DNA of 64,000 nucleotides from Pseudomonas sp. P8_229. Lineage in GTDB: Bacteria; Pseudomonadota; Gammaproteobacteria; Pseudomonadales; Pseudomonadaceae. This document shows positions 1 to 64,000 of this stretch, one piece after another. The notes beneath the pieces are model-generated. The model was not told the DNA's origin, made no database searches, and worked only from the letters and a program-made list of their open reading frames with translations. Where the stretch lies: contig NZ_CP125378.1 in NCBI RefSeq assembly GCF_034008635.1, positions 276,501-340,500 on the forward strand, given 5' to 3'. Both the position numbers and the translations under genes were made by a program. Position 1 is the first letter of the stretch. Each line of letters opens with the position of its first letter.

Positions 1-631
1 CCAGACCGTCGCCGCTGGTCATGGTCAGGCCATCCGGCAGGCGCATGTCGGTGCCACGCAGCAGGCGGTCGAACACGGTGCAGGCGAAGCTGTCCGGGAC
101 CGCCGAGGCCTGCAGGAAGTGTTCGTCGATGCAGCCGTCGGGGATCAACGCGCGCAGTGGCTCGATCAGCCCGGCATCCCAGCAGGCATGCACCACGCGG
201 AACCGCCCGGCGTCGACAAACAGCGGCAGCTCGTAGAACCAGCGCTGGAAATCGTGCCAGTCGCCGGAGTGACCTTCGAACTGGGTCAGGGTCTCGTGCA
301 ACAGACGCGCATGGCGCGGCGTGTGCTCGCGCACGAACTGCTTGCCGCTGCCCGGAGGGGCCGGCGTGCTCCAGCCCAGTGCGTTGAATTCGTGGTTGCC
401 CATGATGCACAACGCCTGCCCGGCCTCGACCATGTCGTGGACGATGTGCAGCGCCTCGCGGATCCGCGGGCCACGGTCGATGATGTCGCCGACGAACACG
501 GCCATGCGCGATGGATGCCGCCAGACCCCGCCCTGCTTGTGATAACCGAGTCGGTCAAGCAAGTGTTCCAGGGTCAGGGCGCATCCGTGCACGTCACCAA
601 TCAAGTCATAACTGCGCGCGGGATCGAGCAT
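1..631 (-). CDS. Calcineurin-like metallophosphoesterase (3' end outside window)
   Basis: Reading leftward from an ATG at 629-631, the frame stays open to the window edge, so only about 210 N-terminal residues are visible. The start reads MLDPARSYDLIGDVHGC. The metal-binding motifs of the calcineurin-like phosphoesterase superfamily follow in order: GDVHG, GDIIDRGP and GNHE. They predict a cytosolic two-metal phosphatase of the serine/threonine or Ap4A type; the substrate cannot be told. Its ATG shares one base with the nadK stop (TGATG), so the two genes are translationally coupled in one operon. The C-terminal part with the last metal-ligand histidines is not in the window. Confidence 0.9.
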   Translation of the reverse strand, partial: MLDPARSYDLIGDVHGCALTLEHLLDRLGYHKQGGVWRHPSRMAVFVGDIIDRGPRIREALHIVHDMVEAGQALCIMGNHEFNALGWSTPAPPGSGKQFVREHTPRHARLLHETLTQFEGHSGDWHDFQRWFYELPLFVDAGRFRVVHACWDAGLIEPLRALIPDGCIDEHFLQASAVPDSFACTVFDRLLRGTDMRLPDGLTMTSGDGL

Positions 632-1521
632 CAGTCGCCTCCACCACCCAACTTGCTGCCCCAGCCGAGCTTGGTCCGGCAGACTTCGTAGTAGTTGTGG
701 TCGAGCGGGTGAATCAGTCGCAGCTTCTGTGCTTTCTTGCTGACGGTGATGGTGTCGCCCGGCGCGCAGGTGAAGTGGTTCTGCCCGTCGCAGGAGACTT
801 GCGGGTAAATCTGCATGTTTTTCGACACGACGATTTTCAGCTCACTGTTGCCATCGACCACAATTGGCCGGCTCGACAACATATGGGGGTACATCGGCAC
901 AATCACAATGGCATCGAGCTTGGGGTGCATGATCGGCCCGCCGGCGGACAGCGCGTAAGCGGTGGAACCGGTCGGGGTGGCGACGATCAGGCCGTCGGCC
1001 TTCTGGCTGCAGACGAACTGACCGTCGATGTACAGCTCGAATTCGATCATCCGCGTCGATTTGCCCGGGTGCAGCACCACGTCGTTCAGCGCATCGCCCT
1101 GGCCGATGGCCTCGGCATGCCGGCGAACCTCGGCTTGCAGCAAGAAGCGGTTTTCCACCAGGTAATGGCCATCGAGCACCTTGGCCACTTCGACTTCCAG
1201 CTCATCGGGGCGAATGTCGGTCAGAAAGCCGAGGCTGCCACGGTTGATCCCCAGCACCGGAATATTGTGTTTGGCCAATGCGCGAGCAGCGCCGAGCAGG
1301 CTGCCGTCGCCGCCGACGACGATGACCATGTCACAGACTTCGCCAAGCATCTTGCGCGACGAGGTCTGCAGGCCGTGGCCCGGCAGGACTTCGGCGATAG
1401 TGTCTTCGAGAATCACGTGCAGGTGACGATCGAGCAGAAAGCGTTTCAGTCGGCGGACGGTATCCAGCACCTGGGAACTGCCCAGGCGACCGATGATGCC
1501 GATATTACGAAATTGCTCCAT
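631..1521 (-). CDS. nadK: NAD kinase
   Basis: ATP-dependent phosphorylation of NAD to NADP in the cytosol. Family motifs are plain: VVGGDGSLLGAA (GGDG diphosphate-binding loop), GINRGSLGFLTD, the ND pair in NDVVLHPG, and the glycine-rich TPTGSTAYALSAGGP segment. A start at 1521 gives MEQFRNIGIIGR and 296 residues, the usual length for pseudomonad enzymes. A start 12 codons upstream (1557) is open but adds MFFAFSIVRRGP, unlike known N-termini, so it was not used. The downstream phosphoesterase overlaps its stop by one base. A DUF1853 gene lies divergently upstream, sharing an intergenic region of about 115 bp. Confidence 0.97.
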   Translation of the reverse strand: MEQFRNIGIIGRLGSSQVLDTVRRLKRFLLDRHLHVILEDTIAEVLPGHGLQTSSRKMLGEVCDMVIVVGGDGSLLGAARALAKHNIPVLGINRGSLGFLTDIRPDELEVEVAKVLDGHYLVENRFLLQAEVRRHAEAIGQGDALNDVVLHPGKSTRMIEFELYIDGQFVCSQKADGLIVATPTGSTAYALSAGGPIMHPKLDAIVIVPMYPHMLSSRPIVVDGNSELKIVVSKNMQIYPQVSCDGQNHFTCAPGDTITVSKKAQKLRLIHPLDHNYYEVCRTKLGWGSKLGGGGD

Positions 1522-1636
1522 GGGACCTCTGCGGACAATCGAAAACGCGAAAAACACGATTATGGGCGAAAGCCCGCCATAGACAAAATCCTTTCAGCCT
1601 CAGGGGTGCGCTCGTGTTTCAGGCTATGCTCGCAAG

Positions 1637-2587
1637 ATGATCCTGTTTCCCGACCTGCTCCAGTTGCCACACCAATTACGCCATCCCGAAGTGCGGGATC
1701 TGGCGTGGGTGATTCTCGCCCCGCCGATGCTCGCGACGACGCCATGGCCGCAGCGTCATCCGCTGGCCGGCAGCGACTGGGTGAGCGACCCGCAGCGTCT
1801 TGAGCACTGGCTGCGGCAGCTGGATCGCGACAGTTATGGCTTGCTGCATTGGCTGTCCCAGGCGCGTACCCGGCGGCTGGGCTTGTATTACGAGCGGTTG
1901 TGGCAGTTTGCCGTGGAGCATGCGCCGGGCATCGAACTGATTGCCGCCAATCTGCCGATCCGCCGCGAAGGCCACACCCTCGGCGAGCTGGACATGCTGC
2001 TGCGCGATCGCGACGGCGTGCATCACCTGGAACTGGCGATCAAGCTCTACCTCGGCCCGCAGCATGGCGATGGGCATGATACGGCGCAGTGGCTGGGCCC
2101 GGGCTGTCACGATCGACTGGACCGTAAACTGGCGCACCTGGCCGAACACCAATTGCCGATTTCGGCGCGTCCGGAAAGCCGCGCGGCCTTGGCCACACTG
2201 GATATCGAAGTGTTCAGTGCGCAGTTGTGGCTGGGCGGTTATCTGCTGTATCCGTGGCCCGGCCAGGCCGAACCACCGAAAGGCGCGCATCCGCAGCATT
2301 TACGCGGGAGCTGGTTGCATCAGAAGGATTGGCCGGCGTTTGTCGCGCAACGTCCGGCCGGACGCTGGCAACCCCTGCCCCGGCATGCCTGGCTGGCGCC
2401 AGCGCATTACTCGGCTGATCAGACCTGGACTTTGGAGCATTTACGAATGTGGCTGGAAGACCTCGAGCCGCTGGCCCCGGCACAACTGATGGTGCGCCTG
2501 ATCGAGAATGCGCAAGGGGAATGGGAAGAGGCTGAGCGGTTGTTTCTGGTCTCGGATCTTTGGCCAAATGTGCCCGGCCAGGCCTGA
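1637..2587 (+). CDS. DUF1853 family protein
   Basis: A 316-residue soluble protein recognised as DUF1853 by its N-terminal HPEVRDLAW segment, the LGLYYERLW motif and the GELDMLLRD...[11 protein letters not shown] stretch. The acidic and lysine residues there (E..D, then E.A.K) recall PD-(D/E)XK-like nuclease folds, but that link is my inference. Divergent from nadK, an arrangement I recall from other Pseudomonas genomes. Function unknown. The gene ends 23 bp before a large hairpin (2611-2682) that separates it from the convergent exporter gene. Confidence 0.85.
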
Positions 2588-2610
2588 AGTTTTTGTGGCG
2601 TTTGTACCGG

Positions 2611-2682
2611 CCCTATCGCGAGCAGGCTCACTCCTGCATTGGAATGCGTTCCCCTGTAGGAGTGAGCCTGCTCGCGATAGGG
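2611..2682. repeat. REP-type inverted repeat, probable bidirectional terminator
   Basis: Two 28-base arms (2611-2638 and 2655-2682) are near-perfect reverse complements, starting CCCTATCGCGAGCAGGCTCA, around a 16-base loop. The sequence matches the REP consensus widespread in P. fluorescens intergenic regions. It lies between convergent genes, so it probably also ends both transcripts. Confidence 0.85.
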
Positions 2683-2692
2683 TCACCTCGGT

Positions 2693-3982
2693 CTAAAGAG
2701 AAAGCCGCAAAGCCAATGCCGCCAACGTCACCAACAGCACCGGTACCGTCAGCACAATCCCGACCCTGAAGTAATACCCCCAGCCAATGTGAATGCCCTT
2801 GCGTTCCAGCACATGCAGCCACAACAACGTGGCCAGGCTGCCAATCGGTGTGATCTTCGGCCCCAGGTCACTGCCAATCACGTTGGCATAAATCATCGCT
2901 TCCTTGACCACTCCGCTGGCCTGACTGGCATCAATCGACAGCAAGCCAATCAACACCGTCGGCAAATTATTCATGACCGACGACAGCAACGCAGTCAGCA
3001 CGCCCGTGCCCATTGCCGCGCCCCACACGCCGTGACCTGCGAACACATCCAGCCAACCGGCCAGATACCCGGTCAACCCGGCATTGCGCAGGCCATAGAC
3101 CACCAGGTACATGCCCAGCGAGAAAATCACGATCTGCCACGGCGCCTCTTTCAGCACCTTGCGCGTGGAAATCTTGTGGCCACGGGCGGCGATGCCCAGC
3201 AACAGCGCGGCGCACACGGCGGAAATCGCACTGATCGGAATGCCCAGCGGCTCCAGCGCAAAGCAACCGATCAGCAGAATCACCAGCACCGCCCAACCGG
3301 CGTAGAACGTGGCTTTGTCGTGGATCGCGGTTTCGGGATGTTCGAGTTGCTCAGGGTCGTACGCCGATGGAATGTCGCGGCGGAAAAACCACAACAGCAT
3401 GCCCAGCGTCGCGGCCACGCTAACGAAGTTGACCGGCACCATCACCGCTGCATAGCGGTTGAAACCGATGTGAAAGAAGTCCGCGGAGACGATATTGACC
3501 AGGTTCGACACCACCAGCGGCAGGCTCGCGGTGTCGGCAATGAAACCCGCGCCCATGACAAAGGCCAAGGTCGCCGCCGGGGAAAAGCGTAGAGCCAGCA
3601 ACATCGAAATCACGATCGGCGTAAGGATCAGCGCTGCGCCGTCGTTGGCGAACAACGCCGACACCAGCGCGCCGAGCAGCACCATGAAGGCAAACAGCTT
3701 GCGCCCACTGCCCCGCCCCCAACGTGCCACGTGCAACGCGGCCCAATTGAAGAACCCGGCTTCGTCAAGCAGCAAGCTGATGATGATCAGTGCGACGAAA
3801 GTGCCGGTGGCGTTCCAGATGATCTGCCAGACCAGCGGGATATCGCTGAGGTGCACAACGCCGAAGATCAGCGCCAGCACGGCGCCAAGCGTCGCACTCC
3901 AGCCGACGCCGAGGCCTTTGGGTTGCCAGATGACAAGGGTAATGGTCAGCAGGAAAATCAGTGACGCAGCGAGCATTCGCAA
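2693..3982 (-). CDS. arsB: ArsB-type arsenite/anion exporter
   Basis: A 429-residue polytopic inner-membrane protein of the ion-transporter superfamily (ArsB/NhaD type). About eleven hydrophobic segments are visible. Conserved features include [14 protein letters not shown] and [16 protein letters not shown] in the first half, and [15 protein letters not shown] and [20 protein letters not shown] in the second, the paired half-helix motifs typical of ArsB. The length matches ArsB. The likely role is extrusion of arsenite or a related oxyanion. No arsR or arsC is adjacent; the only neighbour in the same direction is the FMN reductase upstream, separated by a REP pair. The ArsB name is therefore a family assignment, not proof of arsenite specificity. 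Confidence 0.85.
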
Positions 3983-4016
3983 CAGCCTTCAAATTTCAAA
4001 TGAGTGGAGATCCCCA

Positions 4017-4105
4017 TGTGGGAGCGGGCTTGCTCGCGAAGGCGGTGTGTCAGACACAACGTTGTCATCTGACACACCGCCTTCGCGAGCAAGCCCGCTC
4101 CCACA
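4017..4105. repeat. REP doublet (REPIN-like) with 38-bp stem
   Basis: Arms 4017-4054 and 4068-4105 are reverse complements over 38 bases, starting TGTGGGAGCGGGCTTGCTCG, around a 13-base loop. This is the common P. fluorescens REP sequence in inverted pair form. It sits between the FMN reductase and the exporter and could limit read-through or stabilise the upstream mRNA. Confidence 0.88.
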
Positions 4106-4136
4106 GGATCTCTGTTTTACCGCTGCTCTGACCAGA

Positions 4137-4694
4137 TTATTTTTTGTGTTGCTCTACGAACTGCCCATACGCATTGATGAAGTTCTGCAGGAACGGCTTG
4201 ACCGACTCGCTCAATTTGCCCGCCTCGTCAAACGCCGAACCCGCGCCGCCCAGGTACGCTTCCGGCTGCTGCATGCATGGCACGTTGAGGAACACGAAGG
4301 ATTGACGCAGGTGCTGGTTGGCACCAAAGCCGCCAATCGCCCCCGGCGACACGCTGATCACCGCCCCCGGTTTGCCACCCCAGACGCTCTTGCCATATGG
4401 CCGCGATCCCACGTCAATCGCATTCTTCAATGGCGCCGGCACCGAGCGGTTATATTCAGGGGTGACAAACAGCACCGCGTCGGAAGAGCCTACTTCCTGG
4501 CGGAAAGTGCTGTAGGCTGCCGGCGGTGAATCGCCGTCGATGTCTTCGTTATAAAGTGGCAGATCGCCAATTTCGACAATCTTCAGTTTGAGGTTCGCCG
4601 GCGCCAGCTCGGCCAGCGCCAGTGCGACCTTGCGGTTGATCGATGCTTTGCGCAGGCTGCCGACGACTACAGCGACGTTGTAGACATTGCTCAT
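4137..4694 (-). CDS. NAD(P)H-dependent FMN reductase (ChrR/YieF-like)
   Basis: A 185-residue flavodoxin-fold enzyme. The N-terminal GSLRKASINRKVA loop binds the FMN phosphate, and LFVTPEYNRSVPAPLKNAID is the classic PEYN motif of the NADPH-dependent FMN reductase family that includes ChrR chromate/quinone reductases. The GAIGGFGANQHLRQ segment also fits. Expected role: two-electron reduction of quinones or metal oxyanions to limit oxidative stress. It lies upstream of the exporter gene in the same direction, with a REP pair between, so co-transcription is possible but uncertain. Confidence 0.9.
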   Translation of the reverse strand: MSNVYNVAVVVGSLRKASINRKVALALAELAPANLKLKIVEIGDLPLYNEDIDGDSPPAAYSTFRQEVGSSDAVLFVTPEYNRSVPAPLKNAIDVGSRPYGKSVWGGKPGAVISVSPGAIGGFGANQHLRQSFVFLNVPCMQQPEAYLGGAGSAFDEAGKLSESVKPFLQNFINAYGQFVEQHKK

Positions 4695-4877
4695 GGAAGA
4701 CTCTCGACTGTCCGTGGGAAGAGCCAGTAGTTATAGATGATTCGATGACGGTTTCACCAGTGAGCGAGGGAAATTCCTCCATGCTGATTATTTTTTTCCT
4801 GTAGGAAAACTTACAGGGCTTGATGACGGTCTACCAAGCCGCAAATCAAGCGTTTTATCTCCAGAGGTTCTAAGCAG

Positions 4878-5108
4878 ATGGCAGCAGTACTCGTCGGTCA
4901 GTTCCATGCAAGAGATGCGGAAGGCCGCGTTTATTCCGTGCATGAGTTCCAGGAATCCACCCCGTCGGCAGACGGTCTCACTGGCTCGGAGCCCGTTTAC
5001 AAACTGGCCATCGGCGATCGCATCAGAAAGATCGATGAGCAAACGTTCGAACTGGTTCAGTCAGGCATCACCCTGACGCGCGAACCTGAGCCAACCGTTG
5101 CTTCATAA
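4878..5108 (+). CDS. Small conserved hypothetical protein (76 aa)
   Basis: Encodes a soluble 76-residue protein beginning MAAVLVGQFHARDAEGR and ending REPEPTVAS. Sequence character (VYSVHEFQESTP, VYKLAIGDRIRKIDEQTFEL) suggests a small beta-rich protein. I recall similar proteins annotated only as hypothetical in Pseudomonas. It has no visible signal peptide or membrane segment. It precedes the LysR gene by 84 bp in the same direction. No function can be proposed. Confidence 0.75.
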   Translation: MAAVLVGQFHARDAEGRVYSVHEFQESTPSADGLTGSEPVYKLAIGDRIRKIDEQTFELVQSGITLTREPEPTVAS

Positions 5109-5192
5109 CCGCGCGTTATGAGCAGAAGTCATGTGCGCAGACTTGGGGTAGGATTCAGCCACTGACCCACCTGCTGAACATGGACTTCACGC

Positions 5193-6086
5193 ATGCGTTT
5201 ACGTCATATCGAAGTGATTCAGGCGCTCTTGCAGACCGGTCACCTGGGCACCGCCGCCGAATGGCTGCAGCTCCCGGTGACCGAGGTCGAGGAGCGATTG
5301 CGCGAAGCCGAGAGTCAGTTGGGGTTCATGTTGTTCGCCAGCGTACGCGGCCGGCTGCAATCAACGCCTGAGGCGCGAGCGCTGCAAGTCGAGATCGCTC
5401 ATGTCTATGAGGCGCTCGAACCTGTGCAGCGTCTGGCCAGCAGCCTCAAGCAATACCTCGCCCCGCCCCTGCGCATCATCGGCACGCCGCCGCTGGCGCA
5501 ACAGCTGTTGCCACAAAGCATCGCGCTGCTGCGTCGGCGTTTGCCGGATGCACCTTGCCGTCTGCTCAACGCTGCCACTGACGACATCGTGCGCAGCCTG
5601 CTGCTGCGCGAAAGCGATCTGGGCCTGAGCCTGCACGACCCCGAACACCCCGACATCCATGCTCAGCCACTGGCCCATGGCAAGTTGCAACTGCTCGCCC
5701 CCCACGGCTGGCTGCAACCCAAGCAGAAATACATTTCCCTGCAGGACCTGGCCGGCCAGGCGATGGTCGGTCTCGAAGGTCAGGACCCACTGAGTCCGGC
5801 ACTGGAAAACAAGCTCCAGGCCCTGCGCCCGGCGCCGAGCATCCAGACCCGGGTGCAAACCCATCAGATGATGCGCAGCATGGTCGAGGCCGGCGAAGGG
5901 CTGGCCATCGTCGACCCGTTCACCGCCCTCGGCGCGCGGGCGGGTGGCCTGGATGTCTGCCCGTTGTCACCGGCGGTGCCAATCAGCCTGTATGCACTGA
6001 CCTACCAACACAGCGCCACACCGGCGGCGATTCAGACCCTGCTGACGATCATCACGGAACAAGCCGAGGCGATGCTGGCGAGCTGA
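5193..6086 (+). CDS. LysR-family transcriptional regulator
   Basis: A 297-residue LTTR. The N-terminal winged helix-turn-helix spans about residues 1-60 (RLRHIEVIQALLQTGHLGTAAEWL ... LGFMLFASVRG), somewhat divergent from consensus. The C-terminal two-lobed effector-binding domain follows (PPLRIIGTPPLAQQLLP...). The regulated genes are unknown: no divergent partner is adjacent. Its 3' end overlaps the convergent GNAT gene by 35 bp. Confidence 0.88.
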   Translation: MRLRHIEVIQALLQTGHLGTAAEWLQLPVTEVEERLREAESQLGFMLFASVRGRLQSTPEARALQVEIAHVYEALEPVQRLASSLKQYLAPPLRIIGTPPLAQQLLPQSIALLRRRLPDAPCRLLNAATDDIVRSLLLRESDLGLSLHDPEHPDIHAQPLAHGKLQLLAPHGWLQPKQKYISLQDLAGQAMVGLEGQDPLSPALENKLQALRPAPSIQTRVQTHQMMRSMVEAGEGLAIVDPFTALGARAGGLDVCPLSPAVPISLYALTYQHSATPAAIQTLLTIITEQAEAMLAS

Positions 6087-6684
6087 GCGGGTTTTCCAGC
6101 GGATTATCGAACAGTCGATACCAGAACAACGCGATTTCGGCGGTGTTCGGGTCAATGCCGCGATAACGCAGATGGTCGACGCCACCAATCTCGTAGCCGC
6201 AGCGCTCATACAGGCGACAGGCACCGAGGTTGTTGTTCTGGGTTTCGAGCATGATCCCCGGCAGCTTTTTCTTGCGACTCCAGAACTGCGCCACATCCAG
6301 CAACGCCTTCGCCACGCCATGCCGGCGCGCCGGCGCATGCACCGCCAGTTCGTCGATGTGTGCGAAACCGTTCCAGTTGGTGCTGATCACCAGATGACCG
6401 ACCGGCTCATCGTCCAGATAAGCCATGAAAATCGCACTGTCGGCGGCATCGCGGTAGCTGCTGAACTCCTCGGGATCGATGCCATAGCATTTGCGGTACG
6501 GCACGATCGGTGTCACCGCCCACTGCGCCACCGGCTCGCCGATCACCGCTGCGCCATACGCAGCCACTTCGAAACTGAAGTCGCTGCCCCATATGTAGGC
6601 CGCAAAACCATCGTCGGCCACGCGCACCGACAGCCCTGGGTATTTCGGATTCATGACCGGTTGCATACTCGGAAAAGTCCTCAT
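6052..6684 (-). CDS. GNAT-family N-acetyltransferase
   Basis: About 210 residues with a GNAT domain: ISTNWNGFAHIDELAVHAPARRHGVAKALLDVA contains strand 4 and the acetyl-CoA pyrophosphate loop (R..G.A..L), followed by LETQNNNLGACRLYERCGYE. The overall pattern resembles the streptothricin acetyltransferase branch. I chose the ATG at 6684 because it overlaps the ldcA stop as ATGA, implying translational coupling. Coupling to a lysine decarboxylase suggests a polyamine or amino-acid-derived substrate such as cadaverine; this is inference only. The 3' end overlaps the convergent LysR gene. Confidence 0.87.
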   Translation of the reverse strand: MRTFPSMQPVMNPKYPGLSVRVADDGFAAYIWGSDFSFEVAAYGAAVIGEPVAQWAVTPIVPYRKCYGIDPEEFSSYRDAADSAIFMAYLDDEPVGHLVISTNWNGFAHIDELAVHAPARRHGVAKALLDVAQFWSRKKKLPGIMLETQNNNLGACRLYERCGYEIGGVDHLRYRGIDPNTAEIALFWYRLFDNPLENPLSSPASPRLVP

Positions 6685-8936
6685 TCCGTGACGCAATCGA
6701 CGGTGTACTGCCGCCCATTGCCTTCGTCTTCATGTTGCAGTCCATGCACATCAGCGACAAAACCGGGGAAGCTGCTATCGAACGTGCGGGCAAACTTCAG
6801 GTAGTCGATGATCGAGCGGGTTGCCTCGGTAAAGCGCTCCCCCGGCATGATCAACGGAATGCCCGGTGGATACGGCACCAGCATCACCGCCGCGATCCGC
6901 CCCTCCAGCTCATCGATCGGCACCGCCTCGACTTCGCCGCGCACCAGATGATCGTAGGCATGGGCCGGTTTCATGGCGATTTCCGGCAGCACCGTGTACA
7001 TGCGTTTGAGGTGTTTGGCGGTGGCGTTGCTGCGGTAACAGGCGTGCAGTTGATCACACAAGTCACGCAGGCCCATGCCGCGATAGCGCGCGGTGTCTTG
7101 CTGTGCGACACAGGGCAGGCAGTTCGCCAGACTGACGTTGGCGTCGTAACTGCGCTTGAACTCGAGCAACTCGGTGAGCAGCGTGCTCCATTTGCCCTTG
7201 GTGATGCCCATCGAGAACAGCACCAAAAACGAATACAGCCCGGTCTTCTCCACCACCAGCCCGCGCTCCCAGAGGAACTTGCTGACCACCGCCGCCGGAA
7301 TGCCCCTCTCGCTCAGCGCGCCACCGGCATTCAAACCGGGCATCACCAGGGTCACTTTGATCGGATCGAGCAGCACATAGTCGTCGCTGACCTCGCCGAA
7401 GCCGTGCCAGTCAGCGTCCGGCTGCAACAGCCAGTCTTCGGTCTGCACCCGGTCGATACCCTCGACACCGGGTGGTTGCCAGATCGAGAACCACCAGTCA
7501 TCCGCAGCGATGTGCTGACGCAGATTGGCCAGCGCACGCCGAAAACTCAGGGCTTCGTCGAAGGTTTCCTGCAACAGCGAACGGCCGGCCGGGCCCTCCA
7601 TCATCGCCGAGGCCACGTCCAGCGAGGCGATGATGCTGTATTGCGGCGAGGTCGAGATGTGCATCATGAACGCTTCGTTGAACCGGTCACGGTCCAGTTG
7701 CCGCGCGCCGCCGTCCTGCACATGAATCATCGAGGCCTGGCTGAACGCAGCGAGCAGCTTGTGGGTGGAATGGGTGGTGAACACCAATGGACTGTCTGCG
7801 GTGCGCGAAGTGGCCATGCCATAGCGCCCGGCGAAGAACTCGTGAAACGCCGCATAGGCGTACCACGCCTCATCGAAATGCAGCACTTCGACGCTGTTGC
7901 CCAGGCTCTGCTTGATCAGTTCGGCGTTGTAGCACAAGCCGTCGTAGGTCGAATTGGTGACCACCGCCAGTTTGACTTTCGGCGCGCGACCCTTGGTCAG
8001 CGGGCTGGCGTCGATCTTGGCCTGGATCGATTCGCGGCTGAATTCGCTCAGCGGAATCGGGCCGATGATCCCCAGCTCATTGCGCTCCGGACACAGATAC
8101 AGCGGGATCGCACCGGTCATGATGATCGCGTGCAGCACCGACTTGTGGCAGTTGCGATCGACCAGCACCAGATCATCACGGCCGACCATCGAGTGCCAGA
8201 CGATCTTGTTGGCGGTCGAGGTGCCATTGATCACGAAAAAGGTGTGATCGGCGCCGAAGTTGCGCGCGGCGCGCTCTTCCGCTTCAGCCAGTGGGCCGGT
8301 GTGATCGAGCAACGAACCGAGCTCCGGGACCGACACCGACAAATCCGAACGCAGGGTGTTTTCGCCAAAGAACTGGTGAAACGCCTGCCCGACCGGGCTC
8401 TTGTGATAAGCCACGCCACCGCCATGCCCGGGGGTGTGCCAGGAATAGTTGGAATCGGCGGTGTGCTGCACCAGCGCCTTGAAAAACGGCGGCAGCAGAC
8501 CATCCAGATACTTGCGCGCCGCCCGCGCCACCTGCCGTGCGAGAAACGGCACGGTGTCTTCGAACAGGTAGAGAATGCCGCGCAGCTGATTGAGCTCGGC
8601 CATGGCGTCGGCCGGGGCGTTTTCCAGGGTGACCTGTTCGCCCAGGGCAAAGATCGGCAGATCCGGCGCCCGCACCCGCGCCAGGCCGATCAGTTCGGCC
8701 ATATTCTGCAGCAGGTGCGAATGGGTGCTGGCGTCTTCGGCAGCGATCAGCATGCACGCCAGACCATGATGGGTCGACGCCACCAACCGCCCTTCGGTGT
8801 AGTCGATGGCCGACACGATATTGAAACCTTCCTGCTCCAACTCCCGGGCGATGCCACGGATACGGTCACCGGCGACCGTGTCGGCCTTGATGTCGCGGTG
8901 GACGATCAACACCGGAAACTTCAAATCTTTGTACAT
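6681..8936 (-). CDS. ldcA: Lysine decarboxylase, class I PLP (LdcA)
   Basis: A 751-residue PLP fold-type I basic amino acid decarboxylase: N-terminal wing domain (about 1-130), PLP domain with SNYSWHTPGHGGG, ENTLRSDLSVSVPELGSLLD, FHFDEAW-type cofactor aspartate (HFDEAWYAY) and the Schiff-base lysine in HSTHKLLAAFSQAS, then a C-terminal domain. Length and sequence closely match my memory of P. aeruginosa LdcA (PA1818), a lysine-specific enzyme making cadaverine. The start at 8936 (MYKDLKFPVLIVHR) matches that protein; an upstream in-frame ATG at 8981 was not used. It is the first gene of a coupled pair with the GNAT gene. Confidence 0.95.
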   Translation of the reverse strand: MYKDLKFPVLIVHRDIKADTVAGDRIRGIARELEQEGFNIVSAIDYTEGRLVASTHHGLACMLIAAEDASTHSHLLQNMAELIGLARVRAPDLPIFALGEQVTLENAPADAMAELNQLRGILYLFEDTVPFLARQVARAARKYLDGLLPPFFKALVQHTADSNYSWHTPGHGGGVAYHKSPVGQAFHQFFGENTLRSDLSVSVPELGSLLDHTGPLAEAEERAARNFGADHTFFVINGTSTANKIVWHSMVGRDDLVLVDRNCHKSVLHAIIMTGAIPLYLCPERNELGIIGPIPLSEFSRESIQAKIDASPLTKGRAPKVKLAVVTNSTYDGLCYNAELIKQSLGNSVEVLHFDEAWYAYAAFHEFFAGRYGMATSRTADSPLVFTTHSTHKLLAAFSQASMIHVQDGGARQLDRDRFNEAFMMHISTSPQYSIIASLDVASAMMEGPAGRSLLQETFDEALSFRRALANLRQHIAADDWWFSIWQPPGVEGIDRVQTEDWLLQPDADWHGFGEVSDDYVLLDPIKVTLVMPGLNAGGALSERGIPAAVVSKFLWERGLVVEKTGLYSFLVLFSMGITKGKWSTLLTELLEFKRSYDANVSLANCLPCVAQQDTARYRGMGLRDLCDQLHACYRSNATAKHLKRMYTVLPEIAMKPAHAYDHLVRGEVEAVPIDELEGRIAAVMLVPYPPGIPLIMPGERFTEATRSIIDYLKFARTFDSSFPGFVADVHGLQHEDEGNGRQYTVDCVTE

Positions 8937-9009
8937 GAGGCTCAGTGTCCTGAGGCGGCGGATGAATGTCTGCCAATGCACTCAGGGTAGAGGGTTGCCG
9001 CGAAAGTGG

Positions 9010-9165
9010 CGAGGGTGGCCAGTTGCTCCCATCGCGTGAGCAACTTTGTGGCGGCCCCGTTCGACTGCGTAGCAGTCGCAAGACCAGCAGCGCATCTTGC
9101 CCGGAAAACCCAGGGGCCGCTTTGCGGCCCAACGGGGGCAAGCCCCCTCGCCACAGATCATCTGC
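9010..9165. repeat. GC-rich intergenic hairpin cluster between dnaQ and ldcA
   Basis: Three adjacent perfect short hairpins: CGACTGC/GCAGTCG (9062-9078), GGGCCGC-TTT-GCGGCCC (9114-9130) and GGGGGC-AA-GCCCCC (9134-9147). The sequence resembles a common P. fluorescens intergenic repeat. It separates the 3' end of dnaQ from ldcA and may include the dnaQ terminator. Confidence 0.7.
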
Positions 9166-9181
9166 TCAGAGGTAGTTGGTT

Positions 9182-9940
9182 TTACGCCTGCGCGTCCGCT
9201 TCGGCGATCTGCGTCCACAACGCCGGGCCGCCAGCGGATTTGGCGATGATTTCCAGCCGCACCTGATGCGCCGCCAGTTCTTCTTCGGTCGCACGAATGA
9301 TCCGCGCTGGCTGACGATCGGCCGGCAAGCGGCGGATTTCGGTAGCGGAGTTGTCCGCGCCCTCGCCCGTGCCATTGCCGTCGGAGGCATTACCGGCCAG
9401 CGACAGGCTGGTCTGGCCACCGGTCATGGTCAGGTAGACGTCGGCGAGAATCTCCGAGTCGAGCAAGGCGCCGTGCAGTTCACGGCCGGAGTTGTCGACG
9501 CCGTAACGTTTGCACAAGGCGTCAAGGCTGTTGCGCTGCCCCGGGTGGCGTTCCCGGGCCATCATCAGGGTGTCGAGGATGCTGCAGTGCTGCGTGATGT
9601 CAGCGCGATCGTGCTGCCCCATCAAGGCGAATTCGTTGTTGATGAAGCCAACGTCGAACGCCGCGTTATGGATGATCAGCTGCGCGCCTTTGATGAACTC
9701 GAAGAACTCGTCGGCCACTTCGGCGAAACGCGGCTTGCCGACGAGGAATTCGTTGGTGATGCCGTGGACGCCGATCGCGCCCTCGTCACTTTCGCGATCC
9801 GGTTGCAGGTAGACGTGAAAGTGCCGGCCCGTCAGGCGCCGACCGATCAGTTCGACACAGCCGATTTCAATGATCCGGTGACCATCGGTCACCGGCATGC
9901 CGGTGGTTTCGGTATCGAGTACTACTAACCTGTTAACCAT
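9182..9940 (-). CDS. dnaQ: DNA polymerase III epsilon subunit (proofreading exonuclease)
   Basis: 252 residues with the DEDDh exonuclease motifs in order: VLDTETTGMP (ExoI, near the N-terminus), LIIHNAAFDVGFIN (ExoII) and HGALLDSEILADVY (ExoIII with the catalytic His). A linker rich in Gly, Asn and Ala then leads to a C-terminal alpha-binding tail. It supplies 3'-5' proofreading in the replisome. In pseudomonads rnhA usually lies directly upstream; here accessory DNA begins within about 100 bp of the start codon, so the usual rnhA-dnaQ neighbourhood has been interrupted. Confidence 0.96.
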   Translation of the reverse strand: MVNRLVVLDTETTGMPVTDGHRIIEIGCVELIGRRLTGRHFHVYLQPDRESDEGAIGVHGITNEFLVGKPRFAEVADEFFEFIKGAQLIIHNAAFDVGFINNEFALMGQHDRADITQHCSILDTLMMARERHPGQRNSLDALCKRYGVDNSGRELHGALLDSEILADVYLTMTGGQTSLSLAGNASDGNGTGEGADNSATEIRRLPADRQPARIIRATEEELAAHQVRLEIIAKSAGGPALWTQIAEADAQA

Positions 9941-10034
9941 AAAGAGTAAATAACCTCGACCTAGAAGCCCTATGGTAGCAGCCCTTGAGGGAAATCTGCT
10001 TCCAAAATCTGGCTGAAAAATGTAAAAACCAAAA
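9941..10034. other. Left boundary of the accessory island (probable attachment region)
   Basis: These 94 bp separate core dnaQ (minus) from the first recombinase gene (plus). Composition shifts from GC-rich to AT-rich here, and no remnant of rnhA can be read in any frame. One end of the element should lie within this interval. The exact att sequence cannot be fixed without the right junction, which is not recognised in the window. Confidence 0.55.
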
Positions 10035-11288
10035 ATGAAAAATACAAAGTCCGATCAAAAACGTAAACAGACACTGAAGGTGAAGGATCACATTGCCAGG
10101 AACGGCAGGCGATTCTCCCTCCTTTATGATACCGATGGTGACGGTTTTCCGCTGTTCTATCCAACAGCCTACACGAGCCTTCGGACGGCCAGCCTGACCG
10201 CGAACACTCAAAGGGCGAACCTGTACGTCCTGAAAAGCCTGTACACCTGGGCTGATGAGCAAGGCATAGACCTTGAGCTACGGTTCGCCACCAAGAAGCT
10301 TCTGTCCTTGCCAGAAGTGGAGTCTCTGACCCAGCACATCTCGGTTAGCAGCCGCGAGAATGATGGCTCTCAGGTGACGGGCAGACGCATCAACAACTCA
10401 CTGAAGGTGCTTGCCCTCTATCTGTCCTGGCTCTTTGGGCGCCTCACCCAGGACTCGAACGCACCGGAAAACTATGCGCTCATCGAAAAGCTTGAGAAGA
10501 GCCTGCTGGAACGTAAGGTCAAGTCTGGTTCCCCAGCAGCCGCAAAACAGAAGCAGATCGACAAAAAGCTGAATGAGGTCACTCGCGAAGCGCTGCTGGA
10601 GATGTTCTCCAATCCATACGATGACGACGCGACCGCATTTGATAAGGGCATTGCCTTTCGCAACGCGCTGGCACTCTACATTCTTTACGACTCGGGCATG
10701 AGGGCTGGAGAGCTTTTAAGCCTGAAGTTAGAGCATTTCCTTCCCGCCCGGGGTGGTGATCATGCCTACCTTGTTGTTGAGCGCAACCATGATGATCGTT
10801 ACGACCGCCGTCAAATGCAGCCTGTCGCAAAGACATTAGGCCGAGACATCGCAATCTCTCCCCAACTTGAAAAGATGATCCTTGAATATTTGGGGACTTG
10901 GCGTGCCGACATTCCAAATGCGGGGTTTGAGAAGACCGCTTTCATTTTCGTAAAGCATAAAAAGGGACAGGGCCAAGGACGAGAGATCACTCTGAATACT
11001 TTCAGAGCTGCTCTCACGGAGATGATCAAAAAAGACGCGCGCCTGAGGCACCTTCACCCCCACTTGCTTCGCCATGACTGGAACTATCGCTTCTCGCTTA
11101 AGTGTGAGGCAGAGGGCATGAGTGAGGCGAAAGAACGTTCTGACAGAGAGTATCTCATGGGGTGGGCGCCAGGATCAGAGTCCGCCAAAATCTATGATCG
11201 TCGTTACGTGCGCGAGTCCGCATTTAAAACAGGTTTGGCAATTGCGGAAGATACAGCAAAAGACAGTAAAAGCAGGAAGAACAAATGA
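10035..11288 (+). CDS. Tyrosine recombinase 1 of island integration module
   Basis: 417 residues. An N-terminal SAM-like core-binding region (about 50-135) precedes a catalytic domain with Arg213 (DSGMRAGELLSL), the HxxR motif His333-Arg336 (HPHLLRHDW), a GW pair near 366 in the His/Trp position and Tyr377 (SAKIYDRRY) as probable nucleophile. It should cut and join DNA during integration or excision. It is the first gene of a four-gene run; its stop overlaps the next start as ATGA. Its place at the island edge, pointing inward, fits an integration module. No strong ribosome-binding site is visible before the ATG. Confidence 0.92.
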   Translation: MKNTKSDQKRKQTLKVKDHIARNGRRFSLLYDTDGDGFPLFYPTAYTSLRTASLTANTQRANLYVLKSLYTWADEQGIDLELRFATKKLLSLPEVESLTQHISVSSRENDGSQVTGRRINNSLKVLALYLSWLFGRLTQDSNAPENYALIEKLEKSLLERKVKSGSPAAAKQKQIDKKLNEVTREALLEMFSNPYDDDATAFDKGIAFRNALALYILYDSGMRAGELLSLKLEHFLPARGGDHAYLVVERNHDDRYDRRQMQPVAKTLGRDIAISPQLEKMILEYLGTWRADIPNAGFEKTAFIFVKHKKGQGQGREITLNTFRAALTEMIKKDARLRHLHPHLLRHDWNYRFSLKCEAEGMSEAKERSDREYLMGWAPGSESAKIYDRRYVRESAFKTGLAIAEDTAKDSKSRKNK

Positions 11289-12886
11289 GCGCCCGTGAAA
11301 AGCTTGAAGTACCGACACAGATACTGGCCACACTTGAAAAATTTGATAAAAGCAGCGTTAAAAACAAAAGAGGCTATATAGCAGAGTTCAACGGTGACCA
11401 TCTAAACCTGGTCGGCCACTATGGGATGAAGATCACATCGATTCTCACCATGGACGAAAAAACCGTTGAGGGTTTTAAATCAATGGTAATAACAGTTGGC
11501 CGCACCGGAAAGCTGTCCGCCAGCACAATGCGTAACGAAATTCGCTGCCTAGTAAAAGTTTTGCGAATCAACCCGACATCAACTTTCACACCAGAATCCT
11601 ATTCGAAACTTATTGATGGTGAAAACGATAAAACGGCCAATGAAATCGGAAACATGTTAATCACTTGGCATTCACTAGGCATCCCCGGTGTTAGTGACGA
11701 GGTGATTGACACTGTTCATAGACTTCAACGCCCCTACCATAAGCCGAACAGTAGAGCCATCGCGGGAAATATCGATACAGGCTGGTACTCGGAACAAGAG
11801 TATGATGACTTAGTCAGTACGATGTGGCACGACTATGGCACGGGGCGGATTAGCTTGCAAAATAGCGTAGCCACGCTATTGAATGCTCAATACGGCAGAC
11901 GCCCAAAACAACTCTCATACCTGAAAAATATGGATTTTGAGTCTGAGGGGTCTACCTTTGGTGTATCTGGAAAGCGCGTATCCTTTCCTAGCGTAAAAGA
12001 TGAACACTCCGGAGAGTTTCGCGACGGAAAATCTGAAGTTCACCCAATGGGTGATGACCTCTGGAGCATCTGTCAACTTCAAATTAAAAACTCCATCGAA
12101 GCCTTTGAGAATTTCTTTGGAAAAACTTTAAGCGAGATCGAGCGAGGCCAGCTACCTTTTTTTCTTACAATTGATAAGCCGGCGCTTAGAAAAAGAAAAA
12201 AGTTGGCAGATAAATATGCAGCAGGCGACGAATACTACTACTCGTTAATCTGGCATAAAAGCGCGTCTTCAATCTCCCAAATCCTCCAGAGGAAAGATGG
12301 TAGCCCTGTATTCTCCGAGAGGACAGGAGAATTGCTTCACGAATTTGGGTATCGGATGCGGCACACGCGCGCCCGTCAATTGGCAAGGTTGGGAGTGCCG
12401 AGGAAGGTTCTTCAGTATTGGTTGGGTCACGAGTCCCCAATTTCTCTCGATTCTTACTATGACGATCCAGCTGAACGCGCGCGAACCCTCAACAACGACG
12501 TTGGGACACTGCTTGCTCCTCTGGCACAAGCATTTAGCGGCGTAATCAGGGATGACGAGTCCCACGCTATCCGAGGCGATGATCCGACCAGCCGAATTGA
12601 GCTGGATGGACGCAAGGGTGTGGGCACTTGCGGCGAATCAGGATTTTGCTCCGCTTCGGTGCCGATCCCCTGCTACCGCTGCAACAAATTTCAGCCCTGG
12701 GTGTACGGGCCGCACGAAGAGGTATTGATTCGGCTCATTGATCGCCAAGAAGAAGAAAACAACATCCACTTGCCGAGCAAGTCGCGCCGCATATTGGCAC
12801 CTCTTCAGCTTGACAAGGACATCAGGGCCGTAAAAACGGTTATTGCATTGTGCGAGAAGCGCAAAGCTGAATTGGAAGAAAAATAA
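11285..12886 (+). CDS. Tyrosine recombinase 2 of island integration module
   Basis: 533 residues. The catalytic domain has an arginine in NAQYGRRPKQLSYL, MRHTRARQLARLG as the HxxR box and LGHESPISLDSYYDDP, giving the second His and the Tyr region. The catalytic half is longer than in a standard phage integrase. After it comes a cysteine cluster (GTCGESGFCSASVPIPCYRC) that looks zinc-binding, followed by a charged helical tail. Starts by ATGA overlap with recombinase 1 and ends one base before recombinase 3, so the three are translationally coupled. Distinct recombinases encoded together occur in Tn554 (TnpA/TnpB), RIT and gamma-mobile-trio elements. Confidence 0.88.
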   Translation: MSAREKLEVPTQILATLEKFDKSSVKNKRGYIAEFNGDHLNLVGHYGMKITSILTMDEKTVEGFKSMVITVGRTGKLSASTMRNEIRCLVKVLRINPTSTFTPESYSKLIDGENDKTANEIGNMLITWHSLGIPGVSDEVIDTVHRLQRPYHKPNSRAIAGNIDTGWYSEQEYDDLVSTMWHDYGTGRISLQNSVATLLNAQYGRRPKQLSYLKNMDFESEGSTFGVSGKRVSFPSVKDEHSGEFRDGKSEVHPMGDDLWSICQLQIKNSIEAFENFFGKTLSEIERGQLPFFLTIDKPALRKRKKLADKYAAGDEYYYSLIWHKSASSISQILQRKDGSPVFSERTGELLHEFGYRMRHTRARQLARLGVPRKVLQYWLGHESPISLDSYYDDPAERARTLNNDVGTLLAPLAQAFSGVIRDDESHAIRGDDPTSRIELDGRKGVGTCGESGFCSASVPIPCYRCNKFQPWVYGPHEEVLIRLIDRQEEENNIHLPSKSRRILAPLQLDKDIRAVKTVIALCEKRKAELEEK

Positions 12887-12887
12887 A

Positions 12888-14933
12888 ATGTTAGTGCCAA
12901 CGCCTTTCAAATCAAAAGCCGCTATCGCGAACGCTCAAAACCTTGCCAACTACATTTTCAACGCAAGGCATGTGAACCCGACATATGCCAGCCTCCCAAG
13001 CTTTAACTGGAACGACAACGTATGGGCACTGCCTCGTGGCAGGCTTCGCTTTTTGAACTTGCAGAACGCAGGTCTGCATAAAAGCGTCATGCCCTCGGCG
13101 AGCCAACAACTAGCACCAGAGTTCATTGAATTCGCCAAGGCTTACATCGTGGAAACGCGACGAGGAAGCGCCACAAAGGTGCCCGCAAAAGACTTCTCTA
13201 TAATAATGGTCGTTGAACAAGCGCTCAATGAAGTAGACGGCTATGCAGACATTACTCGGCTTTCGGAGCAGCACCTTGATCGCGCCTCTGCCATCATCAA
13301 GGAGACCTATGTCGATCTTTTAGGTATGGGCGCGGCGCTAAAAAACTTGGTTGATGAAGTCACCAAGCACAACATCACCTCTAGCGGCATTCGCCACTGG
13401 CAGCACCCTTTCCGAGGCCTACGAGAACCTGGCGCTACCTACGACCGAGAAACGAAGCTTCCCCTTGACGAAACTCTGTTGGCGCTCGCCGAAATCTTTG
13501 CAAACGGCCACACAGGTGATCTGAATGATGAGGCAACCTACATCACTAGTATTACGGCCATCTTCCTTTCGGCCCCTTTTCGCATCAATGAACAGAGCTG
13601 GCTGAAGCCCGTATCGCTCGAAGAGGATTTCGACACCCTCGGTCAACCTCAGAAATTCCTGCGGCACTACTCTCCAAAGATAAACAAAATTGTCACGAAA
13701 GAGATTCCGCAAGTGATGGCAAGCCACTGCGAAGAGGCTTTCCGACGCTTGGAAAAAATCACTGAAGAAGGTCGAAAGCTCGCACGCTATTACGAATCAG
13801 GCGCGAAGGACTTCTATCCGCACGAAACCTGTCCTGATGTTCCCCCTAATCAGGTTCTGACACGCGACCAAGCCGTCGCAGCACTGGGTCGCCCTACCCT
13901 CAAGTCAGCAGAAAACCTGATGAAATGGATGGAGGGCCATCGGAGGTTGGCAGGGTGGACGCTTAGGACACTATGGGCATCCGTGGTTGAGTATCACAAA
14001 AAGAACAACCCGTTCTTCCCTTACCAGGTAGACCCGAGGCTCTGTTCCATCACGCCGCCCAAAATGTCGGAATCACTTCTTTGCTTCCGCGAATTCCAAT
14101 TGGCGGATGGCTTTGCGACGAGCCCGATTTTCCTGGCCCCCATCAATGGTGATTACTACAACAAGCGTCTGTCTCAGAACAACGTGAGCAAGCTCAATGG
14201 CAAGACGTACCCTTCCTTCTTGCACCGGCATGGTTACGAAAACATCACCCTGAAATCCCATCAACTCCGGCACTTCTTAAACACCGCCGCTGAAGAGGCG
14301 GGTGTTGCCATCGAAAGAATTACTGCATGGAGCGGTCGCGCATCTGTCCAGCAATCACGCACGTACATGCATAAAGACCCGAAGCGGACTGCGAGGGAAA
14401 TTGGCGATCGTTTGATACCGGTGACGGATACCACGCACACCCCTATCACGGAGGAGGAATACAGCATCCTCGGCAAGGGGCCCCACATAACGACCCGGTA
14501 TGGTATCTGTACTCATCCATGGACGGTGTCGGCCTGCGAGAAGGCTGCGGACTGCCTGAATTGCTCAGAACTGCTGCATTGCAAAGGGCACAAGAACTCT
14601 CTAAAGGCCGTGGAGCGCGAGCGTGCGCATGTCGCGGAAAACCTGGAGGCTGCACTCAAGGAAATCGAGGCAGGCAATCGTGCGGCAACGCGTTGGGTCG
14701 ATCGGCATCAACTGTATCTGGTGCGCCTGGATGAGATTGTGGCGATGCACAAGAATCCAGCGATTCCGGATGGTAGCCCGGTGCAGATGGTGGGTCATGA
14801 CTTCACACACGCCAAGCGCATACTGACGACCAAACACCCTGAACTGCTTGAGTCCAGTGGGCTCAGTGACGTCTACAGCGACGATTTGTTAAGCTGCCTG
14901 AAAGAATTGATGGAAGAAAACAACGATGCCTAG
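12888..14933 (+). CDS. Tyrosine recombinase 3 (large) of island integration module
   Basis: 681 residues. A long N-terminal half is followed by a divergent tyrosine-recombinase catalytic domain: first Arg in LSAPFRINEQSW, SHQLRHFLNTAAEEAG (HxxRH box), a tryptophan in ITAWSGR and TYMHKDP carrying the probable nucleophile. The C-terminus again has a cysteine-rich segment (GICTHPW ... CEKAADCLNCSELLHC), plausibly zinc-binding. I chose the ATG at 12888, one base after the previous stop, rather than the overlapping 12843 codon. Size and tail are reminiscent of Tn554 TnpB-type proteins. The 3' end overlaps the next gene by 8 bp. Confidence 0.85.
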   Translation: MLVPTPFKSKAAIANAQNLANYIFNARHVNPTYASLPSFNWNDNVWALPRGRLRFLNLQNAGLHKSVMPSASQQLAPEFIEFAKAYIVETRRGSATKVPAKDFSIIMVVEQALNEVDGYADITRLSEQHLDRASAIIKETYVDLLGMGAALKNLVDEVTKHNITSSGIRHWQHPFRGLREPGATYDRETKLPLDETLLALAEIFANGHTGDLNDEATYITSITAIFLSAPFRINEQSWLKPVSLEEDFDTLGQPQKFLRHYSPKINKIVTKEIPQVMASHCEEAFRRLEKITEEGRKLARYYESGAKDFYPHETCPDVPPNQVLTRDQAVAALGRPTLKSAENLMKWMEGHRRLAGWTLRTLWASVVEYHKKNNPFFPYQVDPRLCSITPPKMSESLLCFREFQLADGFATSPIFLAPINGDYYNKRLSQNNVSKLNGKTYPSFLHRHGYENITLKSHQLRHFLNTAAEEAGVAIERITAWSGRASVQQSRTYMHKDPKRTAREIGDRLIPVTDTTHTPITEEEYSILGKGPHITTRYGICTHPWTVSACEKAADCLNCSELLHCKGHKNSLKAVERERAHVAENLEAALKEIEAGNRAATRWVDRHQLYLVRLDEIVAMHKNPAIPDGSPVQMVGHDFTHAKRILTTKHPELLESSGLSDVYSDDLLSCLKELMEENNDA

Positions 14934-15339
14934 CGCGTTCACCGCGAAGGAGCTTAAAGCTATAACGGCCATTATCAGAGAGTGGCCGTCGAAGAAAAAG
15001 CTGACTTGGGAGGCTATATGCGAAGCCTCTCAATCGGCCTTAGGCTTTGTTCCGACCCGCCAAGCGCTGGCTGGAAAAGCATTGGTTGTTAACGCTTACA
15101 AAGTCAGAAAAGCGGAGATCACTTCAGACCGAGATCGCATGGCAAGTATGCCATTGCCGAAAAGCCTCAGCGCTGCAGCGGAGCAGATTCTCAGACTGCA
15201 GGAAGAGAATAATCGGTTGAAAAAAGAACTCCAGCTCATGGCCGAAACTGCTCAAATATTCATTCACAACGCTGCGTTGAATGGATTGACTCGGGACAAG
15301 CTGATGAACCCGATTCCTAAGCCGGATAGAAAAGGTTAG
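14926..15339 (+). CDS. Small coiled-coil protein of the recombinase operon
   Basis: 137 residues. After a basic N-terminal half comes a leucine-heptad coiled coil (AAAEQILRLQEENNRLKKELQ, about residues 83-103) and a short C-terminal tail. It overlaps recombinase 3 by 8 bp and closes the operon. A small coiled-coil partner downstream of tandem tyrosine recombinases parallels TnpC of Tn554, which influences transposition efficiency and orientation; the parallel is one of size, position and coiled coil only. No catalytic motif is visible. Confidence 0.75.
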   Translation: MPSAFTAKELKAITAIIREWPSKKKLTWEAICEASQSALGFVPTRQALAGKALVVNAYKVRKAEITSDRDRMASMPLPKSLSAAAEQILRLQEENNRLKKELQLMAETAQIFIHNAALNGLTRDKLMNPIPKPDRKG

Positions 15340-15636
15340 CCAGGAGAAGGCTGGTAGTCTTTTAACCTGAACGGGTGCCAGCTCATCCTTTAGCTGGCAC
15401 TGTCGAATTTAGCTTTCAGTCAAATTGAGACCTCACCATGTCCCAAAACAGGCGCGTTTAGCGATGCCCCGATTGCGCCTGTTGAAAAATGAATGGCAGC
15501 GCGGCGAAAAACAAAACGCTCAAAAGAGCGTTCGCATAGGTTTTGTCGAAAAACAACCAGACAGAAGCTGCCGCCAGTGGAATACATAGCACAATTGACA
15601 CCAGCATTGTTATGGCAACTTACCTCTATTTTTAGG
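15340..15636. other. Intergenic stretch after the recombinase operon, with hairpin 15375-15400
   Basis: About 300 bp without a convincing gene. A perfect 9-bp stem (GTGCCAGCT / AGCTGGCAC, 15375-15383 and 15392-15400) with an 8-base loop lies 35 bp after the recombinase operon and may be its terminator, although no T-run follows. A second weak hairpin ending in TTTT lies at about 15340-15364. A minus-strand frame over 15420-15665 lacks a good start and overlaps the next gene. Confidence 0.5.
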
Positions 15637-16188
15637 TCATTGCTCGCATTTAACACCTGCCACAATTGCTTTTAGGTAATCGTTTCTAATCATATCAGCC
15701 TCGTGTTCAGTACGGCATATCTGTTCGACACTGATATCTGGAACAGCTCTAATCTCTACCTTTTTCAAGTCAAAAAAAGTTTCTCTACAGTGCTCGACCG
15801 ACTGTTTTGCGCTTATTTTTGAAAAGTACAAAGCAATCTCTTTCCCTCGAATCAAAACTTGACAGCCGAGCTCTTCAGAACCAGCTCCATCCAAGCGCGT
15901 ACCAAATAAGTTAATTAAAGCAAAACTTGCCTCATCGCTTTTACTTATACCCAGCAGTCCAATTGCGACCTCCAAAGCCCCATTCTCAGAACAAGCATCT
16001 CCACACTGTTCTTTTCTAAACCTAACAACAGGGCTCATTGCTTTTGCCATTTCGGCCATGATCACCCTTTCAGAAAATCTGACCTGCTTGGACTCATTTT
16101 CAGCTCTGACATCGCTTAAAGTTGAAGCCTCTAAGCTCAGAGAGCAACCTAGGATCACAACAGAACTTAGGATTTTTATAAATTTCAT
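15637..16188 (-). CDS. Exported hypothetical protein
   Basis: 183 residues starting MKFIKILSSVVILGCSLSLEAS, a clear Sec signal peptide with likely cleavage after about residue 20-21. The longer upstream frame adds a non-signal extension and was rejected. Five or six cysteines occur in the mature part (QCGDACSENG, LGCQV, HCRETF, ICRTEH, VKCEQ), suggesting periplasmic disulphides. No family is recognised. It is convergent with the recombinase operon and divergent from the XRE gene, whose paired operator lies about 115-170 bp upstream of this start. Confidence 0.7.
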   Translation of the reverse strand: MKFIKILSSVVILGCSLSLEASTLSDVRAENESKQVRFSERVIMAEMAKAMSPVVRFRKEQCGDACSENGALEVAIGLLGISKSDEASFALINLFGTRLDGAGSEELGCQVLIRGKEIALYFSKISAKQSVEHCRETFFDLKKVEIRAVPDISVEQICRTEHEADMIRNDYLKAIVAGVKCEQ

Positions 16189-16302
16189 GGCACCACCGCG
16201 ATGGATGTGAGGGCTAACGTTATCAGCAACATAGAAGTGAAAACGCTCCCACTGGCAGCCATTCACTTTTACAAACACCCGCAAATAATGTGCTTTCGAT
16301 CA

Positions 16303-16360
16303 GCGCATTTTAATGCACCAACACCTGCAACTCATCGCACACCAGTGCATTATAATGCTC
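16303..16360. promoter_or_regulatory. Paired palindromic operator (42-bp centre spacing) upstream of XRE gene
   Basis: Two near-palindromes, GCGCATTTTAATGCAC (16303-16318) and GTGCATTATAATGCTC (16345-16360), have centres 42 bp apart, four helical turns. A third half-site (GTGCATT) follows at 16368. The TATAAT inside the second could serve as a -10, so repressor and polymerase would compete. The same motif with identical 42-bp spacing recurs at 50632-50690. Confidence 0.72.
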
Positions 16361-16425
16361 TACGCGAGTGCATTTCGCTCAATCTGGATACGCCTGCTGT
16401 ATACGCCTGAAGAATAGAGGTCGAT

Positions 16426-16782
16426 GTGAAAGAGATGACTCTGAAAGAACGCAAGAATTACATTCAAGCAGTGGCCGAGGAGGTTGCCCGGGGGAAGCTA
16501 TCGCTCGGTGGCGCCGCCAAACGACTCCGTGAAAATGTTCTGGGCCTAAGCCAAGAGAGTTTCGCGATGGCCTGCAAAATTTCAAAGCGTACTCTGTCGC
16601 AGCTGGAGGTCGACAGCGGCAATCCGACTGTCGCGACCCTAGACGCAGTATTCAAGAAATTCGGCCTTACGGTAAGCCTGGCTCACCTTAGCCCTGTAGA
16701 GCTCAATGCCGCAGCCGCCAAGAAAAACATGGGGGATTTTGGCGCTCCCACCGCCCCTTCTGCGCGACCTCCCTCCGCTTAA
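16426..16782 (+). CDS. XRE/HipB-like transcriptional regulator
   Basis: 118 residues from GTG at 16426 (AGAGG five bases upstream); an ATG at 16435 is an alternative. A helix-turn-helix of the XRE type covers about residues 38-75 (LGLSQESFAMACKISKRTL, then LEVDSGNPTVATLDAVFKKFGL), close to HipB/antitoxin-like repressors. The proline-rich C-terminus is probably disordered. No adjacent toxin is recognised: the next genes encode a short Asn/Thr-repeat peptide and a membrane protein. It probably binds the paired palindromes immediately upstream and so regulates itself. Confidence 0.85.
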   Translation: MKEMTLKERKNYIQAVAEEVARGKLSLGGAAKRLRENVLGLSQESFAMACKISKRTLSQLEVDSGNPTVATLDAVFKKFGLTVSLAHLSPVELNAAAAKKNMGDFGAPTAPSARPPSA

Positions 16783-16833
16783 TAATGTGCGCTGATTGAA
16801 GCGCGCCAACCACCTACTTTCAGAGAAAGCCTC

Positions 16834-16986
16834 ATGGTCAGGCGTGATTACACTCCGCCCCTCTCCGACGCCAACACCAACACCAACACCAACGGTGGCC
16901 CAGTGAGGGTCACCGCAGTACTCAACGAGCACGCCGATCGCAACCTGCCTCCGACGAACCACCCAACAACATGCAGACACGAATAA
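16834..16986 (+). CDS. Possible 50-aa peptide with Asn-Thr repeat
   Basis: An ATG at 16834 opens a 51-codon frame ending at TAA 16984-16986, nine bases before the next gene. The peptide contains DANTNTNTNGGP, encoded by four tandem CCAACA units, and a proline/histidine-rich end. An AGAGAAAG stretch lies about nine bases upstream of the ATG. Spacing suggests an operon with the membrane protein. No homologue is known to me; it could be non-coding. Confidence 0.3.
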   Translation: MVRRDYTPPLSDANTNTNTNGGPVRVTAVLNEHADRNLPPTNHPTTCRHE

Positions 16987-16995
16987 GGGATTGAA

Positions 16996-17727
16996 ATGAC
17001 TGAAGAAGCTCAAGGCAAAGGCAAGCTCGATGCTGCTCAGGCCGTGTCCATTGGTTTCATTGAAAAGGCCTGGGAATTCAAATGGGGTATCCAATTGATC
17101 TACATCGCGCTCTATGCCGATACAGTGCTGGCTTGGTTTCTTCACAAGAATTTGCTGTCGGTTACTACGAACACCACACATATATGGGAATCGATTGGCG
17201 GCCTCCTCATAGCTGTTGCGGGATTTTGTCTCACCGTTTCGCTCATCATCCCAATGGTTTCTGGGCTACTGAAAGCGGTCGTTATGGAGTTCGCGCCCAA
17301 TTTTCTCTTCAGTGCATTCCGGGAACGCGGCGCCGAGCCTGATGAGGTATCGCTCCACTATCTGCACACCGAAGCATTACGGACGAACGATGATTTCCTG
17401 ATGACTATCTATCGGGAAAAGAGCTCCATCTGGAATCGCAAGCTACGCGATCAGCAACAAGCGGCGACCCTTCTCATTGGCCTGATGTTGTTAACAATTG
17501 CGGATATCTGGGCGGGTTATACATCTGACACCCAGACGCTGATCCTATGGGTCGCCCGAGGCTACGAAGTACCGTTCTACCTATATCTGGCCCTAGCAGT
17601 ATTCACCCTGCCCGTCTTTGCGATTCTCACGCCGTGGCCTCGGGCCTATGTCTATCATCCGCGCCTACGCCGAAAACAAGATCAGGAAAACAAGGAGCTG
17701 TATGGCTCAGATGGGATTACTCGATAG
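16996..17727 (+). CDS. Four-TM membrane protein of unknown function
   Basis: 243 residues. Hydrophobic segments lie at about 30-50, 68-95, 155-172 and 190-212, with a soluble central loop containing FRERGAEPDEVSLHYLHTEALRTNDDFLMTIYREKSSIWNRKLRDQQQ. It has no signal peptide or recognised domain. GGGATTGAA precedes the ATG. The position after the XRE gene suggests co-regulation by the paired operator. It could be an effector or toxin-like membrane protein of an XRE-controlled pair, but nothing in the sequence proves that. Confidence 0.7.
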   Translation: MTEEAQGKGKLDAAQAVSIGFIEKAWEFKWGIQLIYIALYADTVLAWFLHKNLLSVTTNTTHIWESIGGLLIAVAGFCLTVSLIIPMVSGLLKAVVMEFAPNFLFSAFRERGAEPDEVSLHYLHTEALRTNDDFLMTIYREKSSIWNRKLRDQQQAATLLIGLMLLTIADIWAGYTSDTQTLILWVARGYEVPFYLYLALAVFTLPVFAILTPWPRAYVYHPRLRRKQDQENKELYGSDGITR

Positions 17728-17910
17728 GGGTAATCCACTTTGATCCTGCCGAAATGATGAAAGCGCAGACGACGTAACGGAGGATTGGGCAACATAAGTG
17801 GTTGATGACATTGCCCAGCGCCTACCGAACCTGGAGATGCCTTGGGAGGTGGCTCTCCCTAATCGGTCGACTAGGGAGAGCCACTCCTCCTTCCCGTGTT
17901 ACCGACTTCG

Positions 17911-18657
17911 TCAGGCTGGAGGATCGATCAAACGAGGGAAATGCTTCGACAGGATGGCTTGAACGACCCAGGGTACCTCAGCATACGCCTCATCGTCCAA
18001 GTAGCTGGAATCGACTGGCAGCACACTGAAATCCTTGAACTTGTCCTCTCGGATCTTCGTGGCTTTCGCCGAGAGATCGTACTCAGCCCGGATCATAACC
18101 TTCTTACTGCCGCCCAGATTCCAGAATTCCTGAAGATTTTCTACTTCACTTCGGAACCAAAAGCGTACCCAGCGCGCCCGATAATTCTTGACGGGTTTAA
18201 AGTCTCTGGTGGCAAGCATGGCAATGATCACTTCATGCTCTTTGATATCTCGGTACTTCCAGACGCCTCTTGCATCCACTTCCTGCAGGGCCTTGGCGAA
18301 ATCGTTAGCATCGACGGTGCGAACATATTTTTTGAACTGATGCCAATGGTATGTCCAGTTCTTGAAAAATCTCTCGCGCAAAGATCTCGCAGCCTCAGTG
18401 TCCGGCAAGGTTTCGGTAAGCACCTGATACCGAATGGCACCTTCACTTTTAATAGGGCACACGGGTGAGTTTGGATCTCGCCGATGCGCAAAATGAGTTT
18501 TAACGCCTGGCTTAGGATCAAGATCTCCCTTTACCGTTAATGGCTGCTCACAAGCGGGGCAACGCGCATCGCCGAAGGAAGGCGTCGTACGGATCAGATG
18601 GATGTAGTCGCGGATGTGAATAGATTTCGGCTCAAACGGGTGAAATGCCTTAAACAT
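17911..18657 (-). CDS. Hypothetical protein with CoiA-like zinc-finger N-terminus
   Basis: 248 residues. The N-terminal third contains ARCPACEQPLTVKGD, then KTHFAHRRD and a third cysteine in VCPIKSEGAIR. This CxxC...HFAH...C pattern is seen in CoiA-like and related DNA-associated proteins, where it precedes a nuclease domain. The rest has no motif I can assign (NWTYHWHQFKKYVRT, RARWVRFWFRSEVEN). It is on the minus strand with the next two unknown genes, possibly one transcription unit. Function unknown; a nucleic-acid role is a guess from the zinc motif. Confidence 0.6.
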   Translation of the reverse strand: MFKAFHPFEPKSIHIRDYIHLIRTTPSFGDARCPACEQPLTVKGDLDPKPGVKTHFAHRRDPNSPVCPIKSEGAIRYQVLTETLPDTEAARSLRERFFKNWTYHWHQFKKYVRTVDANDFAKALQEVDARGVWKYRDIKEHEVIIAMLATRDFKPVKNYRARWVRFWFRSEVENLQEFWNLGGSKKVMIRAEYDLSAKATKIREDKFKDFSVLPVDSSYLDDEAYAEVPWVVQAILSKHFPRLIDPPA

Positions 18658-18722
18658 TTGCAGCTCCGACAGGATGGATCCAAAATCCTGCCAGCCCCAG
18701 CGTACGTTGGCAACTTCAATTC

Positions 18723-19028
18723 TTACCTATGACGGAGGCGTTTTTTTCGTCTGAGTTGACCTTCATCACGGCGCCCCTGTTTGTAGCCTAGGAGGTAATA
18801 ATCACGGCAAAGCCATCCGGCGTTATGGATAGCGAAGTCGGGTATGTCGATAGGCATCGGGCCGACATAGGATTTCTTGCAATCAGGATGGCCAGCCCTG
18901 GTAACCCGGTAGAGTTTTAAGTACTTCCCCGAGACGCCGAAGGACTCATCCTGCTCGGCAACCTCCACCTGCCATCCAAATACCCTAAGCAAATCAATAT
19001 TCAATTTCTCTACATCTCTATTTTCCAT
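18723..19028 (-). CDS. Hypothetical protein (101 aa)
   Basis: Start taken at the ATG 19028 (MENRDVEKLNIDLLRVFGWQ); an open extension upstream to 19133 has no good start signal. A soluble, basic-tailed protein (GRRDEGQLRRKKRLRHR). The segment GKYLKLYRVTRAGHPDCKKSYVGPMP is distinctive, but I do not recognise a family. It lies between two other minus-strand unknown genes, with gaps of 65 and about 170 bp. Confidence 0.5.
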   Translation of the reverse strand: MENRDVEKLNIDLLRVFGWQVEVAEQDESFGVSGKYLKLYRVTRAGHPDCKKSYVGPMPIDIPDFAIHNAGWLCRDYYLLGYKQGRRDEGQLRRKKRLRHR

Positions 19029-19197
19029 AATATTTCTCTCTGACCGTGATTTTGCCCTCCCTTTTACTATGGCAACGGAGACTTTCTCTGAGCAACTCCG
19101 ATCCGAACTTTTTATTAAACCGTGGTGCATCAAACCAGATTGCTCAATGGTCGGTTGGTGACTATGTCGCTTCTTTATTCAGCCAAGTGCAGTTGAG

Positions 19198-19695
19198 TCA
19201 GATGAATCGACACCATTTTATCTCTAGGAAGCAATCTTTCGCTCTAATCTCTCTCCTGATATATCGAAAGAGCCGGAGTCGCTCTTGCCGAAGGCCGCAG
19301 GGCGTATGAGCACGCCAAAACTTACTCTGAAGAAAATCATCCACCCCCTGCTTATCAACCACGTCTACCCGTAAAACTCGCAACAGTCCTTTCGGAACAT
19401 GCTGAGTGATAGCGATCCTCCACGGATTGAAATCGATACAGGTAGCAGGGGGAAGAGGCGTATAGGATCTTGGGTTGCCTTTTACCGCAGGGAGGCCATA
19501 CCAGGCGACCACAATGTCCACACCGGTTTTAGTAATGCTGCCGGCGAGATTCGTCTGCTGATTCCATAGATTCATACAGGCGTCCCCGTTCAGAGGGTCT
19601 CCACTCACGGGGTTGAAATAACCATCGTGCAAGATACGTAACGCACATTCGATGCTCGTCCTGTGCCGGTAAATGGCAGTTGGCGTAAGAGCCAT
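19198..19695 (-). CDS. Hypothetical protein, possible ADP-ribosyltransferase-like start
   Basis: 165 residues from ATG 19695, chosen because a strong purine-rich ribosome-binding site (GAGGGGGAGGGG) lies directly upstream. The opening IYRHRTSIECALRILHDGYFNPVSGDP resembles the first strand-helix of RES/ART/DarT-like folds, where an early Tyr-Arg-His is followed by a short amphipathic helix and GYF. The later WRIAITQHVPKGLLRVLRVDVVDKQG has no known motif. The fold suggestion is weak inference; no glutamate catalytic motif is assured. Confidence 0.5.
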   Translation of the reverse strand: MALTPTAIYRHRTSIECALRILHDGYFNPVSGDPLNGDACMNLWNQQTNLAGSITKTGVDIVVAWYGLPAVKGNPRSYTPLPPATCIDFNPWRIAITQHVPKGLLRVLRVDVVDKQGVDDFLQSKFWRAHTPCGLRQERLRLFRYIRREIRAKDCFLEIKWCRFI

Positions 19696-19737
19696 ACCCC
19701 TCCCCCTCTTTTGAATTACAGACAAACCGTGACTGAG

Positions 19738-19763
19738 CTAGGAGCAATGCTCCTAGTTTTTTT
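19738..19763 (+). terminator. Intrinsic terminator/attenuator-like hairpin upstream of parA-like gene
   Basis: A perfect 8-bp stem, CTAGGAGC-AAT-GCTCCTAG, is followed by seven Ts on the plus strand. It lies 55 bp before the ParA-like start and just upstream of a gene on the opposite strand. There is no plus-strand gene for it to terminate, so it could attenuate the parA-like leader or act as an operator palindrome. Confidence 0.65.
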
Positions 19764-19818
19764 CGCCTGGCGACATTAGCTAGTCTTCCTATCACCAAGA
19801 CACGGCCAGGGAAGACAA

Positions 19819-20946
19819 ATGAGAGACGAGCTTCGCATATTACTTAGAACACTTCGCAAATCAGCAAAGATCAGCGTCGCGCTAGCAGCGAAGCGAGCAT
19901 TTGTGGACGAGCGGACTTGGCGCTCCTGGGAGACCTTGAAAGGCGCAAAGTATGACCGCCAGCCATCCGAAAAAGCACTGTGGAGCTTCTTTCAACGCTC
20001 CGGAATCGAGATACCTCCAGAGTTCACAGCTCATCCGAATGGAAAACCACTGGGGCGTGTGATCTCTATCACCAGCTACAAAGGTGGTGTTGGCAAATCC
20101 CCCATCACGATTAACGTTGCAGCACAACTGGCGGCGCAGCACTCGAAGGTTGCTGTTGTCACAGACGACGGGGTTTTTCGCGGAATGTGCAATGACGGTC
20201 GGGGGCCGGCTCCTGGCACCCAAGTCAGCAAAATTGACTTTTATGATGAGCTCGACCTTGTAACGTCTCCGGAGGATCTCAAAAAGATGAAAAAAGAGAT
20301 TCGCGACAACGTCACGCTCTTGCCCATTGAAGAGCAGCCGATGAGCAAATTCATCTACGGCCACCTCATCAAGGACGTTGACCGAAAAGCATTAGCTACC
20401 GAACGGCTTAGCGATCTGATCACTCGATACGACTACGTTTTTCTAGATATCAACGCGAAGACCGAGCTGATCCGTAGATACGCCGACTTGGTGGCGATTG
20501 TTCTGGACAGCAACTGCTACTACTCAATTCAGAGCGCGGAGGCGTTTCTGGCAGCCCAAAGAGCCATCAAGTGTCGTAAGGTTACGCCAGCCTATTTTGG
20601 GCTGATTACCAACTGCGATGTGGGCGGTGTCAGCAGAGAGCTGCAAGAGTTCGTTGGAGACCTCCCGGGCTTGAGCGATAAGACTCGTGATGATCTTCAG
20701 CAAGCCAAGCGCGAAAATTATCTGCGTCGTGAACGCTTAAACCAAATCATTCATGAACTGGATTTGCCGATGCTGACAACGGAAATGACAGCATCTCACA
20801 AGATCGCCATCGAGCTTTATAATGAAGGTCGGAATTTTTTGGATGGGTACTGCTATTTCCATTCGCTCATCGATGTAGCTCCGCACTCACCTGCTGCCGG
20901 GGAAATCCGCCGTCTCACATCAGAGCTGATCAATTATCGAGTATAA
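19819..20946 (+). CDS. ParA/MinD-like P-loop ATPase with N-terminal HTH-like region
   Basis: 375 residues. The first about 65 residues (LRTLRKSAKISVALAAKRAFVDERTWRSWE) look like a helix-turn-helix. A deviant Walker A, KGGVGKS at 88-94, follows, with Pro95 where Thr is usual, then a Walker A'-like VVTDDGVFRG and YDYVFLDIN as Walker B. ParA-type ATPases segregate plasmids and islands or position complexes. No parB follows, and the next genes are on the other strand. A role in island maintenance, or as regulatory partner of the adjacent two-component and CBASS genes, is possible; the sequence does not decide. Confidence 0.82.
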   Translation: MRDELRILLRTLRKSAKISVALAAKRAFVDERTWRSWETLKGAKYDRQPSEKALWSFFQRSGIEIPPEFTAHPNGKPLGRVISITSYKGGVGKSPITINVAAQLAAQHSKVAVVTDDGVFRGMCNDGRGPAPGTQVSKIDFYDELDLVTSPEDLKKMKKEIRDNVTLLPIEEQPMSKFIYGHLIKDVDRKALATERLSDLITRYDYVFLDINAKTELIRRYADLVAIVLDSNCYYSIQSAEAFLAAQRAIKCRKVTPAYFGLITNCDVGGVSRELQEFVGDLPGLSDKTRDDLQQAKRENYLRRERLNQIIHELDLPMLTTEMTASHKIAIELYNEGRNFLDGYCYFHSLIDVAPHSPAAGEIRRLTSELINYRV

Positions 20947-21099
20947 GGCCTTGGTGTGGGCAGCTAATTATCCTAAAAAAAAGTCGAACACCGACAGGTG
21001 TTGAACATTTGTCAACCTTGTTCGGATTGTACATCGTGAGTATATACTAACAATCTAAGCGTTATACTTTCTATCGATCTCGACTGGCATGACAGAAGC

Positions 21100-23226
21100 T
21101 CACGAGCTTCCACCTAATGGTACCCACTCAACGCAGGGGAACCTCATTTCAAATCGAACTCCGTCTACAGTATTGACTGCATTTAACGTCCCACCCATGA
21201 GCGAAACGTACGTATTGGCCATGTAGAGTCCTTGACCCAAATGCTCATCCTTCCCTGAGCGCGCAGACACCCCGTATTCAAAAATTTCTTCAATAGGGTT
21301 ATTTGGAATGCATGGGCCTGTATTATGGACAGTTACAAGCACATCGCCCCCCACAAGTTCGACGCTAAAAAAAATAGAGGTGCCAAGCACTCTAAAATCA
21401 TTTGCATTATTTAAAATAGCTGTGAGAGCGGACTCCAACATATCGCCATCTGCCATGATAATCGCAGAGGAAGCTTGCCCGACGTACACAACATCACTGA
21501 CTGACGACTCCGAGGCATTAACCAAATACTCAACAACATCTTCCTTGGTAATATTGCCATTTAATGAACTCATCGCTTCCTGAGGAGTTTTCAGATTTAG
21601 ATTGTCACCATTATCCTGCCCCAACGTTCCGCCATATAAATTTTGCACTGCAAATGAAATCCTGCGAACATAACGAGCACTCGGATCACTTTCATCATTA
21701 TGACGCAGCAAAAGGTCTTGCAGGGGAGACTTGATCTCATGACCAATGGCTTGCAAGAGCTTCTGTTCCGACTTCGCCCGTTCGACAGCGCTACGACTGT
21801 AGGCCAGTACCTCTTCATGCAAATCTAAAATATTTCGCCACAACACACCAACTTCACTTTGGCTTTCCTTGATTTCGAATGGGAGCGTAAGATCTTGGCC
21901 AACTTTAAACCGCTCTTTTATATGTAAGGTATTTCGCCTAACGCGGTAAAGCGGTGTCAAGACGAATACGCGAAGAACAACATAAGCCACAATGAGCGCT
22001 ATCATCAAAAGAATCGAAAGCATGATGATAGACTGGGCAGCCGCACGCCATCCGCCCAAGACGCTAGACGCATCTCCGTGAATAGCCACACTCCGTCCAC
22101 CCGGCAAAAACGCGACCTCATTAACTTGGATTTTCGGAACAATAACTTTTATAATTAAATCTGTTAGTCGATCTAAAATCCCAAATGGGAAACGCTGCCT
22201 TACTATCGGGCTGTCTGTATCCGGATGCTTTACCAAAAAACTGCTGCCATCCGACAAGTTGAATGTTAAAGATTCTCCTGGTGTCAAGTAGTTCCCCATT
22301 TTTCTAAAAGAGAAAACCGTATCTGGATCTGCCATCGATGAGTCCAACACGATCCTGCTCTCACCGTTCGCCTCCTTACCAATCAGCTTTACAGAAACTC
22401 GCGCCTCGGATAGATCCTTGGGAGGCCAAATGGCTCCATCAGACGCTTGATTAGCATGCACGGCGTCATCTGCAAAAATGGATATTGGAATTTGAAAAAT
22501 GAACTCGAAGCGATCGGTTCCGATCTTATCGCTGACTTTAAGGGCCCGCCCCCTAATTTGCGGCTCACGCGAGTATGCCCATCTGTCCCTAGTGCCAATT
22601 TTGAACCCCGTCAAACTCCAAGCAGGAGATAGATAGGGAACTTTAGAGCTACTCTGCCTATTAACCTCATCAAAGGTTATGACGAATTTACTTGCAACAC
22701 CTCGCACATTTACTTCCACTAGGAAATAATCACCCGTACGAGGATCCTCAATATAAACCGGAGAGGACAACCCGTTACCTTTATGGAAAGTTCCCCTAAC
22801 GTATGCAACAGCACCTAGAGCCTTATTAGAAAGTATACCCACGCACAGTTTATCTTGAGGGGAAAGAAGACTTGAAAAGCTACATCCAAGTAGAGGCTTT
22901 ATGTCTTCCACATGCCCAGGAGTAACATTTATATATTCCAGCGGAATTTTAAAAACCGGTACACCAAAAATATCGGGAGCTGAATACCCTGCATTATCCA
23001 GCTGGATTCTCCCATCAATAGAATCGAACTCATAAACGATTCGCTGCAGATTTCTTTGAACGTTCGATCTATACTGTTGAAACACAGACCCAAAGCTCAC
23101 ATTGAGCGCAAAATATGTTCCAAATATCACAACAAAAAACAAAATAATAAGAACACCAACAATATAAATCCTGAAAGTAGCCTTATTTAAATTGTTTCTT
23201 ACTTTTCGTAAGTCTAGTCCACCCAC
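21100..23226 (-). CDS. Membrane sensor histidine kinase
   Basis: 708 residues. A TM helix lies at about 19-42, a large extracytoplasmic sensor region at 45-395, a second TM at about 397-420 and a HAMP-like linker. The dimerisation box AIGHEIKSPLQDLLLRH carries the phosphoacceptor His. The HATPase domain follows: N-box LTAILNNANDFR, G1-like VHNTGPCIPN, and GQGLYMANTYVSLMGG as G2. The sensor part (RDRWAYSREPQIRGRALKVSDKI and FEFIFQIPISIF) resembles a carbohydrate-binding-like beta domain, but the ligand is unknown. It overlaps the response-regulator gene by 13 bp. The pair is divergent from the CBASS operon. Confidence 0.9.
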   Translation of the reverse strand: MGGLDLRKVRNNLNKATFRIYIVGVLIILFFVVIFGTYFALNVSFGSVFQQYRSNVQRNLQRIVYEFDSIDGRIQLDNAGYSAPDIFGVPVFKIPLEYINVTPGHVEDIKPLLGCSFSSLLSPQDKLCVGILSNKALGAVAYVRGTFHKGNGLSSPVYIEDPRTGDYFLVEVNVRGVASKFVITFDEVNRQSSSKVPYLSPAWSLTGFKIGTRDRWAYSREPQIRGRALKVSDKIGTDRFEFIFQIPISIFADDAVHANQASDGAIWPPKDLSEARVSVKLIGKEANGESRIVLDSSMADPDTVFSFRKMGNYLTPGESLTFNLSDGSSFLVKHPDTDSPIVRQRFPFGILDRLTDLIIKVIVPKIQVNEVAFLPGGRSVAIHGDASSVLGGWRAAAQSIIMLSILLMIALIVAYVVLRVFVLTPLYRVRRNTLHIKERFKVGQDLTLPFEIKESQSEVGVLWRNILDLHEEVLAYSRSAVERAKSEQKLLQAIGHEIKSPLQDLLLRHNDESDPSARYVRRISFAVQNLYGGTLGQDNGDNLNLKTPQEAMSSLNGNITKEDVVEYLVNASESSVSDVVYVGQASSAIIMADGDMLESALTAILNNANDFRVLGTSIFFSVELVGGDVLVTVHNTGPCIPNNPIEEIFEYGVSARSGKDEHLGQGLYMANTYVSLMGGTLNAVNTVDGVRFEMRFPCVEWVPLGGSS

Positions 23227-23891
23227 CGCACGCCCTTCATTCTGACGACATGAATATGATCCTTGACCTCGCCAACATCCTTCAGTGCGTCACGGATATT
23301 TTTTATATGCTGCCGAATCGCTTCTTTATTTTTACCAGTTCTCACTAGATCAAAAAGTGCCTCGTAGGGAACGAGCTCACCCTTTGCCTTATAAAAGCGA
23401 TTCAACATTACTTTAGCGGTTTCAGGCAGATTCAGCCTTTTCCCCTTATAACTCGCTTTTGCCGTATCAGGATCTATCGAAAAGTCGTCTTCAACGTCTT
23501 CAACTTGCGAGTTTTGCTCGGTTCGCAACACTCGCATGGCTGCAGCCAAAAAAGACTGGCCATCTGGCGCAATAGGTTTTTCCAGATAGTCCCACACATC
23601 AAGTTCATACATGATTGAGCGATAGACGGATGAATCTAGTCCCGAAACGACCATAACAGGACTTCTAAAACATTTTGAATTTTCGCTTATAATACCTACA
23701 CCGGCATTTCTTTCGGGAGGAAGTTCAATATCCAAGACGATCAATGAATAATTATTTTCTTTGATCGCAGCCTGCGCCGAGGCTCTGTCAAAAAATTGTT
23801 CTACCTGCGTTTCGCCATTGAGCTTACGGCAGAAATCCGCAAGAGCATTGTTCACGGTTTCCGAATCTTCAATTATCGCAATTCTGTACAT
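23214..23891 (-). CDS. Response regulator with winged-helix output domain
   Basis: 225 residues. The receiver domain has Glu8/Asp9, phosphoacceptor Asp54 (LIVLDIELP) and the conserved lysine in DYLEKPIAP. The C-terminal domain (about 150-225: RLNLPETAKVMLNRFYKAKGELVPYEALFDLVR ... IRQHIKNIRDAL ... VVRMKGVRWVD) has the layout of an OmpR-type winged helix ending in the beta-hairpin GVRW. GAGGAGG precedes its ATG. It is first in the operon with the kinase. It reads away from capV across about 250 bp, so it is positioned to control either promoter. Confidence 0.9.
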   Translation of the reverse strand: MYRIAIIEDSETVNNALADFCRKLNGETQVEQFFDRASAQAAIKENNYSLIVLDIELPPERNAGVGIISENSKCFRSPVMVVSGLDSSVYRSIMYELDVWDYLEKPIAPDGQSFLAAAMRVLRTEQNSQVEDVEDDFSIDPDTAKASYKGKRLNLPETAKVMLNRFYKAKGELVPYEALFDLVRTGKNKEAIRQHIKNIRDALKDVGEVKDHIHVVRMKGVRWVD

Positions 23892-24142
23892 CTGGCCCTC
23901 CTCAGAAAAAACCGCTCCATCCTATAGTTCTTTATATTCCTTGCCAAATCAACACACAAAACGTGAGCAAATACTCACGCTCAGTATATTTCGATCACAT
24001 TACGTAGTTTCATGAACGGAAAGACAGCCGACGCAGGCGAAACTTACTAAACACTACACCAAACTCCATTTTTCGCTCACGATGATCCCGGTAAATTGCG
24101 ACTAATCGTGCTCCCCATACGCAGCACCGGAGATTAGTCTAA

Positions 24143-25153
24143 ATGTCATCAGATCGCTTTCAGGTTTTAGCACTATCAGGCGGGGGGTACAGAGGGCTGT
24201 ACACCGCGACCATATTGGCAGAGGTCGAACGCGAAATCGGCGGCCCCATCTCTCGCCATTTCGATCTCATTGCCGGAACATCGATTGGCGGCATCCTGGC
24301 ACTCGCCATCGCATCAGAGATTCCTGCTCAAGCAATCGTAGACCTCTTTAAAAAGCATGGAGAGGCGATCTTCAACCCCCGCACGAGCATGCCGATCTTT
24401 AAATCCACGTTCAGCAGCGATGAGCTTAAAAAGCAAATATCAACGCCTGAAATGCTGGGCACCAAGCTTCTTGGTGATTGCCTGCACCCGGTCGTCATCC
24501 CGTCGATCAATTATTCGACGGGCAAGCCAGTGCTGTTCAAAACCCCGCACCATGAAAGCTTTCGCCGTGACCACCAACACTCAATGGTGGACATAGCCCT
24601 CGCCACCAGTGCGGCTCCAACCTACTTTCCGCGTCATCAGTTCCAACACAACCAATACGTCGATGGCGGGTTGTTTGCCAACGCCCCTGGTCTTCTCGCG
24701 CTCCATGAAGCCGAAACGTTTTTCGACGTAGCCAGCTCGGACATTCATCTCCTGTCCATCGGGACGATGTCGTCCAAATTTACAGTGAACCCAAAAAACA
24801 ACCGTGAGGGCGGTGCCATGGACTGGGGCGGAGGCAATCCCCTGAAAGCAGCACAGCGGCTGTTTGGCTTGTCGATTTCCGTTCAAGAGTCGCTCTGCGA
24901 CTTCATGCTGCAGCACAAGCTCGGCTCACGCTACATGCATGTCGACGAAGATCTCACAGACGATCGCTCCAAGGCGGTCGCCCTAGACAAAGCGGACATC
25001 CACGCGCAGGAAGTGCTCATCGGCTCTGGCCTTGAGAAAGCCAAAACATGCCTTGGAAAAACGGACTTCATGGAGTTCCTTGCGCACCAAGCTCGTCCAA
25101 TAAACTTTTACTACGGCAACAACGCAACACGTCAGGAGCCTGAAACATGCTGA
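24143..25153 (+). CDS. capV: CBASS effector: patatin-like phospholipase CapV
   Basis: 336 residues of the patatin fold. The oxyanion loop is GGGYRG (13-18), the nucleophile elbow GTSIGG with Ser47, and the dyad aspartate Asp174 in YVDGGLFANAP. In type II CBASS of the Vibrio El Tor kind, CapV is switched on by cGAMP and degrades inner-membrane phospholipids, killing the infected cell. It is the first gene of the four-gene operon and overlaps the nucleotidyltransferase start by 7 bp, matching the capV-dncV-cap2-cap3 order. A GGAG lies upstream of the ATG. Confidence 0.95.
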   Translation: MSSDRFQVLALSGGGYRGLYTATILAEVEREIGGPISRHFDLIAGTSIGGILALAIASEIPAQAIVDLFKKHGEAIFNPRTSMPIFKSTFSSDELKKQISTPEMLGTKLLGDCLHPVVIPSINYSTGKPVLFKTPHHESFRRDHQHSMVDIALATSAAPTYFPRHQFQHNQYVDGGLFANAPGLLALHEAETFFDVASSDIHLLSIGTMSSKFTVNPKNNREGGAMDWGGGNPLKAAQRLFGLSISVQESLCDFMLQHKLGSRYMHVDEDLTDDRSKAVALDKADIHAQEVLIGSGLEKAKTCLGKTDFMEFLAHQARPINFYYGNNATRQEPETC

Positions 25154-26343
25154 ACCTTACGAAGCTGTTTTTCTCTTCCGCTAACGACATCGTTTTCAGC
25201 GACAAAATCGCGCCCACGGACGAGCAGCGTGACTTTCTGACCCAATGCCGGACAAAAATTCGTGAGTATTTGAAGCCCGCGATTGCCAACGCGACCGTCG
25301 CTGTACTGGGTATGGAAAAGCGTGTGGAGCCTCGGTTCAGAACGCAAGGTTCCTGGTCGTATAAAACTTGTATCCAACCTGCGCACCCTGACAAACAGGA
25401 AATTGACCTGGACTATGGCGTCTACCTGCCTGTGGATGTTTGGCAGGAAAACGGCCCGCCAGCGGCGATGGCCAAAAAGTACTTCGACCTGGTTGAAACG
25501 CTTTTGCAGGTTCTTTGCGCTCAGGAAGGATGGAGGCTGATAACCGGCACCGATGCCAAAGATACCTGCATCCGGATAGATGTCTGCTCGTGGGCACACA
25601 TTGACATTCCGCTGTACGCCGCGCCGATTGAGGAGTTCAATAAGGTTGTCGAGCGCACAGTTGCACTCAGCAACGAGCGGCGTTCGATGGTTTTTGACAG
25701 TGTTAACGGAAGCGAAAGCTTTGAGGTGTTAGCGAAGGCTATCGCTCAGACATGGGACGATCTTGACACCATCATGCTCGCATCTCGGTCTGGTTTGTGG
25801 AGGGCATCAGACCCTGAAGATGTTGCCAAATGGATCAGAGACCAAGTCGCACGCTTTGATGATCTGGGTAATCAGTTCCTTCGCGTATGTCGGTACGCCA
25901 AAGCCTGGCGTGACTTCCACTGGAAATCTCGCGGGCCAACCTCCATTTCGTTGATGATCGCGATTGCGCAGAGCTTCGAAGGTAAACGGGGCCGCGATGA
26001 TATTGCTTTCGAGAATGCTGCCAACGCTCTGTCCACAGCACTGAGTGCTGAAATTCGCGAGCCCGGGATTGATGACGGCGCAGAGGACTTCAACCGCTTA
26101 AACGAGGAAGAACGCGACGAAGCCTCAAGTAAAGCCGAGGATCTGGCCGTGGCGCTCAGAAGAGCCAGAGGGTGCCAGGAGTACCAAAAGCATCAGGCAT
26201 TGCAGATCATCTCAGGTCAGCTCGGTGAGCGAATCCCATCGAACACAAATCTGATTGATATTGAAAGCGCCACGGAAATTGTGCGTTCAACCGCACCTGC
26301 CGTAGTGCCTGCCCCTCGTGTACCGAACACTTCCGCAGGTTGA
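25147..26343 (+). CDS. dncV: CD-NTase, DncV-like cyclic dinucleotide synthase
   Basis: 398 residues. The nucleotidyltransferase core has the GS loop Gly68-Ser69 (RTQGSWSYKT), the metal aspartates Asp87 and Asp89 (EIDLDYG) and a third at Asp153 (HIDIPLYA). The segment RVCRYAKAWRDFHWK...GPTSISLM is nearly superimposable on my memory of V. cholerae DncV, so clade A and 3'3'-cGAMP are expected. The protein ends in a free glycine (NTSAG), as DncV does; Cap2 conjugates this C-terminal glycine to prime the enzyme. Sensing phage infection would lead to cGAMP synthesis and CapV activation. Confidence 0.95.
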   Translation: MLNLTKLFFSSANDIVFSDKIAPTDEQRDFLTQCRTKIREYLKPAIANATVAVLGMEKRVEPRFRTQGSWSYKTCIQPAHPDKQEIDLDYGVYLPVDVWQENGPPAAMAKKYFDLVETLLQVLCAQEGWRLITGTDAKDTCIRIDVCSWAHIDIPLYAAPIEEFNKVVERTVALSNERRSMVFDSVNGSESFEVLAKAIAQTWDDLDTIMLASRSGLWRASDPEDVAKWIRDQVARFDDLGNQFLRVCRYAKAWRDFHWKSRGPTSISLMIAIAQSFEGKRGRDDIAFENAANALSTALSAEIREPGIDDGAEDFNRLNEEERDEASSKAEDLAVALRRARGCQEYQKHQALQIISGQLGERIPSNTNLIDIESATEIVRSTAPAVVPAPRVPNTSAG

Positions 26344-26344
26344 T

Positions 26345-28063
26345 ATGGAATTTGAAGGCCTTGGCGATGTGCTTCGCTACATGCATGGACTGGGCTTCAA
26401 AACCCGTCCGACCAAGAATGGGGTGCGCCGTTTTCTTGGAACATTGACGTCCATCGCTGGGCCAGTTCCCATTGAATTGGCCGTGGCCGATTGGGATTTT
26501 CTTGTCTACCCGAAAATCCGGATTACAGAGAAGCCTTCTTTTCTGCCGATTCGAATGGCGCACTCAGTGGTCGGTGGCGACTTTTGCTACTTGGCTGAAG
26601 GATCTGTAGTGCTCGATCGATACAATCCGACTGGAGCAGTCGCTTTTTGCTTGCAGCAAGCCACAAGCCTTATCGACCAACTCATCAGCAACCCCGCAAA
26701 AAGCCAAGCTGACATCCAAGCAGAGTTTCAGTCCTATTGGGCAGGATCGAGCGCGGGGACACTGCTCCCAATTGGATTGTCTGAACTAACATCAGCAAAC
26801 GACACAGCTAAGGCATACAGACTGTCCCCCAAAGGGCCATTTGGCGACATCATTACCACCAGCAAAGAAGCTGCGGATCGGATCGCCCTCTCTTGGGGCG
26901 CAAGCGTCCAACCACTTGAGACACAATCTTGCTGGCTTTTCCGGACAACTACGCGACCGGACACTTCCGTAGCACTCCCATGGACAGTCAAGGAGACGTT
27001 GACTTGGCTGAAAACGTGGGACAATTCACTCTATACCGCACTGCAAAGGCGGATTGAAGCTGACACGTCGATTTTGAACTCAAGCCGAATTTATATACTG
27101 ATTGATTCGCCTGTAGGGTGGATCGGATTTGGCTTTACAGTCAACAAGCGTTACATCACCAAAGCAACTACCAAAGGGGCTGCGGGGAGCCGAAAATTTG
27201 CGGGTAAAGCATACTTTCAATATCTCCATCGAGTCGGCGGATCAGAGCAGATATTACGTCTCCTTACGACAGATCTTAGTGCGAACTTTGTACACACGCG
27301 AAACCTGTCGGGCTCACTGAAAAACGGGCTGTCCGGGCTGAAAATTGCACTACTTGGGTGTGGTTCGGTCGGAGGATATGTCGCTCAAGCATTGACGCGA
27401 CTGGGCGCTGGTACAGAAGGCGGCGTGCTCACGCTGATCGACAGTCAGTTTTTGGCGCCTGAAAACATAGGTCGACACGCTCTCGGGTTTAACGCGTTGC
27501 TCAAGCGTAAAACTCAAGCCTTGAAGGATGAGCTTGATTTGCAGTTCCCCTACAGCAACATCGAGTCTCGGCCTATCGCAATAACACCCAAACTCGATTA
27601 CTCCAGCTTCGATCTCATCATCAATGCGACCGGTGAAGAACCCCTTTCAGAAATGTTGAATGCGCTACGCATTAGCAATGAAAGGACATTTCCTCCAGTC
27701 TTGCATGCATGGATCAAGGGTAATGGCGAATGTGTTCAAGCGTTATGGACTGACTCATTGAAACACGGTTGCTTCCGCTGCTTGCGGCGGTATGACCCTG
27801 GGAACGAAATGACGGAACGATTTCCAGTGCTCAATAACGATGTGGAAAAGGGATTTCGCGCTTGCCAACACTTTACACCGTACGCAGTGTCCGCATCGCT
27901 ATCTGCTGCTGCCTTGGTCACAGACATGTTGATTGACTGGAAAAAGAATGGCAGCCCAAGCCCTAGGTTTCGAACCAGAGCAGTGGAAAACGCAGACACC
28001 CGCAAAATAAAGAACCAAGACATTACACCGCTGAGTAACTGTCCCGCATGCGCGAAGAAATAA
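26345..28063 (+). CDS. cap2: CBASS Cap2: E2-E1 ubiquitin-like ligase for the CD-NTase
   Basis: 572 residues. The N-terminal E2-like part (about 1-150) is followed by a linker and a ThiF/E1 adenylation domain with LLGCGSVGGYVAQALTRLGAG and TLIDSQFLAPENIGRH. A GCFRCL motif (the E1 cysteine region) and a terminal CPAC pair plausibly bind zinc. Cap2 forms a thioester with the C-terminal glycine of the CD-NTase and conjugates it to a target, raising cGAMP output. I chose the ATG two bases after the dncV stop (GCAGGT just upstream); a GTG at 26318 would overlap. The 3' end overlaps cap3 by 16 bp. Confidence 0.93.
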   Translation: MEFEGLGDVLRYMHGLGFKTRPTKNGVRRFLGTLTSIAGPVPIELAVADWDFLVYPKIRITEKPSFLPIRMAHSVVGGDFCYLAEGSVVLDRYNPTGAVAFCLQQATSLIDQLISNPAKSQADIQAEFQSYWAGSSAGTLLPIGLSELTSANDTAKAYRLSPKGPFGDIITTSKEAADRIALSWGASVQPLETQSCWLFRTTTRPDTSVALPWTVKETLTWLKTWDNSLYTALQRRIEADTSILNSSRIYILIDSPVGWIGFGFTVNKRYITKATTKGAAGSRKFAGKAYFQYLHRVGGSEQILRLLTTDLSANFVHTRNLSGSLKNGLSGLKIALLGCGSVGGYVAQALTRLGAGTEGGVLTLIDSQFLAPENIGRHALGFNALLKRKTQALKDELDLQFPYSNIESRPIAITPKLDYSSFDLIINATGEEPLSEMLNALRISNERTFPPVLHAWIKGNGECVQALWTDSLKHGCFRCLRRYDPGNEMTERFPVLNNDVEKGFRACQHFTPYAVSASLSAAALVTDMLIDWKKNGSPSPRFRTRAVENADTRKIKNQDITPLSNCPACAKK

Positions 28064-28521
28064 TTCTCACGGCCCCGGAGCTACAGGGGATGTACATCCT
28101 CGTCGAAAGCAATGTTCTGGACGTCATATGTGCTTATCGTCAAGACAGTAAAACGAAGCACGAAGCTGGAGGTACGCTGATGGGATATCGATCAGGTCAG
28201 CACCTTCATGTCTTGCGCGCGACAGTCCCCATGCCCCTAGATCGAAGCTCACGGGTCAGTTTTGAACGCTTGGATCCTGGTCATCAGCTTACCGTGACAA
28301 GGGCTTGGGAAGATAGCCAGGGCCGCATTGATTACCTGGGAGACTGGCATACACACCCGCAATTAAATCCATCACCTTCTTGCATCGACTACAACGAGTG
28401 GAGAAAACTCGGTTTGACCCTGAACAAACCATTGCTCTTCATAATTGTGGGGGAGCGCGAAAAGATTTTTTCAGCCTATCACGTGAATCAAAGAACAGTA
28501 CCTCTAACTCGTAGCGGATAA
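28048..28521 (+). CDS. cap3: CBASS Cap3: JAMM/JAB isopeptidase
   Basis: 157 residues with a full JAMM zinc-protease signature: Glu39 (HEAGGTLMG) and GDWHTHPQLNPSPSCID, i.e. His101, His103, Ser111 and Asp114 in the HxHx7Sx2D spacing. In type II CBASS this deconjugase cleaves the CD-NTase from its target, opposing Cap2. All catalytic residues are present, so the operon looks intact. It overlaps cap2 by 16 bp and is the last recognised CBASS gene. Confidence 0.94.
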   Translation: MREEIILTAPELQGMYILVESNVLDVICAYRQDSKTKHEAGGTLMGYRSGQHLHVLRATVPMPLDRSSRVSFERLDPGHQLTVTRAWEDSQGRIDYLGDWHTHPQLNPSPSCIDYNEWRKLGLTLNKPLLFIIVGEREKIFSAYHVNQRTVPLTRSG

Positions 28522-28622
28522 AGTTAGCCCTACCTGTTACTTGCCTTTTCTACCGCTTAGCCAGTATTTTTAATTCACTCAAAACTCCAATCAACACAAA
28601 ATACCCTAATGGAGAAAACTAA

Positions 28623-29087
28623 ATGAACACCCTGCCCCCGCCCTCAGAAGTCGCACAATCTGAAATCAATCCGACGACAAGTTTTGGCTCAGGAATGGTA
28701 AGGCTTCTCTCAATACTCTTTGACAAACCCACATACTCAGGACTATTTAAAGCCGGTACTGTTTCAATAGGAGTATATTTAATCGGAATGTCGCAAACCG
28801 CATTGACAATATACGACAAAGAAATTGACGCATACACCGAAAAGTACAAATTTGAAGCGAACACTCAGCTCGTTCTGGATCAGACAGACTGCAGAACACT
28901 TTCCAACTACCGAGCTGAATGCTTTATCGCTCAGCATAAAATAAACTCGTCTAGCGCATCATTAGAGGCACTCAAAGCTGTAACTGATGCAGCTAAAACC
29001 GCTAGCATTTTATGCTTTACTTTTTCAGTTTTTTTCTTCCTTTCTTCACCATTTGTCAGCTTTATTCACTCTAAAAAAGACTCATGA
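28623..29087 (+). CDS. Small two-TM protein downstream of CBASS
   Basis: 154 residues with hydrophobic segments at about 42-60 and 127-147 and a soluble loop containing EKYKFEANTQLVLDQTDCRTLSNYRAECF. AATGGAGAAAACTAA just before the ATG gives a good GGAG site. It starts 101 bp after cap3 in the same direction, so it may be read from the CBASS promoter or its own. It has no known family. It may be an accessory or an unrelated membrane-acting cargo protein. Confidence 0.65.
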   Translation: MNTLPPPSEVAQSEINPTTSFGSGMVRLLSILFDKPTYSGLFKAGTVSIGVYLIGMSQTALTIYDKEIDAYTEKYKFEANTQLVLDQTDCRTLSNYRAECFIAQHKINSSSASLEALKAVTDAAKTASILCFTFSVFFFLSSPFVSFIHSKKDS

Positions 29088-29536
29088 ACTCAACAATAAA
29101 TAGTCCCAGATCAACCCTGCAGAGCTGTGGCCATCATCAGGACAAGCTTCACACCAAAAGAGGCCTGTCAGGATGTCGTGGATGACTGGGAATCCATCAC
29201 CTTCGATTTAGTATCAAACCGGGCCGTGAAGATTGCCGTCAATTGGAGGTCGGCGGCAATCAATGCGACGCCTTTCGGCTCAGAACTCGCCTTCAGTTAG
29301 TTCCAAGGAGATACAGTTTGGCAACGCAATGGAGGCACGCGATACCACAGGAATTCCTGGAAAGACTGCCCTAAACAGGGGATGGGGGGATTCGATTAGC
29401 TGTTGAACACAGCATGCTAAGCATGCCGGTTTCCATAGCCACGATCGAGATATACAACTGTCATATTGCTCAGTTACGCTCGGTCGCGTAGTGGCACCAC
29501 AACCTCAATATGCCACTACCCTCCAGGAAATCGGAC
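29088..29536. other. Intergenic region without a recognisable gene
   Basis: About 450 bp of mixed composition. No frame has both a start with a ribosome-binding site and coding character. Short open pieces read like decayed coding sequence (for example around 29140-29270), but no family is recognised. I see no repeat or strong hairpin. Confidence 0.45.
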
Positions 29537-29701
29537 ATGGGTAAAATTGCGGTTGCGTTGATTGTGGTAATAGCCGTTTTGGTCTATGCGCTGGTAGAGG
29601 GGCCTCAAGCGGCTCAACCGCCTTTATTCATGGCCATTTTGGCTTGTACGGCGGCACTCGGCGCTCTGATACATATTTATGGGCCTCCCTCTACTGATTG
29701 A
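29537..29701 (+). CDS. Small membrane protein (54 aa)
   Basis: From ATG 29537 (CCAGGA nine bases upstream) a 54-residue protein reads MGKIAVALIVVIAVLVYALV then PLFMAILACTAALGALIHIYG, two short TM helices joined by a Gln/Pro-rich turn. The frame extends nine codons further up to 29510. Size and shape fit a two-helix small membrane protein; there is no partner and no known family. Confidence 0.5.
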   Translation: MGKIAVALIVVIAVLVYALVEGPQAAQPPLFMAILACTAALGALIHIYGPPSTD

Positions 29702-30025
29702 GAGAACGCCAGCAACACCTAGCTAGATGAGTCTGGCAGGTTCTACCATTGCCTCTTCACCAATCCGGTTGCAACACATCGAAGGGTGGCTTACTCGCTG
29801 CCCCGCTACCTGGCTAACCTCGCAATACCTGCCTTTCGGAACAAGCTTCTGCTCATCGCGGTAGAGGATTATCTGCAGGATCGGCACTGTTAGAGAGAGG
29901 CACACTCTTCATTCACAGAGGCAGCCGGCTGAATGTCATGGCCCCAACGTTCAGCGCTATGCCTGAGAAACCCAAAAAACCTCGGATTCCCCTCTCCCGT
30001 TCTCCGTCGTCCATCTCAGTTTGAC
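29702..30025. other. Intergenic region, nothing recognised
   Basis: About 320 bp between the small membrane protein and the 3' end of the ImmA operon. Only short frames on both strands, without start signals or motifs. Confidence 0.45.
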
Positions 30026-30427
30026 CTAATATCGAAGCGGACTCGACATATGGAAGCTTGCCAAGAGTTTCACCGTGCTGCGAGGCTTGAGCTCGGGACA
30101 TGGCAAGAGATCAACCGCCCTGACCAACGGATTATCGGGACAATCGATCAACTCCAGATCAACATCAAAAGCACTCCCCTGCCCCGTATTTGTGATGATG
30201 AAATAGCTTGTTTTAGCCAAGCTTGTGATATGCACACCCAGTTGCGGAACCGCTTTGTCCAGCTTGGCGATATCGAGTGAATCAATCTGTCTTAGGGCGA
30301 GTTCGGAAGTGATCTTGGCAAGGTCTTCCTGAACCTGGCCCAGTTTACGGCCACGAACCAAAGACACGGTGGACACCACGAGAGCGAGGAGAGACGCCAA
30401 TAGCGTCAACGTCTCATACAGGGTCAT
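30026..30427 (-). CDS. Membrane-anchored hypothetical protein, third gene of ImmA operon
   Basis: 133 residues. A single N-terminal TM helix (LYETLTLLASLLALVVSTVSLV) is followed by a basic stretch and a short coiled-coil-like segment (KLGQVQEDLAKITSELALRQID), then a soluble C-terminal domain (SYFIITNTGQGSAFDVDLELIDCPDNPL), possibly an immunoglobulin-like beta fold. It starts by ATGA overlap with the zinc-ribbon gene, so it is translationally coupled. No known family. With the peptidase and zinc ribbon it may form a three-part module. Confidence 0.65.
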   Translation of the reverse strand: MTLYETLTLLASLLALVVSTVSLVRGRKLGQVQEDLAKITSELALRQIDSLDIAKLDKAVPQLGVHITSLAKTSYFIITNTGQGSAFDVDLELIDCPDNPLVRAVDLLPCPELKPRSTVKLLASFHMSSPLRY

Positions 30428-30684
30428 TTGAACTTGCCCTTGAACATGCCTTCCAGCATTTTTTCAACCTCAGCTTTGATTTCGGGAATTACGACCTCCA
30501 TCGCCTGATCGAGTCCCACTTGGCCGATGTCGTCCAGTGGAAAAGACTGTGTGCAAGTCACGCAGGTGACCCAATCTCCGTCGGTCAAAACCTGCGGCTG
30601 TTCGAATTGAGTACCACCGCATTGTGGACATTGAATGGTGTGCTGCTCGGAAATGTTCATGTCGGTCTCCAGGTTGGATGTCAT
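30424..30684 (-). CDS. Zinc-ribbon protein, second gene of ImmA operon
   Basis: 86 residues from the ATG at 30684, which overlaps the peptidase stop as ATGA. A zinc ribbon is formed by CPQCGGTQF and VTCVTC (CxxC...CxxC), then an acidic helical tail (GLDQAMEVVIPEIKAEVEKMLEGMF). Proteins of this size with one zinc ribbon usually act as adaptors or nucleic-acid-binding subunits. Both flanking genes overlap it by 4 bp, showing tight co-expression. Confidence 0.7.
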   Translation of the reverse strand: MTSNLETDMNISEQHTIQCPQCGGTQFEQPQVLTDGDWVTCVTCTQSFPLDDIGQVGLDQAMEVVIPEIKAEVEKMLEGMFKGKFK

Positions 30685-31373
30685 GGCCACACCACCAGTC
30701 CCAGCTCTTTGATCCGAAGCGCCATCGCGCTGTCGGAGACCCGAAATTGTTTAGCCAGGGAATTCATTCTTCGGCCACCAAAGTTTTCACAGCGAGCCAA
30801 GGCAAACTCGCGATCCAGAGAGCCCTGCGAAGCATATTGCAACGAGTCAGGATCGTTGTGGTTCAGGTGGAAGGACGTCGTTTCGGTAAACTTAAAGGCG
30901 CTTTTGCATCCAAACTGCGCTTCAAAATGCGCCATCAGAAGGTTCGGCGGCATGAGAAAGCATGCGGCGAAATAATCCGCCTCTCGTTCAATGTCTGATC
31001 TATGACCGGCATTGGCAGAGCCGTCCAGTGGACGGTCACGGAGCATGATCTGACCCTCGTGCAGAATGAAGTGACCCACTTCATGAGCGCCAGTAAACCG
31101 CTGAACTTGCTCCGGGTAGGCCATCGAAATGGCAATTTTGTTGGCCTGGCGATCGATGAGTCCCGCGATGCCTGGGCCCTGGCCAGAACGCATGAATCTG
31201 GAGGATCCCAAGTTTGGAAGCATCAAGTATTCAACATCGAGCAGGTACGCTGCAGCATCGGGCTCCAGCATTTGTAGGGGCATTAGCTGTCGATCAGGCC
31301 ACAGCATTTCCTTCTGCTTCCAAATTTCCCGCTGCAGCAGAGCGACGTCTTGTTGAATACTTGATCTATTCAT
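30681..31373 (-). CDS. ImmA/IrrE-family zinc metallopeptidase
   Basis: About 230 residues from ATG 31373. The metallopeptidase motif is GAHEVGHFILHEG (HEXXH), and a downstream EREADYFAACFLMP supplies the third zinc ligand, as in ImmA/IrrE. The C-terminus (RRMNSLAKQFRVSDSAMALRIKELGLV) looks like a helix-turn-helix. Relatives cleave phage-type or XRE repressors in response to damage or infection. No XRE gene adjoins; its partners are a zinc ribbon and a membrane-anchored protein. An imperfect palindrome with a TATA-like centre lies 14 bp upstream of the start. Confidence 0.9.
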   Translation of the reverse strand: MNRSSIQQDVALLQREIWKQKEMLWPDRQLMPLQMLEPDAAAYLLDVEYLMLPNLGSSRFMRSGQGPGIAGLIDRQANKIAISMAYPEQVQRFTGAHEVGHFILHEGQIMLRDRPLDGSANAGHRSDIEREADYFAACFLMPPNLLMAHFEAQFGCKSAFKFTETTSFHLNHNDPDSLQYASQGSLDREFALARCENFGGRRMNSLAKQFRVSDSAMALRIKELGLVVWP

Positions 31374-31386
31374 GAAAGAAAACACC

Positions 31387-31424
31387 ACATGATGTGCCTT
31401 ATATAAAATTAAAGCACAACATGT
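31387..31424. promoter_or_regulatory. Inverted repeat over the promoter of the ImmA operon
   Basis: CATGATGTGC (31388-31397) and GCACAACATG (31414-31423) are reverse complements at 9 of 10 positions, flanking an AT-rich 16-bp centre containing TATATAAAATT. It lies directly upstream of the minus-strand ImmA gene, so it probably covers its promoter as an operator. Confidence 0.6.
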
Positions 31425-31789
31425 AGATTTGGCAATTTTTTGGATCCGCATTTATCAGTTTTTTATCGCGATCCGGATCATGAGTAGCGAGACGCTCTAG
31501 CTTGTGACTCAGGGCTCGGTACAAAGACGCGCAGGCAATGCCAGGGGTTTCAGCGTGACGATCACGCGGCGAGCCTCGGACTGCCATACGCCTGTATACA
31601 GGCGCTCGGCGGTTGGACGGTGGCGGGCTCTAACGCACCAAGGTGCCCTAAACAATCGCTCACACGCCCATGAGTCATGTGAACTTTGGGACTAGAGCCG
31701 GAATTGTTATAGAGGTGGACGACAGATGAAGCTATTAAATGCCTGGCAGAGCCAAAACACCCAAACCGAAAGTTAGCAGCAAGTAAGCT
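31425..31789. other. Non-coding stretch with a perfect 16-bp palindrome
   Basis: No convincing gene. CGCCTGTATACAGGCG (31589-31604) is a perfect palindrome without a T-run. Short frames on either strand lack start signals. Composition and broken frames suggest remnant DNA. Confidence 0.45.
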
Positions 31790-31990
31790 TTAAAATCTGC
31801 GGCTGCGCTTGAATGCGACGAGTGCCTCGAGCGACTGAGCGACACTCATCCCCTCTCGCTCTTTATTGATAACAAAGTCCGCATCGAACGTAGCAGGATC
31901 ACTCTCCGTAAAGTCTGGATAACCCGCTTCGGCATGCTTTCGTGCGTTATCAATTACCGATTGCAGCCCCTCACTCTCCGCGAGTGACAT
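31790..31990 (-). CDS. Small hypothetical protein (66 aa)
   Basis: Reads MSLAESEGLQSVIDNARKHA, then an acidic middle (DFTESDPATFDADFVINKE) and a basic end (EALVAFKRSRRF). An extension of 12 codons with a TTG start is open upstream. Small acidic-basic proteins downstream of RHS loci are often immunity or antitoxin pieces, but there is no recognised family here. It lies on the same strand as the RHS genes, about 390 bp past the DUF4279 gene. Confidence 0.4.
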   Translation of the reverse strand: MSLAESEGLQSVIDNARKHAEAGYPDFTESDPATFDADFVINKEREGMSVAQSLEALVAFKRSRRF

Positions 31991-32377
31991 TGTCTTTGCA
32001 CGATCCAATAGCGGTGCTCCAGTCAATGATCAGGAGCCAATCATAGAACAAGCCGATCGGAGTGGGATTACAGAAAATGGCAGGCCGAACGCAACGCGAT
32101 TGTTTGCCTCACCAGCGTGGGCAACGCGACAAACTTTGTCCAATCTTCAATCAGTGATTGAAGGCTACAATAAACACATCAAGAATGGCCGGAATCTCGA
32201 ACCCCAGCAAGCGAAGGTAGTCAACATGGCTCGCAGGAATGACCGTCCTGGATGACCCATCACGGCTCTGGATCAGTTTCATTGATATACTAACGACGTT
32301 AGCCTTATCCGGAATAGAGAAGACCATGATTAAAACCAAGAAACCTCATTAAGAATAAAATATTCTAGCCTAGACTC
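31991..32377. other. Gap downstream of the RHS/DUF4279 genes, one doubtful short frame
   Basis: About 390 bp. A minus-strand frame at 32151-32279 could encode MKLIQSRDGSSRTVIPASH... (about 43 aa), but it has no clear ribosome-binding site. It may be a remnant of an orphan immunity or RHS tail fragment. Nothing else is recognised. Confidence 0.35.
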
Positions 32378-32782
32378 TTAACCATAAATATCCAAGCTCA
32401 GATCAATACCCAACGCACCTAATCGCTCTAAGAGATTATACCTTATAACCTCCCCCGAATTCCCCGAGACATACAAACCAACAAAAAACTCAGCTTTCCC
32501 TCCTGACTCAGCTAGCTGTCGAAAACTTACTGATTTTTCTTCAAGCATACTAACTTGCTCAGAAATAAACTCACTTAGACTGCCAACACGCTTTTGACAT
32601 AGCAAGTAAGAACAAGCATTAGTCTCATAGGAACCTGATAGTTCTCGCCCACTAGGTGCTATTCTTTTTTCGCCTGAGACATGCTTCCACTTTGGAACCA
32701 TCCCAAGCTGAGTACTCGCCGAATCTGGATCAAACCTAGCTCCAGAGAGCCGAAGCGAAACAGTGAAGGAGTAAGGATTCAT
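32378..32782 (-). CDS. DUF4279 protein, probable RHS immunity protein
   Basis: 134 residues. The N-terminal strand pattern FTVSLRLSGARFDPDSASTQLGMVPKWKH and the following GEKRI...GSYETN segment match the DUF4279 family. It starts nine bases after the RHS C-terminal gene, with GGAGG well placed upstream. DUF4279 proteins commonly sit directly downstream of polymorphic toxin genes and are thought to be immunity proteins; that role is inferred here from position. It is cytosolic (no signal peptide), so it would protect against a toxin acting in the cytoplasm. Confidence 0.8.
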   Translation of the reverse strand: MNPYSFTVSLRLSGARFDPDSASTQLGMVPKWKHVSGEKRIAPSGRELSGSYETNACSYLLCQKRVGSLSEFISEQVSMLEEKSVSFRQLAESGGKAEFFVGLYVSGNSGEVIRYNLLERLGALGIDLSLDIYG

Positions 32783-32791
32783 CGCAGCCTC

Positions 32792-35500
32792 CTAAGGTAG
32801 ATAGTCTGTAATTGGGCCATTATTTACTGCATTACCATCCGAATCGCCAGTTATAACATCGCCATTAGGTGCAACACCTGTCCAGTCCTGAGGGCCCGCA
32901 AATACTCCATCCTTCACTCCGTGAAGGTCATCTTTATCAAGTCCTGGATATTTATCAATCGGAATAGTTCCAGGAGGGCAGCCTTTGGGTTTCGAGCCCT
33001 GAATAGGCTTTGCTAACATCGGCGGAGATAGCTGCTGAAGAATTATCTCTACCGCACCAACGCCCAGCACTGCGCCCCCAACGCCTACCCCCCCTCCCCC
33101 AGGGCCGTAAACAAGAGTGCTGCCAGTCGAGTTTAACCCATACGTATCTATATAGCGAAGCGGATTTGCTGCAGCATAAACATATGTATTGATACCACCT
33201 CTCAGCCCAATAAGATCACTCTCAATGTACCGACCAATACTTTGATCATAATCTCTAAAATAATTGTAGTTTAGCTGCGCTTGCTGATCATAAAACTGCC
33301 CAGGGAAACGCAGCGGAATGTGAGTCTGAACTCCATTCCCATCAACATCTTCATTCGGGAGCGCATTGCCATATGCATCACTGTTCCAGCTCCAAACAAC
33401 ACCTTGATCCGTACTGGCCAGGCGCGGAGTATTCAAGTGATCCGGATGCAGATAAATCAACTGGCCGCCATTATGAGAGCCATTCGCATAGGTGAGTTCT
33501 ACCTGCGCCAGTGGCATGCCATGCAGCCATATCCAATAGCGTGTTAAGGTTCTTTGCCCGGTCGAATTATAATTTGCCTGACCAATAAGATTTCCATCAC
33601 GACCATACAGATAGACGCTGCCATTCAGCAGGGCGCCGCTTACAGGGTCATAATTTAATTGAATGCTTCGCTGCCCCTGTGCATTATAACCGTAAGTGGC
33701 AACCTTTTGGTTGCCCGCTTGATAAACTGCATTCATTCGCCCAGATGCATCATAGGAATAATTCAGACCGTTGATGTGCTGCTGAATATTGCCAGTTGCA
33801 TCGTAGACAAGTTGAGAGCCATTAACTGTCGCCAAGCGGTTACTATCCAACGCAATAGTAGCCTCTTGTGTCTCACTGATGTTGCCAGTACCAAGGTTTA
33901 ATGTTGTGCGCAAGGTGCGATTACCAGAAGCATCCAGGACATAGTCCTTTTGCGTACTGACTGCCTGCTCACGTGTAAGGCGGTTCAAGGCATCATACTG
34001 GTATTGCACGCCTTCCCAGAGGCTGCTTTGTTGGCTAGTAATGTTGCCTACCGCATCGTAGCCATACTGATGCTGCCAAGTGCCGACGTTCTGCGTAGTG
34101 AGCTGATAATCTTGATCATACGTTCGGTTCAACGCAAAACCGTTGCCCCATGTCAATTGTTTAACCGGGCCGAACGGGACATAGCTGATGTTGCTAGCTA
34201 TTGGATAGGCATCTCCTAAAAACACTGCTGTGATAGCATTTATTTGGCCAGAACTATCACGCGCATAATTTAAAACTATGTCATCAGGATAGTTATAACT
34301 TACCAGCCGCCCTGCACTATCGTAACCATAGCTTTGACTAGTACTTACATCGAGCCCATCCAACTTCAGAACACTATCCTGAGCAATAAGCAACCCACGA
34401 CTATCATACTTATATGACACAGTACCGCTTGCATCTTGAACACCTGTAAGACGCCCGATGCCCTTATTATCCGTAGCGCTTGCATCATAGGTGTACAGTA
34501 CATCCAATTCTGGACTTGATGGATAGCGCTGCGCCGTCAGACGATTGAGGGCATCGTACTGATAGGTTGTGATCAAACCCCGAGCATCGGTTTTTTGTGT
34601 GACATTGCCACCATCATCGTAAACGTAGGTCGAAGTGCCGCTATCAGGGCTTTTCACCTGTAGGACACGACCATAACTGTCATACACATATTGTGTCGTG
34701 ACACCGCGAGGATCCACAAACTGGGTGATATTATTACCAGCGTTATAGGTTAGCGCACTGACACCACTCAAGGGATCCACCACTTGAGTTACTCGACCCA
34801 AGGCATCAAATGCCTGCGTAGTGGCATTACTCCGCGCGTCCGTCTGCTTTATACGTTGGTTGTTCAGATCGTAAGCGTAGCGCGTCGTTTGCCCACTTGC
34901 CCCAACCAGGGTAAGCAACCGCCCCAATTCGTCATATGTACGCTGCTGTAGACGAGTTAGGCCGCCACTCGCGTCCTTTACCTGCACAACCGTGCGGTTA
35001 CCCATTGCATCCAGGGTATAGGTTCGAGTTTCACCGAGAGCATTTGCAACGCTGATCAGGCGTCGTGCGTCATCATAGGAGTAAGCAAGAAAACTGCCGT
35101 CCGGTAACGTGGTACGCGTGAGGTCACCTACGGCATTGTAGCTGTACTGAGTGGTGGATCCAGCCGTGCTACTGGATGCCAACCAGCCCTGTGGGGTATA
35201 GCCTAATATCGTAACCACCCCATTGGGATCAGTCACCGACTGCGCATGCCCCTGATTATCAAAATTGGCCAATGTCACAACCTGGCCCAGCGCATTGGTG
35301 ATTGTGGTTAGATTGCCCTGGGGATCGTATGCATAGCTTGTAACATCCGATACATCCGTACGCGGCCCATCGATGCTTGCAACCTGACCAAGGCTTGTAT
35401 ACGTATAATTAATAGTATTATCAGCTGACGCAGACTGAACCATGACAAAACTTGCTAGCATCGAGATTAGAAGACTAAGCCGAAGCGCAGGACTCGACAT
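32792..35500 (-). CDS. Exported RHS-repeat protein, C-terminal half with toxin-like tail
   Basis: 902 residues. An N-terminal Sec signal peptide (LRLSLLISMLASFVMVQSASA) is followed by about 30 YD/RHS repeats and the RHS core (YFRDYDQSIGRYIESDLIGLRGG ... NPLRYIDTYGL, ending near 789). A 113-residue tail follows: a glycine-rich hydrophobic segment, then a short domain with LDKDDLHGVKDGV, GPQDWTGVAPNGDV and NNGPITDYLP. In RHS toxins the shell of repeats encloses the tail, which is cut off after the core and acts as toxin. The tail family is not certain; polymorphic toxin type 33 is a low-confidence guess. The gene begins 25 bp after the N-terminal-half gene. Confidence 0.88.
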   Translation of the reverse strand: MSSPALRLSLLISMLASFVMVQSASADNTINYTYTSLGQVASIDGPRTDVSDVTSYAYDPQGNLTTITNALGQVVTLANFDNQGHAQSVTDPNGVVTILGYTPQGWLASSSTAGSTTQYSYNAVGDLTRTTLPDGSFLAYSYDDARRLISVANALGETRTYTLDAMGNRTVVQVKDASGGLTRLQQRTYDELGRLLTLVGASGQTTRYAYDLNNQRIKQTDARSNATTQAFDALGRVTQVVDPLSGVSALTYNAGNNITQFVDPRGVTTQYVYDSYGRVLQVKSPDSGTSTYVYDDGGNVTQKTDARGLITTYQYDALNRLTAQRYPSSPELDVLYTYDASATDNKGIGRLTGVQDASGTVSYKYDSRGLLIAQDSVLKLDGLDVSTSQSYGYDSAGRLVSYNYPDDIVLNYARDSSGQINAITAVFLGDAYPIASNISYVPFGPVKQLTWGNGFALNRTYDQDYQLTTQNVGTWQHQYGYDAVGNITSQQSSLWEGVQYQYDALNRLTREQAVSTQKDYVLDASGNRTLRTTLNLGTGNISETQEATIALDSNRLATVNGSQLVYDATGNIQQHINGLNYSYDASGRMNAVYQAGNQKVATYGYNAQGQRSIQLNYDPVSGALLNGSVYLYGRDGNLIGQANYNSTGQRTLTRYWIWLHGMPLAQVELTYANGSHNGGQLIYLHPDHLNTPRLASTDQGVVWSWNSDAYGNALPNEDVDGNGVQTHIPLRFPGQFYDQQAQLNYNYFRDYDQSIGRYIESDLIGLRGGINTYVYAAANPLRYIDTYGLNSTGSTLVYGPGGGGVGVGGAVLGVGAVEIILQQLSPPMLAKPIQGSKPKGCPPGTIPIDKYPGLDKDDLHGVKDGVFAGPQDWTGVAPNGDVITGDSDGNAVNNGPITDYLP

Positions 35501-35525
35501 GACAATACCCTCATCAATATTTAAT

Positions 35526-36959
35526 TTAGTTTCCTTTAACTATCCGACTTAGAGCCCGACCCTTATCATCATAAGTATAAATAGCAGTATGCTCCGATTC
35601 AGTAATTTTTGTGGGCAAAGGGAGAGATGGATCCCATTCGGTTTTAACCATTCTTGTCAAAGAGGTGCCACTCGCCTCTTCACGGCTCACTTCAAGTCCT
35701 CGATCATTATAGGTGTATGAAGTAACAACCCCCAACGCATCCGTCTTAGTCAATATCTGACCTTCAGGACTATAGGTATAGCTAGAGTTGCTAGCCGGAC
35801 AGTTTGGTGAGGGTTCTCCATCAACTGATGACACACGCCTCACTCCATCGTACGATACCGCTTGATATTTTACTTTTTTTCCAAGCTCATTAGTCACCAC
35901 CGATGAGCCATCATTGTTATATACGATAGAAACCGCACCAATTCCTGCTGTATCACTGAAAACAGCTCGATCCTGGTCATCGTAATCCCAAGTAGCATAA
36001 CGAATCCCCCTTTCGTCAATCACGCCGGTCAGCAGTCTTGGCTTTCCTGGTTTCTCATATAAATAAGTTTTATTGAGCACGCTTGTACCGCGAGTCTTTG
36101 TCACGCCTGTAAAAAATGCTTTAGTGTCAGTCTGATACGTAAAAGTCACACCCGGAAACACAGCGGATTTCAAAGCGACGTATCCATTTGTATTGTCAGT
36201 CGCCAACGTTGCCGAGTCACCCAAGGAGCTTGTGATAGTTACAGTGCTATACCAAGAAGAGTAGCTAAGCGATACCTCATTATAGGGCTTAGAGACTTTT
36301 GTAAGCTGCCCAAGGCTATTAAAGTAGCTCGACTCATTTCCGATGCTGACAATTTTCCACCCGCTACCAGTCGCGGTTAAGCGACCCGCACCTTTTGGCC
36401 CAACCCACGAGCCTCCTATTAAGTTAAAAGAAATCTTCTCTCCATCATCAGAGATCAAATCTATACGCGTGCTTTTTATATAAAGATTTCGTGAGTAACT
36501 GTACGTCCACGACCCGACAACACTATTGTAGAATCTCCTAAAAACTAGCCCTCGCCCCCCCTCATAATCATTTTCAACAAAGTATTCATTGCCATTCAAA
36601 GGGTTAATCGGATCTGTAACGAACACATTCTCAACACCACATAAAGAGCTTGCCCCTCCCGCCTTAGTTAGGTCGTCAGGCACCACTCCAGCGTACTGAT
36701 CAATCGTTCTGGAATAAAAGGTGCCATACCACGGCGTATAATATCCATAAGAATATGCGCCAGTCGTGCTATAAGGATTTACGCCAAGTACACACTGCTC
36801 ACCAGCGCCAAAAAGTATCACGAATGATTTTTGATAACCTAGACAATCGCTATATGCCTCTGCGTTAGTTGTTGCCCAACTCGACGAACACGCCAACCCG
36901 AAAGAAATCAGCATCACTGCTGTTATTATCTTGCATCTATTAATAATGTTATTTTTCAC
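35526..36959 (-). CDS. Exported RHS-family protein, N-terminal half (DUF6531-like)
   Basis: 477 residues from GTG 36959, chosen because GGGAGG lies seven bases upstream and the product then opens with a good Sec signal peptide (KIITAVMLISFGLACSSSWA). A cysteine-containing N-domain is followed by NPLNGNEYFVENDYEGGRGLVFRRFYNS, the DUF6531-type RHS entry motif, then YD-like repeats ending at YTYDDKGRALSRIVKGN. It stops exactly where a one-piece RHS protein would continue into the repeats that open the next gene. It has no RHS core and no toxin tail, so it probably assembles with the downstream protein into one shell. Confidence 0.85.
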   Translation of the reverse strand: MKNNIINRCKIITAVMLISFGLACSSSWATTNAEAYSDCLGYQKSFVILFGAGEQCVLGVNPYSTTGAYSYGYYTPWYGTFYSRTIDQYAGVVPDDLTKAGGASSLCGVENVFVTDPINPLNGNEYFVENDYEGGRGLVFRRFYNSVVGSWTYSYSRNLYIKSTRIDLISDDGEKISFNLIGGSWVGPKGAGRLTATGSGWKIVSIGNESSYFNSLGQLTKVSKPYNEVSLSYSSWYSTVTITSSLGDSATLATDNTNGYVALKSAVFPGVTFTYQTDTKAFFTGVTKTRGTSVLNKTYLYEKPGKPRLLTGVIDERGIRYATWDYDDQDRAVFSDTAGIGAVSIVYNNDGSSVVTNELGKKVKYQAVSYDGVRRVSSVDGEPSPNCPASNSSYTYSPEGQILTKTDALGVVTSYTYNDRGLEVSREEASGTSLTRMVKTEWDPSLPLPTKITESEHTAIYTYDDKGRALSRIVKGN

Positions 36960-37297
36960 TGAACAGCCTCCCTGCGACACCTTGAACCAGGAATGACAAT
37001 ATCTCCCAACTTTTCTGCCTCAACAAAACGGCTTCAACATTTCGTACTTAGCCTAGCACTGCAAAATCAGACATAGACTCACAAATAAAATCTATAGGAC
37101 TGCAGCCCCTTCCAAAAAAACACTGGAAGCGTCATATTGTTCACCCTCAAACCAACCACCCCAATCACTTCAACAAATCAACAGCAAAACCTATCGCAAA
37201 AAAACACCCTATCGACAACATAGACACAGCATCTGACGACTGCACGAAATAATATGTAATGCCACCTCCAAAAAAATACAAAGCCAGCCCATGAGAA
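36960..37297. other. AT-rich spacer between RHS N-half paralogues
   Basis: About 340 bp of AT-rich sequence, with no open frame of note on either strand. It probably holds the promoter of the downstream RHS pair. It may also be where a C-terminal-half gene following the upstream paralogue was lost. Confidence 0.45.
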
Positions 37298-38866
37298 TTA
37301 ATTACTAGTCACCTGAACAGACAGCGGCCTACCCTGAGTATCATAATTTAATATTGTCTTTCTTGTCGGCTCGACAATTTTCCTCTTCAAAGGCAATACC
37401 GGATCCCACTCAGTGCTAATCGTTCTTTCCTGTGCAGTGCCCGCCCCTTCAACGCGAACGATCTCCTGCCCCCGGTCATTATATGAATAGCTTGTTAGGT
37501 GACCTTCCGCGTCGGTCTTGGTTGCTACTAACCCGCGAGAGTCGTATGTGTATGATGAGTTACTATAAGGGCAATTTGGCGAGGGTTGCCCAACAATTGA
37601 AACAACCCTCTTTACACCTTGCATTAAGCTGAATTGATAAACGGTCGACTTGCCGAGCTCATTAACAACAGTAACCGACCCATCATCATTATAAACAATA
37701 TTTGTTCGTCCCACCCCACCAGCACGCTCGCTAGAAACAGCCCGCCCAATATCATCATATGACCAGCTCGAACTTCGCACTCCTCTCTGATCGACTAGAC
37801 CAACCAAAAGCTTCTTATCAGTTCCAGGCTTATAAAGATAGCTTCTTCTTTCGAGAGGCTCAGCAGCCTGCCTCTGATAATCGACAGAAGCTAACTCACC
37901 TTGATCATTGTAGTTATATTTAATTTTCAGCCCTGGCGCGTCTACCGACAATAATTGAGCTACACCATACTCCGTCAAAGTAAGTACCCTACCAAAGCTA
38001 TCGGTCACATTAACCGTGGTGCCTGACCTTTCAATGCTTACACTGCGCCCGAACGCATCAACTTTACCTATAAGTCGCGCCCAGTCGCTAAATTTCAGAA
38101 CCTCGTTTTCAGGAGATGTGTAGATCCACCCCCCATCAGGTGTATTTTGCAAAGTTCCAAGCTCTGTAGACTCGGGCGTAATAACAGACCCCGCGCGTGA
38201 AAACTTTATCTGCCTCCCGTCACCTAGGGTGATCAGCACCATCTCCGGAGTTAAAAACATACTTTGAGAATAGGAATGCCTCCAAACTCCATCTTTACTA
38301 TTATAATATCGCACAACCTCCAGGGGAGAGTTGCTAGACGCCGGATAATCTTTTTCAACCTGGAACTTATTACCCGTTGCAAAATTTACAGGATTACCTA
38401 CAAAAGTATTAGACTCACATCCTTGAAATGGAGGAATACCCAACTGCTTTCTTGGCATTTCTCCAGACGTTGACTCACAACGACCATTATTTGGATTAAA
38501 CTCATTGCCGGGGTCACACTGAGTTCCATAGCGCGCAATCACTACACCTTGGGAGGTATAAATTTCAGGATTATAGGGGCTTCGAGCCTTGAACTCACAC
38601 TGCGCTATGATTGGATTAATGTAAAGATAATCAAGCTTTGTAAAATGCAAAGTCTCCTTGTATAAAAGATCTTGAGACCAAGGCCACGCCCCTGGCGCGT
38701 ATTCAACTTCGACTGCTTCTTTGCAGGCTGACATTATATCTGGCTGCGGGGTGATTGTTGAACGAAAACCAATCCACATATTTTCAGCACTACAAGGCAT
38801 TCCATATGCTAAAAAAAGCAGTGTAGCTCCGATAGCTCCAAAGCTTTTCGAATCGACACCTCGCAT
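37298..38866 (-). CDS. Exported RHS-family protein, N-terminal half paralogue (orphan)
   Basis: 522 residues. Signal peptide GAIGATLLFLAYGMPCSA, a distinct cysteine-bearing N-domain (about 30-160), then FVGNPVNFATGNKFQVEKDYPASSNSPLEVVRYYNS, the DUF6531 entry motif, and repeats. From about residue 350 it aligns with the neighbouring N-half protein (both have NELGK and SPNCP-SNSSYTY) and ends at the homologous position (ILNYDTQGRPLSVQVTSN). AAGGAGG precedes the ATG. No C-terminal-half gene follows it directly, so it may share the single C-half protein or have lost its own. It is divergent from the T2SS operon across 319 bp. Confidence 0.83.
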   Translation of the reverse strand: MRGVDSKSFGAIGATLLFLAYGMPCSAENMWIGFRSTITPQPDIMSACKEAVEVEYAPGAWPWSQDLLYKETLHFTKLDYLYINPIIAQCEFKARSPYNPEIYTSQGVVIARYGTQCDPGNEFNPNNGRCESTSGEMPRKQLGIPPFQGCESNTFVGNPVNFATGNKFQVEKDYPASSNSPLEVVRYYNSKDGVWRHSYSQSMFLTPEMVLITLGDGRQIKFSRAGSVITPESTELGTLQNTPDGGWIYTSPENEVLKFSDWARLIGKVDAFGRSVSIERSGTTVNVTDSFGRVLTLTEYGVAQLLSVDAPGLKIKYNYNDQGELASVDYQRQAAEPLERRSYLYKPGTDKKLLVGLVDQRGVRSSSWSYDDIGRAVSSERAGGVGRTNIVYNDDGSVTVVNELGKSTVYQFSLMQGVKRVVSIVGQPSPNCPYSNSSYTYDSRGLVATKTDAEGHLTSYSYNDRGQEIVRVEGAGTAQERTISTEWDPVLPLKRKIVEPTRKTILNYDTQGRPLSVQVTSN

Positions 38867-39185
38867 AGAGCCTCCTTGCCAGCCTGATTACAAGCGATAT
38901 CAACTGAATAAAAAGTTATAGCCACTCTTTACAGGTTCGCAATTTTTTTTATGAAAATGCGACAAAATCCGCAAGCGCGTGCTACAGATGCATAAGGAAT
39001 AATCTAGAAATTACACCATCTGATTAAGGGCTAGCTCTACTGGGCAGCAGGTAGATCAGATGTTAAAGCGCAGACCGTTTTGCATGCTAAGGATCTGAAT
39101 TTATGAAGATATTTGAGTTTCTATACGCCATTCCAATCAGAACCCGCACGCGTACAGCGAGCACCCATCACTCTCCCCAATTGGC
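38867..39185. promoter_or_regulatory. Divergent intergenic region between RHS genes and T2SS operon
   Basis: 319 bp, AT-rich next to the RHS start (a run of eight Ts at about 38943-38950). It must hold promoters for both directions. A 30-codon frame with a good AAGGA site runs from 39103 into the gspE start. No clear palindrome is seen. Sharing this region could allow joint control of the RHS cargo and the secretion machine. Confidence 0.55.
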
Positions 39186-39195
39186 GTGGCCTTGA
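39103..39195 (+). CDS. Possible 30-aa leader peptide overlapping gspE start
   Basis: ATG 39103 has AAGGA nine bases upstream, a better initiation signal than gspE itself. The frame reads MKIFEFLYAIPIRTRTRTAS and stops at TGA 39193-39195, overlapping the gspE GTG at 39186. It could couple translation into gspE or be a chance frame. Confidence 0.3.
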   Translation: MKIFEFLYAIPIRTRTRTASTHHSPQLAWP

Positions 39196-40895
39196 TCTTG
39201 ACGGGAACCCTTGATCCAGCTGAAGCCGTCATTCAATGGCTTTTAGAATCAGGCCGCCTTAAGCAGTCGGATGTGGACAGAGCACAGCAGTTGCAGCTGA
39301 GCCACCACACCCAGGAGCTGACCGAGATACTGCTGTCTCTAGGAGTCGTATCAGAGCAGGATCTAGCATTGGCCTGGTCAACGATATTCAATGTACCTTT
39401 ATTATATTCAGCAGAGATATTAGAAAGCAGTATTAATTTACCAGAATTATCCTTACGTTTTTTAAAGCATCATTGCATGGTGCCTTTATCGAAAGAACAC
39501 GGTGAGCTGCACGTACTCATTGCAAATCCAACATTGCACCGAGCTCTGAAGGCACTCACGTATGCCTGCGATTGCAGTATACGAATATCGATCGGATTAA
39601 GAAGTGAAATTGAAGATTTGATCGAGCGGTTTTATGGTCGTGGGCGAACAGCAATGGGAACCTTAATTGAAAATTTAGACATAAACATCGAGGAACAATC
39701 AGCGGATATCGAACACCTGAAAGATCTCGCTTCAGAGGCACCTGTTATCCGACTAGTGAATTTACTGTTGCAGCGAGCGGTTGAACAGAGGGCGTCTGAC
39801 ATCCACGTTGAACCCTTTGAAAGCGAGTTGAAAGTCCGGTATCGGATTGATGGGGTACTACACCTTGCCGAAGCACCGCCCGTGAGTTCTTCTGCTGCTG
39901 TCATTTCTCGAATCAAGATCATGGCCAAGCTAGATATAGCCGAACGACGCCTCCCGCAGGATGGCCGCATCATGCTTCGAATTCAGGGAAAAGAGCTCGA
40001 CTTGCGAGTATCCACCGTTCCCACCAGCTTTGGCGAATCGGTAGTGATGCGCTTGTTGGATCGCCAGACCGTTTCTTTTGAGTTTCCTAGCCTAGGTTTC
40101 GACGGAGAACGACTTGATAAATTTTTAGAGGTACTTGACCGACCTCACGGAATTCTATTGGTAACCGGCCCTACAGGTTCGGGAAAAACCACGACCCTCT
40201 ACACTGCTCTATCGCGTCTTAATACGCCAGAAAGGAAGATTATTACAGTCGAAGACCCCGTTGAGTACCAGCTTGACGGTATCAATCAGATTCAGGTTAA
40301 ACCAGTAATAGGATTGGATTTTTCTGGAGTGCTGCGCTCAATCGTACGTCAGGATCCCGATGTCATCATGATCGGTGAAATGCGAGATCTGGAAACATGC
40401 AGGATTGCTATCCAATCATCCCTCACCGGACACATGGTGCTTTCGACGTTGCACACCAACAGTGCCGCAGCAAGCATCACCAGACTCTTGGATATGGGTG
40501 TGGAAAGCTACCTGATTGCGTCTACAGTGAACGCTATTCTGGCACAGCGACTCGTACGCAGACTTATACCAGATTGGCGAGAAGTGTTCGAGGCGACACC
40601 TGAGATCATTGCAGAGCATCAACTCGATAAGTACACAGACGCCAGGCCCATACGTCTCTATCGCCCTATGAAAAATGCGCCTGACAACGGGTACCGAGGA
40701 CGCAGCGCCCTAACCGAACTCCTGGTGATGAACGATGAGCTGCGCTCCTTGTTAATGCGCCACGCAGATGCAGCAACTCTTGAGGCCGCTGCTCGCACAT
40801 CAGGACTTCGTACACTTTATGAAGATGGATTGCGTCAAGCCTTAGCTGGAGTCACCAGCCTAGAGGAAGTACTTCGAGTCACACGCAGTGAGTGA
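39186..40895 (+). CDS. gspE: T2SS cytoplasmic ATPase GspE
   Basis: 569 residues. An N-terminal T2SSE_N domain (QWLLESGRLKQSDVDRA, about 15-140) is followed by the ATPase core: Walker A GPTGSGKTT (328-336), the Asp box around ITVEDPVE, Walker B IVRQDPDVIMIGEMRD and the His box SSLTGHMVLSTLHTN. It powers pseudopilus assembly at the inner membrane. The tetracysteine zinc motif usual before GYRGR in GspE is missing: RLIPDW...APDNGYRGRSALTELL has no cysteine. The start is a GTG without a strong ribosome-binding site and may be coupled to a leader frame. First gene of the eleven-gene gsp operon. Confidence 0.93.
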   Translation: MALILTGTLDPAEAVIQWLLESGRLKQSDVDRAQQLQLSHHTQELTEILLSLGVVSEQDLALAWSTIFNVPLLYSAEILESSINLPELSLRFLKHHCMVPLSKEHGELHVLIANPTLHRALKALTYACDCSIRISIGLRSEIEDLIERFYGRGRTAMGTLIENLDINIEEQSADIEHLKDLASEAPVIRLVNLLLQRAVEQRASDIHVEPFESELKVRYRIDGVLHLAEAPPVSSSAAVISRIKIMAKLDIAERRLPQDGRIMLRIQGKELDLRVSTVPTSFGESVVMRLLDRQTVSFEFPSLGFDGERLDKFLEVLDRPHGILLVTGPTGSGKTTTLYTALSRLNTPERKIITVEDPVEYQLDGINQIQVKPVIGLDFSGVLRSIVRQDPDVIMIGEMRDLETCRIAIQSSLTGHMVLSTLHTNSAAASITRLLDMGVESYLIASTVNAILAQRLVRRLIPDWREVFEATPEIIAEHQLDKYTDARPIRLYRPMKNAPDNGYRGRSALTELLVMNDELRSLLMRHADAATLEAAARTSGLRTLYEDGLRQALAGVTSLEEVLRVTRSE

Positions 40896-40897
40896 GT

Positions 40898-42109
40898 ATG
40901 CAGCAATTTAGATACCGAGCATTAGACTCAAGCGGCAGTGCTGTCGAAGGCCTGCTTGATGCCAACACTGCTGAAGACGCTGCCACTCAGTTGCAAGAGC
41001 TAGGCTTGCTTGTGCTTCAGGTGGCACCGTCAAATGACATCACTCGCCTTAGTCTAGGAGGGTGGCTCAATCCTCTTCCCTTGAACGGGACGGAGTTAGC
41101 TCGTTTTACACAGCAACTGGCCACCTTAATTGGAGCAGGCCAGCCTTTAGAGCGCGCATTGAGCACGCTTGTGCGCCAACCTAGCAATCCCCAGGCTCGG
41201 CAGTTGCTCGAACGCGTCCGTGATCGCGTGAAAGCTGGACAGACGCTCTCACACGCAATGTCATTGGAAGGCATTCAGTTCCCGCCTCTCTACCTTAGTC
41301 TGATAAAGGCGGGCGAAGCAGGTGGAGCGTTAGGTATGGCGCTTGGTCAATTGACAGCATACCTGGAGCGTACACTGAAGGTTAGGGGCGAGGTCATCAA
41401 TGCATTGATCTACCCTGCGTTTCTACTTATCGGAGTGCTCGGATCACTCTTGTTATTACTAGCTTACGTAGTTCCTCAATTTGTTCCCATTTTTTCCAAC
41501 CTTGGCGTTCCAATCCCCTTAATCACAGAAGCGATACTCAGTCTTGGGCAGTTCTTAGCGGACTATGGGTTGTATGTGGCGCTGCTGATCGCTGGAGCTA
41601 TTTTGCTAATAGGTAAGCACTTACGAAGCATTGAGGGGCGACGCAGATGGCATAAACGCATGCTTCAGTGGTGGGTGGCAGGGCCCTTGCTTTTAAAACT
41701 GGAAACGGCCCGGCTAGCACGCACCCTTGGCACACTTCTGAGCCAAGGCGTACCGCTGATAGCTTCATTTGATATCACCTTACAAGTCTGTAAAAACCAA
41801 TCGATCCGTGAAGCCTTAGAGCGAGCAATCTTGAAAGTAAAAGACGGGGGTCGTCTTTCAACCACACTTGAAGCGGAGAATATCTTTCCTGACTTGGCAA
41901 TCCAGATGATTCAGGTCGGAGAGGAAACTGGCACACTCGACACAATGCTGCTCAAGGTGGGATCGATATATGAAGATGATGCTAAGCGCAACATAGATCT
42001 GCTTTTGGCTGCATTAGTACCCACATTGACCCTAATAATGGCCACGCTGGTGGCTGTCATCATGTTGGCGATCATGCTTCCGTTGATGAGTCTGACCAGC
42101 AATATATGA
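40898..42109 (+). CDS. gspF: T2SS inner-membrane platform protein GspF
   Basis: 403 residues from ATG 40898 (MQQFRYRALDSSGSAVEG); a GTG at 40892 overlapping the gspE stop is an alternative start. It has the two T2SSF domains of the family: FTQQLATLIGAGQPLERAL in the first half and LARTLGTLLSQGVPLIASFDITLQV in the second, plus three TM segments (about 165-190, 217-240 and 370-400). It links the GspE motor to the growing pseudopilus. It follows gspE with a 2-bp gap. Confidence 0.93.
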   Translation: MQQFRYRALDSSGSAVEGLLDANTAEDAATQLQELGLLVLQVAPSNDITRLSLGGWLNPLPLNGTELARFTQQLATLIGAGQPLERALSTLVRQPSNPQARQLLERVRDRVKAGQTLSHAMSLEGIQFPPLYLSLIKAGEAGGALGMALGQLTAYLERTLKVRGEVINALIYPAFLLIGVLGSLLLLLAYVVPQFVPIFSNLGVPIPLITEAILSLGQFLADYGLYVALLIAGAILLIGKHLRSIEGRRRWHKRMLQWWVAGPLLLKLETARLARTLGTLLSQGVPLIASFDITLQVCKNQSIREALERAILKVKDGGRLSTTLEAENIFPDLAIQMIQVGEETGTLDTMLLKVGSIYEDDAKRNIDLLLAALVPTLTLIMATLVAVIMLAIMLPLMSLTSNI

Positions 42110-42122
42110 ATGGAAGCTGACG

Positions 42123-42545
42123 ATGAAACGAATGCAATCGTTCTCCCCAATAAGCCGTGGTTTCACCCTTTTAGAAATGCTTGCGGTAATCGTATTGATC
42201 GGCGTGATTGCCACTATTGTCGTCCGCCAAATTGGGGGAAACGTAGATAAGGGGAAATACGGTGCTGGCAAGGCACAACTTGCTAGCCTTTCAATGAAAA
42301 TTGAAAGCTATGGATTGGATATCGGCTCTCCACCTAAAGACCTCTCCGACCTGACTACCAAGCCGACCACAGCAAGGAGCTGGAATGGGCCTTATGCCAA
42401 GCCTAGCGAACTAAAGGATCCCTTTGGAAATGATTTTGGTTACCAGTACCCCGGGGAGCACGGCCCTTTCGATCTAATATTTTATGGTAAGGATGGGCGA
42501 CTTGGAGGCGAGGGATACAACGCCGATGTCGGCAACTGGGAATGA
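42123..42545 (+). CDS. gspG: T2SS major pseudopilin GspG
   Basis: 140 residues. The prepilin peptidase site is RGFTLLEMLAVIVLIGVIATIVV: cleavage after Gly13, Phe becoming the N-terminus, with the conserved Glu at mature position 5. The C-terminal half carries the GspG calcium-site-like pattern (WNGPYAKPSELKDPFGNDFGYQYPG, then DLIFYGKDGRLGGEGYNADVGNW). It builds the pseudopilus. No prepilin peptidase gene is in the window, so the chromosomal PilD would be needed. Overlaps gspH as ATGA. Confidence 0.95.
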   Translation: MKRMQSFSPISRGFTLLEMLAVIVLIGVIATIVVRQIGGNVDKGKYGAGKAQLASLSMKIESYGLDIGSPPKDLSDLTTKPTTARSWNGPYAKPSELKDPFGNDFGYQYPGEHGPFDLIFYGKDGRLGGEGYNADVGNWE

Positions 42546-43006
42546 GAGTTGTGAGCATGAGTCATAAAACCCAGCGGGGCTTTACACTGCTGGAGACTCT
42601 AGTCGTAATCTTGATCATTTCAGTAGGACTCACCCTCCTCCTCTATGGTTTTTCCCAAGGACTTGAAAAGCATCGCGACAGACGAGCCAAAACAGATTTA
42701 GTTTTCGCACTGCGTGAAGTCCGGAATCAAGCCATCGTTAGTAGCCAAACAAAAACTCTGCAATTCGATCTTTCGAGCAATGGTTATCAAATACCAGGAC
42801 TACCGGAACACGTCCTTCCCAAAGGAATGATCATGCGTGTAACTACCGCAGCAAAACTACTGCCTGATGGAGAGGCTATCGCCTTCTATCCGGATGGTAG
42901 TTCCAGCGGTGGGAATATTGTTTTAATAAAGGACAATCGCTCTTGGCGAGTGGACATCGCCTGGCTAACCGGTAGAGTATCGTGGACGGACGTTGAGCAA
43001 CCATGA
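42542..43006 (+). CDS. gspH: T2SS minor pseudopilin GspH
   Basis: 154 residues with prepilin motif QRGFTLLETLVVILIISVGLTLLLYGF and the GspH/FimT-type core (RAKTDLVFALREVRNQAIVSSQTKTLQFDL, AFYPDGSSSGGNIVL). The ATG at 42542 overlaps the gspG stop; an internal ATG at 42557 gives the more usual short leader before the prepilin site. It is part of the pseudopilus tip-connecting set. Overlaps gspI as ATGA. Confidence 0.9.
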   Translation: MRVVSMSHKTQRGFTLLETLVVILIISVGLTLLLYGFSQGLEKHRDRRAKTDLVFALREVRNQAIVSSQTKTLQFDLSSNGYQIPGLPEHVLPKGMIMRVTTAAKLLPDGEAIAFYPDGSSSGGNIVLIKDNRSWRVDIAWLTGRVSWTDVEQP

Positions 43007-43380
43007 CTGCGCTAAATAAACACACTCAATCCGGGTTCACGCTCCTGGAAATTCTGGCAGCAATAGTACTTTTGAGTATTGGCTCCGCGCTTTTCTTGAA
43101 CACGTTAAGCAACTCTACTAGAGCATTGGACAAGGATAGGCAGATTACCTATTTAGCGTTGTTTGCCAAGTCAATCCTCGAAAGACAGATAACTGAGCCT
43201 CTCAGAACAGGGCAATGGCACGGAAAAAATCAAGACATTCAATGGCAATTGACCTCAACTCTAATCCCAGGAACGCCTCCAACCGATATTTACCGACTGG
43301 AATTAATTGTCGAACGCGACACCCACAAACAAAAACTTGTCACTTTAAGAGCTCAAAGCAGTAGCGCGGTACAAAGATGA
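43003..43380 (+). CDS. gspI: T2SS minor pseudopilin GspI
   Basis: 125 residues with prepilin motif QSGFTLLEILAAIVLLSIGSALFLNTL, followed by the small GspI domain (ALDKDRQITYLALFAKSILERQI). It forms the pseudopilus tip complex with GspJ and GspK. Four-base overlaps on both sides show translational coupling through the pseudopilin block. Confidence 0.9.
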   Translation: MTALNKHTQSGFTLLEILAAIVLLSIGSALFLNTLSNSTRALDKDRQITYLALFAKSILERQITEPLRTGQWHGKNQDIQWQLTSTLIPGTPPTDIYRLELIVERDTHKQKLVTLRAQSSSAVQR

Positions 43381-44009
43381 TGAACTCAAAGGCCCGCGGC
43401 TTTACATTGCTTGAAGTAATGATCACCATGAGTTTAATGGGCTTATTAATGGTGCTAATCGCATCAACACTAACTCTTAGCAACCGCACACTTTCCATCA
43501 GTGAATATTACTCAACTCGTTTGAGTGAAATCAGATCTGCGCAAAGCTTCATTCGCAAGTCTCTACAACAAAGCTTACCTATCGTTTTTCTGCGCGACGG
43601 TAAGAATACTGACTGGATTTTCGATGGTGAACGACAACAGCTGCGCTTTGTCGCTCCGATGCCTCCACCGCTTCTGGGAGGTGTAAAGATACACTCAATT
43701 GAATTAGCTGATAACGATGAAGCTTCTTCAAACTTACAAGTTAGCTTCAGACAAACTCCAACCCAAGGGGTGAATGCGTGGGGAGAACCACAAATATTAC
43801 TTCAGAACGTTCAAAATCTTCGCATCAGCTACAGAGGCCTAGACAATAATCAACGTGTAACCAATTGGCTTGAGAACTGGCCGTGGCCCGAGCGCCTTCC
43901 TCAGTACATTAAAGTTGATCTGGATACTCAAGGCCCAATCAGTTGGCCTCAGCTCGTTGTTGCTATACGCCTTAGCCCAATGGCACCTATAGACCGGATC
44001 ACGCCATGA
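43377..44009 (+). CDS. gspJ: T2SS minor pseudopilin GspJ
   Basis: 210 residues with prepilin motif ARGFTLLEVMITMSLMGLLMVLIA and a longer beta-rich domain (RSAQSFIRKSLQQSLPIVFLRDGKN, ILLQNVQNLRISYRGLD, PQYIKVDLDTQGP) typical of GspJ. Tip component of the pseudopilus. Overlaps gspI and gspK by 4 bp. Confidence 0.9.
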   Translation: MMNSKARGFTLLEVMITMSLMGLLMVLIASTLTLSNRTLSISEYYSTRLSEIRSAQSFIRKSLQQSLPIVFLRDGKNTDWIFDGERQQLRFVAPMPPPLLGGVKIHSIELADNDEASSNLQVSFRQTPTQGVNAWGEPQILLQNVQNLRISYRGLDNNQRVTNWLENWPWPERLPQYIKVDLDTQGPISWPQLVVAIRLSPMAPIDRITP

Positions 44010-44716
44010 GAACCCAGCGTGGCGCAGCCTTGATAGTTGCTCTATGGGCATTAGCGCTATTGAGTTTGATAGTAGGAACAGCAGTACAAACAACCCGCCT
44101 GGAAAACCGGCAGAGCGCCTATGAATTGCATCACCTTGAAGCCCAACTCGCCGCCGAAGCCGGTTTCGCAATGGCTCTCAAAGACCTAAGCTCATCTAAA
44201 TCAGTAATGATTGCTGACGGTCGCCCCTACCCCTTTTTCTTTGAGGATACTCAGCTGACGCTAAGGGTCTACAGCGAGCGTGGCAAGCTCGATTTAAATT
44301 TTTGCAGCATAGAAAGCCTCACCCTCCTAGCCAGCTTCTTTGGTGCCTCCCCTAATCAGACTCAGCAAATGGCTCAGGAGCTATCCAAAAGACGGGCAAA
44401 TTTAAGCACCATTAAAGCGATAGAGGAGCTTCAGCAATTCCCCGAAATGGACTCACGACTCTATGTTCAAATGGAACCGTTCTTGACGCTATGGTCTGGG
44501 CTGGTTCAGCCTGACACATCGTTCGCGCTAGCCCCGGTTCGGGCTGCCCTTAAGCTGGAAATTCCTGTTTCGAGAGGTAATCCTGGTAGCGTTCTCAGTG
44601 CAAAGATCTACGCTATCCATACCACCGGTACGACAGCCGATCTGAATGTGACATTCCTTCTCAACTCACAAGGAGACAATGCGCAACTCTACCGTGTGTT
44701 GCGCTGGCAAGAATGA
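44006..44716 (+). CDS. gspK: T2SS minor pseudopilin GspK
   Basis: 236 residues, short for GspK (often about 300). The N-terminus RGAALIVALWALALLSLIVG is the GspK type, in which the pseudopilin Glu5 is replaced. The alpha domain is seen in RGKLDLNFCSIESLTLLASFFG and the ELSKRRANLSTIKAIEELQQF segment. It caps the pseudopilus. The missing length suggests a reduced insertion domain rather than truncation, since both ends fit. Overlaps gspJ and gspL by 4 bp. Confidence 0.88.
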   Translation: MRTQRGAALIVALWALALLSLIVGTAVQTTRLENRQSAYELHHLEAQLAAEAGFAMALKDLSSSKSVMIADGRPYPFFFEDTQLTLRVYSERGKLDLNFCSIESLTLLASFFGASPNQTQQMAQELSKRRANLSTIKAIEELQQFPEMDSRLYVQMEPFLTLWSGLVQPDTSFALAPVRAALKLEIPVSRGNPGSVLSAKIYAIHTTGTTADLNVTFLLNSQGDNAQLYRVLRWQE

Positions 44717-45822
44717 AGACATTCTTAAGGAGTTGGTCATCAACACTTCAGGTGCTGGAGAACCGCCTATGCTATCAATGGCGGCGATCAGTGCTACCTG
44801 CATTTTTGTTCTGGTGGCGTAAAGAACTAGTCGATTGTCTTCCCCAAAAGTGGAAAGAAAGGCTGGAAACCTCAGAGAAAGAAATACTCTTGTACTGGCA
44901 TACCGGCTCATTTTGGGATTCATTGAGCATCCAGCCCAAGCGGGATGCAATGCCTGATGGAGAGCACCAAAGTAGAAAAATCCTAGTCCTACCTTACGAG
45001 GAAATCCTTCTAGAACCAATTCAGCTACCTGCCGCCGCCCTAGCAGATGCCGAGACGGTTGTAGCGTTTGAGATGGACAAATACACTCCTTTTACGTCCA
45101 AGCAAGTCTACTTTGATCTAGCTTGGGATCAAATAGGCAGCAGCCGTTCCGGAAGCACAGGCCTTCTGCTGGTGGTTGTGCTTCGGAAACGACTCGATAG
45201 CATCCTCGATAAAGCCGCTGGAGAAGGGCTTAGTTTTGACGCAGTGGATGTCCTAGATGAGCAGCAGAAGCGTGTAAATATTAATTTATTGCCGTTTTCA
45301 CACCGCCCCGAAAAAAACAATCCGGCTCGATATATCAAACTCTCATTAGCTATCTCAGGTATTGCGCTTCTCGTTTCCGTGATGCTCCTTTGGGTCAGTA
45401 ATCGTCAGGACGCGCTTGAAGAGATGAGCATGCAGGTCAGAGCGTTACGAAACGCGACTCAGCAGACAAAAACGTTGCAAGAGCAGTTGAACACTGCATT
45501 AACAACGGGGCAATTCATTCAAAATCAGAAAGCTCAAGCCGTCTCTAAAGCTTCACTGCTACGCGAATTGACCATCTGCATACCGGCGAACACCTGGCTG
45601 GAGCAGCTTGAGGTCAGCCAGGCAGGAGAAGTTGATCTAAATGGGCAAAGCAGCCAAGCCAACGAGCTGATCGGGAAAATGAAATCCTGCACTAGCTTGG
45701 AGAACATTCGGTTTCAAGGCATTATTCAGCCAGATCGCAGTACAGGGCTAGACCGCTTTAATATAACCGCTCGTCTACGAACCAAGGACGATAGCCATGC
45801 CCCGCCCACTATCAGCCCGTGA
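44713..45822 (+). CDS. gspL: T2SS platform protein GspL (PilM/PilN-like)
   Basis: 369 residues. A cytoplasmic actin-like region contains ILVLPYEEILLEPIQLPAAALADAETVVAFEMDKYTPF, the segment typical of T2SS GspL and PilM relatives. One TM helix follows at about 210-228 (LAISGIALLVSVMLLWV), then a periplasmic coiled coil and a PilN-like ferredoxin fold (SLLRELTICIPANTWLEQLEVSQAGEVDLNG). It recruits GspE and pairs with GspM. The 3' end overlaps gspM by 26 bp. Confidence 0.9.
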   Translation: MKTFLRSWSSTLQVLENRLCYQWRRSVLPAFLFWWRKELVDCLPQKWKERLETSEKEILLYWHTGSFWDSLSIQPKRDAMPDGEHQSRKILVLPYEEILLEPIQLPAAALADAETVVAFEMDKYTPFTSKQVYFDLAWDQIGSSRSGSTGLLLVVVLRKRLDSILDKAAGEGLSFDAVDVLDEQQKRVNINLLPFSHRPEKNNPARYIKLSLAISGIALLVSVMLLWVSNRQDALEEMSMQVRALRNATQQTKTLQEQLNTALTTGQFIQNQKAQAVSKASLLRELTICIPANTWLEQLEVSQAGEVDLNGQSSQANELIGKMKSCTSLENIRFQGIIQPDRSTGLDRFNITARLRTKDDSHAPPTISP

Positions 45823-46399
45823 GCAACGAAGTACGGCAATAGCCCTCGCCGTACTTACACTGATTGGCGTTTACTTTCTCGGTATCCATTGGTGGTTTAC
45901 GGCCCCATTGATGGCGATCGCTGATGAAATGCATACTCTCCGTATTAGTCAGCAACAATATCAAGCTCTCCAGGCTCAACGGCCTGTCATTGATGCGCAG
46001 CTAGCAGAGGCTACAAGCGCCCCTCAAAATAACGAGTACCTACTTTCAGACTCCGATACTGGAGCTGCCACGGCCCAACTAATGCAGTTGGCCTCCTCAC
46101 GACTTCAAGCGGTCTCATCATCTGGGGGAGGCGGCTGCAGCATCACCAATAAAATGCCAGTTACAGCAAACGAAACTGGCCTGTATAAACAAGTCAAAGT
46201 CAGTATCAACCTCAACTGTAGCATTCAGCCTCTGGCAGCATTTGTCTACAACCTTGAAAACGAACGGGTATCGATTTTTATCGAAACGCTGAGTTTAAGA
46301 AGGTCTCCCTTGCAATCTCCCAAGCAGAGCTACAGACTGACAGCACAGATGCTTGTGAGCGCGTACACGCGCAATAATCCAAAAGCGAAAGCAGAATGA
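45797..46399 (+). CDS. gspM: T2SS platform protein GspM
   Basis: 200 residues: a short cytoplasmic N-terminus (MPRPLSAREQRS), one TM helix (TAIALAVLTLIGVYFLGIHW), a coiled-coil stretch (LRISQQQYQALQAQRPVIDAQ) and a periplasmic domain (LQAVSSSGGGG ... VKVSINLNCSIQPLAAFVYNLENE, then SLRRSP). The layout fits the XpsM-type GspM that partners GspL. Overlaps gspL by 26 bp and the next gene by 4 bp. Confidence 0.85.
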   Translation: MPRPLSAREQRSTAIALAVLTLIGVYFLGIHWWFTAPLMAIADEMHTLRISQQQYQALQAQRPVIDAQLAEATSAPQNNEYLLSDSDTGAATAQLMQLASSRLQAVSSSGGGGCSITNKMPVTANETGLYKQVKVSINLNCSIQPLAAFVYNLENERVSIFIETLSLRRSPLQSPKQSYRLTAQMLVSAYTRNNPKAKAE

Positions 46400-46899
46400 T
46401 CGTAAAACTAGCCCGCCATCTCCGGCTATCGCTACCACTCCTACTTGTACTAGCTGGTGCGGGCATCGCCATGTTAAACGGTTGGGGCGCCAACGTTGTC
46501 TGGTTTCCGCAAGCGGAACAACCACCAATAATAAAGATATCATCGCCACAAACTGAGGTTTCGCCTATTCCCCTGCAGGCATACAGTGAAATCTGGACTC
46601 AGTCATTGTTTAATCAAGACCGATCAGTTGACCCAGTGCTTCCGACTCTGAAATCTGAAACGAGCGCCCCACCTTTAACGGGCCTTCTCCTGACAGGCGT
46701 AGTGATTTCCCCCCCCTTGCACAGAGCATTTTTTAAGATGGCCGATGGAAAAGGCTTGGAGGTGAATGAAGGTGACGTCCTACCAAATGGCTGGACTGTG
46801 GAAAGCATCGAGCACGAAAGAGTTTTTCTTGGCTACAGCTCCACGAAACAAGAGATGATTCTCCCGGTACTAAAGATCCCTGCAGCTTCGCTTCGCTAG
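46396..46899 (+). CDS. T2SS GspC/XpsN-like connector protein
   Basis: 167 residues. One N-terminal TM helix (LSLPLLLVLAGAGIAML), a periplasmic linker and a homology-region-like domain with PPLTGLLLTGVVISPPLHRAFFKM and VNEGDVLPNGWTVESIEHERVFL. This is the layout of GspC or of XpsN in Xanthomonas, which links the inner-membrane platform to the secretin; no PDZ domain follows. Its place between gspM and gspD matches XpsN. It precedes the secretin start by 60 bp. Confidence 0.82.
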   Translation: MIVKLARHLRLSLPLLLVLAGAGIAMLNGWGANVVWFPQAEQPPIIKISSPQTEVSPIPLQAYSEIWTQSLFNQDRSVDPVLPTLKSETSAPPLTGLLLTGVVISPPLHRAFFKMADGKGLEVNEGDVLPNGWTVESIEHERVFLGYSSTKQEMILPVLKIPAASLR

Positions 46900-46959
46900 G
46901 TGCATTGCGGCCTTCAAGACACATTGACCGTTACCACGATTGCCAAAGGATTGCTTAAC

Positions 46960-49179
46960 GTGATTAAACGCTTCGCCTACCCCTGCATAACGAGTCTTTT
47001 TGTCCTTTCTGGATGCATGTCTCCACCAGTGGAGCCAAATAATAAAAGCATCATTGAAACTGGCTTAGCTGGAACAGGAGCGGATCGCCAGCCCCTTGCC
47101 TATTCCCCGAGCGCAACCAAAGATTCTGTGACAGCCCCCGTAACCCAGACCTCAAGCCACCAAATCATCCGTGGTTTTAGGGATATTTCTGCACCAAAAA
47201 CCACACCTTCAAGACGATCGACCGCATCCGATCCAGGTCAAGCGGGGACGACATTCAATTTCGCGAGCATCCCCATTCAGGCAGTCGTGAACACTATCCT
47301 AGGTGACGTGCTTAAAGAGAATTACAGTATTGGCCAAGGGGTTACCGGGGACGTTACCTTCTCGACATCCAAGCCAGTGGATAAGCAACAGGCATTTTCC
47401 ATCCTTGAAACTCTCCTCTCATGGACGAACAACGCAATTATTCGTCAGGGTGATCGATATCTAGTCCTACCAGCTAAGGACGCCGTAGCAGGCCGATTGA
47501 CCCCTAGCTCAACAATTCCTGAGCCAGGAGAGGGGTTAACTGCTCGTTTTTTTGTCTTGGACTACATGTCACCGATTGAGATGCAAAAATTGCTAAAGCC
47601 TTTCGCTCGCGATAGCGCTTTCCTCATGGTCGACTCCGCACACAACGTCTTAGTGATGGCCGGCACATCGGATGAACTCAATAATTACCAGCAAACCATC
47701 AACACATTCGACGTCAACTGGCTCAAAGGAATGTCCATCGGAGTCTTTGGACTGAAACGCGCCAACGTTAGCCAGTTGCTGCCCGAGTTGGAGCGCTTAT
47801 TCGGCTCTCAAAGCGGAACTCCGTTATCAGGCATGCTTAAATTTTTGCCAATTGAGCGGACTAACGCCATTGTCGCTATTTCTCCCCAACCTGAATATCT
47901 GAACGACGTTGGGCGCTGGATCGACACTATTGATCAAGGCGGCGGCGATGAGCCGCAAATGTATGTCTATGATGTTAGAAATATGAAAGCTACTGATCTA
48001 GCCAAGTATTTACGCCAAATATATAGCGATGAAGCAATAGCAGACGAGCCGCCTGCTCAAGTTGCACCTGGCCTACGTACCGTCACGCTTTCGAGTAATG
48101 GGATGAGCAGCACCCCAAATATAGGCTCAGGATCCCCTGCCAATAATGGGATGATCAGTGGAAGTAATACAAACGGCATGAGCAGCAATCAACCTTATGC
48201 AGAAGATGACTACACAGAGGCACAGCCAGATAATTCAGGGCATAGATTGCAAAGTGGTAAGGCAAACACTGTAAAAATCACCGCCCAAAAAAGCAGCAAC
48301 CAGTTGCTCTTCCGAGGACGCCCCAGCCAGTGGGCCGAGATTCAATCTGCCATTCAACGCCTGGACAACCTCCCAATGCAAGTTCAGATTGAAACCCGGA
48401 TTCTTGAGGTGAGTTTGACCGGCTCATTAAATCTTGGTGTGCAGTGGTATTTGGGGCGACTAGCCGGAAACTCAACAACTAAAGGCATTGAAAACGTCTC
48501 CGGTAGTCAGGGAGCGATTGGCCGAGGCGGTGCAGCGCTGGGAAATGACTCTTTGTTCTATTCGTTTGTCAGCAAAAATTTGCAGGTAGCGCTGCACGCA
48601 TTAGAGACAGATGGAAATTCAAAGGTACTTTCCGCCCCATCCTTGGTTGTCATGAATAACCAACAAGCCCAGATTCAAGTTGGCAACAACATTCCGATCA
48701 ATCAGACCACCATCAATACCGGCAGCTCGAACCTGACGACAAGCACAGTGCAGTATGTCCAAACCGGCGTTATACTTGACGTTGTGCCACGTATAAATCC
48801 AGGCGGATTGGTATACTTGGAAATTCAGCAGCAAGTTAGCGACGCGAGCACAACAAAAGACATCAACGGCAATCCGACAATTTCTGCACGCTCAGTTTCG
48901 ACTCAAGTAGCCGTTCAAAGTGGGCAAACCATAATGCTTGGCGGTTTGATCCAGCAAAATGAGGCGCAATCCGACGATAGCGTCCCGTTTCTCGGAAAAA
49001 TACCTGGACTTCACTGGTTGTTCGGAAGTACAGAACGCGCTCGTGGAAGATCGGAGTTGATTGTTCTAATTACTCCGAGAGTGATCACAGGCAGCAGCGA
49101 GGCCAGAGAGATAACCGATGAGTACCGCCAAAAAATGCAACTCATGGTACCCAATCCCCCCCCGAATACGAGTCTCTAA
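46960..49179 (+). CDS. gspD: T2SS secretin GspD, lipoprotein type
   Basis: 739 residues from GTG 46960 (AAAGGA ten bases upstream). The N-terminus KRFAYPCITSLFVLSGCMSPP is a lipoprotein signal peptide with lipobox LSGC, so the secretin should be acylated and self-piloting, as in HxcQ and XpsD. N-domains follow (FNFASIPIQAVVNTILGDVLKENY, LKRANVSQLLPELERLFGS), interrupted by a low-complexity Ser/Asn/Gly region at about 380-435. The C-terminal secretin gate is clear: VQIETRILEVSLTGSLNLGVQW, APSLVVMNNQQAQIQVGNNIP, GGLIQQNE and VPFLGKIPGLHWLFGS. Last gene of the operon. Confidence 0.94.
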   Translation: MIKRFAYPCITSLFVLSGCMSPPVEPNNKSIIETGLAGTGADRQPLAYSPSATKDSVTAPVTQTSSHQIIRGFRDISAPKTTPSRRSTASDPGQAGTTFNFASIPIQAVVNTILGDVLKENYSIGQGVTGDVTFSTSKPVDKQQAFSILETLLSWTNNAIIRQGDRYLVLPAKDAVAGRLTPSSTIPEPGEGLTARFFVLDYMSPIEMQKLLKPFARDSAFLMVDSAHNVLVMAGTSDELNNYQQTINTFDVNWLKGMSIGVFGLKRANVSQLLPELERLFGSQSGTPLSGMLKFLPIERTNAIVAISPQPEYLNDVGRWIDTIDQGGGDEPQMYVYDVRNMKATDLAKYLRQIYSDEAIADEPPAQVAPGLRTVTLSSNGMSSTPNIGSGSPANNGMISGSNTNGMSSNQPYAEDDYTEAQPDNSGHRLQSGKANTVKITAQKSSNQLLFRGRPSQWAEIQSAIQRLDNLPMQVQIETRILEVSLTGSLNLGVQWYLGRLAGNSTTKGIENVSGSQGAIGRGGAALGNDSLFYSFVSKNLQVALHALETDGNSKVLSAPSLVVMNNQQAQIQVGNNIPINQTTINTGSSNLTTSTVQYVQTGVILDVVPRINPGGLVYLEIQQQVSDASTTKDINGNPTISARSVSTQVAVQSGQTIMLGGLIQQNEAQSDDSVPFLGKIPGLHWLFGSTERARGRSELIVLITPRVITGSSEAREITDEYRQKMQLMVPNPPPNTSL

Positions 49180-49473
49180 TTATTTTTACGTAAAGACATG
49201 CCCTTAGAAGCATCTAAATCGCTGACTCCTTCCCAAGCTCCGTCACTGCTTATTGGGAAAACTGGGAAAGTCAGGCGTGCGTAAAGAGCGAAGAAACGAC
49301 CTCGGGGTCAATCTCAGCGAGGCGCTGAGATTGACCTCACACCCTCGAACTCGCAGCAAGGCCGCAATTGCTGAGAGCTCTGGTTCTCGCTCAACTCCTT
49401 CAGAGCGCTCCTTAGCCGACGACAAATCCTTACAAGCTTCGTCAGCGGGCTTGGGTGTTTCTGGTCGCAAACA
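49180..49473. terminator. Post-gspD region with perfect 14-bp inverted repeat
   Basis: GGTCAATCTCAGCG (49306-49319), a 3-base AGG loop and CGCTGAGATTGACC (49323-49336) form a perfect stem of 14 pairs, 127 bp after gspD. It has no T-run, so it could be a factor-assisted terminator for the convergent gspD and XRE genes, or a recombination or binding site. Open frames across the region show no protein features. Confidence 0.5.
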
Positions 49474-49782
49474 TCAGCTTTGAAACGAAAGCTTCTCCAC
49501 CAGATCAACCACATCCTTGCGATCCTCAGCCTTCAAGAGATGAAAGCACTGCAGCAGATGCGCAGTCTCAACGTCTTCGCAGTAGAAATACGGCACCGGC
49601 AAATTCAGCGCAGCAGCAATCTGCTTCACGACGTTTTCACCTGGTTGATGAACCCCCTTCTCGTACTGATTCATCCTTGCCGACGCCGACGCTGGCTCAA
49701 TCCCGGCATCTATTCCCAAGCGCTCCTGGGATATCCCTCTTGCCTTGCGCGCCTCCCTCAACCGCTTGCTGAACGTCGTCAT
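49474..49782 (-). CDS. XRE-family transcriptional regulator
   Basis: 102 residues. The HTH covers about 5-65: FSKRLREARKARGISQERLGIDAGIEPASASARMNQYEKG, then FYCEDVETAHLLQCFHLL and a short charged tail. It resembles stand-alone phage-repressor-like XRE proteins found next to islands. A palindrome, ATACTAAG-TATTC-CTTAGTAT, lies 48 bp upstream and is the probable self-regulatory operator shared with the divergent membrane-protein gene. Confidence 0.87.
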   Translation of the reverse strand: MTTFSKRLREARKARGISQERLGIDAGIEPASASARMNQYEKGVHQPGENVVKQIAAALNLPVPYFYCEDVETAHLLQCFHLLKAEDRKDVVDLVEKLSFQS

Positions 49783-49829
49783 TTCTCATCGCCGAAAGGC
49801 TCAGAGATTCTTAGATTCGGCTTGAACAG

Positions 49830-49850
49830 ATACTAAGTATTCCTTAGTAT
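49830..49850. promoter_or_regulatory. Operator-like palindrome between XRE gene and 49903 gene
   Basis: ATACTAAG (49830-49837) and CTTAGTAT (49843-49850) are perfect inverted repeats around TATTC, with an additional TTCTTAGATTCGG half-site at 49808. It lies in the 120-bp divergent intergenic region next to an XRE gene, the usual place for its operator. Confidence 0.65.
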
Positions 49851-49902
49851 TCGGCAGAAATATCCTTTTGCCATCACTCCAAACGTAAGGACAGGGATCA
49901 AA

Positions 49903-50421
49903 ATGAAGGAAATGCAGATCACAGACGGGCGACTCGACGAAAAATCGCGTGGCTTCGGCGGGGACATGGTCAGCTACCACTACTGGAAAATTAACGGCAA
50001 GAAACTCGAAACGCTCGAAATCCCGGATACGCTTGATGCGCATGTAAAGGCGGGTGATCGAGTTCGAGTGACCTCCCAATACGGCAAAGACAAGGTCAAC
50101 AGAATTTGGGCCATCCAGCTCGACAACGAGCCCGTCCGCACGGTCGTCAATGTTCCGTTCATTGCTGTCTCCCTGGGAAGGCTCAGCATCCTGCCTCTGA
50201 TGGTCGCCATCTTTACGATCTTCGTTGCCTATGGTTTCTGGGAGAACAGCGCCAACCATCGGGGCTTCCACGGCTCGTCCTACCAATTGGGCTGGATCGC
50301 ACTCAATTTATTCGTCAGCTATCGCTACATGATTAAGCCAATGTTGATCGTCACGCGCGGCATCAAGGCGTTTCGCGAATATTGCGCAAAGGCCCCTGCA
50401 TCAGCCCCGACATCCAATTGA
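49903..50421 (+). CDS. Membrane protein with N-terminal beta domain, unknown function
   Basis: 172 residues. The first about 80 (DMVSYHYWKINGKKLETLEIPDTLDAHVKAGDRVRVTSQYGKDKVNRIWAIQLDNE) look like a small beta barrel, possibly OB-like. Two TM segments follow (LGRLSILPLMVAIFTIFVAYG and LGWIALNLFVSYRYMIKPML), then an Ala/Pro-rich tail. The ATG follows AGGGATCAAA. Divergent from the XRE gene and probably repressed by it. No family is recognised. Confidence 0.65.
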   Translation: MKEMQITDGRLDEKSRGFGGDMVSYHYWKINGKKLETLEIPDTLDAHVKAGDRVRVTSQYGKDKVNRIWAIQLDNEPVRTVVNVPFIAVSLGRLSILPLMVAIFTIFVAYGFWENSANHRGFHGSSYQLGWIALNLFVSYRYMIKPMLIVTRGIKAFREYCAKAPASAPTSN

Positions 50422-50631
50422 AACGAGCGCACAGCGGCACATATCCCTGGAGCCATTAAAGTGAATCAGATTGAGATGAGTCCAGACCAAGGCCGATACG
50501 CATTTGGCAACCAAGCGAAAGCCGAGGTAACCAATGGCACAGGCTCTCGCTGATTCAGGAGATTTTCAGATTTCGGGTGGCGGGTGTCTTCAGGCCCATA
50601 GCGAACGCTTGGGGGAGTTTGGTTATACATC

Positions 50632-50690
50632 AGCGCATTATAATGCGCTAAAACCCAGAAAAAGAGGGAGGTTGGCGCATTATAATGCGC
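50632..50690. promoter_or_regulatory. Second paired palindromic operator, 42-bp spacing
   Basis: AGCGCATTATAATGCGCT (50632-50649) is a perfect 18-bp palindrome and GCGCATTATAATGCGC (50675-50690) a perfect 16-bp copy. Their centres are exactly 42 bp apart, the same spacing as the motif pair at 16303-16360. Each contains TATAAT. They lie upstream of the MbcA/ParS-like gene at 50802. Confidence 0.75.
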
Positions 50691-50801
50691 TGACTGAAGA
50701 CGCATCACTTTCCAACGCCTTTTAAAAATGACGAAGACTATTGGTCTGATGGCTGGGATTTTTCAAAGTCTGAAGCGAATGCTTTGATCGAGGGGCCCTT
50801 C

Positions 50802-51023
50802 ATGAATTTAAAGCGAAACCAAGGTCAAGAGTCACTGGCTGTCGAACAGATCCAACGCCAAGCCGAGCAGATTTTTGGCAACAAAGAGAAAGCGGATTAT
50901 TGGCTGAATCAGCCCATCGTAGGGACTAATGAATGCTCACGGCTGCAAGCGGCTCACAGTGAAACAGGTTGCGAACTCGTGAAAGCTGAACTTGAAAGAC
51001 TCAGTCATGGGTTCGCCTGCTAA
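50802..51023 (+). CDS. MbcA/ParS/Xre-like antitoxin toxin-binding domain, no HTH
   Basis: 73 residues from ATG 50802, chosen because AGGGG lies six bases upstream. AEQIFGNKEKADYWLNQPIVG ... ETGCELVKAELERLSHG follows the DUF2384 pattern (VFG..EKA..WL..P, then TE.G...V...L.R..HG), the C-terminal toxin-binding domain of ParS/Xre/MbcA antitoxins. The usual N-terminal helix-turn-helix is absent. The same frame stays open upstream to 50694 without an ATG, so this may be a decayed longer gene. No RES-domain toxin follows. The paired palindromes just upstream suggest control by an XRE protein encoded elsewhere in the island. Confidence 0.6.
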   Translation: MNLKRNQGQESLAVEQIQRQAEQIFGNKEKADYWLNQPIVGTNECSRLQAAHSETGCELVKAELERLSHGFAC

Positions 51024-51056
51024 TAAGTCACCTTCCCTTCAAGCCTCAGGTTCAGC

Positions 51057-51221
51057 ATGATCACTTTTAATCTCAATACAAATGACACGGGAGCCTTGCT
51101 CAGGCACGTTGAATCGTTAAAACCGAACTCACGCGATGTTTTGGAAGACGCACAGTTGCGCCAAGCACTGCTTGAGTTGAGAGTGACCCTGTTGTCGCAC
51201 CTTGAAGATTCGGACATCTGA
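51057..51221 (+). CDS. Small protein (54 aa), paralogue of the 58436 gene
   Basis: Begins MITFNLNTNDTGALLRHVES and ends ALLELRVTLLSHLEDSDI. It aligns along its length with the protein at 58436 (MIEFDLNANDCEALIRHCEG ... LREALVSHLNES): the same N-terminal strand, the ND-ALxRH motif and an LR-xLxSHLxxS end. Two independent diverged copies strongly support both being real genes despite their size. The ATG follows CAGGTTCAGC. Function unknown. Confidence 0.65.
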   Translation: MITFNLNTNDTGALLRHVESLKPNSRDVLEDAQLRQALLELRVTLLSHLEDSDI

Positions 51222-51566
51222 ACCAGGCCACTTCAGTCTGGGTAACCTTTGCGACCAAGAGACACGTCAGGGCAAATCTCCCTCTCACATGATGCCGTGG
51301 TGATCTCTATCTCGTTTGATGAGATCGCCTGCAGGCAAAGTCCTTCACTGTGACCGTCGTTGATTGAGTCCATGTTTTCGCTGATGTAGTTTCAGATGCC
51401 CCACCCCGAGCGACGGCGTCAGCTAACGTCGACAGCTTGATTGTTCATTAGCCAGTCAAGCACCAGCAGATCCTGAATAGAATGCCCAAAGTAGTCATAG
51501 CAATTCGCCTTCACATTGAGTATAAGTGCCCATTTTTATGCTTGATGCAACGCAAAGGAGATGTGC
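51222..51566. other. Intergenic region before the phosphoesterase-STAND gene
   Basis: About 345 bp with no supported frame on either strand. The 3' end, with AAGGAG at 51555-51560, supplies the ribosome-binding site of the next gene. No palindrome was noted. Confidence 0.5.
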
Positions 51567-54383
51567 GTGAGCGAATTGAAATGGCTTCATTTGTCCGATT
51601 TTCACTTTGGTAAAAAGCCGGACAGCACTTACCAACAACCACTGGTGACTCGGAAGCTCATTGAGCACGTCATCACTCGGAGTGCAAAAGAAGGCCCACC
51701 CGATCTAGTGTTCATCACTGGAGATATCGCGAACTCAGGACAACCGAGCGAATACGTTCTGTTTAATGAACACGTGATTTATCCACTGCTTGCGCATTTC
51801 GGCTACGATTTCATTGAAAAAATATTCTTGGTTCCAGGTAATCACGACGTTCAACGAGACGTTGAACGAAATTTTGGCCGCGATGAGCATCTATCACTTG
51901 AAAACGGGAATTTCGAGCCTACAGCCCCGTCTCTTAAAGATCGCGCCGGGATCATCGAACGCCTTAGAGGTTTTATTACTTCGCCTTTTGCCAACGAGCT
52001 ATCAGCATTTGAACAAGAAGAGGGCGTTTACAGTAAAGAATTGAATGTAGGTGATAAAAAAGTTGGCATCCTCGGAATAAACACCTCTTGGCTTTGCCGT
52101 GATGGGCAAGATAAAGGGAAGCTTACCCCAGGCGTCCCGCTTGTGAGAGATGCACTGGAACAAAATGCCGATTGTGATCTTATGTTCGTGCTAGGACATC
52201 ACCCTTTGGATTGGTACTCCCCTACTCATGCGGAGCCGATAAAGACTCTGTTCGCACGGCACAATGTTATTTATTTATACGGCCATATGCATAAAGTATG
52301 GGGCAAACCAGAATACGCAAATGGCTCAGCCTTTATGACTATTCAGGCTGGCGCTTCATTTCAAGCAGGTGAAGCCAGTCAGTGGAAAAATAGTATCCTA
52401 TGGGGTCGAGCCGATCTAGCCAACAAGTCGCTTGCCCTCCAGCCATTCACATGGGATTTCGATGAGCAAACTTGGAAGCTTAACTCGAATGGGTTCCCCG
52501 AGGAGCACAGAATCGACAGTGAGTGGCACTTTCATTTCCCGCAACCATTTGTTCCCGTCATGCAATCCCCCAAAAAAATAACGCCACCTGGTGGCTGGGA
52601 GATCACCAAGTTCGAGGTTTTACGGAAGTACGCCAAACCGATCCCTGAGGACTTAGCTGTTTACTTTTTTGACGGTGCAAGCCCTACCTGGGAAGTTTCA
52701 ATATCGACATCCATCCCGAGAAGGGAAATCGTTGATGAGATTGTAAGTGCCTACAATAAGCTAGTCGCTAAAGCGTCTGGCCTGCCTTGTGTTTGTACGT
52801 TGTTGGCGGCAGGCTGCGAAGGGAAAACCACGGCATTGCTGCAAGCGAGCTATGAGATAATTCAGCAGAATCCATCTAAGCGAATCCTGTACAGAAAGAA
52901 CAATTTGCGTCCGTTTGATGTGGATGCTCTTCTCCCAGTGCTGAACACGCATAATGACTGGCTCATTGTAATCGATGAAGCAGATCAAGTTGCAAAGCAG
53001 ATCCAAGGTTTTGCCGAATCTAGCCTCGCTGGATACGCTGGCAAAATCGACTTTTTGCTGGCTTGCCGCGACTCCGACTGGCGTTCCAACAGTGCTGACA
53101 CCATTCCATGGGGTTTCTCCTGTACCTACAAAGAAATCGTTCTGAAGGATTTGAGTAAGGCCGACGCTGAAAAAATCATTCATGCTTGGGAGGCATTTGG
53201 TGACCGTGGTCTTGGTGAAGGCGGCTTGGCGAACCTGGATACCACGAGCAGAGTTGACAAGCTGCGCTTCTTTGCCAAACAGGAATCCAGGCGTGCTTCT
53301 GGTGCCTTCTTCGGTGCCTTATTGCTTAGTCGGCACAATGGCAAGTTGCTTGACCATGCTGGAGAAATGCTTTCTAGGCTAGATGAAGCGGAAGTTAGTT
53401 TAGGAAAAACTCTCAGAGACGCCCTAGCCTATATTGCTGCAATGCACGCTGAAGGCTTTGAAAAGCTCACCTATGATGTCTTGGCCGCGGCAATGGGCAT
53501 GACGATATCTAAGTTAAAAACCGTTGTAATCAATAAGCTCGGACAAGAAGCAGCAGCGACCGGAACGGCGACAACTATCTACACCCGGCACAAATACATT
53601 GCCGAGGCGATAGTTGAGGTTTTAGAAACAAAATTCGAAGTTGATACTGCCACACTTTTCATCGACCTAGCACTTGCGGCAGAGGCAAAAGCCAAGATTG
53701 AACGTGTTGCAAATTTGGAGTTTTGGCGCTTCAAGATGGCTGATTTCTTTTTCGAAAATAATAAAAACACTGTAGCCACATCATTGTCACAGGCTCTACT
53801 CCAAACAGACACAAGCAACTACAAGCTCCTCACAAAACTTGCAAGTTTCTATCGAAAAGAGAAAAACCCGCATGACGCACTTGAACTGTTCCGAAACTAT
53901 GACGGAGCCCCGCCTGAGCGAGGCTTTTATTTTGAGTGGTCGCTGTGTGAGATGGAAGCTCGAAACACTGTAGAAAGTGCGGCATTAGCACTATTTTCAA
54001 TTTCTGACGAAGCCGAAGTCTCGCAACCCGACATTCCGACAGTGTTCATGTATCTCGGAGGCCTGACAGAAATACTGTCTATTCTCCATAGGGACTACGC
54101 TGATGAAATTTTCGTTAATGCTTCTGATGCAGCATGGTCGATAATAAACATTTTCGCATCTGTTCGACCTAATCTTCATCACGCAGGACTAAAATCATTT
54201 CTGAATAAAGTTGATAAAAAACGTGCCACTCTCTATAAAGGCATGGATGCTCATCATTTACTTTTAGCGCTGAGGGCTCGTCTTGGGAGCTATAAATCAC
54301 AGCTGGATCTTCCTAATAAATATCTAATACAACACCTGACCTTCGAATCAATTAAAATGCTCATAAAAAACGCCGCAAGATAA
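51567..54383 (+). CDS. Metallophosphoesterase-STAND-like NTPase, candidate defence protein
   Basis: 938 residues from GTG 51567; AAGGAG ends six bases before it, whereas the ATG at 51561 directly abuts the Shine-Dalgarno and would be too close. The N-terminal calcineurin-like phosphoesterase (about 1-290) has HLSDFHFG, TGDIANSG, LVPGNHD, LGHHPLDWYS and LYGHMHK, all metal ligands present. A P-loop NTPase module follows with Walker A AAGCEGKTT (about 414-422) and Walker B LIVIDEADQ. The rest (about 540-938) is helical and repeat-like, with a TPR-like FYRKEKNPHDALELFRNY. This effector-NTPase-solenoid order is that of STAND proteins such as Avs; the phosphoesterase would be the effector. No known defence name is assured. 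Confidence 0.8.
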   Translation: MSELKWLHLSDFHFGKKPDSTYQQPLVTRKLIEHVITRSAKEGPPDLVFITGDIANSGQPSEYVLFNEHVIYPLLAHFGYDFIEKIFLVPGNHDVQRDVERNFGRDEHLSLENGNFEPTAPSLKDRAGIIERLRGFITSPFANELSAFEQEEGVYSKELNVGDKKVGILGINTSWLCRDGQDKGKLTPGVPLVRDALEQNADCDLMFVLGHHPLDWYSPTHAEPIKTLFARHNVIYLYGHMHKVWGKPEYANGSAFMTIQAGASFQAGEASQWKNSILWGRADLANKSLALQPFTWDFDEQTWKLNSNGFPEEHRIDSEWHFHFPQPFVPVMQSPKKITPPGGWEITKFEVLRKYAKPIPEDLAVYFFDGASPTWEVSISTSIPRREIVDEIVSAYNKLVAKASGLPCVCTLLAAGCEGKTTALLQASYEIIQQNPSKRILYRKNNLRPFDVDALLPVLNTHNDWLIVIDEADQVAKQIQGFAESSLAGYAGKIDFLLACRDSDWRSNSADTIPWGFSCTYKEIVLKDLSKADAEKIIHAWEAFGDRGLGEGGLANLDTTSRVDKLRFFAKQESRRASGAFFGALLLSRHNGKLLDHAGEMLSRLDEAEVSLGKTLRDALAYIAAMHAEGFEKLTYDVLAAAMGMTISKLKTVVINKLGQEAAATGTATTIYTRHKYIAEAIVEVLETKFEVDTATLFIDLALAAEAKAKIERVANLEFWRFKMADFFFENNKNTVATSLSQALLQTDTSNYKLLTKLASFYRKEKNPHDALELFRNYDGAPPERGFYFEWSLCEMEARNTVESAALALFSISDEAEVSQPDIPTVFMYLGGLTEILSILHRDYADEIFVNASDAAWSIINIFASVRPNLHHAGLKSFLNKVDKKRATLYKGMDAHHLLLALRARLGSYKSQLDLPNKYLIQHLTFESIKMLIKNAAR

Positions 54384-54627
54384 ATAAGTGATATTAGATG
54401 CGAAGAAAGCACCCAGCATATAAACTGGGTGTCTTTCACTAGACTATTGGCCCATACCGAAGGCTAACTTGTGGTGGTATCACAGGTACACAACCTAGCT
54501 CCCGTTACCTAACAATGAAGATGGCACTGATGTCGGCAAGGTCATTTGTAATATATTGGTCAACCAATCCCGGACATGACGTTAAATTTTTTCTTGGCTT
54601 GAGCTGGCGCAAGCCTAACGTTGAGTT

Positions 54628-54903
54628 TTGCGCGAGCGAAATCGTAGGGAAGCTTTGTGGATGCTGGGGGCCTTGCGACCCGACGCAGCGGAAGCAAAAG
54701 TCCCTTTGGCCGCACTCGTTGAGATCGACCGACAGGATCTGGAAAACTCTATTGGTCATTCCTACGCCGTGTCGGTAGATGAACTTCGTGAAGCCGTTCC
54801 AGAGACACGATTCGAAGGTGCTGATAGCTACCCTTTTGTGATCGTTCTGGATCAGCATATCCCCCAACCTTGGCAGGTGCTAGATCATTGGTTAAGTGAT
54901 TAG
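54628..54903 (+). pseudogene. 5'-truncated copy of the 58027 gene
   Basis: From a TTG at 54628 the frame reads RERNRREALWMLGALRPDAAEAKVPLAAL ... DLENSIGHSYAVSVDELREAVPETRFEGA ... FVIVLDQHIPQPWQ, nearly identical in pattern to the 58027 protein over about 85 residues. It lacks the first codons (no ATG or ribosome-binding site) and departs after PQPW, ending VLDHWLSD where the full copy runs on for another 50 residues. It is best read as a degraded duplicate. Confidence 0.75.
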
Positions 54904-55097
54904 ATCATCCTAGTCCAAGCGTCATGGCTAATCCGGAAGTGTCGACAAGACCCAAGAGGCGTTCGGGACTAATCACGTCAGGTAGAAACAAACGTTAAAG
55001 TCTGTGATTCGACTATTGGTTTGACGTATCTGTAAATGCCGCATGCATAAGGCCGGAGCTCTGCGGCTTGCTGCCGCAGAGCTCCTATTGTGGCTAC

Positions 55098-56567
55098 TCA
55101 GCGGGCCTGAGTAGACAGCGGCGTAGGCAGTTGTAGGCGGATCCACTCTTGCTGTGTCCCGGCAGCACTAAGAACTCTGACCTCCAAAACCTTGACTTCT
55201 GTACCCGATGAAAGCAGACCACTCGCTGCAGTCCAGTCCGCAGGTGAAAAACGCATATTAATATTACGGTTGGCACGCAGGTTATCACCAACGATAGGAG
55301 TCGGGCGGTTTTGTCCTGGATCGGTGAAATCGAAAAATGAATCTAATGCGCCAACATCTCGATAGGCTACCCAGTGTCCCGAAAACTTTGAAGGGTCTCC
55401 TATTGCGGCAATTCCGCGCAAGACGTTGTTTAGCGGAGAGCCATTTCCGACATATGTTAGCGCCACCGCAGGCGAACCGTCTTGTGGATGAGCGACGGCA
55501 TCTTTATCCCAACTGATCGCCCAATCGCCATCTCCTGTAACTTTAACCGTCGGCGAAGTAGAAGTCAGTGTTTTAAGATCATCGAGCCTCTTTTTAGAGG
55601 TGTCGTACCATTCTTTTGCATCTGCACACGACATGTTGACGGCTGTAACACAATAACTGTCAAATCGCGGGGGCTCTGTATCAGTATAATTTTTCGAGAC
55701 GTAAGATTGTCCCGATTGCACTACCACCGCACTACCGCTGTCCACAAATGCCTTAAGAATATCCTCATTGCTTCCGCCAGACGCGGCAACGGCAAGCCCA
55801 CCCACAGCACCAGCTAACGCGGCCTTTTTGGCAACGTCGGTGACACTGTCGGTTGGCATACTCCCCGTGGCCGCCGCCCCCGATGCCGTCACGTAGGCAT
55901 AAACTCCTGCTTTGAGCGCTAGGTCGACATTTCCTCCTGACTTATTGTAGGACAGCCAGGCAGCATAGGCGGCAGCGCCCGCAGGCCCTCCATATGCACT
56001 TGCAACTGCCTGCCCTGCGACTGAAACTATCTCATTCTCTTCTGCAAGTTGCGCAGCATTTTTGTTCGTGTTCTGCCAGCTATCAGTTGAAATGTGCCAC
56101 ATCGCATCCACAACCTTGCCTTCACGTACGCGCTGCTGCGCCTGTGAAAGTACGTCGATTGTCCCAGACACCTCTCTTTCGCCATAACGCGCTACGGCAG
56201 CAGTCGCATCAACAATATCATTTGCTGACTTTATCAAGTTCTGTGCCACATCCGAGGTGGCCTTATTTTGCGCCTTAACGGCATTGTCAATCGCCGCCTG
56301 AGCTTCGTCTGAAATAGCCTTTTTGAATTGATCAAGATTCTGTGCCGCACGTGACAACAGAGGATCACCTGATCCCTGAGCGACTCCTTGCAGAAATTCT
56401 ACAGCGCTCCAAGGAGTATTAGGCCTGGAGCCACCCAATAAACCGCCTCCACATGTGTCACATACCTTCACTACGCCAGGTATATCCACATCAATTGCTA
56501 ATAACTGTGGTGGCGCGACAATCCAACATCCCAAAAAAATAGACGCTAGCAGCGTATGTCTCATCAT
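55098..56567 (-). CDS. Exported protein with C-terminal SH3-like domain
   Basis: 489 residues. A Sec signal peptide (RHTLLASIFLGCWIVAPPQLLA) is followed by a CDTCGGGLLGG motif, a long alanine-rich helical region (about 70-200), a glycine/alanine-rich hydrophobic stretch (GGPAGAAAYAAWLSY ... ALAGAVGGLAVAASGG, about 195-265) and a soluble part. The C-terminus (NLRANRNINMRFSPADWTAASGLLSSGTEVKVLEVRVL ... QEWIRLQL) has the pattern of a bacterial SH3 domain, a cell-wall-binding fold. It could be a periplasmic or secreted factor, and a possible T2SS client by its signal peptide, but no motif shows that. It has no recognised family. Confidence 0.75.
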   Translation of the reverse strand: MMRHTLLASIFLGCWIVAPPQLLAIDVDIPGVVKVCDTCGGGLLGGSRPNTPWSAVEFLQGVAQGSGDPLLSRAAQNLDQFKKAISDEAQAAIDNAVKAQNKATSDVAQNLIKSANDIVDATAAVARYGEREVSGTIDVLSQAQQRVREGKVVDAMWHISTDSWQNTNKNAAQLAEENEIVSVAGQAVASAYGGPAGAAAYAAWLSYNKSGGNVDLALKAGVYAYVTASGAAATGSMPTDSVTDVAKKAALAGAVGGLAVAASGGSNEDILKAFVDSGSAVVVQSGQSYVSKNYTDTEPPRFDSYCVTAVNMSCADAKEWYDTSKKRLDDLKTLTSTSPTVKVTGDGDWAISWDKDAVAHPQDGSPAVALTYVGNGSPLNNVLRGIAAIGDPSKFSGHWVAYRDVGALDSFFDFTDPGQNRPTPIVGDNLRANRNINMRFSPADWTAASGLLSSGTEVKVLEVRVLSAAGTQQEWIRLQLPTPLSTQAR

Positions 56568-56847
56568 TTTTCTCCAAAGAGTCCCGACGATAACTGAGGC
56601 TTTTCAGCAACTATAGATTGCGTAAACAGGTTTGTTGCCTTTTCCGCTTGCAATGTCTTAGCAGGTTCCCGTCGGCGACTTCACGGACTTTAAAGATAGC
56701 TTGTCTTAGTTGAATTAGTAATAACTACTATATCCAACTAAACGGTATGTACTCCTGTAAGCCCGAGCCCCTCCTTAAAGCTGTGTAGTGGTCTAATGAA
56801 ACCGGACACCCAGTTAGGCGAGAATGCTCGCCAGATAGCGGTGTCAG

Positions 56848-57157
56848 ATGACCAGGCAACGTCGTTCCTTTTCCGCTGAATTCAAACGCGAGGCAGCAGC
56901 TCTCGTGCTCGATCAAGGCTACAGCCATATCGAGGCTTGCCGATCACTAGGTGGTCGAGTCCGCGTTGCGTCGCTGGGTAAGCCAACTCCAGCGGAGCGC
57001 AACGGCGTTACTCCCCCAGACAAAAGCGCTGACGCCTGAGCAGCAGAAGATCCAGGAGTTGGAAGCCCGGATCGCTCGTCTTGAGCGGGAAAAATCCATT
57101 TTAAAAAAAGCTACCGCGCTCTTGATGTCGGAAGAGCACGAGCCACGCGCTGATTGA
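56848..57157 (+). pseudogene. IS3 orfA, frameshifted
   Basis: MTRQRRSFSAEFKREAAALVL ... HIEACRSLG is the start of an IS3 OrfA helix-turn-helix. Reading then must jump frame near 56950 to continue as ESALRRWVSQLQ, QTKALTPEQQKIQELEARIARLEREKSILKKATALLMSE (leucine zipper). One or more frameshifts make it non-functional as a single protein. Confidence 0.85.
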
Positions 57158-57194
57158 TCAACTGAGCGCCCAAGAGCCGGTTGATTGGCTTTGT

Positions 57195-57759
<565 letters not shown>

Positions 57760-58026
57760 CCACTACAGTTTTGGGCAGGAAAAGGACATGCGTGGATGTC
57801 AGCTTTTGACCGGAAGCCGCACGTGACCGGACAGCCATAAGCGGCGCACATTACATTGCAAGCAGTCCTCACCTACTGTTCTCATTTCACTATCCCTTAC
57901 CTTTTACCGCATTTCTATTTGCACACCCTTTTCACCATCCATAGCCCCCTTCCCCAGCAGTCGCTGATAGCATTCGCTGAAATGTTAATGGTGCCAACAG
58001 GCAGTCAATACAGTAAGGAATGATGA

Positions 58027-58443
58027 ATGGGCAGTGATCCAAAAGCCCTTTGGCTGCGCGAGCGAAACCGTAGAGAAGCGCTGTGGGAGCTAGAAGCTCT
58101 ACAACCTGGTGCAGCAGAAGCCAAAGCCCCTCTGGCCACACTGGCTGAAATCGACCGGCAGGATCTGGAAAACCCTATTGGTCACTCCGGCGTTTTGTCG
58201 ATCGATGAGCTTCGTGAGGCCGTTCCAGAGACGCGAATCGAAGGCTCTGACGGCCATTCTTTTGTGATCGTCCTGGATCAGCACATCCCCCAACCTTGGC
58301 ACGCAAGATTTGAAGCCGCCAGCGTGCTTTCAACCCGCTTACCACAAGGAAGCTACGCAAGTGACTGGCGACGCTTTTTACGACGATGGGTACGGGAGAT
58401 GGAACATCTCAAAGCGCACCGAGAGCGGATTCGAAATGATTGA
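58027..58443 (+). CDS. Hypothetical protein (138 aa), intact paralogue of 54628 fragment
   Basis: Starts MGSDPKALWLRERNRREALWELEAL and has a charged helical N-terminus, a central ATLAEIDRQDLENPIGHSGVLSIDELREAVPETRIEGSD, then SFVIVLDQHIPQPWHARFEAAS and an amphipathic basic C-terminus (WRRFLRRWVREMEHLKAHRERIRND). The frame ends overlapping the next start by 8 bp. A partial copy lies at 54628. No known family; the invariant DQHIPQPW in both copies marks it as a real protein. Confidence 0.7.
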   Translation: MGSDPKALWLRERNRREALWELEALQPGAAEAKAPLATLAEIDRQDLENPIGHSGVLSIDELREAVPETRIEGSDGHSFVIVLDQHIPQPWHARFEAASVLSTRLPQGSYASDWRRFLRRWVREMEHLKAHRERIRND

Positions 58444-58615
58444 GTTTGATTTGAATGCTAACGACTGTGAGGCGTTGATCAGGCATTGCGAGGGCTTTGT
58501 GCCGGCAGGAGATGACCCGAGAGAGAGGCGGCGCCTGCAGGATGCTCTGGAAACGCTACGCGAGGCCTTGGTGAGTCACCTGAATGAGTCAGCAACCTCA
58601 GCAAAGAACATGTAA
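58436..58615 (+). CDS. Small protein (59 aa), paralogue of 51057 gene
   Basis: From ATG 58436, overlapping the preceding gene's stop: MIEFDLNANDCEALIRHCEGF ... RRRLQDALETLREALVSHLNESATSAKNM. The start is set by alignment to the 54-residue paralogue at 51057; a longer frame up to 58310 is open but not shared. It is translationally coupled to the 138-aa gene and followed by a strong terminator, so the two form a complete transcription unit. Function unknown. Confidence 0.7.
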   Translation: MIEFDLNANDCEALIRHCEGFVPAGDDPRERRRLQDALETLREALVSHLNESATSAKNM

Positions 58616-58664
58616 GCGACTTGATTCTGAAGCACCCACGCTCGACGTGAAAACCATGCAAACC

Positions 58665-58687
58665 AGCCTCTAAAGCAGGCTTTTTTT
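58665..58687 (+). terminator. Rho-independent terminator
   Basis: AGCCT (58665-58669), a loop CTAAAGC and AGGCT (58677-58681) are followed by seven Ts (58681-58687). It ends the two-gene unit 58027-58615. Confidence 0.75.
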
Positions 58688-58786
58688 GCCTTCACCATTG
58701 CATCAGTTCAACACGCTATGACGGCAACAGCTCTGACAGTTGTTGCTTCGATAGCCCTGTTGAAATTTCAATCATTGGAGAAGGAA

Positions 58787-58903
58787 ATGCCCATGCGACA
58801 AAAGAGCCGCTTCAAATCCGCAGCCCAGTTTCTTGCTGAAAAAATGGTGCAGGCACTCATTCAGGAAGTGCTTCGAGCCGTTCTCCGGGATTGGCTCGAA
58901 TAA
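58787..58903 (+). CDS. Possible 38-aa basic helical peptide
   Basis: ATG 58787 has GGAGAAGGAA directly upstream. It reads MPMRQKSRFKSAAQFLAEKM then VQALIQEVLRAVLRDWLE, one amphipathic helix. A hairpin AACCCGC/GCGGGTT follows at 58960-58979. A longer frame starts at 58718. No homologue is known; moderate support only from the ribosome-binding site. Confidence 0.4.
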   Translation: MPMRQKSRFKSAAQFLAEKMVQALIQEVLRAVLRDWLE

Positions 58904-59016
58904 ATCCCTCGGCATTTGGATGCCAACCATGGGCTCGTCCTCTGTTTCATAAATGACAAAACCCGCTCAATGGCGGGTTCTGGATTTGCTCAACGAGCGA
59001 ATTGTTTGGTGGTGCG

Positions 59017-59277
59017 CTACTCAGGAATTCGACAGCTCTCGTATTCCTCAAGCGGCAATCCCGACTTGGAGCCAACAACAACGCCGGTCAGCCCACAGTA
59101 AGGGCAACAGGCGTGCCTTTCGTTGTACCACTTTGTGATTTGGGCGGGTTCTGACCATTGGCCGCAGGCGCTGCAGATGCACCTCACGCTCGCGTTAATT
59201 TCCTCGCGATTATTCCAACCGTGCTCGCTGGCCGACTCGTCCAGCCACTGTAGGCGAGAGATTGTTGCTTCATCCAT
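59017..59277 (-). CDS. Small zinc-ribbon hypothetical protein (86 aa)
   Basis: MDEATISRLQWLDESASEHGW opens the protein. Four cysteines in two knuckles (RCICSACGQWSEP and HACCPYCGLTGVV) form a probable zinc ribbon between about residues 32 and 62, ending with an acidic tail. No DNA-binding or catalytic motif is seen. It lies alone on the minus strand. I recall similar small cysteine proteins as cargo of Pseudomonas islands and prophages, all of unknown function. Confidence 0.6.
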   Translation of the reverse strand: MDEATISRLQWLDESASEHGWNNREEINASVRCICSACGQWSEPAQITKWYNERHACCPYCGLTGVVVGSKSGLPLEEYESCRIPE

Positions 59278-59529
59278 CGAATAGACCTGATCACTTGTTC
59301 ACATCGCGCGATTTTAGCGCAGCGTCGCTCAGTTCGTATCCGCGCGGCATCGGAAGGACACCAGCAGAGTGAAGTCCGAGTCGTCGGAAATGCCCGTCCT
59401 CCGACCCGACGGTGTCATGGTCATCACGGTCAATGTCCCGCTTACGTTGTACCCTGTTTGGACGTGCTGTCTGCTTGCCTGAAAGTGTCGAATTGTCTCG
59501 TTGCGTTCAAACTGATGCGCTTGCTTGGC

Positions 59530-59958
59530 TTAGCGTATCGGTTGCATCTTAATGGCCAAGTCCAGTGCGCTGATTGCACAAAGACTTGCATACTTACGAC
59601 TGCCTCTGCCAGCGAGTACGAAAACCGTATCGGTCGTTTCGAAGAAGCAACCTTCTACAGAGGTCGCAAAATGCGTTCTGAACTGGCCCCGTTCAGGAAG
59701 TTTTTGGGCGCTGTCGAATACCATATTTTGGGTGTACAGGATGGTAGGTACCATGCCTTGCCCCTTCATCTCCCGCTGACACTCTTCCTCAAGCATCAGA
59801 TCGAGGAGCATCCACTCGCGCACCACGCAACTGCGCTTTTCAGGGAACGATTCCATTGCGGCCTGCTTCAGCGCCCGGTCGTCTAACCCTGAACCACCCA
59901 AGACGGTGGCCGGCCCAAAAAACAAATCCCCCAACAACTCAACATCTGTAACGCTCAT
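59530..59958 (-). CDS. DUF6957-like hypothetical protein
   Basis: 142 residues from ATG 59958: MSVTDVELLGDLFFGPATVLGG, SFPEKRSCVVREWMLLDLMLEEECQREMKGQGM, LYTQNMVFDSAQKLPERGQFRTH and CFFETTDTVFVLAGRGSR. The REW-LLDL...QGM...LYAQ-VVFDS pattern matches my memory of the DUF6957 family of pseudomonad accessory proteins. Function is unknown. The frame is open upstream to 60081, but the extension has no start signal. It lies 130 bp after the other minus-strand small gene. Confidence 0.6.
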   Translation of the reverse strand: MSVTDVELLGDLFFGPATVLGGSGLDDRALKQAAMESFPEKRSCVVREWMLLDLMLEEECQREMKGQGMVPTILYTQNMVFDSAQKLPERGQFRTHFATSVEGCFFETTDTVFVLAGRGSRKYASLCAISALDLAIKMQPIR

Positions 59959-60087
59959 TTTTTCATTACCACTCAAACCTACCGCTCTCCCCCTGCACAC
60001 GAAGAGGAGCTCTTTCACAGTGCCGTTCCCCCTCGCCAACCTGATTGCCGCAGCGAGTTGTTGAAATAAGCATCTAGCCAAAAATAC

Positions 60088-60399
60088 TCAGTGATAAACG
60101 CGATTCATATAAATATTGCTTCCTCCAGGTATCCAACTGACCACCACATAGAGGCTGCCGGCGATGGTTCTGAATAGCGAATAACCATCGATGAACAGCA
60201 CGCCTATGATCCTCGACGTCCGCATGCTGGTTCCCTCGCGAAATCGCCCAGTGGTATCGCCGTAAACCGTTCCCATCAGAACAGGTGGACTGTCGATGGC
60301 GGCGAATAAGTACGCCGTAACGGGCACTCCGAAGTCCTTTTCCATCGCCATAGCGACGGCTGCCGGGACACATGAAAGACTTTGTTGATCAATCATCAC
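60088..60399 (-). CDS. Hypothetical protein (about 103 aa)
   Basis: Reads MMIDQQSLSCVPAAVAMAMEKD, VTAYLFAAIDSPPVLMGTVYGDTTGRFREGTSMRTSRI and FRTIAGSLYVVVSWIPGG. The TGRF-DGT-VRTS pattern is one I recall from small pseudomonad proteins encoded near XRE genes, with unknown role. It is probably a soluble beta-rich protein. It precedes the DUF6957-like gene in the same direction. Confidence 0.5.
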   Translation of the reverse strand: MMIDQQSLSCVPAAVAMAMEKDFGVPVTAYLFAAIDSPPVLMGTVYGDTTGRFREGTSMRTSRIIGVLFIDGYSLFRTIAGSLYVVVSWIPGGSNIYMNRVYH

Positions 60400-60734
60400 G
60401 CCGGACTGTCACCAGGGGAGCAACGCTCCTATCACGCAAAATCTCGCCGAGACCATCGACCATTCAGACCGCCCTTCTTTACTAAAAATAGAGGTTCGTG
60501 GTTCTCGCACGTCCGCCCCCGCCGTACGTTCGGATGGGCGCCGTACATGCATTATGTTTGTTCTACACAGCACGGCTAGGCGAAGCATTGGTGCAGAGGC
60601 TCAGTTGATGAGCGTTCGCTGCACAGATTCGATCTGCCTCCCGATCTTGATCTCGATTTACAGCTAAATTGAATGACCAACGGCAGTCACGTCGCCGAGC
60701 CTCCAACGCGTGTCGCTGCATTAACGAGCCGTTA

Positions 60735-60770
60735 GATCCACTCGAATGAATATATACATTTGAGTGGATC
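60735..60770. promoter_or_regulatory. Near-perfect 36-bp palindrome upstream of XRE gene
   Basis: GATCCACTC (60735-60743) and GAGTGGATC (60762-60770) are exact inverted repeats, and the inner bases (GAATG / CATTT around TATATA) continue the symmetry. It lies 43 bp before the XRE start at 60814, where a self-repression operator and promoter would be expected. The 60400-60734 stretch upstream holds no supported gene. Confidence 0.7.
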
Positions 60771-60813
60771 ATGGCAATCGCGGCATACAGCTCTGTTTTT
60801 ACGGAACGGAAAA

Positions 60814-61269
60814 ATGTCTGTCCGCACCGCATTTGCCGCGACCCTGAAGCTCTTGCGAGCTAAACGTGATCTCACGCAGCAAGCGCTGAGCCAAAAGGTC
60901 GATCAATCGCATGTCAGCCGCATCGAGAATGAGAAGACCTCACCAAGCCTGGAGGCCATCATTGAGCTCGCCGACGCGCTGGAGATCAGTCCTGTTGCGC
61001 TAATGGCAATCGTATGTGGGGTGCAGGACGATTTGAGCGCCGGCGATATCCTGAAGAATGCTGAAAGGGATCTAAAATCGCTAAAGCTGTTGAGGGTTTC
61101 AATCCCAGTGGAAATTGAACAACCCGTTCACCCACGGATTACGGCAGCAGCCCAAGCACGAGAGGCCGTCCGGGTGCTCAAGGAGCAAGGTCTTTCGCGG
61201 GCTGAAGTAGCTATTAAGCTGGGGATGGCAAAAACCACCGTTCAGCGCCATTGGAATCGCTCGGACTGA
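60814..61269 (+). CDS. XRE-family regulator with extra C-terminal HTH
   Basis: 151 residues from ATG 60814. The N-terminal XRE HTH (LKLLRAKRDLTQQALSQKVDQSHVSRIENEKTSPSLEAIIELADALEI, about 10-58) is typical. The C-terminal end (EAVRVLKEQGLSRAEVAIKLGMAKTTVQRHWNR) is a second helix-turn-helix of the resolvase/transposase type, an uncommon pairing. It probably binds the palindrome upstream and so autoregulates. A 73-residue gene follows at 61371. Confidence 0.85.
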   Translation: MSVRTAFAATLKLLRAKRDLTQQALSQKVDQSHVSRIENEKTSPSLEAIIELADALEISPVALMAIVCGVQDDLSAGDILKNAERDLKSLKLLRVSIPVEIEQPVHPRITAAAQAREAVRVLKEQGLSRAEVAIKLGMAKTTVQRHWNRSD

Positions 61270-61370
61270 GCTTTTTGCTCTTTCTTGTCTATGCCCTCGC
61301 CCGCCAGGCAATCCAGACCATCTTCGAACCACTGCTATGCTTTTGCTCTCTATCCGAACGGAGTCGAATC

Positions 61371-61592
61371 ATGGCCGAGCAATATTCCCTTCCAGACATT
61401 TTGGCCAGGCTGTACGAAAACCAACTGGCGATTGAAGCAGCGCTGATGGAGCTTGTGCTGCTGGAGGAGCAGCGCGGGTCATCTGAAGCTTGTGACAATG
61501 CACGTGGCGCACTTGAAAGGATTGGTGAGAACGCTGGGCATATCAAACAGGGGATCGCGAGGCTGGGGAGAAGTGCAGGCACTTCCGAATGA
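61371..61592 (+). CDS. Small acidic helical protein (73 aa)
   Basis: From ATG 61371 (GGAG nearby): MAEQYSLPDILARLYENQLA, then IEAALMELVLLEEQRGSSEACDNARGAL. An acidic all-helical protein. It starts 101 bp after the XRE gene in the same direction. I recall similar short proteins in Pseudomonas islands without function. The frame extends upstream to 61251, but that part reads as shadow sequence. Confidence 0.55.
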   Translation: MAEQYSLPDILARLYENQLAIEAALMELVLLEEQRGSSEACDNARGALERIGENAGHIKQGIARLGRSAGTSE

Positions 61593-61784
61593 GCATTTTT
61601 TTGCTCAAGGATGGAAGCGCGGAGCAAGAGCGCTGCACCGTATTTCTCCCCAAACGGCCCCATTTACTACGAACCCCAGTTTCATCTAATCGATCACCAA
61701 CCTGAGTTTTTAGCGTAGCGACCAAGGATCTAATGGTAACCACACAACTCTTTTTGAATCGTAGCTCTTCGATCTCTCGCTAAT

Positions 61785-62657
61785 TTAAACCACTCTCTCC
61801 CCCATCTGAAACAGCGCCGCCTCAACCTCACGCAATGAACTGAAGCGGCTTTTTTTACCTGCCAGCACCTGAGCATGATGTAGCAACCAGTTAGCTCGCA
61901 CGTTCCATTTGTAGTGTTCATAGGGATTGGTCGCGTGGGTCGTAAACACTGAAGGCGCAGGATTACGAAGTTTCCGTGATTTTCCGTTACCTGGGAGACA
62001 TAGAAAGCGAAGGTGCTCATGTATCTGGTTTTGCGGCTTACCTTCAATAACCGTCCACCATTTCAGGGCCAACCAAGCTAACGCCGCAGCGACCCTGCTG
62101 TCATAGATGATGAAATCATCTATGAGGAGCGAGTATATCTTCGTCATCCCGGAGTTAAAGCGCAACGCGGCAACCCCGCTGACATCTTCTCCTAGGGCAT
62201 GATCCTTCACTACATTTTGAAGGACGGAGAACAAATTCACGTAATTTTGAGCCAGCCAGTGCTTGTTACCACCATGTCTAGTTCTCGTATAAACGCCGCC
62301 CCAGTGGAGCGTGGCTGCCACTGCCCCAGCAAGCGCGCTGCTCGACGCGGGTGCCTCAGCGTACGCAGTTCGTAATGCCTTCTGGATAATCTCAAGTACT
62401 TCCGAATTGGCGGCCAACGTACTGTTTGCCACTAAGGTAGGCACCGTTGGGTGCATGTAGGGATAACTGCCATCAGGATTCGGTCGGCCAGACACCTCCC
62501 TCGGTGGCCACCTGTATGCGTTCAATGCGTCATACAACGCTGGATATTGCCTGTGATATCCCGTGATCGAAAAATGAATAGGGCACCCCCTCAATCGCTG
62601 GGATAGCCATTTGCAAAATCGCGCAACGTCACCTTGCAGATAATCGCTTCGTCTCAA
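61785..62657 (-). CDS. Hypothetical protein (290 aa)
   Basis: A soluble protein. The most distinctive segments are HFSITGYHRQYPALYDALNAYRWPPREVSG, TRTRHGGNKHWLAQNYVNLFSVLQNV, SLLIDDFIIYDSRVAAALAWLALKWW and LRFLCLPGNGKSRKLRNPAPS. The IIYDSRVAAAL motif resembles segments of base-excision glycosylase-like or DUF helical proteins, but no catalytic motif can be named. It is divergent from the large ATPase gene at 62880, separated by about 220 bp; accessory-island context only. Confidence 0.6.
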   Translation of the reverse strand: MRRSDYLQGDVARFCKWLSQRLRGCPIHFSITGYHRQYPALYDALNAYRWPPREVSGRPNPDGSYPYMHPTVPTLVANSTLAANSEVLEIIQKALRTAYAEAPASSSALAGAVAATLHWGGVYTRTRHGGNKHWLAQNYVNLFSVLQNVVKDHALGEDVSGVAALRFNSGMTKIYSLLIDDFIIYDSRVAAALAWLALKWWTVIEGKPQNQIHEHLRFLCLPGNGKSRKLRNPAPSVFTTHATNPYEHYKWNVRANWLLHHAQVLAGKKSRFSSLREVEAALFQMGERVV

Positions 62658-62879
62658 GTCAGCCTCGCTAGGGCATTGTGAGAATTTTTGGAAATTAATT
62701 TAAGAGAATGGAGTATCCGAGAAGTCATCATCACTGAACAAGCTAGACTCACAACTTATGTGGATTAGGTTCGATCACAGCGCGAACTACTCACCATGCT
62801 TTTGCTGGTCACCTACATAGAAACCAGAGCGAAACCAAAAGCTTAGAGCTGGACGGTATCGCATGGAAATGGAGGTTTC

Positions 62880-64000
62880 ATGTCAGTTCTGCAGGAAGTG
62901 TTGATGTGGTCGAAAAGTTTGCCCGCTTGGCAAGGGGACTGTGTGAGACGCTTGCTGAGGCAGGACTCTTTGACCCCACAGGACTTTGAGGATGTGCTCG
63001 CCCTGCTCAAGGCAGCTCATGGAATCACCGACCCGCAGGGACGTATCGCCTCCCCACTGAATGAGGATCAGATTCCCGCTGCAATAAAACCAACAACTCA
63101 CATCGAACTGCTTGCAGTCAAAAATCTTGTGAACGTCAACGCGATTGCGCCAGAACACAGCCTGGCATTCGCGCCGCAGGGGCTGACTGTAATTTACGGA
63201 GGGAATGGCTCTGGCAAATCAGGGTACTCCCGAGTTTTGAAACGAGCATGTCGAGCGCGGGATCAGTCAGAAACAATCTACCCGAATGCCAATCATCCCC
63301 TACCAGTGGATGCCAATGCCCGGGCCAGCTTTAGCATTAGCGTGAATGGTGTCGGTATCGATGTGCTGTGGACGGATAACCAGCCTGCGCCGCCGGAACT
63401 CTCCAGCCTTTCAATTTTTGACTCCCGCTGTGCAAATGCATACCTGGTAAACGAAGCCGACTACTCTTATGTCCCTCACGGTCTGGATGTTTTTGAACGA
63501 CTCGCCGTGCTCCAGCAACAGTTAAAAACGGCGATTGAGCAGGAGCAGAAAGAGTACTCCGTTGACCTCACTGCCTTCTCCCCGATGCAAGGCAAGACTG
63601 AAGTTGGAAGGATGATTGCCGCTCTCTCCGCCAAGACCAATCCAGATACTGTTCAAACGCTCGGCACCCTTTCAGAAGACGAGCTCACCCAGCACACGAC
63701 CATTGGCAAGAGCCTCCAGGAAAATAATCCCAAAGAAAAGGCCAACCAGTTGAGGCGACTGGCACAACGTATATCTGTAGTTGCCGGCACCGCCTTGAAC
63801 AAATCGCCACAGGTTGACCAGGACGTTGAACAAGGCCTCAAGCAATCGGTTAAGGACTATCTACTAGCAAAATCGGCGGCGGAACTCGCCGCGAATAAAT
63901 TCAAAGAACAGCAAAACCTACTACCAGGCACTGGTGGTGATGCCTGGCGGGAGCTTTTCGACGCAGCCCGTAAATTCGCTCTCGAATCCCACCCAGGTCA
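62880..64000 (+). CDS. AAA/SMC-type ATPase (3' end outside window), candidate defence gene
   Basis: From ATG 62880 (GGAGG four bases upstream) the frame is open to the window edge, giving 373 residues. An N-terminal domain (VLMWSKSLPAWQGDCVRRLLRQ, LTPQDFEDVLALLKAAHGI) precedes a Walker A in VIYGGNGSGKSGYSRVLKRACRARDQSE and LSIFDSRCANAYL. A coiled-coil-like stretch begins after about residue 215. This is the start of a large RecF/SMC-like AAA ATPase in the style of RloC-type anticodon nucleases and other defence ATPases. Walker B and any C-terminal effector lie beyond the window, so its function cannot be fixed. Confidence 0.82.
   Translation, partial: MSVLQEVLMWSKSLPAWQGDCVRRLLRQDSLTPQDFEDVLALLKAAHGITDPQGRIASPLNEDQIPAAIKPTTHIELLAVKNLVNVNAIAPEHSLAFAPQGLTVIYGGNGSGKSGYSRVLKRACRARDQSETIYPNANHPLPVDANARASFSISVNGVGIDVLWTDNQPAPPELSSLSIFDSRCANAYLVNEADYSYVPHGLDVFERLAVLQQQLKTAIEQEQKEYSVDLTAFSPMQGKTEVGRMIAALSAKTNPDTVQTLGTLSEDELTQHTTIGKSLQENNPKEKANQLRRLAQRISVVAGTALNKSPQVDQDVEQGLKQSVKDYLLAKSAAELAANKFKEQQNLLPGTGGDAWRELFDAARKFALESHPG

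Follow-up and report, generated by a model that had tools for sequence, protein, structure and literature searches.

Rhs effectors of the T6SS are single chains that leave the cell by the T6SS route, whereas the system reported here is probably made as two chains. In the Tc toxins, TcB and TcC (4o9x, 4igl) form an RHS cocoon of two chains that encloses the toxin. RHS toxins with signal peptides were assigned to Sec and the T2SS in 2012 by Zhang et al. (PMC3482391). Their T2SS/Sec class shares with the present locus the signal peptide (putative in the latter), the RHS repeats, the C-terminal toxin and the adjoining immunity gene; the passages cited here describe neither a conserved head-tail split nor linkage to a gsp operon. 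According to the parts of a second report drawn on here (PMC7259588), Bcn-A of Xanthomonas perforans is an RHS-family bacteriocin with an immunity gene and activity in the supernatant, and when it is expressed in X. euvesicatoria this activity is abolished in a mutant of the T2SS secretin gene xpsD. Bcn-A differs from the present system in being one chain of 1,398 aa, in requiring ORF2 and ORF4, and in that those parts describe no T2SS beside it. Both the Sec/T2SS assignment of signal-peptide RHS toxins and the xpsD dependence of Bcn-A are thus already known. The newer part of our finding is a conserved split with multiple heads; no account of a conserved, twice-exported head-tail split or of head arrays was found among the open-licence PMC literature.

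The locus lies in a window of 64,000 nucleotides (the whole stretch of DNA analysed; positions 276501-340500 of a single 6.37-Mb contig). Three RHS ORFs are open on the minus strand (32792-35500, 35526-36980 and 37298-38866), and eleven closely spaced gsp ORFs, all open, follow on the plus strand (39186-49179). The coordinates given for both gene sets in a preliminary description of this DNA, and the gap of 319 bases between them, are correct. The features are as follows.

32378..32782, minus strand, DUF4279 protein of 134 aa, probable immunity protein (Pfam DUF4279 29.8 bits, cut-off 25)
32792..35500, minus strand, RHS tail of 902 aa (RHS_repeat 209.5 bits; Rhs_assc_core 69.2 bits)
32795..33043, minus strand, predicted toxin cassette inside the tail, about residues 820-902 (83% identity to the P. 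capsici cassette)
35526..36959, minus strand, RHS head B, about 477 aa from a probable GTG start at 36959 (DUF6531 27.8 bits; RHS_repeat 33.8 bits)
37298..38866, minus strand, RHS head A of 522 aa (DUF6531 45.8 bits)
38867..39185, no strand, divergent intergenic region common to both sides, 319 bases, without a long ORF
39186..40895, plus strand, gspE, ATPase (TIGR02533 646.8 bits, passing the cut-off of 630.25; T2SSE)
40892..42109, plus strand, gspF (T2SSF 193 bits; TIGR02120 419.7, just missing 424; XpsF 375)
42123..42545, plus strand, gspG, major pseudopilin (TIGR01710 100.7 bits, passing 88.85; T2SSG)
42542..43006, plus strand, gspH (GspH 27.4 bits)
43003..43380, plus strand, gspI (N_methyl; operon position)
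43377..44009, plus strand, gspJ (N_methyl; T2SSJ below cut-off)
44006..44716, plus strand, gspK (PilX_N; operon position; relatives)
44713..45822, plus strand, gspL (PilN domain; relatives)
45797..46399, plus strand, gspM (T2SSM_b 60.6 bits)
46396..46899, plus strand, gspN/gspC (XpsN-like), 167 aa (PilP-family below cut-off; XpsN weak, 20.7 vs 400; operon position)
46900..49179, plus strand, gspD, secretin (TIGR02517 448.6 bits, passing 351.35; Secretin and GspD N0 domain)

The three RHS ORFs had been described as three RHS-family proteins. All of them do carry RHS_repeat in Pfam, but DUF6531 is found in the 484- and 522-aa proteins only, and domain content together with the shell-fold match rules out three full RHS toxins: the ORFs are two related heads (522 and 484 aa) and one tail (902 aa). 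Each head consists of a putative signal peptide, a variable domain, DUF6531 and the first YD repeats. In the tail, a putative signal peptide is followed by RHS repeats, the Rhs-associated core (TIGR03696, 69.2 bits against a cut-off of 32.5, at residues 708-789) and a C-terminal toxin cassette. The ORF of head B reaches 36980, giving 484 aa; its start is probably the GTG at 36959, with GGAGG ahead and a clean signal peptide behind. No tail remnant was seen by eye between the two heads in any of three frames, and a promoter scan of 38867-39185 gave no excess over shuffles.

In structure models head A fits the first part and the tail the later part of solved RHS shells, consecutively, and head and tail are likely to be two chains of one RHS shell. 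Head and tail have the same shell fold as the T6SS effectors RhsA (7q97), Tre23 (7pq5), Tse15 (8uxt) and RhsP (8h8b). The modelled arrangement parallels the Tc toxins in that two chains fit one shell, here split at another site: the TcC-type chain 4igl_B matches tail residues 221-767 only, so that the window tail begins about 190 residues earlier than the TcC-type chain. The Tc B half has SpvB, whereas SpvB and TcdB-middle domains were not found in the window heads (Pfam, E 0.001).

Export by a T6SS is the common reading of RHS proteins in Pseudomonas secretomes, many RHS proteins being T6SS effectors. Against such a reading here, and unlike T6SS Rhs effectors, the heads and the tail are without PAAR or VgrG domains (Pfam found only DUF6531 and RHS_repeat there), they have signal-peptide-like starts instead, and of 30 proteins of the window searched with Pfam none matched a T6SS family. 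We consider T6SS cargo highly improbable for this locus. A proposal of this kind has been made for a YD-repeat protein in the secretome of P. syringae pv. aptata, whose gene, as far as the cited part of that report goes, lies away from T6SS clusters (PMC10294431); this protein may be worth re-examination.

The head-tail split recurs. Contigs were searched with a head alignment and one peptide pattern, and the best 80 of 113 confirmed stretches comprise 78 distinct loci with named hosts, 33 of them in Pseudomonas. Among these 78 loci (best 80 of 113), 31 are split at the same place, 31 have head and tail in one ORF, and 16 are cut or otherwise arranged. Most of the split loci have a single head per tail (22 of 31, again from the best 80 of 113), eight have two and one, a degenerate locus, has three; outside the 31, one locus (L214) has four heads and another (L201) has five more distant ones. 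In Pseudomonas a head match at E 1e-50 or better was found in 29 of 398 genomes, and 2 of the 41 listed head places sit in ORFs of over 1000 aa. The closest RHS relative (G098) has a single head, 74% identical to head A, directly preceding a tail 82% identical to the window tail. In a tree of 29 split and 18 fused tails, the two forms cluster strongly (5 changes vs 14.6 in shuffles), and the fused proteins of Candidatus Nitrotoga and P. huaxiensis nest within the split Pseudomonas group. Split pairs were also found on conjugative and mobilizable Pseudomonas plasmids; the viral contigs searched gave no matches.

A split of this kind could in principle be decay, that is, a broken RHS gene whose pieces stayed open by chance, and degenerate loci do exist (L103, L130, L217). 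It is hardly conceivable, however, that decay would place the split at one and the same site across many species and leave each half with a signal-peptide-like start of its own, or that it would yield the overlaps of 4 bases between head and tail in 11 of the 31 split loci (best 80 of 113). As related loci show both the split and these starts again, the pattern of the window locus is more than chance.

These starts were assessed with a home-made signal-peptide score (not SignalP), which tries start codons within the first 70 codons and whose threshold was fixed beforehand. By this score, signal-peptide-like starts are present on 26 of 27 heads and 25 of 27 tails, window rows included, against 15 of 540 in a control with internal positions; as judged from sequence, they are conserved on both halves. 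The clear Sec signal peptides claimed for all three window proteins hold for the 902-aa tail and the 484-aa head, which pass (the latter with a signal-peptide-like start at codon 8 of its ORF), but the 522-aa head scores 2.56 against a threshold of 2.8. Read by eye, the start of the 522-aa head is plausible (..GMPCSA/EN).

By its anatomy the locus is almost certainly a polymorphic toxin with immunity. Thirteen tails align up to about residue 790 and diverge beyond it, and the roughly 80 C-terminal residues of the tail read as an exchangeable toxin cassette. This cassette shares 83% identity over 78 aa with its counterpart in the P. capsici tail, against 55% between the tails over their whole length; it has no Pfam match. 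A search of 5.8 billion proteins, with candidates restricted to 0.55-1.75 times the tail length, gave 15 carriers, counting the window's; all of them have an RHS domain, and in several the same chain also contains DUF6531. A relative of the DUF4279 protein (23-43% identical) lies directly behind the cassette in all four other cassette-bearing loci fetched, and P. cichorii has a different cassette at the place matching the P. capsici locus, with DUF4279 kept. Such an arrangement of cassette and DUF4279 gene is what typically marks a toxin-immunity pair, and the target of the putative toxin is most likely bacterial. Two tail aspartates, D762 and D785, are invariant or nearly so. Tse15 likewise has paired aspartates ahead of its toxin (a cleavage mutant is named in the title of entry 8uxt, the part of that entry used here); the spacing is 23 residues in the window tail and 22 in Tse15, and the place is alike, this likeness being one of position without residue-by-residue alignment. 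By analogy, self-cleavage of the tail inside the shell at D762/D785 is probable. The prolines that usually follow both aspartates are missing from the window tail.

The divergent operon is an Xps-type T2SS with the order E-F-G-H-I-J-K-L-M-N-D. The xps genes of Xanthomonas have the same order; the likeness extends to an XpsF-like protein, and the difference is that the window operon stands in an island beside RHS genes. Pfam and NCBIfam matches bear out the eleven-gene gsp operon of the preliminary description. Its further statement that the T2SS is intact and complete is right for E to D, with the qualification that the operon, otherwise complete, has no prepilin peptidase, one being encoded elsewhere in the genome. 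The start of GspD, read by eye, is lipobox-like (..LSGC).

T2SS genes recur beside such RHS loci. A multi-gene T2SS lies in the fetched flanks of 5 of the 78 named loci (best 80 of 113), against 0.54 expected from gspD density. In P. huaxiensis a fused RHS gene is followed, from 0.26 kb on, by eleven gsp genes, with the whole set in locus L232; in P. cichorii and P. capsici the T2SS is 3.5-3.6 kb from the RHS genes; in Taklimakanibacter lacteus the RHS gene sits between gspE-F and gspD; and in a Rhodocyclaceae MAG gsp D-E-F come before it. P. cichorii and P. capsici being closely related, the five cases amount to about four lineages, and the Poisson P for the named loci (best 80 of 113) is 0.00025 for five cases and 0.0024 for four. 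In the Pseudomonas sample, 4 of 32 head loci besides the window have T2SS genes close by (G570, G810, G822 and G827; 0.22 expected, P about 8e-5), the 32 including two fused forms (G570 and G794), the first of which is among the four. At G822 the RHS pair has a gspE piece on one side and a gspE-F-G row on the other, gspD being absent from the 42 kb fetched; at G827 the operon is 6.4 kb off, with a GH3-type glycosidase gene in between. Because the samples overlap (apparently G570/L102 and G810/L106), the test on the named loci and that on the genus cannot be treated as independent. At 28 of the 32 Pseudomonas head loci no gsp genes were found in the fetched flanks, and at none of the 57 class-sample loci was there a multi-gene T2SS (0.39 expected); with class and genus samples pooled, the enrichment drops to P 0.0035.

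The adjacency expected in related islands was found at 4 of 32 other Pseudomonas head loci and at 0 of 57 class-wide. The preliminary description had also called for a survey of co-occurrence by genome. In the class sample gspD matches at E 1e-70 are commoner in head-bearing genomes (43 of 48, counting that of the window, against 202 of 321 others, P 9e-5), and in Pseudomonas they occur in 14 of 14 against 106 of 135 (P 0.04). However, gspD is also present in 20 of 20 genomes that have other DUF6531 proteins and no head match, so that co-occurrence at the genome level is not specific. In a GspE tree the RHS-linked T2SSs are scattered and form no clade (5 changes; 147 of 500 shuffles equally low; long-branch warnings for L133, L134, L137, L205, L222, L232 and L239), and a dedicated T2SS subtype is rejected. 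The association, as read from sequence, arose several times but varies from locus to locus, as would be expected of a cargo for which a nearby T2SS is an advantage but which is able to use another.

The two gene sets might be chance neighbours, the RHS cassette and the T2SS having joined a defence-and-competition island separately and the RHS toxin using any T2SS, perhaps the strain's second one (GspD 677.6 bits at 5667556). The island setting fits: the locus is flanked by an integrase gene (10035-11288), with a weaker one behind, by a type II CBASS set (24143-28521) and by other candidate defence genes, and the island has a GC content of 0.46-0.52 vs 0.614 at the window start. So do the nearest kin of each half. 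The two closest T2SSs among 194 relatives (G044 and G037, GspD 74 and 73%) have no split RHS beside them, and G098, the nearest relative on the RHS side, is without an adjacent T2SS; most loci, as counted above, are also without nearby gsp genes. Proximity above density in Pseudomonas and in the named loci (best 80 of 113) speaks against chance, as does the very close linkage in P. huaxiensis and, within the gsp cluster itself, in Taklimakanibacter and G822. We regard separate arrival as a serious possibility, somewhat short of even, and export mainly by the adjacent T2SS as equally tentative.

A T2SS might also play no role at all, the Sec-exported halves staying in the periplasm or at the surface, or leaving by lysis or vesicles. 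Signal peptides by themselves indicate Sec export only, a nearby T2SS is missing at most loci, and the Tc toxin of Yersinia entomophaga is, in the passage cited, released by lysis (PMC10847048). This reading is unlikely in view of the recurring T2SS neighbourhood and of the loss of Bcn-A activity in the xpsD mutant reported in the part of PMC7259588 used above. A dedicated Sec-T2SS delivery system, as originally proposed, is partly supported. The reading of export by Sec and a T2SS is good, given the conserved signal-peptide-like starts, a T2SS neighbourhood above density and the Bcn-A xpsD precedent; "dedicated" is unsupported, since most loci have no nearby T2SS, the nearest kin of each half lack the other, there is no GspE clade, genome co-occurrence is not specific, 5 of 48 head-bearing class-sample genomes are without a strong gspD match, and the strain has a second T2SS.

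Judging from the genes, the RHS toxin is probably T2SS cargo; its export by a T2SS is somewhat more likely than not, and a two-chain, Sec-exported RHS polymorphic toxin that leaves via a T2SS is, by a modest preference, our best explanation overall. Head and tail would each pass through Sec and join in the periplasm, closing as one cocoon round the toxin cassette at the C-terminus of the tail; D762 and D785 would probably release this cassette inside the shell. The folded two-chain cocoon would then exit by a T2SS, either the adjacent Xps-type system or the strain's other one. The DUF4279 protein, without a signal peptide, would remain cytoplasmic and protect the producer and its kin. The variable N-terminal domain of the head is the likely contact with the secretion system or the target cell, and the second head may be an alternative front half or one that has been superseded. 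Only tentatively can we propose a class of polymorphic toxins of its own, in which two Sec-exported chains would close around the toxin outside the cytoplasm, one to five swappable heads would serve one tail, making the front half as exchangeable as the toxin cassette, and the whole would be exported by a T2SS.

The locus bears on the route by which RHS toxins exit Gram-negative bacteria when no T6SS serves them. Were a shell to be exported in two halves, closure of the cocoon outside the cytoplasm would be possible, and head-tail pairing and head swapping would become testable; with T2SS genes standing repeatedly beside such toxins, the T2SS would also gain a role in killing rivals. Our results also warn against taking RHS proteins in secretomes automatically as T6SS effectors.

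Poisson expectations assumed even density, a mean genome of 3.1 Mb (class) or 5.95 Mb (genus) and an 11-kb operon. The genome co-occurrence counts were tallied by eye from tables, as were the 282 and 184 gspD matches behind the density. Head loci may be missed because the genus search scored three candidates per genome and the class search four, and some class and named loci end early at contig ends. Several candidate systems beside RHS loci were left out of the T2SS tally: L134 (its E protein matches PilB best, and its D protein reaches 153 bits against a cut-off of 351), L205 (PilB-like), L178 (only a gspF-like piece at the locus edge), L111, L113 and L121 (weak ATPase-type matches), and L141 and L177 (an FHA-ATPase and a small secretin, Tad-like). 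Two T2SSF proteins are additionally present at L141.

The split RHS architecture, in which a head (signal peptide, variable domain, DUF6531 and first YD repeats) is separate from a tail carrying the rest of the shell and the toxin cassette, is also found as multi-head arrays, with four heads and one tail at L214 (7336-13685) and five heads and one tail at L201 (6013-14412). At L222 (6963-17437) a split pair is flanked by a truncated gspE on one side and by an intact gspE-F-G row on the other. An orphan tail end was located behind the RHS tail of this locus. Tad-like genes, comprising an FHA-ATPase and a small secretin, lie close to long RHS proteins at L141 (1514-14701) and L177 (5552-17136). 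Those of L141 include two T2SSF proteins, and the RHS protein itself starts with a TadE domain and ends with a Tle1-like lipase domain.

In P. cichorii (L106, 8758-9806) and at L107 (8611-9803) the head is directly preceded by two small ORFs. The second, examined in the L106 copy, shows an RR motif close to its start and gave no Pfam match. Since the single-chain RHS bacteriocin Bcn-A requires two accessory genes (PMC7259588), this ORF pair may have an accessory role.

Divergent from the gspE of L235 lies a further gene of note:

L235 16840-19602, GH3-type glycosidase, 921 aa, signal-peptide-like start

ORFs of 921-935 aa occupy the same place at L060-L063, and the L235 glycosidase is perhaps another T2SS cargo.

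Head matches were recovered from 857 plasmid records (tblastn). IncC plasmids of Escherichia and Citrobacter (L152, L154) carry a relative of the window RHS protein, which in L154 is one chain of 1381 aa with no evident signal peptide at its annotated start.

The window also contains:

10035-14933, three large ORFs in a row
24143-28521, type II CBASS operon that looks complete, with patatin-like phospholipase, cyclase, E1-E2 and JAB genes
51561-54383, metallophosphoesterase-STAND protein, defence candidate
62880-63998, PDC-S06-like protein, defence candidate

A phage-integrase domain was detected above the cut-off in the first of the three large ORFs, below it in the second and not in the third; this row probably serves the island as its recombinase module.
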